Shown here one piece after another: positions 1-64,000 of a DNA stretch of 64,000 bases; the first letter of the stretch is position 1; the number at the start of each line of letters is the position of its first letter. The position numbers and the translations under genes are program-made. Where the stretch lies: contig JAYJMM010000090.1 of the NCBI GenBank assembly GCA_037349105.1, positions 1,228,001 to 1,292,000 of the forward strand, given 5' to 3'. This DNA comes from Limnomonas spitsbergensis. Its lineage: Eukaryota > Chlorophyta > Chlorophyceae > Chlamydomonadales. Under the pieces are notes generated by a model. It was not told where the DNA came from. It did no database searches and worked only from the letters and a program-made list of their open reading frames with translations.

Positions 1-110
1 CAACCAACCAACCAACCAATAGCCGTCCGCCAACCATAATTGTTCACCAACTAGCTGAATGGTTGGTTGGTTGTTGGTTGGTTGTCGGTTGGCTGGTGGT
101 TGGTTGGTTT
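1..110. repeat. (CCAA)n / (GGTT)n inverted simple repeat
   Basis: CCAA repeats at 1-20 face GGTT repeats at about 59-108 on the same strand, so the segment could fold back on itself. The next 150 bases, up to the minisatellite at 260, hold nothing I recognise. I looked there for the rest of the Walker A motif expected after exon 31 and did not find it. Confidence 0.8.
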
Positions 111-259
111 TTTGTGGTTGCATCTCAGTGGTGTAAGCTGAAAGTCTCTCTCCTTTAGGGTTAAGGGTTTTAGGGTCAGGCCTGTCCGCAGCTGCCAAAA
201 GCCTAACTGGGGCCAAGCCTTGACCGACCCAGAGATACCTGTGCTGCCTCATACTGCCC

Positions 260-1416
260 TGCCTCCCACCTGTATTGCCTTGTACTGCCCCTCGTATATG
301 TATTGCCTTGTACTGCCCCCTTACATGTATTGCCTACTTATGCCCCCCTTACCTATATTGCCATGTACTGCCCCCCTTGCATGTATTGCCTACTTATGCC
401 CCTCTTACATGTATTGTCTTGTACTGCCCCCCTTACCTGTTTTGCCTAGTTATGCCCCTCTTACCTGTATTGCCTTGTACTGCCCCCCTGACATGTATTG
501 CATATGTATGCCCCCCTTACATGTATTGCCTTGTACTGCCCCCCTTACATGTATTGCCTTGTACTGCCCCCCTTACCTGTATTGCCTAGTTATGCCCCTC
601 TTACCTGTATTGCCATGTACTGCCCCCCTTACATGTATTGCCTAGTTATACCCCCCTTACATGTATTGCCTTGTACTGCCCCCCTTACCTGTATTGCCTA
701 GTTATGTCCCCATTACCTGTATTGCCTTATACTGCCCCCCTTACCAGTATTGCCTTGTACTGCCACCATAACCTGTATTGCCTAGTTATGCCCCCATCAC
801 CTGCATTGCCTTGTACTGCCCCCCTTACCTGTATTGCCTAGTTATGCTCATCTACCCTGTATTGCCTTGTACTGCCCCCCTTACCTGTATTGCCTTGTAC
901 TGCCCCCTTACATGTATTGCCTAGTTATGCCACCATAACCTGTATTGCCTTGTACTGCCCCCTTACATGTATTGCCTTGTACTGCCCCCCTTACCTGTAT
1001 TGCCTAGTTATGTCCTCCTTACCTGTATTGCCTTGTACTGTCCCCCCTTACCTGTATTGCCTAGTCTGCCCCCTGACCTGTATTGCCTAGTTATGCCCCC
1101 TTACATGTATTGTCTTGTACTGCCCCCCTTACCTGTATTGCCTTGTACTGCCCCCCTTACCTGTATTGCCTTGTACTGCCCCCCTTACCTGTATTGCCTT
1201 GTACTGCCCCCCTTACCTGTATTGCCTAGATATGCCCCCCTTACCTGTATTGTCTTATACTGCCCCACCTCCCACCTGTGTTGCATTGTGCTGTCCCACC
1301 CGTGGTGTCTTGAGCTGCCCTGCCCCCCACCTGTATTGCCCTGTTCTGCCATGTCACTCGCATGTATTGCCTTGTACTGCCCCACGTGTGCTGCCATGTA
1401 CTGTCCTACCACCCAC
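260..1416 (-). repeat. 28-bp minisatellite seeded by the exon 31 splice donor
   Basis: About 40 copies of a 28-bp unit. Read on the minus strand each unit contains CAATACAG followed by GTAAG. Exon 31 ends in the same CAATACAG and is followed by GTGGGT, so the array looks like an amplified exon-intron junction. Because 28 is not a multiple of 3, frames rotate through the array and give long Cys/Leu/Pro-rich translations that I do not regard as proteins. Confidence 0.85.
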
Positions 1417-1544
1417 CTGTATTGCCCTCGAGGATAACAGCGCCGGGCATGCCGTCATCGCCACCAGTCACCAGCCCCGCTGCACGGCCCAATATAAGCT
1501 GCATCTCCATATGCCGGCCCACCAGCTGCCTCTCTGGTCCGAGG
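1417..1544 (-). CDS. Cyclase exon 31: start of the P-loop ATPase domain
   Basis: 128 bp, acceptor GCCACAG, donor GTGGGT, entry completing an AGC codon from exon 30 and exit after one base. It encodes LGPERQLVGRHMEMQLIL followed by PGAVILEGNTG. In sAC proteins the cyclase domains are followed by an AAA/NB-ARC-like ATPase that opens with a GR-E-motif and a Walker A loop. The donor falls after GNTG, so the GK[ST] half of Walker A must lie in the next exon, outside the window. Confidence 0.8.
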
Positions 1545-4500
1545 CTGTGGCAGTACAAACAGTAAAAATCCAAGTCAGGCAGTACAGGAGCCAAGCTATG
1601 AAGTACAAGAAACACATGGCATGCATCTCAGTATGCCTGTCCACCAGCTGCCTCACCAGACCGAGACTGCGACAGTACATGCAGTACACGCAGAACACAT
1701 CCAAGTCAGGCAGTACATGAGCCAAGCTATGAAGTACAACAAACACATGGCATGCATCTCAGTATGCCTGTCCACCAGCTGCCTCATCAGACCGAGACTG
1801 CGACAGTACATGCAGTACACGCAGAACACATCCAAGTCAAGCAGTACATGAGCCAAGCTATGAAGTACAACAAATACATGGCATGCATCTCATTATACCT
1901 GCCCATCAGCTGCCTCTCCAGCCCCAGACCCACGCAGACAAAATATAGGCAGTACAACACACACACACACATGGCAGTACAACACACACACACACATGGC
2001 AGTACAAAAACGCAGCTGTGAGCCCCTGACAGACACTCTTTTCCAACAGCCACACAAGCCTGGGGCGTTCAGCAGCAGGCAGTCACCACAGGCAGTACAG
2101 TACCCTTACCACGGCACCGACTCCCACATGCAGAACGGTGCCCGTACATCAACACGCAGTCAACCTGACAGTACAACAGTGCACATCATGCACCCCTGGC
2201 AGTACAGCACCTGCGCTGCTTGGAGACATGTGCTGGATCTAGGCTGAAAGTGACCCGGAGCACCACAGTACCTTTAATGCGGCAACGACTCCCTATGATA
2301 GATCAGTGCCCGTACATCAACAAGCAGTCACACTGGCAGTACAACAGTACACATGCACCACCTGGCAGTACATTACCTGCGCTGCTTGGTGACAGGTGCT
2401 GGCTCAGTGCTGTAAGTGACCCGGTGCACCACCAGAGGATGCTCCTTTCCCTTCACCATAATAGGGGGCAGCTGTTCATACTTGACTTGGCTCCGGACCT
2501 GCGGTCGAGACCAGGGTGTGACCATGAGGTGTGAGTGTGGGGCACAGCTGTTCATACTTGGCTGGGGACAGGGTGCTACATTTGTTCGCTTGGACTTAAC
2601 AAAGTATGAGGCTGGCCACCCAACCCTAGAAACCTGAGACGCGGACACAGAAAAACAGCCCGGGTGTACATGTGGCCCTGGTCGACAGCCTAGAAAGGCG
2701 AGCAGGAACAGGAAAGGCACACGACCAAGAAGCACTCACACGGCTGCAATAACTCATGCGCAGAAAGTTTGATCAAGGGCTAAAAATATAACTGGTACCC
2801 ATCTAGGCACCTAGCTTGGGCTCACTATCATCAGCTTCATCACTCCTTCCGGTGTGTGATATCCCACTTCCACAATTTCACACTTTCCTGTATGTCCTAC
2901 CTTACACCGCATGTACATTGCATCATCACAGCGATACAAGTGTGAACACATCACTGGCTGTAATGTAACTCATCCAAATATGTAACACCCGACTTCCACA
3001 CTTCCACGATTTTCACACGACCAGTATTGTTATTCACACTATCTTTCTGACACCGCGTGTGCGTCGCGTCATCGCAAAGCAAATCGTCGGCAATGATGCC
3101 GTCCCAGACCTTCATCATCAACAGGCGCACAAGGCGTGCAATGCTTCTCCGCCTCCATACTACTTGAATCCCCATTGCCACCACCACGTTCATATTTTTC
3201 CATACCTGACACCGCATGAACGTCGCGTCGTCGCAAAGCACGTCGCCGGAAATGATGCCGTCCTTGAGTTTCATCATCAGGCGCGCCGACATGTTGATTC
3301 CGTCCCCGAACACCTTCAGGGCAAAAGGGTGCAGGGTTGAGGGTTTAAGGCCCATGAGGGGGGGGGTCGGGTTTTAGGATTTAGGCACATGAGGGGGGTA
3401 AGAGTTCGGGTTTTAGGCAATGAGTGGGAGAGTCTAGGGTTTTAGACACATGAGGGGGAGGGTTCAGGGTTCAGGGTCTTAGGCACATCAGGGGGGGTCA
3501 GAGTTTGGGGTTCAAGCAACACAGACACAGGCTCACTGGAGCACCGTATTCGATATTTTGTACGCCCCTCATGCGCATCACTCACTGTGTACTCCAGCCT
3601 GGCTTTCCGCGCCCCCACGCAGGTGCACAAAAGATTGTCGGTGGTGACCCCAATGCAGACACGCTGCCCGCCCGCCGTGAATCGCGTCTGCAGCTCCAGA
3701 GCAGACTGCGCATTGGGCGGCAAGGTAGGCAAGGCAGGATAAGGCAGGGCAAACCGTTACGGTCAAATGGTACGGGACACATACCGGTACGGTACGGACA
3801 ATTTGTCGGACTGGTGAGAACATGGCCGATACGATGTTTTACACGATATAGTATTGTTAAATGGTGCGGTACTGACCTGCATGCCCCTCCCTTGAACTAT
3901 AAGCCCCAAACCCTAAACTGACCTGCATGCCCCTCCTTTGAACTATAAACCCCAAACCCTAAACTGAACTGCTTGCCCCTCTCTTGAACTATAACCCTTT
4001 AACCCTAAGCTGGCCTGCACACCCCTCCCCTAACCTCTTAACCCCAACCACCTAGCCATAAACCTCAAGCTGACCTGCTCGCCCCTCCCCTGAAATATAA
4101 GTCATAAAACCTGAAACCTTCACCCTTAACAGACCTGCCGGCCCATCCACTTCAGCCCTAAACCCTGAACAGACCTGCACACCCCTCCCCTAAACCTCAA
4201 ATTGACCTGCACGCCTCGTCCGGGGTTGTCCTCATATGAGTGACCCGGCAGACCAAGCCCTCAACCCTCAACCCTCCACTGACATGCACGCCCCGTTTGA
4301 GGTTGTCCTTATGTGTGTGATCTGGGAGACCAAACCCTAAACCCTCTACCCTCCACTGACATGCACGCCCCGTTCGGGGTGGTCCTTATGTGTGTGATCT
4401 GGGAGACCAAACCCTAAACCCTCTACCCTCCACTGACCTGCACGCCCCGTTCGGGGTTGTCCTCATGTGTGACCCGGCAGACCAAGCCCTGAACCCTGTA

Positions 4501-7500
4501 CCCCCCACTGAACTGCACGCGTCATTCAAGGTTGTCCTCATGTGTGTCACCCGGCAGACCAAGCCCTCAGCCCTCAACCCTCTACCCTCCACTGACCTGC
4601 ACGCCTCGTTCGGGGTTGTCCTCATGTGTGTGACCCGGCAGACCAAACACACACACGCCGACAAAGCCCTTCTCGTCACACCGGAACTGCGAGAGGAATG
4701 GATGGGAGGTGGGCTAACATACATGATTGAAGGAGGGAGGAGGGACTGTGAAGGTGGGCCAACAGGGGCAGGCCTTGTAAGAGGTGGGCCAACAGAGGCA
4801 GGCCTTTTAAGAGGCTTAAAATCTTAGACTGCAAGAAGCTTAAATCAGGCTTAGATCTCACTTGAATCAGGCTTAGATCTCACTTGAACCAGGCTTAGAT
4901 CTCACTTGAATCAGGCTTAGATCTCAATTGAACCAGACTTAGATCGCACTTGAACCAGACTTAGATCGCACTTGAACCAGGCTTCGATCTCAATTGAATC
5001 AGGCTTTGATCTCAATTGAATCAGGCTTCGATCTCAACTGAATCAGGCTTCGATCTCAATTGAATCAGGCTTCGATCTCAACTGAATCAGGCTTCGATCT
5101 CAATTGAATCAGGCTGCGATCTCAACTGAATCAGGCTTAGATCTCAACTGAATCAGGCTTCGATCTCAATTGAATCAGGCTTAGATCTCAATTGAATCAG
5201 GCTTTGATCTCAATTGAATCAGGCTTTGATCTCAATTGATCAGGCTTTGATCACAATTAAATCAGGCTTAGATCTCAATTGAATCAGGCTTTGATCTCAA
5301 TTGAATCAGGCTTCAATCTCAATTGAATCAGGCTTAGATCTCAATTGAATCAGGCTTTGATCTCAATTGAATCAGGCTTCGATCTCAATTGAATCAGGCT
5401 TCGAGGCATTCCACACAAAATGAAACCACTGCCTCATCAACCTCTGACGGCACGAGCCGCAGCCATTCGCGCATGACCTCCTCCGCCTGCTGCACCACAA
5501 ACTTATATCTACCTTAGATCTCACTTAGATCTGGCTCCGTGGCCTCCCCCACCAAAGATGACAGCATCGCATCACCCACCTGCAGACACGAGCCGCCCCA
5601 CTTGCGCATGACCTCTTCCGCCTGCTGTACCACGAACTGAACCGCATCCAACTGCCGCTGGTGCAGCACCCCCGTGCCTGCGCTCGCCTCGCCGCACGGC
5701 GTGCCCCCCTCAGCAGCAGCAGCTGCTGGGCCACAGCCCGGCAGGCTGTCGCCTGCTCCCCCCGCCGTCCTGCCGGCCCCTGCTGCTGTTCCTGTGGTGG
5801 TATGTCCTACGACAGGTGCCACGGGCGACGAACCGAACGACGATGACAGCGAAGAGGCTGATGGTGACAGAGCAGCAGCATCTCCAGCAACGGTTGCGGA
5901 GCCGGCCGGCGCTTCCTCTGCTGCTTCTGATTCTGCAAGTCCTGCAGTTGCCGCTACGGCGGCGGCTGCGGCGGCTGGATCCTCTGAGGCGGGCCTGGAC
6001 GTCTCTGCAGCCGTCGACTGCTCCGTCGCCGCGGTCGCTGGCGACGCCGCCTGCGACCGGGGTCTCGAATCCGGATGCTCCTCCAGCAGCGGGGGCGCGC
6101 TGGAGGACAGGTGGCGGTCGCCCGTCTCATGACCGGACCCGGTGCGCGTGGTTGGCAGAGGCTCGGACGCGGACACGGCGGCGGCGCCGGCTGCCGCCGC
6201 GGCAGCAACCGAGGCGTAGGTCTTTCTGGACGGCGCGTCGCCGGGCATCGGGCGCTCCTCCAATAAGGAAGGGAAGCCCAGGTACAAGACAGTCAACGGG
6301 CGGATCTCGTTTATAAAGTCGAGGTTTCCCTCCTCGATTAACCCCCGGACTGAGCTCGGGACGAGCATGCGGAGCACCGCGGCCAACCGCCGCATCGTCC
6401 GCTCGTCCACTGTAAGGGGAAGGGCACGCAGGCGTGTGGTGTGCAAAGGTGTGAGCAGGTATGGACATGGATGTGTGAAATGTCGAAAACATAGGGGTGG
6501 TCATCAATGTGTGGAATGTCGAAATACTTAGCGACACCCAGTATCAGCAGCTCCATGCAAAATTGCCTCAGACCTAACAAACCAGCCCTACACTAGATCT
6601 GTTCCCCGGATCTAACTCTAGATCCATGGCCTAGATTTATACATCGATCTATACACGCACACCTTCGCCCAGGTTCAGCGCCACTGTGGATGCATTGGAT
6701 TGTTGGCCATCTGTTGACGGTGCCCAGATGAAGATCTAGATCCATACACAAACCTTCACCCAGGTTCAGCGCAACTATGCATCGAATGGATTTCCAGCCG
6801 TCCGTTGACGGTGCCCAGATCTATATCTAGATCCATACACACAGCTTCACCCAGGGTCAGTGCCACTATGGCTCCAATTGTATTACCGGTCGTCCGTTGA
6901 CGGTGCCCAGAGCTAGATCTAGAGCCATAAAAACAACTTCGTAAGATCAGGGCCACTATGGACCCAATAGATTGCTGGCCGTTCGTTGAGGGCGTGTCTC
7001 CACCAGCCCTAGCCTAAATCCATTGCTCAGATCTATATCTAGATACAAACATCCAAACACACACCTTCACCCAGGTTCAGCGCCGCTATGGACCCAATGG
7101 ATTGCCGTCCTTCCGTTGACGGCGTGTCTCCGCCTGCGACCCCAATGCTGTCGTGATGCCGCATTCCTTTGAACGAGTCGTTCTGACAGATGGAAAGGGC
7201 AAGGGAGGCAGTGATAAGAGTTAAGGTTTAAGGGTAAATGGCTTAGGGGCAGATGAGGTGTGGCCCCAGCGGGCCCTGATGCTGTCATGATGCCACAGTC
7301 CCTTGAACGATTCATTATGACACATGGAAAGGGCAGGGGGGGGGGGGGGCAGTGATAACGGTTCAGGGCTTGGGGGCTTTGAGGCAGACGAGGTGTAACC
7401 GCGTGTTGCCTCAACTCCATCGGGGTGCTTGAGTCCTTTGACCGACTGGACCACTCTGGCATTGGCGCCTGTTCGGTCATTCATCAATCCTCACAGCATC

Positions 7501-10500
7501 CCCGGGGAAATGCACCTGGGCACTCAAAAAAACCACCTGGACACCCGGAAAGAACCCACTTGGATTCCCCCCCCAAAATCACCTGGACGAACTTAAAAAA
7601 GACCGACCTGGACACCCGGAAAGAACCCACTTGGATTCCCCCCCCAAAATCACCTGGACGAACTTAAAAAAGACCGACCTGGACACCCGGAAAGAACCCA
7701 CTTGGATTCCCCCCCAAAATCACCTGGACGAACTTAAAAAAGACCGACCTGGACACCCGGAAAGAACCCACTTGGATTCCCCCCCCAAAATCACCTGGAC
7801 GAACTTAAAAAAGACCGACCTGGACACCCGGAAAGAACCCACTTGGATCCCCCCCCAAAACCACCTGGACGAACTTAAAAAAGACCGACCTGGACACCCG
7901 GAAAGAACCCACTTGGATTCCCCCCCCAAAATCACCTGGACGAACTTAAAAAAGACCGACCTGGACACCCGGAAAGAACCCACTTGGATTCCCCCCCAAA
8001 ATCACCTGGACGAACTTAAAAAAGACCGACCTGGACACCCGGAAAGAACCCACTTGGATTCCCCCCCCAAAATCACCTGGACGAACTTAAAAAAGACCGA
8101 CCTGGACACCCGGAAAGAACCCACTTGGATTCCCCCCCAAAATCACCTGGACGAACTTAAAAAAGACCGACCTGGACACCCGGAAAGAACCCACTTGGAT
8201 TCCCCCCCAAAATCACCTGGACGAACTTAAAAAAGACCGACCTGGACACCCGGAAAGAACCCACTTGGATTCCCCCCCAAAACCACCTGGACGAACTTAA
8301 AAAAGACCGACCTGGACACCCGGAAAGAACCCACTTGGATTCCCCCCCCAAAATCACCTGGACGAACTTAAAAAAGACCGACCTGGACACCCGGAAAATA
8401 AACCCACCTGGGCATTCAAAACACACACACACTTGGATATCCCAGGAAAAAACCAGCCTGGACAAAGGCCTCCCTGTAGGCACCACTCAGTGGCAAACCC
8501 TTCACCCAAAGCCCACCTGGACAACCCGGAAAAAAGCCCACCTCGGAAGCAAGCCTTAAACCTTGAACCCTAAACTCTTAACCCACCTGGACATCCCGGA
8601 CAACATCCCACCTGGACAAAGGCCTCGCTGTAAGCCCGGCTCGGCGGCAAGCCTTAAACCTTGAACCCTAAACTCTTAACCCACCTGGACACCCCGGACA
8701 ACATCCCACCTGGACAAGAGCCTCGCTGTAAGCCCCGCTCGGCGGCGAGGAGGCCAGCTCGGCATCGGCTGCGAGGAAAAGGCAGAGCAGGGCCATGTCG
8801 GCACGCACCGCTTCAGGACAAATGGAAAGGGCGAGAGAGGCGCGTGGAGGGTGGAGGGGCAGCGGAAAAGGCAAAAGGGCCATGCCGGCATGCACTGCTT
8901 CAGGACAAGAGGAGGGAGGTGCCACGTAACGCACCGAACCACCACGTAACCCACCTAACCGGCACTTAACCCACCTAACCAGTAACCACTACGTAACCCA
9001 CCTAACCACCATGAAACACACATGACCATCACGTAACGCACCTAACCACACTCGTCAAGCACTCTGCCTGCCCTGAATGACTCCTGACTATGTTGCAAGC
9101 CTTGACTGATTGCCACATACCTGCCCCCAACTGCCATATAGCTGCCACCAACTGCCATATCAATGTTGCAAGCCTTTACTGATTGCCACATACCTGCCCC
9201 CAACTGCCATATCTATGTTCAAAGCCTTCACCAGCTGCCATATACCTGCCACCCACGTCTCCACTGATGACAAAAACATGTCCGACCGATAATATACTTA
9301 CAATTGATTATATTTCCCACACCCCTCTGGCCACTCACATGCAGCGTCACGAATGCAGTTGCTGTTGTGGCTCAGCATGTAGAAGGGCGTGCGTCGAATG
9401 CCTACATGGGGCTCATGCCTGCTAGTGCCAGAGGGTCCGTCCTCTTCCTCCACAGTGGGAGTAGCGGAAGCTGCAGCAGTCAGTCAGCCAGCCAGTCAGT
9501 CAGTCAGTCAGTAAGTCAGTTAGTCAGTCAGTTAGTTAGTCAGCAGAAAGACCGTTCTCCTCCTCCACCACAGGGGTAAATATAGCTGCAGCACCCAGCC
9601 AGCTGGACAACAACAAGGTCCCAAGGCCCCACCTGCTAACCCCAATCCCTAAACTCTAACCATCTGGCCATCATCCCCAAACCCTCAACTGCTGGCCCAA
9701 TCCCCAAACCCTCACCAGCTGGCCCCAATCCCTAAACCCTTACCAGCTGGCCCCAATCCCAAACCCTCACTGCTGGCCCCAATCCCTAAACCCTCACCTG
9801 CTGGCCCCAATCCATAAACCCTCACCAGCTGGCCCCCATACCCAAACCCTCACCAGCTGGCCCCAATCCCTAAACCCTCACCTGCTGGCCCCAATCCATA
9901 AACCCTCACCAGCTGGCCCCCATACCCAAACCCTCACCAGCTGGCCCCAATCCCTAAACCCTCACCTGCTGGCCCTAATCCCCAAACCCTCGCCAGCAGG
10001 CCCCCATACCCAAACCCTCACCAGCTGGCCCCAATCCCTAAACCCTCACCTGCTAGCCCTAATCCCTAAACCATCGCCTGCTGGCCCCAATCCCTAAACC
10101 CTCACCTGCTGGCCCCAATCCCTAAACCCTCACCTGCTGACCCCAATCCCAAAACCCTCACCTGCTAGCCCCAATCCCAAAACCCCCACCAGGTGGCCTC
10201 ATTCCCTAAACTCTTACCTGCTGGCCCCAAACCCTAAAACCTCACCAGCTGGCCCCAATCCCCAAACCCTCAACTGCTGGCCCCAATCCCTAAACCCTCA
10301 CCATGTGGCCTCATTCCCTAAACCCTCACCTGCTGGCCCCAAACCCTAAACCCTCACAAGGTGGCCTCATTCCCTAAACCCTCACCTGCTGGCCCCAATC
10401 CCTAAACCCTCACCTGCTGGCCCTAATCCCTTAACCCTCGCCTGCTGGCCCCAATCCCTAGACCCTCACCTGCTGGCCCCAATCCCTAAACCCTCACCTG

Positions 10501-13500
10501 CTGGCCCCAATCCCAAAACCCTCACCTGCTAGCCCCAATCCCAAAACCCCCACCAGGTGGCCTCATTCCCTAAACTCTTACCTGCTGGCCCCAAACCCTA
10601 AAATCTCACCAGCTGGCCCCAATCCCCAAACCCTCAACTGCTGGCCCCAATCCCTAAACCCTCACCATGTGGCCTCATTCCCTAAACCCTCACCTGCTAG
10701 CCCCAAACCCTAAACCCTCACAAGGTGGCCTCATTCCCTAAACCCTCACCTGCTGGCCCCAATCCCTAAACCCTCACCAGCTGTAGAGATATCCCCAAAG
10801 TTGAGGGTGTGGCTGGCCCGGCGGGAGGAGACTATGGAGTGCGACGCCGTGCCAGTGCCGCCCGATCTCCGTCGGAAGGCCAGGTAAGCCGGGAACGGAA
10901 TTGGCAGGACAATGCGCGGACCCACCACCACAGACGCACCCTAAGGGTGGGGGGGGTGATGCAAACACAATTAATGCATATCAAAGGCCAGGTAGGCCAG
11001 GAACGGAATTGGCAGGACCATGCACAGACCCACCACCAGAAATGCACCATGTCCGTGTGTCAATTGGGGTCCCAGGACGGTAGTGTGGCCCACAAATAGC
11101 ACCCTCCCTGTGTGTGTGTGGGGGGGGGGTGATGTTATACACTTAATTAATATCTGAGGGAAGACAATTTAAATATGAACCCTCCCCTCCTCCTCATCTC
11201 CCCTCACTTGCCCCTCCCTAGCACGCCCCCCCTTTCTCATCTTGGCTCTCCCAAAGCCAGCTCCCACACCTCAACCCCCTAGCACCTCCCTAATACATCC
11301 TCAGCACAACACCTTAACTCCACTCACCTGGCCATTCTCAGCGACCACCAGCTCCCAGACTTCCCAGCTCACCTCCCCTCCCTTGCAATTCCCCACCACA
11401 CTTCCCCCCTCCCCCCTTTTCCATCTCGGTAAGCTCTCCATCCACTCACCTGGCCATTCTCAACCGCTGCCAGATCCCACACCTCCCTGCTCCCCTCCCC
11501 TCCGTACCTCCCTACAACTCATCCTCCCTCCCCCCTTTTTCATCTCGGTAAGCTCTCCATCCACTCACCTGGCCTTTCTCAACAGCTGCCAGATCCCACA
11601 CCTCCCCCTCCTTGCACCTGCCCCCCCCCCTCACTTCATCTCGCTCTCCTTTCACCCCTTAATCTCGGTAAGCTCTCCATCCACTCACCTGGCCTTTCTC
11701 AACAGCTGCCAGCTCCCACACCTCCCCCTCCTTGCACCTGCCCCTCCCCCCCCCACTTCATCTCACTCTCCTCTCACCCCTTTTTCATCTCGGTAAACTC
11801 TCCATCCACTCACCTGGCCTTTCTCAACAGCTGCCAGATCCCACACCTCCCCCTCCTTGCACCTGCCCCCCCCCCTCACTTCATCTCGCTCTCCTTTCAC
11901 CCCTTAATCTCGGTAAGCTCTCCATCCACTCACCTGGCCTTTCTCAACAGCTGCCAGATCCCACACCTCCCCCTCCTTGCACCTGCCCCTCCCCCCCCAC
12001 TTCATCTCGCTCTCCTCTCACCCCTTAATCTCGGTAAGCTCTCCATCCACTCACCTGGCCTTTCTCAACAGCTGCCAGCTCCCACACCTCCCCATGCTGC
12101 CCAAGAAGGTAGGCAACCTCAGAGCTGATCACCACCTCTGAGGGTTGGCTGAACTCCTCGATGGCAGTCAGCTGGGCAAAGCAGCCGCGGCGGTCATCGT
12201 TGTCAATTGACGGCGCAAAGGGCCTGAGGAGGAGCGGGTCAGGGGTGCGGGTCAGGGGGGGCGGGTCAGGGGAGGCGGGTTGGGGAGGCAGTGGTAGAGT
12301 GCGAGTCAGTGAGTCAGTGAATCAGTGAATTAGTGATTGATTGAGCGAGCGAGCGAGCGAGCGAGCGAGTGAGTGAGTGAGTTAGAGTGAGTTTGAGTGA
12401 GTGAGTTAGAGTGAGTGAGTTAGAGTGAGTGAGTGAGCGAGCGAGTTTGAGTGAGTGAGTGAGCGAGTGAGCGAGTGAGTGAGTGAGTGAGTGAGCGAGT
12501 GAGCGAGTGAGTGAGTGAGTGAGCGAGCGTGTGAGTGAGTGAGCGAGCGAGGGAGTTAGAGTGAGTTAGAGTGAGTGAGTGAGCGAGTGAGCGAGTTAGA
12601 GTGAGTGAGCGAGCGAGTTAGAGTGAGTGAGAGTGAGTGAGCGAGCGAGTGAGTGAGTGAGTGAGTGAGCAAGCGAGTCAGTCAGTCAGTGTGAGGGTGA
12701 GTCAGTCAAAAACACATTACGACCTTACCTTAAGCTCGATCCTGTGGTACCCACCTATTGCCCAGAAAAAACTCCAGCATGATAGTTCAAACCCACAAAA
12801 CCCCCCACACAACCCCCCCAACCCCACAAAACCCACCCCACAGAACCTCACAAAATCCCCACTCAACTCCCCACACGAAAATCTTAACTTGCGGTGACTT
12901 AAGCATCAGACTTCGAGCACGACCCAGAAGTACCCACCTCTCCATTGCCCACCCCTCCATTGCCCACCTCTCCAGTGCTCACCTCTCCAGTGCCCACCTC
13001 TCCGGTGCCCACCTCTCCATTGCCCACCCCTCCATTGCCCACCTCTCCAGTGCCCACCTCTCCAGTGCCCACCTCTCCAGAGCCCACCTCTCCAGTGCCC
13101 ACCTCTCAAGTGCCCACCTCTCCGGCGCCCACCTCTCAAGTGCCCACCTCTCCGGTGCCCACCTCTCCAGTGCCCACCTCTCCAGTGCCCACCTCTGCAG
13201 TTCCCACCTCTCCGGTGCCCACCTCTCCAGTGCCCACCTCTCCAGTGCCCAGCTGCCCACCTCTCCAGGACCCTACCCAGTGCCCACCTCTCCGGTGCCC
13301 ACCTCTCCAGTGCCCACCTCTCCGGTGCCCACCTCTCCAGTGCCCACCTCTCCAGTGCCCACCTCTCCAGTGCCCACCTCTCCAGTGCCCAGCTGCCCAC
13401 CTCTCCAGGACCCTACCCAGTACCCACATATCCCCCAGGAAGAAGCTCCAGCTGAGTATCTCCCCACACAACTCCCACACTACTCCCACACCACTTCTAC

Positions 13501-16500
13501 CCAGTACCCACCTATCCCCCAGGAAGAAGCTCCAGCTGAGTATCTCCCCACACAACTCCCACACTACTCCCACACCACTCCTACCCAGTACCCACCTATC
13601 CCCCAGGAAGAAGCTCCAGCTGAGTATCTCCCCACACAACTCCCACACTACTCCCACACCACTCCTACCCAGTACCCACCTATCCCCCAGGAAGAAGCTC
13701 CAGCTGAGTATCTCCCCACACAACTCCCACACTACTCCCACACCACTCCTACCCAGTACCCACCTATCCCCCAGGAAGAAGCTCCAGCTGGGTATCTGCC
13801 CCTGGCCGTCTCCCTCGACGACTCCCCCCACATTAAACACACAGACCGTGCCTGTAAGATGTGGTGTACAGTGCAGTACAGTTTGAATTCAGGATATGAG
13901 GGTGCAGTACAGCTACAATACAGGATGTAAGGATGCGGTACAGTTTGATTACATGACAGGAGGGTGCAGTACAATTCGATTACAGGTTGTAAGGATGCGG
14001 TGCATAACAAGACATGGGGGTGCAGTACATTTTGATTGCGGGACATGATGGGCGGTACAGTTTGAGAATACGAGGGTGCAGTACAGATATATTACAGGGT
14101 ATACAGATGCGGTACCGTTAGCCATGAGCCAAGCCGGCAACTAGGTCAGCCACATGTTCACACCAACGTACGGCATGCCAGCGCACCATTCAGGTAAATT
14201 GCAATATTGGAGTGCAGGTCATTTATTGTATACAGGATATTCGGGTATGGTACAGTTTGAATACCGTGAAACCGGATAGGGTCCGCGCAGCCCTGTTGAG
14301 AGCTAATATATCAAATCCGTTGCACAGGCAAAAAGTACCCTACTCCGCGCACGCACATCTGAAATGTTTCATATCTGGTGCCGGAAACATGACTCCGCGC
14401 ACACCCAAAGTACGGTAGTTGTTTATCATTATTCTATTGCGCATCAATTCCACGCTCCCCTAACAACAATTAATTGATAGCAGAGTCAAACCTGTTCTAC
14501 GGTCCCGTATATTAGGGTTTGGTGCAGTTTGAATCCAGGCTATCAGGGTTTGGTGCCGTTCACATCCAGTTTTCTTGGGTGCAAGGCTGTCTGGACTCTG
14601 GATCCAGACTAACAGGGTGAGGTACAAGCGCTAAAATTTGGGACCCATCTGGTTTAGCCCCCTGTCCCCCCCCCTGAAGTTTGGTTCCAAGCATTTGGGG
14701 CATGACACACATATGATCCACACATTTAGGGTACTGCGTTTGGATCCTGGCATTCAGGGTGCAACGCATATTGGATCCAAGCATTGAAGGTACAGCTTTC
14801 GGATCAAGGCATTTAGGGTACGGCACATATTGGATCCAAGCGTTTAGGATACAACGCAAATTGGATCCAAGCATTGAAGGTACAGTTTTGGGATCCAGGC
14901 ATTTAGGATACGGCACATACCGGTAATGGATCCAATCATTTAAGATGCAGCTTTGGGATCCAGGCATTAATGGTACGGCACAGATTGGATCCAGGCATTT
15001 AGGGTACGGCAAATATTGGATCCAGGCATGTAGGGTGCGGCACATATTGGATCCATGTATTTAGGGTACGGCACATTTTGGATCCATGCATGTAGGGTGT
15101 GGCACATATTGGATCCATGCATGTAGGGTGTGGCACATATTGGATCCATGCATTTAGGGTACGGCACATTTTGGATCCAGGCATTCAGGATACGGCACAT
15201 AATGGATCCAAGTATTCAGGATACGGCACATAAGCTCGAGGCCCCACATTTTAGCTTGAAGTTCCCAATCCACCTCAGTAATGGAGGGGACATCATTATC
15301 CCCTGGATTTATCGTATACAAATAGATCAAGGCCCATGTGTCACCATCAAGGCCCACCATGCCACCCTGAAGGCCCACCTTGAAGGCCCACCATGAAGGC
15401 CCACCATGCCACCATGAAGGCCCACCATGAAGGCCCACCATGCCACAACGAAGGCCCACCATCAAGGTCCACCATGCCACCATGGAGGCCCACCATCAAG
15501 ACCACCATGCCACCATGAAGGCCCACCATACAACAACGAAGGCCCACCATGAAGGCCCACCATGCCACCTTGAAGGCCCACGATGCCACCATCAATGCCC
15601 ACCATGCCACCATCAATGCCCACCATGAAGGCCCATCATGCCACCATCAAGGCCCACGATCAAGGCGCACCATACCACCATGAAGGCTCACCTGCGCTGA
15701 CCATCAGCTTGAGGCTCAGAGTCAGGCTGTCGAGGGAGATATCTGGAGTTGCCCGCGGCTGAGGTGTTGGGAGTGAGAGGTGTGGGGTGGGGAATGAGAA
15801 GAGTGGGGAGTGACAAGAGTGGGAGTGACAAGGGTGGGGAGTGGGGGGGGGGTGGGGATATATCTGGAGTTGCCCGTGCCTGAGGTGTGGGGTGGGGAAT
15901 GAGAAGGGTGGGGAGTGACAAGAGTGGGAGTGACAAGGGTGGGGAGTGGGGGGGGGTGGGGATATATCTGGAGTTGCCCGTGCCTGAGGTGTGGGGTGGG
16001 GAATGAGAAGGGTGGGGAGTGACAAGAGTGGGAGTGACAAGAGTGGGAGTGACAAGGGTGGGGAGTGGGGGGGTTGGGGATACATCTGGAGTTGCCCGTG
16101 CCTGAGGTGTGGGGTGGGGAGGGATGAGGACGGGGATGGAGATCTGGAGTGGGGAGTGAGAAGGGTGGGGAGTGAGAGGTTTGGGGTGTGGAGTGAGAGG
16201 TGTGGGGAGTGAGAGGGGTGGGGTGGGGAGTGAGAAGGTTGGGGAGATGGAGGTGTGGGATGGGGAATGAAGAGGATGGGGAGAGAGAGGTTTGGTGTGG
16301 GGAGAGAGAAGAGGGGGACTGATATCGCTGGCACCGCCCGTGGCTGATGTGTGGGGAAGAAGAGGTGTAATGAGTGAGATATATGTGGAAGATAACATGG
16401 CATGCAGTGCCCCCCCCTTCCCAGCTCTGATCCCACGCTGAGGTGGTATCGAGCGGCTGGCCAGAGGCCGTAAGAAAGCGAGCACGACATATGCGCACAC

Positions 16501-19500
16501 ACACAGAAGAAAGAAAGCTATTCCCCATGGGCGGCGTGAGCGTTAGAAAAGGAAACAGCACAGCAGGGGCCGAAGCCACATCCGCGCCGTTACGCGCACA
16601 ACCAACATGCCTGATGACACGTGAATGTGACAGCAAGCTGCTAGCCAGAAGCTGCATGAACGTGAACACCCACTCAAACAAATGCACACATAAACTGAAT
16701 CCTGAAGAGAAACAAACCTGCGGCAACAGGCTACTGGCCAGAGGCTGCATGAAAATGAACACCCACACACATACAATGAACCCTAGCGAAAAACTCACCT
16801 GCGGCAACAGGCTGCTAGCCAGAGGCTGCATGAAGGTGAATACTGGGGAGGAGGGCTCTTGGGCCTCGGCGGATGCGACCTGCTGAACAGAACGGCGGGT
16901 AGGGGAAGACACCTGTGAAGAGGGGGTAGGGAGGCAGTGCTTATTTTTGTCAGGACTGAGTAAGAATGCGACCTGCTGAACAGAACGGCAGGGAGGGGAA
17001 GACACCTGTGAAGAGGGTGTAGGGAGGCAGTGCTTATTTTTGTCAGGACCGAGTAAGAATGCGACCTGCTGAACAGAACGGCAGGGAGGGGAAGACACCT
17101 GTGAAGAGGGTGTAGGGAGGCAGTGCTTATTTTTGTCAGGACCGAGTAAGAATGCGACCTGCTGAACAGAACGGCAGGGAGGGGTCATTACAGAGTATAA
17201 TCATGGTTGTATCAAAGGTTTTTGTAATTTAATTTAATTATGTTTGCACATGAAAAATCATGCGCGAGATCAAGCAAAAAGACACCCCTTTCTTGCACGA
17301 AAAGCAATCACAGCCTTCCGCCCCTCACCCCCCCTCCACTGCCCCCCCTCCACTGCCCCCCCTCCACTGCCCCCCCTCCACAGCCCCCCCTCCACTGCCC
17401 CCCTCCACTGCCCCCCCTCCACTGCCCCCCCTCCACTGCCCCCCCTCCACTGCCCCCCCTCCACTGCCCCCCCTCCACTGCCCCCCCTCCACTGCCCCCC
17501 CTCCACTGCCCCCCCTCCACTGCCCCCCCCACCTCGTGCACCACACTAGGCGTCAGGGGGATCCGCGATATGCTCGTTAGGGGTTTCGTCTGAGGTGCCA
17601 GCCGTAAAGGAAGCTTCCCCCTGAACATGGATGCAACCTGGGTCGGGGGCAAGGACACGGGGATTCAGAGGAAAGAAGGGAGTGAGCAGGTATAGGGGGG
17701 GATGGGGTAGGGAAGGGGGGAGGGGGAGGGAAGGGAGGTGAGGGGGTAGGGAAGGGAGGGGGGGGGGGAACGGAGGGAGAGAGGAGGCTCAGGGGGGGTG
17801 AGGGGGGGAGGGGAGGGAAGGGGTGGAGAGGGGGAGGGAAGGGAAGGGGGGGGGGAGTGATGGGGGGGGGGCCTGGCCGCTATATCAATCCGTGTTGTCA
17901 ATCTGTCCCCACTACAGGATCAGAACTAACCCTTGACAAGATGCTGAGATCTAGATCCCCAGGGTCTACAAGCGGATCCATCCCCAATGTATACAACAGG
18001 ATCAGGACTGACCCTTGACACGCTGCTGAGATCAAGATCCCCGGATTTAGAAGTGGGTCCATCCCCAATATGTAGCACAGGACCCTATATGGACCCTTGA
18101 CTCGCTGCTGAAATCTAGATCCCCGGATCTACAAGTGGATCCATCCCCAATATATAGCACAGGACTATGACTGACCTTGACAAGAAGCTGAGATCTAGAT
18201 CCCTGAGGTCTACAACCGGATCCATCCCCAATGTATAGAACAGGACCGTGGCTGACCCTTAACACACTGCTGAGATCTAGATCCCTGAGGTCTACAACCG
18301 GATCCATACCCAATATATAGAACAGGACCGTGACTGAATCTTAACACAATGCTGAGATCTAGATCCCTGAGGTCTACAACCGGATCCATCCCCCATACAT
18401 AGAACAGGACCGTGACTGACATTTCAAACAATGCTGAGTTCTACATCCCCAGGATCTACGACAGGATCCATGCCCAATATATACAACAGGATCAGAACTG
18501 ACCCTTGACACAATGCTGAGATCTAGATCCCCTCGGCCGCTGCCTGTTGGTGCTGCCTTGCCCTCGCCCTCGGCTGGATAAGCCTCTTGCCCTATGCGGC
18601 TGAGGGGGCTTGCCTCTGTTCCGCGACCGAGGGGGCTTGCCTCTGCCGCGCTCCCAGTACGGCCGAGGGGGGTCGCCTCTACACCAATATTGCCGGCAGA
18701 GCCTGTGGGGCGGGTTGGGGCCACAGTCGGGTTTTAGTGTTCAAGGTCCAGGGTTCAGGTCCAGGGTTTATGTTCAGGGTCCAGGTTCAGGTTCAAGGAA
18801 CAGGGTTTAGGTTGAAGGTTCCGGTTTAATGTCCAGGGTTAAGGTACAGGGTCTAGGTTCAAGGTCCAGGGTTTAAGTTCAAGGTTCAGGGTTCAGGGTT
18901 TAGGTTCAATGTCAAGGGTTTAGACACGTGTCTCCTTGTCGCCACCCCAAGGGCACAGCCAGCACGGCCCGCTGCATGTCCAGGGTTAAGGGGTTCAGGT
19001 TCAAGGTCCAGGGTTCAGGGGTTAAGGCAGCTGCGTACCTCGTTGTTGTCCCCCCAGGGGCGCAGCCAGCACGGACCGCGGCAGGTCCTCCGTGTTAGAG
19101 CTTAATCGGCGCAGCGAGTAGGGGGGCTTAGGGAACATGAAAGACGCGGACAGAGGCGGCGCGACGGCCGAGGAGGTGCTGGGGGCGTCGGGGTGAGTAA
19201 GTGGCGGCAGCGGCGGCGCTGCCGCAGCAGCCTGCTCCGTGACCAGGTCTCGGTTTTTGCTGGTGATGGGCTGGAACATCCCACGGGCACCCCCTGTGGC
19301 GCCTGCGGCATTCCAATTTGGGGGGGTCAGGTATGTTTGCCTATATGGGTCAAAATAGTAAAATACAGCACAAATGACAGGACAGGTTTAGCCGGATTAC
19401 GCTACCAAGGTAGCACGATGCGGCACAGGTGTAGCCGGATTGTTTCACCATGGTTTGGTTATTACAGGTCAAGGGTTTGGGTTTAAAACCTTACATGGTG

Positions 19501-22500
19501 TTGGTCGGAGCCTGTGTTGGCCAGAGCATGCCTCAGGGAACATTAGAGGAGCCTGTGGTGAACAAGGTTCTAGGGTTTTACAGGTCTAGGGTTCGAGCCT
19601 GGGTCTCTTTGCAGATCATGCGATGGAGCATGCCATGGACAACACCGGGCTGAGGGTTCAAAACCAACGACATAGCGCAAGGTGTCCCTGAAGTCCAACG
19701 TGGAGGTTTAGGGTTCAGGGTATAGGGTATAGACACACCAACATTGTGCGAGGAGCACCTTTATATTTATATTCAGGTATATTTGGGAAGGAGCGTACGC
19801 ACTGGTAGGGCACAAAGGACTATTTCGTTTTTGGGGGAGTTCAAACTCGCGGACAGGGCACGAGGGGATCTCCTAAATTTCGGTTTGGGGTTTAAACTCG
19901 CCGGGGCAGTGTGTGAGCCGTGTTCAAGGTTCCAGCTGTCATGTCCCATGCTTCAGCAAAAATAGGCTGCCTCCGTAATCCACGCACAAGTTCGCGTATC
20001 CATTCATTGGTTCGAGGTTCAGGGATTGAACGCGCACCAACAGGTCGCGAGGAGTGTGTTTGCAGCTGCGGGAAAAAACCCAAGCCCGTAACCTTTGAAC
20101 CTTCAACCCTGGGGATCGAACGCGCACCAACAGATTGCGATGAGTGCGTCTGCAGGTGCAGAAAAAAACCAAACCCGTAACCTTTGAACCTTCAACCCTA
20201 GGGATCGAACGCGCACCAACAGTCCGCGAGGAGCTGGTCTGCGGGAGGACAGCGCTGTCGCTGTCGGGTCCCTCGTGGCCGCTCTCCAGGGGGTCCTCCT
20301 CAAGGAGCCTAGGGACGACGCTGTCATTGCCGCGCGACGTGACGCTCAGACGGCTGCGCTCCGGCCGCATGACGATGTTTGTATCCAGCAAGTGCACCTG
20401 GCGGCAGTAAGCAAGCAAGAGTAGGATTCAGGGCACGGGGCTCAGGGCTTGGGGTTCAGGGCGTGAGGTTCAGGACATGAGGCTCAGGGCCTGGGGGTCA
20501 GGGTTCAGGGCTCCGGGTTCAGGGCATGAGGTTCAGGACGTGAGGCTCAGGGATTTGGGTTCAGGGTCCCTGCGCAGCCAGTGTGGCATGCCCCTGCACG
20601 TGACACGATAATGCTGTTGCCCGAGAAACCTCCCATCAGGCACCCCATGCTCCTTTGCTTCAGGGTTCAGGAGTCAGGGCTGAGAGTTCAGGGTATAGGA
20701 AGTCAGGGTTGAGGGTTCAGGGCTACGTCTCAGCCCCATCCTTCATCCCTTCCTTCCTTCATGCAGGGTTCAGGGATCGGGGTTCAGGGTTCAGGGATCG
20801 GGGTTCAGGGTTCAGGGCTACATCCCGGCCCCATCCAGCATCCCTTGCATCTTCAGGGCTACAACCCGGCCCCATCCAGCATCCCTTGCATCTTCAGGGC
20901 TACATCCCGGCCCCATCCAGCATCCCTTGCATCTTCAGGGCTACAACCCGGCCCCATCCAGCATCCCTTGCATCTTCAGGGCTACATCCCGGCCCCATCC
21001 AGCATCCCTTGCATCTTCAGGGCTACAACCCGGCCCCATCCAGCATCCCTTGCATCTTCAGGGCTACAACCCGGCCCCATCCAGCATCCCTTGCATCTTC
21101 AGGGCTACAACCCGGCCCCATCCAGCATCCCTTGCATCTTCAGGGCTACAACCCGGCCCCATCCAGCATCCCTTGCATCTTCAGGGCTACATCCCGGCCC
21201 CATCCAGCATCCCTTGCATCTTCAGGGCTACATCCCGGCCCCATCCAGCATCCCTTGCATCTTCAGGGCTACATCCCGGCCCCATCCAGCATCCCTTGCA
21301 TCTTCAGGGCTACAACCCGGCCCCATCCAGCATCCCTTGCATCTTCAGGGCTACATCCCGGCCCCATCCAGCATCCCTTGCATCTTCAGGGCTACATCCC
21401 GGCCCCATCCAGCATCCCTTGCATCTTCAGGGCTACAACCCGGCCCCATCCAGCATCCCTTGCATCTTCAGGGCTACAACCCGGCCCCATCCAGCATCCC
21501 TTGCATCTTCAGGGCTACAACCCGGCCCCATCCAGCATCCCTTGCATCTTCAGGGCTACATCCCGGCCCCATCCAGCATCCCTTGCATCTTCAGGGCTAC
21601 AACCCGGCCCCATCCAGCATCCCTTGCATTTTCAGGGCTACAACCCGGCCCCATCCAGCATCCCTTGCATCTTCAGGGCTACAACCCGGCCCCATCCAGC
21701 ATCCCTTGCATCTTCAGGGCTACATCCCGGCCCCATCCAGCATCCCTTGCATCTTCAGGGCTACATCCCGGCCCCATCCAGCATCCCTTGAATCTTCAGG
21801 GCTACATCCCGGCCCCATCCAGCATCCCTTGCATCTTCAGGGCTACAACCCGGCCCCATCCAGCATCCCTTGCATCTTCAGGGCTACATCCCGGCCCCAT
21901 CCAGCATCCCTTGCATCTTCAGGGCTACAACCCGGCCCCATCCAGCATCCCTTGCATCTTCAGGGCTACAACCCGGCCCCATCCAGCATCCCTTGCATCT
22001 TCAGGGCTACATCCCGGCCCATCCAGCATCCCTTGCAACTTCAGGGCTACAATCCGGCCCCATCCAGCATCCCTTGCATCTTCAGGGCTACATCCCGGCC
22101 CCATCCAGCATCCCTTGCATCTTCAGGGCTACAACCCGGCCCCATCCAGGATCCCTTGCATCTTCAGGGCTACATCCCGGCCCCATCCAGCATCCCTTGC
22201 ATCTTCAGGGCTACATCCCGGCCCCATCCAGCATCCCTTGCATCTTCAGGGCTACAACCCGGCCCCATCCAGCATCCCTTGCATCTTCAGGGCTACAACC
22301 CGGCCTAATCCAGCATCCCTTGCATCTTCAGGGCTACAACCCGGCCTAATCCGTCACTCCTTGTTCCTTTGATTCAGGGTTCAAGAAGAGTGGGTTCGGG
22401 GTTCAGGGCTACGTCCCAGCTCCATCCGACATCCCTTTCTTACTTGATTCAGGGTTCAGGATTCGGGGATCGGGGTTCAGTGATCGGGGTTCAGGGTTCA

Positions 22501-25500
22501 GGGATCGGGGTTCAGGGTTCAGGACTCAGGGCACATTAAGCCAGGGTTCAGGGCTGCACCCCGACCTCATCCATCCCCCCGGACTCACAGGCGTCTCCTG
22601 CAGTGCAGAGCTGCCCATGCGCGAAGGGCTCGTCCAGGGCTCCGGCTTGGACGTGGAGAGCATGGCCAAGGACATCATATGGAACTTGTCCTGCCAGCTC
22701 GTCGAAGACTGCGGGTTGGGGTTTTAGGGTTTTACGTTCATGGCGTTCAAAATCAGATTCGGGGATAAGGAGGAGAGCATGGCTATAGACATAATATGAA
22801 ACTTGTTCTGCCAGCCTAAATACAGATAAACCACCCAGATTCTATGTAGCCTAATCCCTCAGCCTAAAACCTACATTCCATTCAAATAAGCTGGACTCCA
22901 TTCAGTCTCTCACCTCTTTTGTTACCTGAGGCGGCAGCGAGAATTGCCGTGGGCTGCAAGGTTGTGCCACCTGCCCGCCCTCCTTGCCGCTCTTAACCTT
23001 AAGCCTCAAATTAAGTTCAAACCATAGAGATTCCATTCAGCTCCTCACCCCTGTCGTGACCGGCGGCTGCGGCGAGGGCCGCAGTGGGCTGCATGGCTGT
23101 GATGCCTCCCCAGCCTCCGCACCGCTCTTGAAAAGGCTCATGCTGCCCGAGTTGGAGTTGGATTCCCGGGGGGTGTCCCTGGATTGCACAAAGGGGGGGG
23201 GGGCAGGCTTAGGGTTACGAGTATGGGGTGGGTGGGTGGGTGGGAGTTGGATTCCCAGGGGGTGTCCCTGGGTTGCATAAAGGGAGGGGGGCAGGCTTAG
23301 GGTTAAGAGTATGGGGTGGGTGGGTGGGTGGGTGGGAGTTGGATTCCCAGGGGGTGTCCCTGGGTTGCATAAAAGGGGGGGGGAGTAGGGTTCACGGTTT
23401 AGAGTAGGGCGGGGGGGGAGGGAGAAGGTGTGGGTGGTGGGGGAGTTGGATTCCCGAGGGGTGTCCCTGGGTTGCACAAAGGGGAAGATAGCGTTTAAAG
23501 TAGGAGGGGGAGGGGGCAGGGGCGTGGGTGGAGGGTAAGGGGATTCCCGGGGGAAGTTTCCTGGGGTGTGAGGGTGAAGCATGCGAGAGCTAATGTGGGT
23601 CATGCTGCATGAGTTGGATACAGGTGCCCTTATTCACACTATATAAAACCTGAATTATACTTGGTTAGCACAATCCCTAGGGATTCACTCATGTTGAAGG
23701 GATTCACTCATGTTGAAGGGATTCACTCATGTTGAAGGGATTCACTCGTGTTGAAAGGATTCACTCATGTTGAAGGGATTCACTCATGATGAAGGGATTC
23801 ACTCATGTTGAAGGGATTCACTCATGTTGAAGGGATTCACTCGTGTTGAAAGGATTCACTCATGTTGAAGGGATTCACTCGTGTTGAAGGGATTCACTCA
23901 TGTTGAAGGGATTCACTCATGTTGAAGGGATTCACTCATGTTGAAGGGATTCACTCATGTTGAAGGGATTCACTCGTGTTGAAAGGATTCACTCGTGTTG
24001 AAGGGATTCACTCATGTTGAAAGGATTCACTCATGTTGAAGGGATTCACTCGTGTTGAAGGGATTCACTCATGTTGAAGGGATTCACTCATGTTGAAGGG
24101 ATTCACTCGTGTTGAAGGGATTCACTCATGTTGAAGGGATTCACTCATGTTGAAGGGATTCACTCATGTTGAAGGGATTCACTCATGTTGAAGGGATTCA
24201 CTCATGTTGAAGGGATTCACTCATGTTGAAGGGATTCACTCATGTTGAAGGGATTCACTCGTGTTGAAGGGATTCACTCATGTTGAAGGGATTCACTCGT
24301 GTTGAAGGGATTCACTCATGTTGAAGGTATTCACTCATGTTGAAGGGATTCACTCATGTTGAAGGGATTCACTCATGTTGAAGGGATTCACTCATGTTGA
24401 AGGGATTCACTCATGTTGAAGGGATTCACTCATGTTGAAGGGATTCACTCATGTTGAAGGGATTCACTCATGTTGAAGGGATTCACTCGTGTTGAAGGGA
24501 TTCACTCATGTTGAAGGGATTCACTCATGTTGAAGGGATTCACTCGTGTTGAAGGGATTCACTCATGTTGAAGGGATTCACTCATGTTGAAGGGATTCAC
24601 TCGTGTTGGAGGGATTCACTCGTGTTGAAGGGATTCACTCATGTTGAAGGGATTCACTCATGTTGAAGGGATTCACTCATGTTGAAGGGATTCACTCATG
24701 TTGAAGGGATTCACTCATGTTGAAGGGATTCACTCGTGTTGAAGGGATTCACTCGTGTTGAAGGGATTCACTCATGTTGAAGGGATTCACTCGTGTTGAA
24801 GGGATTCACTCATGTTGAAGGGATTCACTCATGTTGAAGGGATTCACTCGTGTTGAAGGGATTCACTCGTGTTGAAGGGATTCAACATGTTGAAGGGATT
24901 CACTCATGTTGAAGGGATTCACTCATGTTGAAGGGATTCACTCATGTTGAAGGGATTCACTCATGTTGAAGGGATTCACTCATGTTGAAGGGATTCACTT
25001 ATGTTGAAGGGATTCACTCATGTTGAAGGGATTCACTCATGTTGAAGGGATTCACTCATGTTGAAGGGATTCACTCATGTTGAAGGGATTCACTCATGTT
25101 GAAGGGATTCACTCATGTTGAAGGGATTCACTCATGTTGAAGGGATTCACTCGTGTTGAAAGGATTCACTCGTGTTGAAGGGATTCACTCATGTTGAAAG
25201 GATTCACTCATGTTGAAGGGATTCACTCGTGTTGAAGGGATTCACTCATGTTGAAGGGATTCACTCATGTTGAAGGGATTCACTCGTGTTGAAGGGATTC
25301 ACTCATGTTGAAGGGATTCACTCATGTTGAAGGGATTCACTCGTGTTGAAGGGATTCACTCATGTTGAAGGGATTCACTCATGTTGAAAGGATTCACTCA
25401 TGTTGAAGGGATTCACTCATGTTGAAGGGATTCACTCATGTTGAAGGGATTCACTCATGTTGAAGGGATTCACTCATGTTGAAGGGATTCACTCATGTTG

Positions 25501-28500
25501 AAGGGATTCACTCATGTTGAAGGGATTCACTCGTGTTGAAGGGATTCACTCATGTTGAAGGGATTCACTCATGTTGAAGGGATTCACTCATGTTGAAGGG
25601 ATTCACTCATGTTGAAGGGATTCACTCGTGTTGAAGGGATTCACTCATGTTGAAGGGATTCACTCGTGTTGAAGGGATTCACTCATGTTGAAGGGATTCA
25701 CTCATGTTGAAGGGATTCACTCATGTTGAAGGGATTCACTCATGTTGAAGGGATTCACTCATGTTGAAGGGATTCACTCATGTTGAAGGGATTCACTCGT
25801 GTTGAAGGGATTCACTCATGTTGAAGGGATTCACTCATGTTGAAGGGATTCACTCATGTTGAAGGGATTCACTCATGTTGAAGGGATTCACTCATGTTGA
25901 AGGGATTCACTCATGTTGAAGGGATTCACTCATGTTGAAGGGATTCACTCGTGTTGAAGGGATTCACTCATGTTGAAGGGATTCACTCATGTTGAAGGGA
26001 TTCACTCGTGTTGAAGGGATTCACTCATGTTGAAGGGATTCACTCATGTTGAAAGGATTCACTCATGTTGAAGGGATTCACTCATGTTGAAGGGATTCAC
26101 TCATGTTGAAGGGATTCACTCATGTTGGAGGGATTCACTCGTGTTGAAGGGATTCACTCGTGTTGAAAGGATTCACTCGTGTTGAAGGGATTCACTCATG
26201 TTGAAGGGATTCACTCATGTTGAAAGGATTCACTCATGTTGAAGGGATTCACTCATGTTGAAGGGATTCACTCATGTTGAAGGGATTCACTCATGTTGAA
26301 GGGATTCACTCATGTTGAAGGGATTCACTCATGTTGAAGGGATTCACTCATGTTGAAGGGATTCACTTGTGTTGAAGGGATTCACTAGGGTACCGGTACC
26401 GGTATACTGGTATACCATTTAATATTGATGTCAATTGATTAAATTGGTTAAACCACGGTATCTTGAACACCAGTACCGTACCGGTACCTAAACACACCTT
26501 CAAATATCTTGAACACCTTAAGAAACCTAATAAATTGTTACCACATTATGCCAGGAACACACCTGGCCACGGGTGATGCCGCGGCTGTCCCATACACAGG
26601 CTTGAACTTGGGAGCCAGGCTCATCCGTTGCCCACTTCAATACCTTAATACTGGTACCTTGAATACAGGATGATTACCGCAAAATGCCAGGGACTCACCT
26701 GGCCACAGGCGATGCCGCGGCTGTCCCGTATGCAGGCTGGAACTGCGGGGCCAGGCTCATCCGTCGCCCGCCGATCAAGTTTCGTTGGTAGGTGGCGATG
26801 CCGTCAGCTACAGCCACGCTTGGTCGCCTGAATGAGGCGGGTTGGGTTGGGATATAGACTCTCTGCCACTGAATGGCATTATTCCACGCTGCCTGAGCAC
26901 GTCCCAAGCCATCACGGCGCCGGCGACACCAGGGTCAAGGTTCAGGGTCGACGTTTCAGGGTTTAGGGTACACACTCGATCTCGCACCTTCCGCCGCTGA
27001 AAGACATCATGCTGCGCTGCCTAGGCACCTCCCAAGGGTTTAGGGTTTAGGGTTTCCAGCCTTAACATCAGGGCCCTGGCTCAGGGTTCCAGGGTCTAGG
27101 GGTTCCAGGGTTTGAAAGATCGCACCTTCCGCTGTTGGAAGACATCATGCCGCGCTGCCTAGGCACATCCCAAGCCATGAGGACACCATAAGCACCAGGG
27201 CCCAAGCTCAGGGTTCCGGGGTTCCGGGGTTCCAGGGTTTGAAAGATCGCACCTTCCGCTGCTGGAAGACATCATGCCGCGCTGCCTAGGCACATCCCAA
27301 GCCATGAGGACACCATAAGCACCAGGGCCCAAGCTCAGGGTTCCGGGGTTTAGGGGTTCTGTGGTTTGAATGATCGCACCTTCCGCCGCTGAATGGCATC
27401 CTTCCACGCTGCCTGAGCACGTCCCAAGCCATCACGGCGCCGACAGCACCATGGTCCAGGTTCAGGTTTCAGGTTTCAAGTTTCAGAGTGTGAATGGTCA
27501 CATCTTCTGCCGCTGAATGGCATCAACCCATGCTGCCTGAGCACGTCACACACCATCACGGCGCCGGCAACACCAGGGTCCAGGTTCAGGGTCGACATTT
27601 CAGGGTTGAGGGTTTAAGGGTTCAGACGATTTTCAAGGTAAATAGTTTAGAGTTTAAGGGTGCAGAAACTTATTTTGCTTGATCACCAGCTTTAAGGTTG
27701 AAGGTTAAGGGTTTACGGTTTAGAGTGAAGGGGTTTTTACGCTTGATCGCCAGGTTCAGGTTTAGAGTTTAAGGGCTAGGGTTTTACGCTTGATCGCACC
27801 TTCCGCCGCTGGAAAACATCATGCCGCGCTGCCTAGGCACGTCCCAAGCCATGACAGCGGCAAAGGTGCCCGCGTTCGAGGCCTCCTCCGCCCGCGAGGC
27901 TGATATTGCGCTTTGGCGCACGTTTCCTCGGACTGCCATGGCGTGGGAGTTGGCGGAGACGGTCACAGACAGAGCCCGGGAGCTTGTCAAAACCTGAAAA
28001 TAGGGTTTGGGGTTAGGGTTGCAGAGTTGCAGGGGGTCGGGGTTCAAGATTAGGGCTTGCAGGGGTCACAGAGGGCGCGCATGACCTCGTCAAAACCTGA
28101 AGAGGGTTCAGGGTTAGAGTTCAGGGTTAGAGTTCAGGGCTAAAGTTCAGGGTTCGGGGTTGGGGTTGCAGGGGCGGCAGGGTTAAGGGTCAAGTTTCAG
28201 GGTTGCAGAGGGTTCAGGGGTCAGGGTTCTGAGGGTTCAGGGTTTGCGGAGATGCTCACAGAGAGCGGTCAAAAGCTGGTCAAAACCTGAAGAGGGTCCA
28301 GGGCAAGGGGTTAGGGTTCGCTTGCAGGGGGGTTGTTTGAGTGAAGGGTCCAGGGTGAGGGTTTAGGGTTCATTTGCAGGGTGGGTGGGGGGTCGTTTTG
28401 AGTGAAGGGTCCAGGGTTAGGGGTTAGGGCTCATTTGCAGGAGGGGGGTCGTTTGAGTGAAGGGTCCAGGGTTAGGGTTTAGGGTTCATTTGCAGGAGGG

Positions 28501-31500
28501 GGGTCGTTTGAGTGAAGGCTCCAGGGTTAGGGTGCAGGGTTCATTTGCAGGAGGGGGGCCGTTTGAGTGAAGGCTCCAGGGTCAGGGTGTAGGGTTCATT
28601 TGCAGGAGGGGGGTCGTCTGAGTGGTCCAGGATTGGTTTAATTGTGCACCATGCCCCCTTCCCTGAATCTATTTGCAGGGTTAAGGGATAGGGGTTTTCT
28701 AGTTGAAGCCCTAAAATCCTTCAACCCTAACCCACCTAACCCTGACGGCCCTCCAGAACAAATACTTGTGGGATTATAAGGGTTTAGGGTTTCAAGAGTA
28801 TAAAAATCCCATCCCTGAGTGCATCAATAGATTGAACGTTGACCTGTTGGTTTAAGGTTTTTGGGGTTTTTAGGGTGTCAACCCTTAACCCTAAACTCTG
28901 AACTAGAAAGATTGAACACTGACCTGTGGTGGGGATAACCTTGCGTTGGGCCTCTCTTTGGGGTTCAGGGTTATGGGTTTCGTCAGTACCAGACACCCCT
29001 CCCTGAGTGCATCAATAGATTAAACGCTGACCTGTGGGTTTAGGGTTTCCTAAACCCTACACTCTGAACTAGAAAGATTGAATGCTGACCTGTGGTGGTG
29101 AAAACCTGGCGTTGGGCTTCTCTTTGGCGGACACCGAGGAAGGCCACAGCTTGTTCTTTGAGCCCCTTAAAGCGTTCATGAAGCTCATGCGGCCCCCGCC
29201 CTGGATGGGGACCAAGCGGGGGATGGGATAGGGAAAGTTGTGATTGAAGCGGGATCCGATTAAGAAAAGTGGCATTGGAACGGGAAGGACAGGGCGTTCA
29301 TAAAGCTCATACGGGTCGGGCCCTGAAAGAGGATCAAATTTAGCATGTAAGCAGGATGGGCAGGGCGTTCAGAAAACGACCTTCGAAGCAGGGCGTTCAG
29401 AAGATAGGCATCGAATCGGGGTTTGTAGACAAAAGGCTTTAACGAAGGATGGGATTAGGAAAAGTAGGTAGGAAAAATCCGAGACCCTTCCACCTCCCGC
29501 CCTGATCTGAAACCCCGAGCTAGGTCCAGGGTTCAAGGTCCGGGGTTCAAGTGGATCAATCCCTTGCCCCCCCCCCCTGATCTGTACCCGAATTGGACTG
29601 GTCGGCGAGCCCAGGGAGTTCATGGGCGGGGAGACCCGACCCGCAACGTCGGCCATCGGGACGTCGGGGATGTCTTGATACGACGGTCCGGCAACGACAG
29701 GGAGCGGGCCTGCCGGTTGCACGGGTGTGGACAAAGGCATATCAGATAGGTATGAGCAAGTAGGGTGAACTAAGAACCCGCTTCACCTGCCAGGTCATCA
29801 TCACCGTCCTCGATTCATAAAGCTCATCTACTCCATGCTGGTGCCCACGTGGCAAATTAACAAGAAACCCTGAACCCTGTACCTTTTCACCTACCAGGTC
29901 ATCATCGCCGACGGTCCCACTGCCACCCGTGTCCATCACAATGCTCAGCTAATCCGTGTTGGGACACGAGAGCCTGATTTAAAGCAACAAAAAAACGAAA
30001 AAACTCAACCCTGTCTCCGCCTCAACTGCCAGGTCATCATTGCCATCCGTACCTAAGCTCTACCATGCTGGCACCCACGTGGCAGATTCACACAAAACCC
30101 TCAACCTTGTACCTCTTTCACCTGCCAGATCATCATCGCCATCCGTACCGCTACCACCCTCATCCATCACAATGCTCAGCTCCTCGATGCTATGGCCCAA
30201 GTGGCTGTTTAAAACAATCAATACCAAAACTAAACCCCTATCACCCTCATCCATCACAACGCTCAGCCGCTCCATGCTGAGACCCGAGAGCATGATTTAA
30301 AACAAACTGCAAAACAAAAAAAATCAAATCTGTACCCCAAACTGTACCCGCCTCACCTGCCAGGTCATCATCGCCATCTGTCCCGCTGCCCCCCTCGTCG
30401 ATCACGATGCCGAGCTCCTCGATACTGGGACCCATGTGGTTCGCAGACACCAGGGGGCGCGACAAGGGCATAGATCCGGACATGGGGGACGCAGGGGCCA
30501 AGGAGCCCTGCACACCCATTGAAGGTAACATACGTTGTGAGGAAGAAGTAAGAACTACATGTGGTTCTCAATCCTCCCTGGAATTTTTCACATCCCTAGG
30601 TCCATCCCCGTGTCAAGCCATCCACCCTCAGCACTGCTTGCCGTGAACCCTAAACCCTAACCTGCTCCCCCATAAACCCGTTAACCCCCTAGTAAGCCCT
30701 AACCTGCTCCCCCATAAACCCGTTAACCCCTAGTAAGCCCTAAACTGCTCCCCCATAAACCCGTTAACCCCTAGTAAGCCCTAACCTGCTCCCCCATAAA
30801 CCCGTTAACCCCTAGTAAGCCCTAAACTGCTCCCCCATAAACCCGTTAACCCCTAGTAAGCCCTAACCTGCTCCCCCATAAACCCGTTAACCCCTAGTAA
30901 CCCCTAACCTGCTCCCCCATAAACCCGTTAACCCCTAGTAAGCCCTAAACTGCTCCCCCATAAACCCGTTAACCCCTAGTAAGCCCTAACCTGCGCCCCC
31001 ATAAACCCGTTAACCCCTAGTAACCCCTAAACTGCTCCCCCATAAACCCGTTAACCCCTAGTAAGCCCTAAACTGCTCCCCCATAAACCCGTTAACCCCT
31101 AGTAAGCCCTAAACTGCTCCCTAATTGACCCGTTAACCCCTAGTAAGCCCTAAACTGCTCCCCCATAAACCCGTTAACCACTAGTAAGCCCTAAACTGCT
31201 CCCCCATTAACCCGTTAACCCCTAGTAAGCCCTAAACTGCTCCCCCATAAACCCGTTAACCCCTAGTAAGCCCTAAAATGACCCCCCATAAACCCGTTAA
31301 CCCCTAGTAACCCCTACACTACTCCCCCATAAACCCGTTAACCCCTAGTAAGCCCTAAACTGCTCCCTAATTGACCCGTTAACCACTAGTAAGCCCTAAA
31401 CTGCTCCCCCATAAACCCGTTAACCCCTAGTAACCCCTAAACTGCTCCCCCATAAACCCGTTAACCCCTAGTAACCCCTACACTGCTCCCCCATTAACCC

Positions 31501-34500
31501 GTTAACCCCTAGTAAGCCCTAAACTGCTCCCCCATAAACCCGTTAACCCCTAGTAAGCCCTAAACTGCTCCCACATAAACCCGTTAACCCCTAGTAAGCC
31601 CTAAACTGCTCCCTAATTGACCCGTTAACCACTAGAAAGCCCTAAACTGCTCCCCCATAAACCCGTTAACCCCTAGTAAGCCCTTAACTGCTCCCCCATT
31701 AACCCGTTAACCCCTAGTAAGCCCTAAACTGCTCCCCCATAAACCCGTTAACCCCTAGTAACCCCTACACTGCTCCCCCATTAACCCGTTAACCACTAGT
31801 AAGCCCTAAACTGCTCCCCCATAAACCCGTTAACCCCTAGTAACCCCTAAACTGATCCCCCATAAACCCGTTAACCCCTAGTAAGCCCTAACCTGCTCCC
31901 CCATAAACCCGTTAACCCCTAGTAAGCCCTAAACTGCTCCCCCATAAACCCGTTAACCCCTAGTAAGCCCTAAACTGCTCCCCCATAAACCCGTTAACCC
32001 CTAGTAAGCCCTTAACTGCTCCCCCATTAACCTGTTAACCCCTAGTAAGCCCTAAACTGCTCCCCCATAAACCCGTTAACCCCTAGTAACCCCTACACTG
32101 CTCCCCCATTAACACGTTAACCCCTAGTAAGCCCTAAACTGCTCCCCCATAAACCCGTTAACCCCTAGTAACCCCTAAACTGATCCCCCATAAACCCGTT
32201 AACCCCTAGTAAGCCCTAACCTGCTACCCCATAAACCCGTTAACCCCTAGTAAGCCCTAAACTGCTCCCCCATAAACCCGTTAACCCCTAGTAAGCCCTA
32301 AACTGCTCCCCCATAAACCCGTTAACCCCTAGTAAGCCCTAAACTGCTCCCACATAAACCCGTTAACCCCTAGTAAGCCCTTAACTGCTCCCCCATTAAC
32401 CCGTTAACCCCTAGTAAGCCCTAAACTGCTCCCCCATAAACCCGTTAACCCCTAGTAACCCCTACACTGCTCCCCCATTAACCCGTTAACCACTAGTAAG
32501 CCCTAAACTGCTCCCCCATAAACCCGTTAACCCCTAGTAAGCCCTAAACTGCTCCCCCATAAACCCGTTAACCCCTAGTAACCCCTAAACTGCTCCCCCA
32601 TAAACCCGTTAACCCCTAGTAAGCCCTAAACTGCTCCCCCATAAACCCGTTAACCCCTAGTAAGCCCTAAACTGCTCCCCCATAAACCCGTTAACCCCTA
32701 GTAAGCCCTAAACAGCTCCCCCATAAACCCGTTAACCCCTAGTAAGCCCTAAACTGCTCCCCCATAAACCCGTTAACCCCTAGTAACCCCTACACTGCTC
32801 CCCCATAAACCCGTTAACCCCTAGTAAGCCCTAAACTGCTCCCCCATAAACCCGTTAACCCCTAGTAAGCCCTACACTGCTCCCCCATAAACCCGTTAAC
32901 CCCTAGTAACGCCTAAACTGCTCCCCCATAAACCCGTTAACCCCTAGTAATCCCTAAACTGCTCCCCCATAAACCCGTTAACCCCTAGTAAGCCCTAAAC
33001 TGCTCCCTAATTGACCCGTTAACCACTAGTAAGCCCTAAACTGCTCCCCCATAAACCCGTTAACCCCTAGTAACCCCTAAACTGCTCCCCCATAAACCCG
33101 TTAACCCCTAGTAACCCCTACACTGCTCCCCCATTAACCCGTTAACCCCTAGTAAGCCCTAAACTGCTCCCCCGTAAACCCGTTAACCCCTAGTAAGCCC
33201 TCAACTGCTCCCTGATAAACCTGTTAACCCCCTAGTAAGCCCTAAACTGCTCCCCCATAAACCCGTTAACCCCTAGTAAGCCTTAAACTGCTCCCCCATA
33301 AACCCGTTAACCCCTAGTAACCCCTAACCTGCTCCCCCATAAACCCGTTAACCCCTAGTAAGCCCTAAACTGATCCCCCATAAACCCGTTAACCCCTAGT
33401 AACCCCTAAACTGCTCCCCCATAAACCCGTTAACCCCTAGTAACCCCTAAACTGCTCCCCCATAAACCCGTTAACCCCTAGTAAGCCCTAAAATGCTCCC
33501 CCATAAACCCGTTAACCCCTAGTAAGCCCTAACCTGCTCCCCCATTAACCCGTTAACCTCTAGTGAGCCCTAAACTGCTCCCCCATTAACCCGTTAACCC
33601 CTAGTAAGCCCTTAACTGCTCCCCCATAAACCAGTTAACCCCTAGTAAGCCCTAAACTGCTCCCCCATAAACCCGTTAACCCCTAGTAACCCCTACATTG
33701 CTCCCCCATAAACCCGTTAACCCCTAGTAAGCCCTAAACTGCTCCCCCATAAACCCGTTAACCCCTAGTAACCCCTACACTGCTCCCCCAAAGAAAGAAA
33801 GAAAGAAAGCTACGCCCTATTAGGGCGTGGAAGTTAAGGAAACAACGCAGCTTGGGGCCTTCGCCACATCCGCGCCGTTACCATGAGGCAAGAAAGAAAG
33901 AAGCAACTTCACGGTGGTTTTCTCTTATGGGTGTGCTTTATTGGCCCAGTGACCGGCTTTGTGGCGGAAAAATATTCGAGTCTGCGTCTGGTTTGTACTA
34001 TGTTATGCAAGAGTTTTATCGAATGGACATGCATTTTCTGGGCGCATTTCTTGGCATGGAACGCGGTGATCCCTAGAGACTTCATGGCTTCAATTGTGTG
34101 CTTAATATAAATAGTGCCCGATGTGCCGATCAAGATTGGAATAATTTTTATATTGTGTCGTTGGTGCCCGTTCAGGATCAGTAGCTCAACGAGGTCAGTG
34201 TGCTGGTTTAAGCACGCTTTTAATTGGTCCCCATGCTCAGTGTCTCTGCAATACTTAAATTCCCCAATGTGGACTACAAAGTCCTTCTTTTGTCCTGTCG
34301 TTTGCATCAACAACATGTCAGGCTGCATTTTCGTTTTCATTTGGACGGCTCCAAGTGCTGGCGCCGCAGCGTGGGGGATTAAGTACGAGGGGACTTTATT
34401 CATCAACATAGCTGGTGCTCCTGCTCTCTCACACTTCTCGGCTGTCCCCAGGTCTGCCATGACGATGTCCCCTCCCATGCTGCCTTTCGATACAGCCCTC

Positions 34501-37500
34501 AGCAAAAACCTTCCTGTGCCATGGTGGCGCTCTATGTACATCTTTTGCATTTCGGGGTGCCTGCATGCGCCCGTGATATGGCCTGCACTGTCGTGCTCAC
34601 CACACAAGGGGCATTTGTCCGTGGTACTTTTGCCCCACCTGAAAGCCACCTTGTTGTTCCAAAGGCATCCATGTCGCCATCGAAGGGCTGTTTTCTTCTC
34701 CGCCAGAGTGACTCCTGGGTGGTTAAAGAAACTGTTGCTGAGGGTCCCATCAGCAATCGAGTGCAACCGTTGCCACCCTTGAAAGTATACGCTATGGATG
34801 TTGGATCGGCCCAGCTTTTGGCGCTCGTGAATGTGTGTCTTCAAGGCACCCTTCAGATCCTCTAATCCTTGCGGCTCTCCCTGGCTAGGGTCCTCTTCGT
34901 CAGGTTTTGTGAAAAGCCAGAAAGAGCCGTACTGTGAGGGTTCGGAGCTCACTGTAACGGTCAGATCGCATTCCCCCTTTTGAGTGGCTGCCCGTTTAGC
35001 GACCCCGTCGGCTTTCTCGTTTCCGATATCTCCGTTGTGGGCCTTCACCTTATGGAATTCGACTATTTTTCCTTGGGACGCCATGAGCTGGAGTTGGCCC
35101 ACGATATGCTGGAGGAGGTCTCTGTGCTTGTGGTAGGTGAGAGACATGGGGGATCGGATAGCTTTTCGGATTTGGTACAAGGATGTGGCGCTGTCAACAG
35201 CTATTTTGGTCTGTTCTTTTACTAGGGCTCCATAGATTCCTGCCAGCTCGGCTCTGTTTATGGTGTTTGTGGGACCTTCTCCAGCCGGGTTAATGGTGAT
35301 GTCTTGTTGATCGGCAGTGGCGTTCGGTATGTGGAGGCCAGCGCCAGTTAGCTGGACTTTCCTGCCTTCTTTGAGGCTGGTTTCAATGCAGCTGCCATCA
35401 GTGTAGGCTATCTCCCTCCAGTTGTGCTTTAACGCGCTGTTTTCTTGGAACCACTCGAGGCAATTGCATGCGTCCACTAAGTCTACTACCTCCATTGCTC
35501 TAGGGATGTCAGTGTCCCTTGGAGATCGTTGGAAGGTGCATGATCCTATCATAGGCTGGGCCTGGCTCTGCTTTCCTTGACCTTCTTCCACCCTATCCCC
35601 ACATGGGGGAGGAGGCTGGGTCCATGTTGCGGTTAGCAGGGGGTTGGCCCTGGCTTGCGGGTGTTTTTCTACATGTGCGAGGGTTGTGTGGAGCAGTCTG
35701 ATGAGAAGGTCCTGTTTCCACCCGATTTGCTCGGACTGGGCTTCTTTGTTCCACACAACGATTATGTCCATGTGGCATTTGTGCATGGGTGACGGGGTTG
35801 CTCCTTGTGTCCAGCTCTCCTCTTTCCACAGGGGGAAAGGGGAGCTCTTGGTGCTGGCTATTCTTGTACAATAATTCGGAAATTTGTCCAACCACTTTTG
35901 GTATGGGGGTTTGCCTGACGACTTAATCCCCCTGGGCAGGTACAAGACAGTAGCTGTCGGCTCCCTGGTCATATCTGCAGACCATACTGCCCATCGGACT
36001 GCTTTCTCGAGGGATGGTTCGTCCCGGTTTGGGAAGTCATGTGAGTACCCTGTCCACCTGTGTTGGAAGGCATTTGTTTGTGCTTGGAAGGCCTGGTCCC
36101 TAGGGTGAATACTCCAATAGGTCGTGGCGTGGTCTTTAACTTGGAGGGGGCTAGAGAACCGTTCCTTGGAGACACCAAAGTGCGTGTCTATCAACGCTCT
36201 GAACTGTGGTGGGATGCTGAAATTGTCCTGTATTTGTTTAGTCTGTGTCTTTGCCCCCTCCTTGTGTCTGATGATGAGGTCAACCACTTCCTCTTCAAAG
36301 GAGGATGGGGGAGGCATCATTTTAGCATGGATGCCTTCATCTGCAGCCTGTTCATACAATCTTCTGAGGGTGACGAGTCTGTCTTTGGCGATTGTCCCAA
36401 CGCACCGGCCGTTCCCCTTGTACACGCATGCCATCTCCGTAGTCGTGATTTGGGTGGTACTCTTAGGGTTCCATGTCTCAAACTCTCTCACTTCGATTTT
36501 ACACTCTCCTGACAGAGCATGGATGTCCAGTTGCGGGTTGATTGGCTCCATATCGAAGGTTATCATTTCCCGGATATTTTCTCCCAGTGTGGTATCCCAA
36601 TTGCTGTGATTCTGGTGAAACCCTTGTCGGGCCATGTTAGACAGGTGCCTATCTAGGATGGTGCCTTCGGAGGTCCTCGCTGGTGGCTGGTCGTGGTTTT
36701 CAGAGATCCATTGTCGTAGGAGGGCGGCCGTGTTTTCTTCGGTAAGGAGCATCTCTTCGGGTTCCCAGCTAGGCTTCCATGTGACTTTAACCAGCCCCTC
36801 CACTTGTGTGGTGCTAGTTGCATGTGTACACGCCGGGCATGTCCATTTGCCTTGGCTGGGTCTCCAGTCCACTGGTTGGCCAAGGCATTGGACATGGTAG
36901 TACTTGTAGCATACGTCGCATGTGATGATGTCGTCATAACATCCCGAAGCGTCATCATACTGCAGGCTGTGTGGGTTCCAGCAACCTTCGCATGCTGCAA
37001 CACCTGCCCAGTCGTGGGCATGCAGGTCTGGACCAAGTCCTAGAGTCTCCCGGCAACAAGCCTCTATCTTCTCTGGTGTGTACCCTGCCATGCCATGGTA
37101 TGGGAGCTAATTTAGCAAAATTAATTACCACGCCCAAGACCCGCCTTTTTTAAATATTTAGTATACAATACTAAATATTTAAAAAAAAACAAGCTTCGTT
37201 ACCCTTCAAGAGGTCTATTTGGGTACCTGACGGTACACGTCTTTAAAGGGGAGGGCCAAAACCATTAGCAAAGCTAAAAAAAATTCTCTGCTTGGGGCCT
37301 GTAGTCCCGAAGTCTTATGCTGTGGAAAATATAAGATTACGAAGTTCCGACAAAATTGGAAAGCGGTATCTTAAAATGCTCCCATAAGATTCTGCATGGT
37401 CGGGTAAAGCCTTTCCCAAGAAGACCATGCAGATAAGATTACCCTTTTCCTCTTTCTTGGGTGTGACTTGATATTGAATTTGCTTGATTCTGTCTTTCCC

Positions 37501-40500
37501 TTTTTGGTGGCGTCCTTTGCTTGGCTCTGTGACCATCCTCCAACCTGTGATGGCTGCTACTTGGTTGGTGTGCCCGTACATCTCTTGTATGACTGTTGCT
37601 GCCCTTTCTCCTTCTGGTATTTTGCTTTTGTCAAATGCAAAAATGCGCTCTGCCTCCTTCCTTTTGTAGTCATGTCTGGTACATAGGCATGTTCCTCTTA
37701 TCTGGCACTTTCTGCGTGGAGCCGCAATCTCTTTCCGTAGGCTCGTAGTTGACGAGTATCCTTGTATTGTCTTGTCTCTGTGGAGGGTAGGGTCGTTGCG
37801 CCAGTGTTGTTTCTTCTTGCTGCCTTGCTGTCCGGTCAAATTTGCCCTGCCCTCTTGTTGTTGGGTGGGGTCTGGGATGTCAGCGAGGTCTCCCGGTCTC
37901 TCTGTTTCTGTTGCTGTTGGAATGCCAATGTCCCTGGTATGCAGGTACTGGGTGATCAATGTCTGATCAGGGTGAAGGGAAGCCTGGAACATGGTTCCTG
38001 TCGGAATGGGGTTTCTTGCTATAGCAGTGATGTACATGTTTCCCTCGTGGATCTCTCGTTGATCCTTTGGGAGGCTCAACGACGTGTTTCTTTTTCTTAT
38101 CATGTCTCTTAGATCTTTGTCTGCACTCGGACCGTTGTTTGCCATGACTGAGAGTCTGTTTAAGGCTATGATGTGCTTGTCTTTGACATTTCTCCCGTAT
38201 CTGTTTCTCAAGCCTCTCCCATCCATCAGATGCTTGCCTCCATGTTCTGTCAGGTCTGCTAGATGAATGATTCCTAAGTGGAACACAGGTTGAATCAGGG
38301 TGTACGCATTAAGGGGGTCTGTGGCGGGGAGGGTAGCAGTGACAGGGTTTAGTTGTTCTAGCGCTTGGGCGAGTTCCGGGGTATGTGCAGGTAAATTGTT
38401 GCACATTGCTTTTCATGATGATCAGGTTGTTATCTGTGATATGGGACAGTTGTCTGAGCCGCATGCAATGTTTTGCCTGCTGGGTGTCTTTAAACCCTGT
38501 GGGGCACCCGCCTATGTATTTGAGCTGCTTCTCCATGAGACTGCGAGTGACTGTGCCCATGCGCCCTTCATCGCGTAGGGATGTGATGAGCAGTTCTGTA
38601 TTCTTCTTTGCGTATTCTGTCGCCAGGGATGCACACCCCAGCCCAAAGGACGCGACATCTTGGTGTACGGTAGCTGAGTTGGCACATCTCCACAGTCCGT
38701 ACGCCTTTTTGACGGCTGTGGCCATGATGCTATCTAGAATCTGGAGGTCAGCTCCCGTGCATGGGGTTATCCCAAAGGTGTTTGAGATTGATGGCTTGAT
38801 AGTTGTCTCAATGATATGTTTAATTTGTCTTGGAGTGGCATGTGAAGCTTGCAACTCCTCTATCTTTTGCCTTGCCTTCTTTATCAAGCTTTGGTGCTGG
38901 AACTTCCAGTCTAGTGTCATCGTGAGCTCTGCACCGAGGTATCTGAAGGGATCTATTGGGGGAAGGTGTTGCACGTATTGTCCTTGGACCATTATCTGGT
39001 TTTCTAGTTGTCTTCTTACTTGCACCAGAGCATCCTTGTTCCCATATAGTCCTGTGCGGATGTTTTGATAAAGGACACCTGATACTAGAGTTTTCCCAGT
39101 GTTGACCTTCATTTTCGCGAAGTCGGAGTAGAGACTGAGTTTCTCTGCTTGTACATGCAGGTCCGACAGTTTACTTGTCAGCATTGACAAGTCGTCTGCG
39201 AATGCTGCATTGCTGAGTGAGTGCTCCATGCGAGCGTTCATGTCATCTATGCATCCAAACATGTAGCCCCTGGCCCCGACTTGGGCCCACCGGAGCAGTG
39301 GTTCAATGTAGATGAGGAAAAGGAGGGGTGAAAGGGTGTCCCCCTGTATGCTGCCCCGCCCCATGGGGATCTTGCCCGTGAGCTCTGTGCCCCATCGGAC
39401 CTGGGTTGTTGCCCCCATGTAAAGGTTTTTAACTGCATCCACCGCATCTGTAGGGAACCCTAGGTCGTACATGATCATAAGGAGAATGTCGTGGTCCATC
39501 ATGTTAAACGCTGAAGAGAAGTTGACTTGTAAGTTATAGATATTCTGGACGGTGTGTCGCGCATCTTCGAGCGCCATGACTAGCATCTGTAGTTGGTCCA
39601 TGGTGCTGGCTTTTGTCCTGAACCCCTTTTGGGTAGAGCTCAAAAGCAAGTGTTTTTCAGCGTAGTCGGACATAGCCCTTGTTTGAAGCCTCGTCCAGAG
39701 TTTGTATAGGGCATTTAGCATCCCGATAGGCCTCTTCTTATCTATCAAGGTTTCGTCTGTCCCCTTCTCCAACAGTTGTGTAGTACTTTGCTTCCATTCG
39801 TCTGGGGTCACACCGGTTGCCCACATGATGATCATGAGCATGTGCATGCACTCCTTGAACTTGTGTGTCATCATTTTTAGGAGTTCATTTACGGTCCCAT
39901 CTGGTCCTGGTGATTTCCCATCACTTCGTGTGTGTAGGCATTCTTCAAACACTGAGGATTGCTGGATTGTTCTGTGCAGCCATGGTCGGTTTGGGAGACG
40001 GGTCGCCAGTGTTTCCAAGGTAAATTTATCGGGGCCCTTTGTCCACGGGTACTGCCGAGTGACCTGATGTGGGTGGTATTTGCCGCTCTTGGGGGCACAT
40101 GGGGTCAGCAATTTGGTGAAATGTTCCTCCACAATCGAGATCATCTTCTTGGGGTCCTCAGTGATGTGGTTTGTGGCCGGGTCCACAAGGGCTTTGTAGT
40201 TGGTTCCGGAGGCTGGCTTCTTGAAGATGATCCTGTTTGCCATCTTCGGTTTTTTGTTTATTAGGTCTCTGGTAGCTTTGATCGCTTGGTCGAGATTTTG
40301 CTTGTCCTGTCCCTTGTCCATGGTCTGGATCTCGGACCTAATGCCTCTGATGACTTGTGAGAGGATCTGCCCGTTATTCATGCCCTCGTTTGTCTCCAAG
40401 GTTGTGGCTTCGTTTAGTCTCTTCTCCATACCGTTGGGGAGATTAGTTTGGTTAGCTATGATTTCTTGCATCCCTGTAGTTGTGTCAGTAGCAGTATTGC

Positions 40501-43500
40501 GGACTTCATTTCTAATCTCATGACAAGCATGAAAGTGCTTGCATAACATTATTCTTTTTCGGGACAGAACCCGTGGGCGGAGGTGAGTCCCAGAGGGGTT
40601 CGTGTTTTTGCACTCGCATGTCTGTAAGGCGATCGCTTGTGTCTTCTGTAGAGCACTCAACAGTTGTTCACTTAGCTCATTCACTTTTACCGCCGCGTTT
40701 AGTCCCTGAATAATGGATAGGCGGTTGCTTGTCTTCCCGTCTTCGGACTCAATCCTGTTGAAGTATGGCTGAATATCCTCTTTAATTACCAGCTGCATTT
40801 TCTGGTGCAGGTCTTGAGTCTCGCCGGCGATACCCTCTGAGAAGGTGGAGATTTTGTTGGCGAAGGCTGTCTTGTCGGTGAGGCTGATAGGGCGGACCAA
40901 GACCCGTGTGGAGGGCCGTGTTGGCTGTTTTTTTATAGTGGGGATGAAAATCCCTGTGTTTCTCAGTTCAATGATGCCTAGCAGGGGTGAGTTATCTGAT
41001 TGGGTTCCTATTTGGAGGACGTTGGTCTTACTTTTGATGATGCTCATATCCAGGTTTGTGAGAATATCGTCAATTCTGCTGGTCGTCTGGGACTCACTTG
41101 TGCCGTTTAAGTGGGTGTAGGTGTGGCCTCGAGGGCTAAGGTTCATTTCTAGGGGTGAAAGTTCAACTGCTTCAACAAATTTCCTGTGTGTCTCATCCTT
41201 GTGGTAGGTGTGTCCGCTGCTCCTGTCACCTTGAAGCAGCGTTGCATTCCAGTCGCCGAGCATAATATGGCAAGAAGGGTTGCAGTTTTGTGTTTCTTGC
41301 ATGCTTTCCGTGAGTATGCTGTACATTTTTAGTCTCTCTGTCTCCTCCTCTGGTGAGCAACCTGCCGGCGCATAGACCCCTGTGATGTTGATGGGCCTGG
41401 AGTGGGGCAGGTGGATGGCAACGTTCATAATTCTCCCATTGCAATTGTCGCCTTCTGTTCGGGTGGCCTTGCCCAGAACTGCAATGTGTTCCTTGATGGC
41501 AATGATGACCCCTCGCAAGCCTCTGCCATGTTCGCTGTGTGTACACGCCCAGTATTGATACCCCTGTAAGGCTTCTTGCAACCATCTGGCCTTTTTCTGC
41601 TTGGGGAACATGTTTGTCTCGGTGAGTACGAGGATATCTGGGTTATGCTGCTGGATGGTCATTTCTATGTCGTACTTTGCAGTGTAAGCACCCTGGACAT
41701 TGGCTGTGATCATGCGCAACGTAGCCGGTTGACAGGCTGTTTGATCTTCTCCGTGGGGTGGAGCACTTGGCTGGCGTGGTAGGCTTGTATTTTCTTGGTC
41801 AAGCCTGTTCTTCAAGATCTGTTTCACCCTTCTGTTTTGCTTAGCTGGTTTGGGCGTCTCAGTGATTGAAGTAGTGATATATGATAAAATGAGGGTCTGT
41901 AACAGTTTTTTCGGTGTCTTTCCTTCCGTTGTGTGCGGTAGGGCAATGTTGCGCTTGGTTTGCTTATTTTTGAGCTTACGTACGTATCCATTGGAAGCCA
42001 AGTTATTTAGTTTTGTTCTCTCAATATCATGCGTCTTCTCCTGCCCTTTGGTAGTTCTACCTTTGATGGCGCATCTAGGTGAGTCGGGGAATGTGACCTG
42101 GGTGAGGGGTGCTGCATTATTAGTGTTTGAAGGAGGCAGTGCTGTCCGAGCGGGCGGCAGAGTTGGTTTGAGCATCATTTGTGTCTCGTGCAGTTCTGGT
42201 GGTTGGGGCTGGGGGGGGTTCAGGGGTTTTGGGGGCGAGTTTATGTCTCCCCCCTCTTCTGGTGTGTGGGGTACTGGTGGGAAAAGAAAGCAAGCGGTGT
42301 TGCATTCAGCCAGGGTTTCCGCATAGAAATACCCATAGATGGATGTTGCCGTTTTCGTGAGCTCATCCAAGTTCCGGATTCCCTCTTCTCCGAATAGTGG
42401 GGCTCGGTATGGCTTCTCTGAGTCCAGCCAGTACCACTTTCCTTCGTGCCGGAGCAAGGTCGAGGCATGTTGATAGGGCGCACTAGAGTGGACTATGAAA
42501 CCATTTAGGTGGTAGTTTCGTGTCTGTTTTATCTCATCTAGGGTGCGATCTAATACTTGTGTGGTCAGGAGTTGCGGTTGGCCTATTCCCTGAATAATCT
42601 TGTAGTTTAGTTGATAGTGTTGGAACGCGTACAAGGCCCATGCTGGGTCCGAGAAGTCACCAGATATTGGATCGAATTGGGGGAAATCCCTATGGTTTAG
42701 GACCCCCTTGTGGTGCGCGTATGTGGGAGTTTCTTTTTGACCTAAAAACCATTTTATGATTTCTTTGTGTGACTGGCGAAGCGGTCGCCCCAGGAGCATC
42801 GCGAGGGCATGTGCCTGACAAAATTGTTTATGCTGTTTTTCGTAGTAAATATCTCTTGGAATATGGCCTGTTGTGGTAATGTGTGGGGGGTGCTTGCTCC
42901 CTCCTCGGTTCGGGTTAGGCTCCTGTGGTTTATGATTTAAAGTTCCTTCTTCGAGCCTGTCGATCCTCGTGGCTTTTATCTCACTATCTTGCTGTGGTGG
43001 GCTTGGATGGGTGTATGTTTTGGGGTGTATGTTTTGGGGCGTCTCAGGGAACCGCTTTCGGAAATGCTTATTTTTGTTTGCCCATTCTTGAGGTTGCTCA
43101 GAGAGCACGGTGATTCTTTTGACTATGAGAAGCGAGGCCCGCTCGTGTAGTCTGATAATTACAAGCGGTTTGTGCCGCCATTTATTTTTTAATCTTTTGG
43201 CTTGTTTGTGAATTTTTGAACTCATGTATTTCCAATTGTTTGAACCTGATGTTTTGAGAATCAAGATTTTTGTAGTGATGTAATGGTGAACGATTACTTC
43301 CATGCTGTCTGGTTCGGAGGGTTTCCTCTTTTTGTTGAGTTTCGGATAGGTATGTTCTGGTGCGGACAGTTTGGGGGGTGGGTCAATGACTAACAAATTC
43401 CAGGACATAGCTGTATGGGCGGGTGTCACACTCATGAGTGCAATAATTATGAGCAGAGCTTGGACAATCACGACACGGGTGTAAATCATTAGAAATCTGC

Positions 43501-46500
43501 CGACGTCTCTTGTTCCACAATTATGGAAGACCCTGCTCTGTTGGTCTTTGAGGCTAGCATTATCGTTCTCCTGAAAAGCCAGGTTCAGCCTATTTGCTTG
43601 CGTGTGCGCTTCCAAATCATCCAATGACAGCCACCAAGTGGGGCGTGCATGGAGAGGGCTATCTATGGTATCATGCCTAGTCTTCGTCCTCGTGCATGTT
43701 TTGTCATGTTCAAACTGCCTGGCTCCATTAGGGTTGGCTCCCCCATAACCCGTTAACCCCAAGTAAGCCCTAAACTGCTCCCCCATAAACCCATTAACCC
43801 CTAGTAACCACTAAACTGCTCCCCCATAAACCCGTTAACCCCTAGTAAGCCCTAAACTGCTCCCCCATAAACCCTTTAACCCCTAGTAAGCCCTAAACTG
43901 CTCCCTAATTAACCCGTTAACCCCTATTAATCCCTACACTGCTCCCCATAAACCCGTTAACCCCTAGTAACCCCTAAACTGCTCCCCCATAAACCCGTTT
44001 ACCCCTAGTAACCCCTAAACTGCTCCCCCATAAACCCGTTAACCCCTAGTAAGCCCTAACCTGCTCCCCAATAAACAAGTTAACCCCTAGTAAGCCCTAA
44101 CCTGCTCCCTAATTAACCCGTTAACCCCTAGTAAGCCCTAAACTGCTACCCCATTAACCCGTTAACCCCTAGTAAGCCCTAAACTGCTCCCCCATAAACC
44201 CGTTAACCCCTAGTAACCCCTACACTGCTCCCCCATTAACCCGTTAACCCCTAGTAAGCCCTAAACTGCTCCCCCATTAACCCGTTAACCCCTAGTAAGC
44301 CCTAGTAAGCTCCCCCATAAACCCGTTAACCCCTAGTAAGCCCTAAACTGCTCCCCCATTAACCCGTTAACCCCTAGTAAGCCCTTAACTGCTCCCCCAT
44401 AAACCCGTTAACCCCTAGTAACCCCTAAACTGCTCCCCCATAAACCCGTTAACCCCTAGTAACCCCTAAACTGCTCCCCCATAAACCCGTTAACCCCTAG
44501 TAACCCCTAAACTGCTCCCTAATTAACCCGTCAACCCCTAGTAAGCCCTAAACTGCTCCCCCATAAACCCGATAACCCCTATTAACCCCTAAACTTCTCC
44601 CCCATTAACCCGTTAACCCCTAGTAAGCCCTAAACTGCTCCCCCATAAACCCGTTAACCCCTAGTAAGCCCTAAACTGCTCCCCCATAAACCAGTTAACC
44701 CCTAGTAACCCCTACACTGCTCCCCCATAAACCCGTTAACCCCTAGTAACCCCTACACTGCTCCCCCATAAACCCGTTAACCCCTAGTAAGCCCTAAACT
44801 GCTCCCCCATAAACCCGTTTACCCCTAGTAAGCCCTAAACTGCTCCCCTATAAACCCGTTAACCCCTAGTAAGCCCTAAACTGCTCCCCCATAAACCCGT
44901 TAACCCCTAGTAACCCCTAAACTGCTCCCTAATTAACCCGTTAACCCCTAGTAAGCCCTAAACTGCTCCCCCATAAACCCGTTAACCCCTAGTAAGCCCT
45001 AAACTGCTCCCCCATTAACCCGTTAACCCCTAGTAAGCCCTAAACTGCTCCCCCATTAACCCGTTAACCCCTAGTAACCCCTACACTGCTCCCCCATAAA
45101 CCTGTTAACCCCTAGTAACCCCTAAACTGCTGCCCCATACACCCGTTAACCCCTAGTAAGCCCTAAACTGCTCCCCCATAAACCTGTTAACCCCTAAACT
45201 CCTAGCAACCTCTAGACCCCTTAACTGCTCCCATATAAAACCATTAACCCACACCCCCCAGCTCAGATTCCGCTTTACCCAGACACAATTGTCCTCCTCC
45301 GTGCCCCAGCCCTAGCCCCCTCCCCCATTCGCTCTGCCCCCAGCCCTGCCCCCCCCATTCATACCCTCAAACCCACAAAAGCATTCGCCGAGGTGCTCAA
45401 GTGCTCCTTCTTCATTTGACTGGAGTGCAGTGGCGAGAGGTTGGTGCTTGGGTTCATGCTGTTGACAGGTGACAGCACCCGCATGGATTCCACCTGTACA
45501 GGTGTGTTAGGGTTTGAACGTCTGGGGTTGAGTGTCATAAGGGGTTGAAGGCCAGGGGTTGGGGTATGGTTAAATGTGTTTAGGAGCGAGGGTTCATACT
45601 GTTGACATGAGACAGGATGTGCATGGATTCCACCTGTAAAAATGGGGTTAGGGTTCAAGTGTCCGGGGTTGGATGTCGTCAGGGTTTAAAGGCCAGGGGT
45701 CAGGGCCTGGTTTAATGTGTTTAGGAGCGAGGGTTCATACTGTTGACAGGAGACAGCACCCGCATGGATTCCACCTGTACAAATGGGGTTGGGGTTTGGG
45801 CGTCCGGGGTTGAGTGTCATAAGGTTTGAGAGGTTGGGGGGTGGGGTATGGTTAAATGCACTTTTGAGCATGGAATTTTCCCGGCTACGAATCCACCTTC
45901 GAATGCAGCCCCGCAGCCGCCAAAGGCCTGATTGGGACCAAGACTGGACCAACCTACGGCTGGCGGCCGAAGCAGCTGGGTTGGCCAAAGATGGGTCTTC
46001 GGCTGGAGGCCGGAGTGTAACTGACACATAGCTGAGTCACGACAAAAGAAAATGGTGTTAAACCTCTAGACCTTACAAGCTCTGAGCCCAGAGAAGCACT
46101 GTGATTAACGTGGGGATGCCGTCTGCACACCCTCATCCCGAGGTGTTTCTTGAAGTAGGTAGGCGTAAGCCACTAAGACAACTTGCGCAAGATGTCCCAG
46201 TGGCTCACGCCTCCTACTTCAACAAACATCCCCTACCTGTCCATTGGCATACATTGACCTCCATGCGGACCTGTTGCCCAGCCTGGCACAGGTGTGTCTT
46301 GCAAGCCAGTGTGGGCACTGGATGCATCCCCCTGCCGACCCTGCCCCCCCCCCACATGGACACATCTCGACACCCTTCTGCCCGATACCCGCATCCCTCA
46401 CCTGTCCATTGGCCTCCATGCGGACCTGCTGCCCAGCCTGGCACAGGTGTGTCTTGCAAGCCAGTGTGGGCACTGGATGCATCCCCCCGCCGACCCTGCC

Positions 46501-49500
46501 CCCCCCCCACATGGACACATCTCGACACCCTTCTGCCCGATACCCGCATCCCTCACCTGTCCATTGGCCTTCATGCGGACCTGCTGCCCAGCCTGGCACA
46601 GGTGTGTCTTGCAAGCCAGTGTGGGCACTGGATGCATCCCCCTGCCGACCCTGCCCCCCCCCCACATGGACACATCTCGACACCCTTCTGCCCGATACCC
46701 GCATCCCTCACCTGTCCATTGGCCTTCATGCGGACCTGTTGCCCAGCCTGGCACAGGTGTGTCTTGCAAGCCAGTGTGGGCACTGGATGCATCCCCCTGC
46801 CGACCCTGCCCCCCCCCCACATGGACACATCTCGACACCCTTCTGCCCGATACCCGCATCCCTCACCTGTCCATTGGCCTTCATGCGGACCTGCTGCCCA
46901 GCCTGGCACAGGTGTGTCTTGCAAGCCAGTGTGGGCACTGGATGCATCCCCCTGCCGACCCTGCCCCCCCCCCCACATGGACACATCTCGACACCCTTCT
47001 GCCCGATACCCGCATCCCTCACATGTCCATTGGCCTTCATGCGGACCTGCTGCCCAGGGTTTAGCTTGTAGGGTTTAGGTTGTAGGATTATGCATCCCTC
47101 ACCTGTCCATTGGCCTTCTTGCGGACGTTTAGGGTTTAGGGTTAAGGGTTAAGGGTTTAGGGATCTGCATCCCTCACCTGTCCATTAGCCTTCATGCGGA
47201 CGTTTCCCAGGTGTTGCGCGAGCTGGTGCGAGCACTGGATGCATCGAGCCACCGCAGCAGCCAGCGGGGCGTCCGCTGTGACCGAGTGTTGTGGCTGCTG
47301 CTGGGAGGGGTGCGGCTGCAAGTGTTGTGGCTGCTGCTGTGACGAGGGGTGCGGCTGCGGGTGCGGCTGCGAGTGCTGTGGCTGCTGCTGTGACGAGGGG
47401 TACGGCTGCGGATGCAGCTGAGAGGGCTGTGGCTGCAGCGGATGCTGTGCCTGCGAGTGCTGTGAGTGTTGTGAGCCCTGAGAGGTCTGCTGCTGCTGCT
47501 GAGAGGGCTGCTGCTGCTGCTGAGAGGTCTGCTGCGGCGGCTGCTGCTGCTGCTCGTGGTCGCCCGCCGGTTCCGCGTAAAAGGCGACGATCATGGAGTC
47601 CCCGGCAAACTTGATGACGTCGCCGTCATAAGCGTCGATGCAGCTGTTCGCAGTTCGGGGTTGAGGGATCAGGGTGCAATGTCGAGTGTTCAGGATTCAG
47701 GGTTCTGGGTAAAGGGTTTCAGGTGCTGAAAACGTCGCCATCACAAGCGTTGCGGTTCAAGGTTGAGAGATCAAATTTCAAGTCAAGTGTTCAGGATAGA
47801 GGGGTTCGGGTTCAGGATTTAGGATTCAGGGTTGAGGATTCAACAATTAGGGTTCAGGATTCAGGGTTTAGGATTCAGGACATTCAGGGTCAAGGGTTCA
47901 GAGTGTAGGGTTCAGTATTCAGGGTTAAGGGTGCAGTATATTAGGCGTTGATGACATATTTATTCTTAGCTTCAGTGCATCTGCTTGCGGTTTGCAGTTG
48001 GCGGTTGGCAGTTGGTAGTTTGGGGCCTGATTCAGACAACTGGTTCAGGGGATCAGGATAAAGTTTAACAGTCTCCAGCGATCTCAATGATATCTCCATG
48101 GGCAGCCACGCAGTTGTAGGTGCTTGCGGTTGGCAGTTGGCGGTTGGCAGTTGGTAGTTGGAGTTGGGGCCTGGTTCAGACAACTGGTTCAGGGTATCAG
48201 GATAAAGTTTAACAGTCTCCAGCGATCTCAATGCTCCATCGATAGCCACGCAGTTTTAGGTGCTTGAGGTTCAGGGTTTAGCGCGTTGGACATCCACGCA
48301 TCTGTTTGTGCTTGATGTTCCGGGTTAATGGTTAAGGGTTAAGGTCGTTAGGCATCCGTGCAGTGGTGGGTGCTTGAGGTTCAGGGTGATGGTTTAGGGC
48401 CTTAGGCATCCATGCAGCTGTGGGTGCTTGAGCTTCAAGGTTTAGGGTGTAGGGCGTTAGGCATCAGTGCAGTGGTGGGCGCTTGAGGTTCAGGGTTAGC
48501 GGTGCAGGGTTTAAGGTTCGAGGTATAAGGCAGCAGACATCACCGCGGCAGTTGGTAGCTGAGGTATAGGGTGCAGGGGTTTGTGCTAAGGGTCTGGGGT
48601 CCAGGCGTATGTGCAGCTGTTGGTGGTTAGGGTTATGGGTTCAAGGTTTTAAGCATCGATGCACACTCGATGGCATAATTATCGTGGCCATTCAAACCGC
48701 AGTTGGTCAGTTGGGTGTATTTGAATTCAAACGAAACTATGCGTATTGTACGCGCACTGCAATGGGCTCGAACAAAACGAAATACACTAATTTCGAACAT
48801 TTGAACTCAAACAAAACAAAACGAATTCCACATGAATGCGCACGTGAAATAACAGCTGTTCATGCAGGTTACGCTTCCCTCACCTGATCACGCGTGCAAA
48901 GTAGTTGTTCATGCAGGTGCTGAGCAGCTCCACACCTCCGGATCCTGATCCAGTGCAAGAAGGGGGGATAAATTAGTAGACAAGGCAGTGGACAGGGCGG
49001 TGGACAAATCAGTGGCCAGGGCAGATTGCATGTAGGTGCTGATCAGCTCCACACCTCCGGAACCTGATCCAGCGCAAGAATGGGGGAGGGGCAGCTCAGT
49101 GAGAAAATAATTGGATAAGGCAGTGGCCAGGGCAGATTGCTTGCAGGTGCTGAGCAGCTCCACACATCCGAACCTGATCCAGCGCAAGAATGGGGGAAGG
49201 GAAGCTCAGTGGGAAAATAGTGGATAAGGCAGTGAACAGGGCAGTTGACAAATCAGTGGCCAGGGTAGGTGGCATGCAGGCTGAGCAGCTCAACACCTCC
49301 GGAACCTGATCCAGCGCTAGAATGGGGGAGGGGCAGCTCAGTGGGGAAGTTGTGGATAGGGCAGTGGACAGGGCAGATTGCATGCAGGTGCTGAGCAGCT
49401 CCACACCTCCATTACTTGATCAAGGTCAAGGGGGGGTAGCTCAGTGTACAGGGCAGTGGACGAATTTATTAGTAGATAAGGCAGTGGATGGGGCAGATTG

Positions 49501-52500
49501 GAAGCAGGTGCTTCATAACTCCACACCTCCAGAACCTGATCAAGTGCAAGAAAGGGGGATAAATAAGTAGACAAGGCAGTGGACAGGGCAGTGGACGAAT
49601 CAGTGGACAGGGCAGATTGCGTGCAGGTGCTTGATAGCTCAACAGCTCCAGAGCCTGATCCAGCTCAAGACTGTATTTTAAAAATGGTAACACCCACAGG
49701 GCAAAGGATATATATACCGTATACCGTATATATATATATATATATATATACACATAAATACCGTAGACTTTATTTGCCTCCGCGAACGCTCAGTTTTTAT
49801 TTATTATTATTAATCAGGATATGCAGAAAACACGCTGTCGTAAGGCGCTCGGGCCGAAATCAATACTTTCGTAAGCCGCGCACCGCACTGGGTAACTGTT
49901 CCTAAACCCCACCGAACGGTTCTCAAACTTGGGTTGCGCAGTGCCGTTGTTACAGTAGGTAAACTGGTCGCGGTGCAGATATTGCATGTGCATCTGTACG
50001 GTACCGGTGAGTGGACAAGGTGTGACGCGCGTGCGCGTGCGCGCACAAGCAATTGTTTAATATTGCGTGATAAGCCGCAAATGCGTCTTTGAGTTAATTG
50101 TTAAAGTATTCATTAATCCGAGAAGGCAAATTCACATTAATTTCTTGCGGAGGCAAAGCGCATCTACGGTACTTGAAAGAATAACAGCACACAATTCTTC
50201 TTTTTTTCAAATTTTAGGTAGGCATAGGTAGCAAGGCAGTTATATCCCTGGTTATATCGGCCACTTCAGACACGAAAATGAAGCGTTCTCTCTCACCCCT
50301 TTTTGACAGGATTTCCGTCAGCTTCGTGAACCCCTTGACATCTGCTACCATGATGGCCGCGGGCATCTCCGTCATGCTCGGCTTGAGCTTCCGGGATGCG
50401 GCAGCTACGTCATCAAGGCCCTGCAGTGAATAAAGGAATGGACAGCGTTAACAAATGGAAGGAAAGGAAGGTTATTTGGCACTGGGGCATCTCTGTCATG
50501 CTCGGGTTGAGCTTGCGAGATGCGGCAGCAAGGTCGTCAAGGCCCTGCAATTAGTAAATGAATGAACAGCCTGAATAAATGGAAGAGAAGGAAGAAGAAA
50601 TGGCAATGGGCAGGCTTCCATTCCCAGCTCATGCCATTCAGGAAAGAGTGCAAGAGGGGGAAATGCTATAGGAAACAAATGTGATTCAGGATAAGAGTTT
50701 ATGAGGACTAGAGTGTGTTTGCCGCAGCAGCAGCCAAGTCCTCCTGGTCATGCAAACAAAAATTGAAGGACTGCATGAATTTATGACAGGCTGGGCAGGC
50801 TACCATTCCGGGTGCCCGCAAATGAGGAGGGCGTAGAAATCATCTGGGAATCAGGGAACAGTGTGTGGGCTGCAGCAGATAGATTATGAGATGCAGCTAA
50901 ATCGTTACTGAAGCCCCCAACACATGTAAAACAATTGCATGATGTAGCTGAATTGTAGCTGACGCCCGCCACAAAAACAATCGGCGCAACAGCACATTAC
51001 CTGAACCGCGTCGAACGCAGCAAACCGGCCGTCGTCCTCTCGTATGCTGTCCCGCAGGAGCTTTGGGACGAAGGGCGCCAGCGCCATGACCGGCCGCATG
51101 AGCGGGGAGCTGCTCGGCGAATTGCGGTGCTCGGACGAGCAACGATAGACGCTCGAGGCCATGGGCCGCATGGAGCGTGGCACTGCCGAAGTTGCGACAG
51201 GCCTCTCAGCTGCACAGTGTCACAGTATAGACGGCAATTAGGGTTGGAGGTTGAGGACTGATGGTTCAGGGTTCATGCATATTTCCACATCCCTTTCCAT
51301 GACCCTTTCCAAATCCCTGTCCATGACCCTTTCCAAATCCCTTCCCATGACCCTTTCCAAATCCCTGTCCATGACCCTTTCCAAATCCCTTCCCATGACC
51401 CTTTCCAAATCCCTTCCCATGCCACCCTTTCCATAACCCATTCCAAATCCCTTTCCATGCCTCTCTTTCCATGCCACCCTTTCCATTCCATCCTTTCCAT
51501 GCCACCCTTTCCATGCCATCCTTTCCATGCCACCCTTTTCCATGCCAACCTTTCCATGCCACCCTTTCCATGCCATCCTTTCCATGCCACCCTTTCCATG
51601 TCCCCTTTCCATGCCACCCTTTCCATGCCACCCTTTCCATGCCACCCTTTCCATGCCACTCTTTCCATGCCACCCTTTCCATGCCACCCTTTCCATGCCA
51701 CCCTTTCCATGCCACCCTTTCCATGCCACTCTTTCCATGCCACCCTTTTCCATGCCACCCTTTCCATGCCACTCTTTCCATGCCACCCTTTCCATGCCAC
51801 CCTTTCCATGCCACCCTTTCCATGCCACCCTTTCCATGCCACCCTTTCCATGCCACCCTTTCCATGCCAACCTATCCATGCCACCCTTTCCATGCCACCC
51901 TTTCCATGCCACCCTTTCCATGCCACCCTTTCCATGTCACCCTTTCCATGCCACCCTTTTCCATGCCACCCTTTCCATGCCACCCTTTCCATGCCATCCT
52001 TTCCATGCCACCCTTTCCATGCCACCCTTTCCATGCCACCCTTTCCATGCCACCCTTTCCATGCCACCCTTTCCATGCCACCCTTTCCATGTCACCCTTT
52101 CCATGCCACCCTTTCCATGCCCCTCTTTCCATACCCCCCTTTCCATGTTACCCTGTCCATGCCACCCATTTCATGCCACCCTTTCCATGTCCCCTTTCCA
52201 TGCCACCTTTTCCATGCCCCCATTTCCATGCCCTTGTTTCCATGCCCCCCTTTCTATGCCCCCGTTTCCATACCCCCCTTCACATGCCCCTCTTGTCTAT
52301 GCCCCCTTTCCAGGCCCCCCCCCCCTCCTTTCCATACCCCCCCCTTTCCATGCCCCTCACGTTATGACGTCTGCTCCTGCTCCATTCCATCATTCCATAA
52401 AACCACATGCACAGCTGGTCACCTCATGTGGTCATGCCTCATATCCCCACGATGCCCATGCTGACACCCTCCCCATGGCCCTCATAACCTCTGCCCCACC

Positions 52501-53803: not shown

Positions 53804-56275
53804 CTGTGGCAAGGTACAGTCCAGAAAGACATGTGCAAAGTTTGGCTGCGTTTTTACTCACCTGTCTTTCTGGAATGCCTGCTATCTGGGCGAGGCATGT
53901 TCTACGAGCTCCGGCGCATCTCTAATCAGGACCATGCCCAACGCGCAAAATAATCATGGACGGTGGCAGATATTCTTCCGCTGCATCGTAGCAACAATTC
54001 CAGGTCCAGGTCCAACAATATTGCTACAAGCTATCTCGCGTTGTAGAGCACGTATCAGTCTGAGCAAGGCCGTGCATCAGGCCCAGGTCGAATCGAAGTA
54101 AGATCAGGTGATAGATATGCAAGCAAGGGTGATTATGCGGGCTGCTATTTCCAATGCACGCTCATCAGTGACGTCTGTGTTGGATGTCATCGACAGAGAG
54201 TACGACACAAGCAATATTACCGTCTACCGGTAATAGTGTTTGTAAGATTTCTTCGGGTAGTCTATACGGTACCTATTTTCACGATCATAGATGGATGCAT
54301 GCAGTTATGTTTGGTGATAGCTGTGCTAGCAAAGTGGCAAGTGTGGAGGCCTTCAGATCACCAGTACCAGGCCGGGTGCCGGCACCAACCTAGGGGGAAT
54401 GGACGGTGGGGAATGGATGCGCTTGCACGCAAGCCATGGCTAGAGTAAAGTTCGTGGAACTCGCGCAGCGTAATCATATACGCAAATCTGTGCGCACGCG
54501 TGCATGGTGTCGTAACATGGGGTTCATGCCGGAAGCCGTGACCCCAGCCAGATTTGGTGCTGGCTACTGGCTAGGATACCGGTATAACAGGGCATTGCAT
54601 GACCTGTTCACGGAAATAATTGGATAGGTGTGTATCTGAGGGCAAGAAGGTGTGAAGGGGGGTGTCGTGATACCTACGTGCAATCGCCAACTCGAGGATT
54701 TAGGGGGGTGATAGGGGACTGAAATGAGCTTGAGTATGTACGCTAGGGGTTATGCCGTAGGCGGCGAGGCCAGGCATGGTTTGGGAGGGATGAGGATGGG
54801 AGGTACCATAGGCGGGGGAGGAGGGAGGAGTGGATGAATGAAGGGGGGGGTAGGAGGGTGAGCCCCCACCGTGGGGAAGCTAGGGGGTACAGTGGGGAAT
54901 TTTGAGGGAGGTGACCGATGTAACGACCATGATGTCATAAATGGTTGAGGTGAGGAGAGAGGGAGGGTTGTGACCTTGACATCTTTGACATGTTGATGAG
55001 CCTTCCAGGGGGCCGCAATTATGGGGGTGAACCGGTGAAGGTTCACCCCCTGAACCGGAAAAGGTGGAAAGGGAGGATGGGGAAGTTCAGAAAGGGGACT
55101 TCCTTGGAGTCACTGATGTGGCGGGTGAATAAAATTGAAAACATTATAACAGCCGCTTACAAACTTATTTAAACTTGAAAAAGTACTAAGTAATAAAACA
55201 TCAAGACTACAAGATCCGGCGAGAGTAATCCCCATGCAAAGATGGGAGGAAATCCACGAGGACAGCCTTCGTCTGCCTGAATGGCAAAGATGTACCAGAG
55301 GGGGGCTAGAGCGGGGAGGAACCTTTCGGGGGGAAAACTTTCCTTTCTTTCCTCTTGTGCCCTCACCCTTGAATTTCCTAGCTGACTTGATGTTTGCCGA
55401 CGTAGCCGTGCTTTATTCAAGCAGGTTCCAGAGGTATAACGTCATTTACAAGAGGGGGGCAAGGGGGCAGCCTTGGGGGACGGTACGGGTTGGACTCATA
55501 TCCGCTATTCCATTAGCGTGCATGGCCAGATGCCGCCATGTCCGCGAGATGACTGGTGGACCAGTTGACCATCCCAGGGAAGTAGGGATTCGATGCACCC
55601 AAGGCAAGGCATTCATGGCCACCAAAATAACTCCCGATTCATGGTGTTTGTTGTACTGTCAAATGCCTAAGCAATTCCGAAGGAAGAGGCAGCTCGCCCT
55701 CGGGATATTCATGTACCGATATTCATGTACATAGCTCTGGCCCAAGTTCCAGTTTGCCAAGGAGATGAAGTTGAGGGTGTTTTTCACGCGTGCTCGGCTC
55801 TTTGTCGATGGGGTGGAGGTGGCCGCATGAGTTTTTGCTTTCATATGTCAGGTTAAGGGGGAGTCTTGACTTGGGATGACTATCACCTTGATTATCACAA
55901 TTCCTATCTCTGGTCCATGTGTTTGTATCATCGTTTTTGAATCACTAATTTAACATTGAAATGGCTCACTTACAGAAGTTTCACACACTCATCTTAATAA
56001 TTTATACACACAGGTCACACTTTGTAAACATTTTACTCACTTAAATTATGTGTCACACAGTTTCATACATATTTCACACATTTTAAAACACTTAAACACA
56101 CTGAAGTTTCGCTTACACATCACACAGTTTTTACACAGACTCATAAAATTTCACTAAAACTTTCTTGTTTCCTTCTCAATCGCTGTCCCTTACGACACTC
56201 ACATGTCTTTCCTAGTAGGAGGCGTCCAACCGAACTCTTTTGCACCCACGTCATGTTTTTAGGCTGGGGCTAATC
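53804..56275. other. No recognisable gene
   Basis: Mostly unique sequence. Small palindromes around ttaccgtctaccggtaat (54218). A plus-strand frame of 166 codons at 55234-55734 and a Pro-rich minus frame at 54750-55046 show no domain. 55960-56150 is AT-rich with many CACAC words. This could contain the cyclase promoter but I see no diagnostic motif. Confidence 0.5.
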
Positions 56276-57085
56276 TGCTGCACTATGGGGTTCATTCCCA
56301 CGCTACTGCTCGGTGGTTGAGTGTTGGTTGCTTGCCCAGGGGGGTCATTGGTTTTCGCTCGCTGTCCTAGCATATTTAGTGCCTGTACCGGTTTACGGGC
56401 ACAAGTCCCATGCATCAAATGTGATGCCCCGTTGGACTGTAAAAACTTCACTTCACTTCACCGGCATGAAGACGAATTTGCCCTCACACGAGGCAAATAA
56501 ATCGAGTATTTTCAACCACCGGGCCAAAAAGTAGTTTTTCTTATTTAAGCCTCAGGGGCCATCGACGGTTGTGTCAATGTACGAAGCCACTTTAATGGAA
56601 ACTGCTTGGTGCTTTGCTAGCGAGATAAGGCGTAGCAACCGCAGGGGTAGGTAGGAACGCATAGAGTATGACTACAAGAATACTGGTGCCTCTGTGGGAA
56701 AGTGAGGAATCTGCACGGTACCAGTATCGGTGCTCACGGGCAAAAAAGCAGGATTTAATTATTAAGTTAAGCCTTACGGTCCTGCAATAATGAATTAATC
56801 AGCCGCATTTTTTTTCCGCGCAAGCCAATTATCAGTAGACAATGCGACGGCAAAGGACGGATACGGGGTAGAGTAGCACCGAGGTAAAATCCCCATCATT
56901 AAAATGTGTGAAGTTTTTACAGTCCGTCAGAGCATCAGAGTTGATGCATGGGATATGTGCCCGTAAACCGGTAAAGGCACTTGATATGCTAGGACAGAAA
57001 GCGAAAACCAGTGACCCCCCTGGGCAAGCAACTAGCACACAACCACGACAGTGGCGTGGGAATGAACCCCATAGTGCAAAAACAA
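56276..57085. mobile_element. Foldback element with inverted arms of about 190 bp
   Basis: 56276-56465 and the reverse complement of 56897-57085 match closely: cactatggggttcattccca, ttgcttgcccaggggggtca, gtccta gcatat, ccggtttacgggcaca and gactgtaaaaacttcac occur in both in the same order. The 430-bp middle has no convincing reading frame. A foldback/MITE-like element or two inverted copies of one repeat. Confidence 0.85.
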
Positions 57086-58570
57086 TCGTGAAATCGTAAA
57101 AGAAACATTATCGACCCCTGACTAACCCCCCTCACCACAGCCTCCGGAACCCAGTTAAACCTTAATTTCTCAGTAAAGAATGCGAATTTTGAAAGGGGAG
57201 AGGGGCCAATTCGAATCAGCTCAACCGTGCACTTCTTAAGGTGTCGCTGGATGCGCTTGGTTCAAAAATGCCATATGGTGAAACAAAGAACGAAATCATG
57301 AACATGATACAGTTGCTCTAGCTACCACCGGTCAGCTACCTATCCTCGCTCGCCCATGAGGCTCCAGAAACGAGAGTACTCACGGATCTCACTGGCATCT
57401 AACGACAGCTGACTAATGTGCTAAGGAACTTGATTTTGTGCCTCGTGGGGAGCTCCTTGCCCCCCCCTTAAACTCCTCAGTGCTGAGGGCATATCGTGTT
57501 GGTTGTCATGTTAAATTACAACTCCGCTGTTTGCCTGAGAAATTAAGGTTTCACTGGGTGCCAGTGGCGCGGGATGGGTTGGTTGTATGCCAGGGGTCGA
57601 TATTTTTGTTTTTGGGAATGGGGGTTTGGACTTGTGTATCTGCCCTGGCTCCCCTTGCCCGTGGTCAAGAAAACTGTACTCAATTGCCTCACGCGAAGGC
57701 AAAGAACCATCTACGTAGCAGAGAACATGACTGAGGGAAGAGGCAGGTGGAGATGTTGGCAGTCATAGCTAGGCCAAGGAGGAAGGCAGCGTGCTGCCAG
57801 GGCCGATATTTTGGGCCACGGCTGCCCGGGAGCAATGCGGTAGGTTAAGAACAGTGCATATCCGCTGGGCCTCGCTCAATGCTCGGCCACGTGGGGCCGG
57901 TAGGGAATGACTAGGCTTAATTCCAGCTACCATGCACAGCATGGGCCATGGCCCATCGTGCAGCCTTGCCATCCTCCTTTGTAAGGTAGCAGGAACATGG
58001 AACCCGGCGTCCTAGGCGGGGGCAGAGAGACGACAAGGTGGTAGGTGAGGACTGACTGAGGTTCCGAACAAAGGTACACGGATGCATGCCGTAGAAGGAG
58101 GGGAGGAGATACATGGGACGGTATGAATGGGGGAAATGGAGGCGGAAGCAGGTGTACGGCTTATTTTAAGGGGGCAATCTTCGATTCCTCGCCTCGCCGG
58201 CCAACACTAGGTAAGGTGCCAAGGCCTCAACATCTCAATGTGTCTGCATGCAGTGGGCTGGGTTGCGACATTTAAGGCGTGTCAGAGGTGGGAAGCGAAT
58301 GCGATGTCGGAAGAGAGGCATTTAGCCAATGTGAATGGACCGTTCGAAAAGATCATGTCACAGATGTTGAGGACGATCTAGGACCAACAAGGGCATTGCA
58401 TCATCATCGCACTCTCTTGACCCAGGCCATGGGTGGCTCTTTAGAGCAAGCTTCAGTTCCCGTCGGAACGGTGGTGTCCCTACCCCTCATGATGGTGTTG
58501 ATCGTGCCAGCCAGCTTGGTGCCGGTGGAGCGCCGACAACCATAAGCCCCGAAGTACAAAGTATTTTGCT
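57086..58570. other. No recognisable gene
   Basis: Unique sequence with short unconvincing frames. On the minus strand near 58490-58545 the text GCRRSTGTKLAGTINTIMRG reads protein-like but I could not connect it to a gene. Confidence 0.45.
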
Positions 58571-58740
58571 AGGACTTAACAAGGTGTGAGGCCAGCCGCC
58601 CGACCCTAGAAAGCCCGAGACGCAAGCAGAAAAGTAGCCGGCAGAGGACCCGGGTGCACATGAGCCCCTCTTCGTCAGCTGAGAAGCTGCAAGCAAGCGC
58701 AGGAAATAAAGGTACACGACCAACAAGCACTTGCACGGCC
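58571..58740. repeat. Dispersed repeat, copy 2
   Basis: gacttaacaaggtgtgaggc ... cgaccctagaaagcccgaga ... gtacacgaccaacaagcact corresponds in order and orientation to 2590-2755, with small indels. Confidence 0.7.
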
Positions 58741-60011
58741 CAGACGTCTTTAGCTTCCGGTAGTTGGATTGGGGATTAGGATTTTTTGTTTTGTTTTTGA
58801 GGGGGTCTCTTTCCTCTCTCTCTTTAGTTTCCAACCTTACTGTTGGACTCCGACGCGGCCGAGCTTAGCAGCATCGCCCAGTGGTGTAACGTCATTGACT
58901 TGCACGGCCACAACAAATCATGCATACAAACTTAGAGTAATGTCTGAATAAAAAACTGGTACCCCACCTCTGCAGTCGTTACCCCACCAGCTAAAGCACA
59001 CGCACTACCACAAAAATGCAAGCTTTCTACGCGGTTTGGGTTTAAGTGGGCAACTGTGAATCAAAGAACCACAATGCTCGCCCCAAGGGGTGCGGGCACC
59101 CGGCCCTCGGTTCAATGACGTTGCACCACTGGGCCCTTGTCAAGAAGGCTCGGCCACTCGGGCACCCAACTGTTCAGAAGGGACAAAAGAAGAAACTTGG
59201 GGAAGAGGGGGGGGAATGAACAAAAGGAAGGGCCGAAAAGGTAAACAAGTCCGACTTATAGCTATCACAAAAGCAAGATGAGCATCCCACCCCTAGTGCC
59301 GCTCGGCCTGGTACAGCTGGACAGCTGGTGGAACTTGAAGTTCCACCCCCTCGGAGCCTCCGGTGTGGTGCGGGGTATGCGGGGTTGAGAGCTGGCTTGT
59401 AGCCGGTGTAGTGGGGGTCTTATCAGAGGGCTGCTCTTAGGAAGGCGTAAGCTTATCATCCAATTCATACACAATCCCAGTGTGGTCACACTTGCTTACG
59501 GGCAGTTGTTCTTGATTCTTTGAAGATCTCTAGCAATACATTACAGCAATACACTTCATATGGCAATACAAAGGAAATAGCTGGATAATTCAGGAACGGC
59601 ATATTTCTGAACTTTCCTGAAAGCCAACATACGTACCATTTGTGCTTGAGTTGGCAAACGCTTCCGCATGGGTCGTCCACGTTATTTTTCACGACTGATT
59701 TGCTCATAATGAGCAACCCGCAACTCCAGATAAGTCTTCCACTCAAACTCTAATACCGTACGTACCGTATACCAGATTTCTTTCAACCACATTAGAGATC
59801 GCCCAACGTCATACGTGTCACGGTATATTACGGTATACGTGCCAAAACCGTTTAGGCCGCAGTTTGCGACCTCGGAGGCTTCGCAGCTTCCCTGCGGATC
59901 CTCCTTATTTGAATAGGAACCTAGAAACCCGCTTACGCCAGGGGTTTAGCTGTCCCGTACTTTGAACTGGGCCTGCCGGGTCCCTGTATCCCGGCAATTG
60001 CCTAAACTAGT
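58741..60011. other. No recognisable gene
   Basis: Unique sequence. Short palindromic accgtacgtaccgtatac and cacggtatattacggtatac words at 59755-59840. No frame with a recognisable domain. Confidence 0.45.
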
Positions 60012-60466
60012 TACTTCGTCCCTTTCAAAAGGACAGACCTCTTCTGTAACAAGCTCCGGCCGTCACCCAGTGCGTGAGACCCGAGGTGTACCTTAAGTCA
60101 GTACCTACAACAAGTCAAGACTACCTCAGCTTCCGCTGAGATAGCAAGAGAACAAGACCTCAGTTGAGGAACGAGATCCCTGCCGAACAAGTAGTTCGCA
60201 GTCTACGATCCCGTACCCTCACCGCGTGTGACGCGGTAAGTGCACCTGATAGCCTAGCTGGTTCGCGACCAGACAGCCTGAAGGCCTGCGCCAACCCTTG
60301 CTATTGCCTGACATACAAATACAAATCTAGCGGCTTAACTCGTTGAGCACCCGCAGCCAGTGAGTAGTCACGAAGTCTGCCCGTAGGCGCCCATCACTGT
60401 CGTGAGGGAGAAGTCCGCCACGGACCTGAAGCGCACAACGCGTGTCCTTTTGAAAGGGACGAAGTA
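60012..60466. other. 24-bp inverted repeat enclosing a hairpin cluster
   Basis: tacttcgtccctttcaaaag then gaca at 60012-60035 is the exact reverse complement of 60443-60466. Inside lie consecutive small hairpins: CTCAGC/GCTGAG (about 60125), CCTCA/TGAGG (about 60152), ACCGCGT/ACGCGGT (about 60220) and CTGGT/ACCAG (about 60258). Function unknown: non-autonomous element, structured RNA or part of a larger transposon. Confidence 0.65.
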
Positions 60467-61145
60467 GATTGAGCCTGATCAGCCTGATTTGCCAGTTCCT
60501 GCAGAAGGTGTTTGTGCTGCGAAAATTTGAATTTTGCTTGTCAGCAAACAGCCTGGAATTTGGCGCTTGAACTGCAATTTGGCTGAGGTAATCTCCAGAG
60601 AGAGATTGCCAAGTTAAACCCTGTGAATCACTGTGTGTGGCAACACAGTGATGGGTCCAGGAGAGGCTTGAAGAATTGGCTGTGGATTTATACACCCAGC
60701 AATTTGTACCTGTGTGATTGAAGATTGTGATCAGGTGGATCCGATCTGTCATCATTGACAGACGTTAACTTGTGGATAGAAGATCCAAGGTTAAAATTTT
60801 CTTGGTGGGCCAAAGCATCCCCGCAGGACCGCAGAGCAGAGCGGGTACCAAGCAAGAAGCCCCATCCACGCAGGGCGTGCGACTTCTAGAAGCCACCCAG
60901 CCAGAAAGAGGTGGGAAGTGCTGAAGGCGACGGAGGATTCCGCCAGATTCTGATTATTAGCAAGAAAAAGCAGGAAGGCAGAGACCTGTCCTGTTTTTTG
61001 CTGTACCTGTCAACTTGACCTGACTGGCAAGCCCTCACCATGCTGCAGTAGGTGCAAGAGGCAGAAGCCTGAGCGTTAGCAGATCCTGTTTTGGTGTTGC
61101 CAGCACATTGCAGGATCGTGTGGATCGTATACATTACCTGTAGGA

Positions 61146-64000
61146 ATGGCAGAGATTAACCTGCATCCTGATAGGCACCAGCACCCCGACGTCCAGCGCC
61201 GCAGCGGGCGAGTACGGGGGCTGGAGCCAGGTGCAGACCTGATAGAGGTGGCTGATTCACTGATTGCAGAGGAAGCCCTGCGGATGGCGGAGAAACTGGC
61301 AGGGCCAGTGGATCCGGCCGCACGGGCCTGCAAGGTGTCAGGACCTGACCACTTCCTGCCCAGAGCGGCAGGAATGCTGGACGGTGGCGCTGTGTGTGTG
61401 ATAAGGACAGGCATTGGGCGAGGAGGCCCACTGCCTGCTGATTCCAGGAGCAGCCTGGAATTTGAGCAGGGTCCGACGCAGGCGGGAACCCCGGATCTGA
61501 TCTTGGATCAGGTGGCTGAGGTGTCCCAGAGCAGCGGCATACGACGTGACAGCGAACCAGATGCCGCTCCGCAACAGATTCCGTCCAAGGGGACGAGGGT
61601 TGCGCAGCGAGTATTGGTGGAGCCCTGCCAGCCGGAACACAGTTCAGAGAGCGCTGCAGACCCAGAGGGGCTAGCAGGCCATGACAAATTACAGCCAGGT
61701 GGAAAGGAAATGGGAAGCAGGCGAGTGCCTGCAGTGGTCAAGCGCGAGGGGGCAGGTGCCCAGCCAGCGGTGACCAGGCAGACTTGGCAGGACAGTGCAG
61801 AGCCGCTGGCAGCATTTAAAAATTCAGCGGTGCCGGTGGGAAAGCCTTGGGCTGACCTGATATCCGAGGAGGAGATGTCAGATCCAGCCCAGGAGGAAAG
61901 GGTGCAGCGATCCAAGGCAGGGATGAGGCCTGTGCAGCAGCTGCGACAGCGCAGAGTGCTGTTTAGAAGAGGAGCAGGTTCCACGGCCTACGGGACACCA
62001 CTGTCCAGGTTTCCACCCAGTGTGGGTAAACCGGCGCAGCGATCCAAGGCAGAAGCGGGCAGCAGGTTCCGGACAGGCACCAGCAAGAAGGACAGCCTGT
62101 ATGGATTCTTCCACAACCCAGCTTGGGCACAGGAGGAAAGCTCAGGAGATCCAGAGAGATCCAGAGCCAGGACTGTGGTGAAGGTGGAAGAGGCAATAGA
62201 GGAACAGCCGCAGCCGTTTGGCTGGGCAAGAATCTTGCTGTGGGCAACGCACCTGTGGAAGCAGATTTGCTCCAGGACGTTTGCTCATTTCAGTGACCAT
62301 GTCACAGCAATTGAGGAGTTCAAGGCCCATCACCTGAGGGAGTGGGCGACAAAGGCCATGATGGGTATTCCCCATACAGGCCAGGACAGGGCGACGTTGT
62401 TAGCCGCCCTTGGACAGGTGTCCAAGGGAGGGGCGGAGCACGAAGCGGCCCTGGCTGTTAAGACCTTCGCAGACGAATGGTGTAACGGCGTGACAGGAGA
62501 TCAGGAGGAACCTGGATCTGAGCCTGAGGACGAGGAGGATCAAGAGTGGGAAGGATTTGAAACAGTGGCGCAGCGGCCAGAGGAGCTCAGGGAGGTCCAA
62601 AGGTGGCAGCAGCAGGCAAGGGCCGCGCCAACGCCAATACCCAGATCAGAAGTTTTTGAGATCAGCAGTGAGCCGAGCCTCAGGAGGCGGCCAAGAGGCG
62701 GGGAAGCGCCCAGGACCAGCAGCCCAGCTGCCAGTGAAAGGGCAGAGCTGACTAGCCGATCGCTCGCCAGGATGGCAGAGCAAGGCGTAGACACGCGCAG
62801 GGCCAGCAAACAGGAGTCATATGCGCTGCTGCGCATAGTGGAAGGCAAGGAGAATATTTGCCAAGAGGTGCAAGTGGACCACATCGAGGAGTTCTTGAGG
62901 AACAGACAAGTGGGACCAGCAAGGGGGACCCTGCAGGAAGTTGAACCTGCAGGCAGCACCAGGAGCAGCGGACCCAGAAGGCAGGAGGCCAGGGAGGAGA
63001 CGCGATCAGACTCCTACGCCAGAGACTATACTGGTGGAACACAGCCAGGCAGGCAGTACCAGGCGCCGCCCAGGGGGCAGGCAGGCAGTACGGAACAGCC
63101 AGGTGGATACAGCCAGGAGCCGCCTAGGGAGCAGGCAGGCAGCAGAGAGCAACATGACCGGCAGAACCGAGAGCCGCCCAGGGGGCAGGCAGACGGCGCG
63201 GATCAGCGAAACTGGCAGGGCCAGGAGCCACCCAGGGGGCAGGTTGGAAACAGCGAATCAGCGCAGCAAAACTGGCAGGGCCAGGAGCCGCCCAGGGGGC
63301 AGGCTGGAAACAACGGATCAGCGCAGCAAAACTGGCAGGGCCAGGAGCCGCCCAGGGGGCAGGCTGGAAACAGCGGATCAGCGCAGCAAAGTTGGCAAAA
63401 CCAGGGGTCGCCCAGGGGGCAGGCAGAATCGGACAGAGGAGCACAACCTTGGATATCCAGACCTGTGGAGCAGCAGAGTAGAAGTGAGGCGGGGTGGCCG
63501 CCACCTGCAGGGAGCAGAGACTCCGCATGCAGGGCAGGCAGACGGCCGTCTGGAGAGAACCATGCTCAGGAGGAGCCAGATAACAGACACAGCGGATACC
63601 AGCAGGATCGCAACCCATCAGGGGGCGGCGGAGATGGATCTGGATCACACTCTGGATCAGAGGATTCAGGGTCAACTAGAGCAGACAGGCGCGGGCCAGG
63701 GGCCAGGCGGGAGTCAGGTGCCCTGGAAATGAGAAGGCTCGAGTGGGAGCAGGCAAGGAACAATCTGCAGCTGCAGCAGCAGATGATCTCGCAGTTGGTA
63801 GGCGTTGCCAAATTTGCCAAGATTCCCACTATCCAAGGCAATGTGCCGGTGCTGGACATGTCGCACCCGGGCGCGGTTGCAGCCAGGACGTATTGCCAAG
63901 CTTGTGGCTACTGGGGTTCACACAACAGACTGGCGCTGTCAGATGAACCGCCAGCACTGGCTGTGGTAGCAGGGGAGATTACAGGATCGTGCCAATCGCC
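61146..64000 (+). CDS. Long open frame, unknown or gag-like protein, 3' end beyond the window
   Basis: Open for 951 codons from ATG to the window edge; an in-frame TAG lies about 70 bases upstream. N-terminal half is mixed charged sequence (WARILLWATHLWKQICSRTF; FKAHHLREWATKAMMGIPHT) with an acidic run (EEPGSEPEDEEDQEWEGFE). From about 63050 it has 7 tandem units of 18-20 residues built on PPRGQAG.....QQNWQGQE. A C-terminal coiled-coil-like segment (MRRLEWEQARNNLQLQQQMI) precedes TYCQACGYWGSHN, which may start a zinc knuckle. A gag-type protein of a retroelement is one possibility; no LTR or RT is visible. An open frame this long without stops in GC-rich DNA is still notable because it is not periodic before 63050. 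Confidence 0.7.
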   Translation, partial: MAEINLHPDRHQHPDVQRRSGRVRGLEPGADLIEVADSLIAEEALRMAEKLAGPVDPAARACKVSGPDHFLPRAAGMLDGGAVCVIRTGIGRGGPLPADSRSSLEFEQGPTQAGTPDLILDQVAEVSQSSGIRRDSEPDAAPQQIPSKGTRVAQRVLVEPCQPEHSSESAADPEGLAGHDKLQPGGKEMGSRRVPAVVKREGAGAQPAVTRQTWQDSAEPLAAFKNSAVPVGKPWADLISEEEMSDPAQEERVQRSKAGMRPVQQLRQRRVLFRRGAGSTAYGTPLSRFPPSVGKPAQRSKAEAGSRFRTGTSKKDSLYGFFHNPAWAQEESSGDPERSRARTVVKVEEAIEEQPQPFGWARILLWATHLWKQICSRTFAHFSDHVTAIEEFKAHHLREWATKAMMGIPHTGQDRATLLAALGQVSKGGAEHEAALAVKTFADEWCNGVTGDQEEPGSEPEDEEDQEWEGFETVAQRPEELREVQRWQQQARAAPTPIPRSEVFEISSEPSLRRRPRGGEAPRTSSPAASERAELTSRSLARMAEQGVDTRRASKQESYALLRIVEGKENICQEVQVDHIEEFLRNRQVGPARGTLQEVEPAGSTRSSGPRRQEAREETRSDSYARDYTGGTQPGRQYQAPPRGQAGSTEQPGGYSQEPPREQAGSREQHDRQNREPPRGQADGADQRNWQGQEPPRGQVGNSESAQQNWQGQEPPRGQAGNNGSAQQNWQGQEPPRGQAGNSGSAQQSWQNQGSPRGQAESDRGAQPWISRPVEQQSRSEAGWPPPAGSRDSACRAGRRPSGENHAQEEPDNRHSGYQQDRNPSGGGGDGSGSHSGSEDSGSTRADRRGPGARRESGALEMRRLEWEQARNNLQLQQQMISQLVGVAKFAKIPTIQGNVPVLDMSHPGAVAARTYCQACGYWGSHNRLALSDEPPALAVVAGEITGSCQS
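63063..63425 (+). repeat. In-frame 54-60 bp tandem repeats in the long open frame
   Basis: Units begin near 63063, 63117, 63171, 63225, 63285, 63345 and 63405, each with gagccgcccagggggcaggc or a variant. All periods are multiples of 3, so the frame is kept, unlike most arrays elsewhere in this window. Confidence 0.85.

Follow-up and report, generated by a model that had tools for sequence, protein, structure and literature searches.

The window analysed here, a stretch of 64,000 nt from the green alga Limnomonas spitsbergensis, contains on its minus strand a predicted adenylyl cyclase gene resembling the soluble (ADCY10-type) enzymes, for which 26 exons were defined (Table 1). In the PDB comparison, ADCY10 was matched by exons 25-31 (E 7.9e-9) and by exons 4-8 (E 4.5e-5), whereas Pfam gave no match for three cyclase ORFs within the window. 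Neither tRNA genes nor Rfam families turned up in the scans. All 26 exons are preceded by AG and followed by GT, and the reading frame joins between neighbouring exons in 24 of the 25 steps; the remaining step is the join between exons 22 and 25, where exons 23-24 stay undefined. Homologous proteins match exons 5-6-7, 21-22 and 25-27-28-29 without a gap where these exons meet. Splice-site dinucleotides (GT-AG), the continuous frame and protein homology thus all support the exon model. These data also bear on the possibility that the boundaries were misplaced and that the copies in Table 1 are true repeated exons, as the open frame retained in some of them could suggest. This is very unlikely considering the nearly complete frame chain, the contiguity of those exon groups in homologous proteins and the ADCY10 alignment, which runs across exons 5-7.

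Copies of the exon edges were sought by comparing the outer 45 nt of each exon with up to 1.5 kb of the adjacent intron, and an edge was counted when its score exceeded every distant flank of the cyclase gene and all 100 shuffles. Own-side copies were found at 26 of the 52 edges (11/26 for 5' edges and 15/26 for 3' edges), so that 21 of the 26 exons carry at least one, versus wrong-side copies at only 3/52 edges (2/26 and 1/26). The latter correspond to exon 6, which is 52 nt long, twice, and to a marginal case in exon 29 (23 vs 22). Moreover, the distant-flank controls showed that, within the cyclase gene, edge copies are not shared among unrelated introns. The first-pass annotation had reported copies of exon edges in the adjoining introns, 5' edges upstream and 3' edges downstream, and both the copies and their arrangement are real. 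Most of the clear cases that it listed also stand, but the exon 19 5' edge and the exon 31 3' edge are weaker than claimed: the array at the former has the splice site and, by reading, about 7 exon nt (exon-only score of 14), and the latter scores 24 against a shuffle maximum of 25. Edge copies appeared as well in exons beyond that list (11, 13, 14, 15, 17, 18, 25, 29 and 30). In the exon-only test, exons 4, 10, 16, 18b and 28 had no passing copy at either edge, despite which exon 16 has two junction-spanning copies.

In total, the 24 edge families collected comprise 66 copies that span a splice junction, with identities of 75-100% (median 88%). AG or GT is intact in 60 of them; the splice dinucleotide is thus kept in many copies, not in all. 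The exon 21 3' edge array is young and extends into the exon. A 22-nt satellite (4843-5401) adjoins the exon 25 3' edge copy, and telomere-like heptads (CCCTAAA type) are scattered through the same introns of the gene.

Table 1. Predicted cyclase gene and copies of its exon edges in the window.
Feature	Position	Strand	Details
Soluble adenylyl cyclase-like gene (predicted)	1417..51209	-	26 exons defined; extends below position 1
Exon 5 (50420-50297) 5' edge, one copy	50485..50594	-	85% identical, AG kept
Exon 6 (48935-48884, 52 nt) 5' edge, six copies	49029..49670	-	
Exon 7 (47643-47178) 5' edge, degenerate copies	47730..48660	-	score 28 vs shuffle maximum 23; extent taken from the first-pass annotation
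Exon 7 3' edge, six copies	46391..47117	-	most within 155-nt array
Exon 8 (45493-45365) 5' edge, two copies	45590..45824	-	
Exon 9 (30507-30357) 3' edge, copies	29776..30181	-	
Exon 11 (29200-29090) 3' edge, copy	28883..28961	-	
Exon 11 5' edge, copy	29294-29337	-	
Exon 12 (27993-27800) 3' edge, five copies	26938..27563	-	
Exon 12 3' edge, one further copy	~26860-26930	-	by reading
Exon 12 5' edge, copies	28064-28331	-	
Exon 13 (26827-26699) 3' edge, copy	26538..26622	-	
Exon 14 (23178-23049) 5' edge, copies	23240..23484	-	
Exon 14 3' edge, copy	22894-22966	-	
Exon 15 (22708-22589) 5' edge, copy	22769..22820	-	score 41; position by reading
Exon 17 (19302-19039) 3' edge, copy	18880..18976	-	donor GT lost
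Exon 18 (18702-18503) 3' edge, seven copies	17911..18442	-	82-nt array
Exon 19 (16879-16799) 3' edge, copy	16685..16738	-	second just downstream by reading
Exon 19 acceptor repeated with ~7 exon nt	16873-17184	-	93-nt array
Exon 20 (15758-15692) 5' edge, three copies	15855..16163	-	
Exon 21 (13851-13764) 3' edge, 84-nt array	13412..13763	-	98-100% identical
Exon 22 (12223-12055) 3' edge array	11319..12054	-	120-nt unit
Exon 25 (6409-5580) 3' edge, single copy	5384..5503	-	
Exon 27 (4686-4597) 3' edge, copies	4203..4596	-	
Exon 29 (3313-3206) 3' edge, copy	3043..3122	-	score 53; position by reading
Exon 30 (2498-2377) 3' edge, copy	2149..2266	-	
Exon 30 5' edge, copy	directly upstream of exon 30	-	
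Exon 31 (1544-1417) 5' edge, 131-nt array	1550..1929	-	

Concerning other genes, 16 exons were sampled from the 78 cyclase-domain matches in the genome, excluding locus L005, which is near-identical to L004. Own-side copies were present at 17 of their 32 exon ends and wrong-side copies at none (0/32). On the other hand, the same gene just outside the window showed edge copies at 2/9 edges, and TIC110, a non-cyclase control gene identified by a weak initial match and then by two homologues, at 0/8 exon ends. The intensity of edge copying therefore varies, and the earlier statement that nearly every exon is affected is a fair description of the 26 exons examined in the window, yet does not extend to the following edges of the gene or to TIC110; among the genes tested (cyclase genes and TIC110), only the cyclase genes show edge copies. 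Pfam analysis of 20 ORFs from 10-kb stretches gave no family over the cut-off, and no homologue was found for the ORF L011. Between two recent paralogues with 97.8% identity there are two indels of at least 8 nt, the larger of which (326 nt) is a change in a tandem array.

Repetitive introns in a long-read assembly could raise the suspicion of an assembly or sequencing artefact. This is extremely unlikely, since the copies are diverged, they occur at many cyclase loci on several contigs, and both long and short reads served to polish the published assembly, according to its description (PMC11228838).

The first-pass annotation also suggested a process targeting the junctions, and the occurrence of edge copies in most exons of the gene would fit a splice-junction-targeted duplication, such as transcription- or splicing-coupled breakage or nascent-RNA copying. 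However, when local copies were counted on either side of 45-nt tiles, they were found for 83% of the mid-intron tiles (those 180 nt or more away from any exon, n = 480; 72-73% per side), compared with 38% and 58% of the intron tiles adjoining the acceptor and the donor, respectively, and 42% and 58% of the outer exon tiles (distant control, 1.8% of 279). Local copies thus show no peak at exon edges, mid-intron DNA being duplicated more often. Furthermore, a toy simulation of uniform random tandem duplication (5 runs per setting; arbitrary initial introns, unit lengths and mutation rate) gave own-side copies at 38-40% of the edges when 30% of the edge-crossing events were kept and at 68-72% when all were kept, and the observed rate at the simulation threshold was 42% and 54%. 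The observed edge rate is therefore attained by this model without targeting. The fit is only partial, and copies beside exons are overpredicted: across both acceptance settings, the simulated values were 82-88% for the intron tile adjoining the acceptor (38% observed) and 98-99% for the intron interior (83% observed), and with full acceptance the second exon tile had own-side copies in 27-40% of cases (0 and 18% observed). Considering also the few copies at the further edges of the same gene, targeting is quite unlikely, and the tile profile and the simulation led us to set it aside as a needed cause.

Another possibility is that the copies are functional and maintained by selection, serving as decoys or as alternative edges or splice sites. 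The frequent retention of AG or GT and the raw per-base identity of the dinucleotide, higher than that of the flanks, would agree with it, as would the exon-edge copies of the cyclase L006, which share one open frame. Nevertheless, when counted by family, the two positions of the 5' dinucleotide are mismatch-free in 8/8 and 7/8 families versus a flank mean of 0.73 (3/28 flank positions are equally high), and those of the 3' dinucleotide in 11/16 and 15/16 versus 0.78 (9/28 equally high). The raw counts thus hint at selection acting on these splice sites, whereas by family the dinucleotides are not clearly better conserved than the flanks. Three exon 27 edge copies are matched by homologous proteins as additional partial hits. 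This edge is present once in both homologous proteins read. A function of the copies is quite unlikely.

The explanation favoured here, with a probability of about 0.78, is short local tandem duplication with selective retention. Tandem duplications with units of about 20-160 nt would arise locally across the whole gene and be amplified again and again as minisatellites. Those within exons would be purged by selection, those within introns would be retained, and those crossing one exon edge would often be tolerated because the exon body and one intact splice site remain. The spare edge would then persist and decay within the intron, on the upstream side of the exon if it derives from a 5' edge and on the downstream side if it derives from a 3' edge. 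The duplications could originate by slippage or end-joining followed by unequal exchange, and splicing presumably passes over the copies, just as selection on the duplications is presumed. The worn edge copies are likely ordinary local DNA stuttering across splice junctions. Repeated local duplication across these junctions, already proposed in the first-pass annotation, agrees with the observed copies, which are arranged locally in tandem on the side expected for their edge and have diverged to different degrees.

The same annotation knew of no intron-growth mode that fits, but the algal copies have the anatomy of the amphioxus "mirages". These are minisatellite-like tandem duplications across intron-exon boundaries, described in Adh3, the globins BflGb6 and BflGb9, TnC and PGBD5, which are reported to leave splicing undisturbed and to have a copy number that is unstable between alleles (PMC3087553, PMC3902484). 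Both systems involve 5' and 3' edges and diverged copies with AG or GT in many but not all; mirages are described in a chordate, at a single boundary or at a few in each gene, whereas in the alga 21/26 exons and further cyclase genes are affected. The assignment of the alga to this class is based on DNA anatomy; undisturbed splicing and allelic instability are reported for amphioxus. The intron-gain models of Rogers and Gao-Lynch, as cited in PMC3087553, also invoke tandem duplication across an intron-exon boundary, but there a new intron arises, whereas in the alga existing introns lengthen. The edge copies of the alga sit in introns mainly made of tandem repeats. Introners are dispersed mobile copies, whereas within the cyclase gene edge copies sit beside their own exon. 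Both supply intron sequence (for introners, see PMC9860276). Our literature search, which covered a minority of the subscription papers, found nothing on boundary repeats in algae. What is new is how densely the copies occur, and that they occur in a green alga; the mirage pattern itself was already known in a few lancelet genes.

It could be speculated, although this is rather doubtful, that introns in this genome grow by repeated break-and-repair cycles that deposit both edge copies and telomere-like heptads, which may be linked, and that this growth continually supplies extra splice sites along with sequence from which new exons and introns could form. Within this single gene, dozens of edge copies cover a gradient of divergence, and full-length transcripts (IsoSeq) as well as RNA-seq reads exist for L. 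spitsbergensis (PMC11228838). If the phenomenon is genome-wide, the alga would be a dense natural experiment on intron lengthening and the origin of spare splice sites, and mirages would be, beyond a lancelet curiosity, a product that arises repeatedly in any setting with abundant local tandem duplication.

The window occupies C90:1228001-1292000 of an assembly that comprises 124 contigs and 260,226,709 bases, and the genome of the snow alga Limnomonas spitsbergensis (order Chlamydomonadales) is described with 260,248,090 bp, 124 contigs and 54.15% GC (PMC11228838). Judged by its sequence, the minus-strand gene is a soluble adenylyl cyclase-like gene. In a PDB comparison, exons 25-31 joined matched human ADCY10 (4cm2, E 7.9e-9), and joined exons 4-8 matched ADCY10 (4oya, E 4.5e-5) with an alignment spanning exons 5-7. 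The model, without the undefined exons 1-3, 23, 24 and 26, has 26 exons defined from reading frame and splice sites. The numbering is that of the first-pass annotation, to which exon 18b has been added. AG precedes and GT follows all 26, given a 1-base shift of the exon 16 donor, and the frame is continuous at 24 of the 25 joins between neighbouring exons; the exception (exons 22 to 25) falls where exons are absent from the model. Seven homologous proteins were found among 8000 candidates scored; the source names of two, Haematococcus lacustris and Volvox africanus, are those of green algae. When tblastn was used to place the homologues on the gene, one (P0003) was contiguous over exons 5-6-7, and P0001 and others over 21-22 and 25-27-28-29. 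Three intronic copies of the exon 27 end were matched by homologues as additional partial tblastn matches; this segment is present once each in P0001 and P0004, the two proteins read.

The first-pass annotation had claimed that exon edges recur as degenerate tandem copies in their own flanking introns, and this proved real against shuffled and distant-flank controls. The outer 45 exonic nt alone were aligned to at most 1.5 kb of intron on each side; the controls were 100 shuffles and the flanks of other, non-adjacent exons in this gene. All controls were beaten on the expected side by 11/26 5' edges (upstream) and 15/26 3' edges (downstream), with at least one such edge in 21 of the 26 exons. 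Wrong-side positives were 3/52: one was marginal, and exon 6, 52 nt long with overlapping end segments, gave the other two. Copies spanning the junction by 12 or more exon bases and 8 or more intron bases, scoring at least 36 and lying within 3 kb, numbered 66 in 24 edge families, with identities of 75-100% (median 88%). At the exon 21 edge, four of five copies are 98-100% identical, and the exon 25 edge copy is 79% identical; hence, divergence is mixed.

Concerning the origin of the copies, a process targeting splice junctions had been suggested. The gene was cut into 45-nt tiles and a copy of each was sought within 1.5 kb. Of the 480 intron tiles lying 180 nt or more from any exon, 83% had such a copy on one side or the other (72-73% when each side is counted separately), compared with 1.8% of the 279 one-sided comparisons with distant sequence. 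The frequency falls to 38% and 58% in the intron tiles adjoining acceptor and donor, 42% and 58% in the outer exon tile (own side, 42% and 54%) and 23% and 27% in the second exon tile (own side, 0 and 18%; 22 tiles each), declining toward and into the exon without a peak at the junction. Side-specificity is inherent in tandem duplication. A toy simulation with arbitrary parameters (uniform tandem duplications, units of 20-160 nt, exon-internal events rejected, introns of 200 nt each grown to 36 kb in total, 5 runs per setting) gave own-side copies at 11-17%, 38-40% and 68-72% of edges with 10%, 30% and all edge-crossing events kept; the observed own-side values fall between the last two settings. 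Targeting is thus not supported, since local copies are commoner mid-intron than at the edges and uniform duplication reaches the edge rate. At 30% and 100% the simulation was too high for the acceptor-side intron tile (82-88%) and for the intron interior (98-99%). It therefore serves as a check of plausibility, not as a fit, and the direction of the misfit suggests a shortage, not an excess, of duplications next to exons. Untargeted local tandem duplication crossing exon edges is the explanation that we favour, with a probability of roughly 0.78, slightly lowered by this partial misfit.

Regarding function, AG or GT is preserved in 60 of the 66 junction-spanning copies, and the raw identity of the splice dinucleotides is higher than that of their flanks, but copies within one array are not independent. 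Counted by family, flank positions were as high as the dinucleotide in 3/28 cases (5' edges) and 9/28 (3' edges), with no clear excess over the flanks across the 24 families. No evidence for a function of the copies was seen.

Local self-alignment found a copy within 3 kb for 57% of positions 1417-51209 (LINE included) versus 3% of 53100-64000. Elsewhere in the genome, the locally repeated fraction of nineteen 10-kb stretches, five of them picked at cyclase matches, ranged from 0 to 100%. After exon 25 there is a single edge copy, the intron part of which adjoins a 22-nt satellite (nesting, by reading). Tandem arrays in this genome do turn over: a recent pair of paralogues with 97.8% identity across 4,174 bases has two indels of at least 8 nt (326 and 13 nt), of which the larger alters an 81-nt array, not necessarily an edge array. 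Telomere-like heptads also occur in 12 of the 19 stretches; mammalian telomeric inserts are described as arising during break repair (PMC2246262).

Coordinates of features in the window and at other loci of the genome
Location	Strand	Feature
window 154-48454		Telomere-like heptads; with at most 2 mismatches allowed, CCCTAAACCCTAAA is matched 94 times (0.56 expected); 0 in defined exons, in the LINE or beyond 53.1 kb
window 9630-10783		28-nt array holding 42 of the 94 heptad matches
window 33909-43810	gene's strand	Non-LTR retrotransposon (LINE), intron after exon 8; endonuclease, reverse transcriptase and RNase H spread over two frames, plus a weak, sub-threshold PHD finger; same 41-nt satellite on both flanks
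window about 47310-47540		Long glutamine- and histidine-rich insertion in exon 7, within first cyclase domain
window 53100-63050		Almost free of local repeats, adjoining the repeat-filled gene
C20:232900-276889 (another contig)		Twelve similar cyclase-domain matches in tandem, spacing 3.4-5.8 kb; one internal TGA in 11/12
L006:1267-1791		Cyclase exon-edge copies (CLFGDTVN x3, spaced 126 nt by translation), single open frame with exon
L009 (TIC110) about 3310-3360 and 4060-4110		Sequence just 5' of one exon recurs, diverged, in following intron
L022:5771-6466	-	NTHKSL.R.AAEAA.MS in four in-frame tandem copies, then decayed copies

Although no described mode of intron growth had been recognized at first, similar structures are reported in amphioxus as mirages, minisatellite-like tandem duplications across intron-exon boundaries. 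Their units are given as 10-72 and 150-160 bp, both 5' and 3' boundaries are affected, AG/GT is kept in many copies but not all, copy number varies between haplotypes and splicing is seemingly undisturbed (PMC3087553). Duplication of both edges, with AG/GT in many copies, is common to the cyclase gene and the mirages. PGBD5 and TnC are further lancelet cases (PMC3902484), and in a potato gene a new intron was made by tandem duplication across an intron-exon boundary (PMC4974935). Given these lancelet and potato cases, the kind of structure is already known. No precedent was found in the open-access literature for such density in one gene, for its spread over cyclase genes or for the host, a weak statement because this literature was covered only in part.

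The proposal that the pattern be sought in other genes had a divided outcome. Sixteen exons from 13 other cyclase loci, among 78 cyclase-domain matches in the genome, were sampled, with ends set by Pfam matches and not by splice sites; L003 and L004 are close paralogues, likewise two exons in L013, and L005, near-identical to L004, was excluded. The 5' end was copied upstream in 11/16 and the 3' end downstream in 6/16, with no positives in 32 wrong-side tests. At L006, the copies and the exon read through in a single open frame; splicing to an acceptor further upstream would therefore extend the protein and introduce no stop codon. Where the window's own gene continues over a further 20 kb, five exons were located by homology; 2/9 edges were positive (exon 33 3', exon 34 5') and 0/9 on the wrong side; exon 36 has only 178 nt of 3' flank and an uncertain acceptor. 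On the other hand, the last four exons of TIC110 have edge copies at 0/8 ends. Its introns of 153 and 160 nt showed no local repeats (3 tiles each), and its third intron (472 nt) has them in 7/10 tiles, none at exon ends. The diverged copy of pre-exon sequence in TIC110 sits across the exon, unlike the cyclase edge copies, which lie on their own side. Hence, the edge-copy pattern is not general, but it is common in the cyclase genes of this alga.
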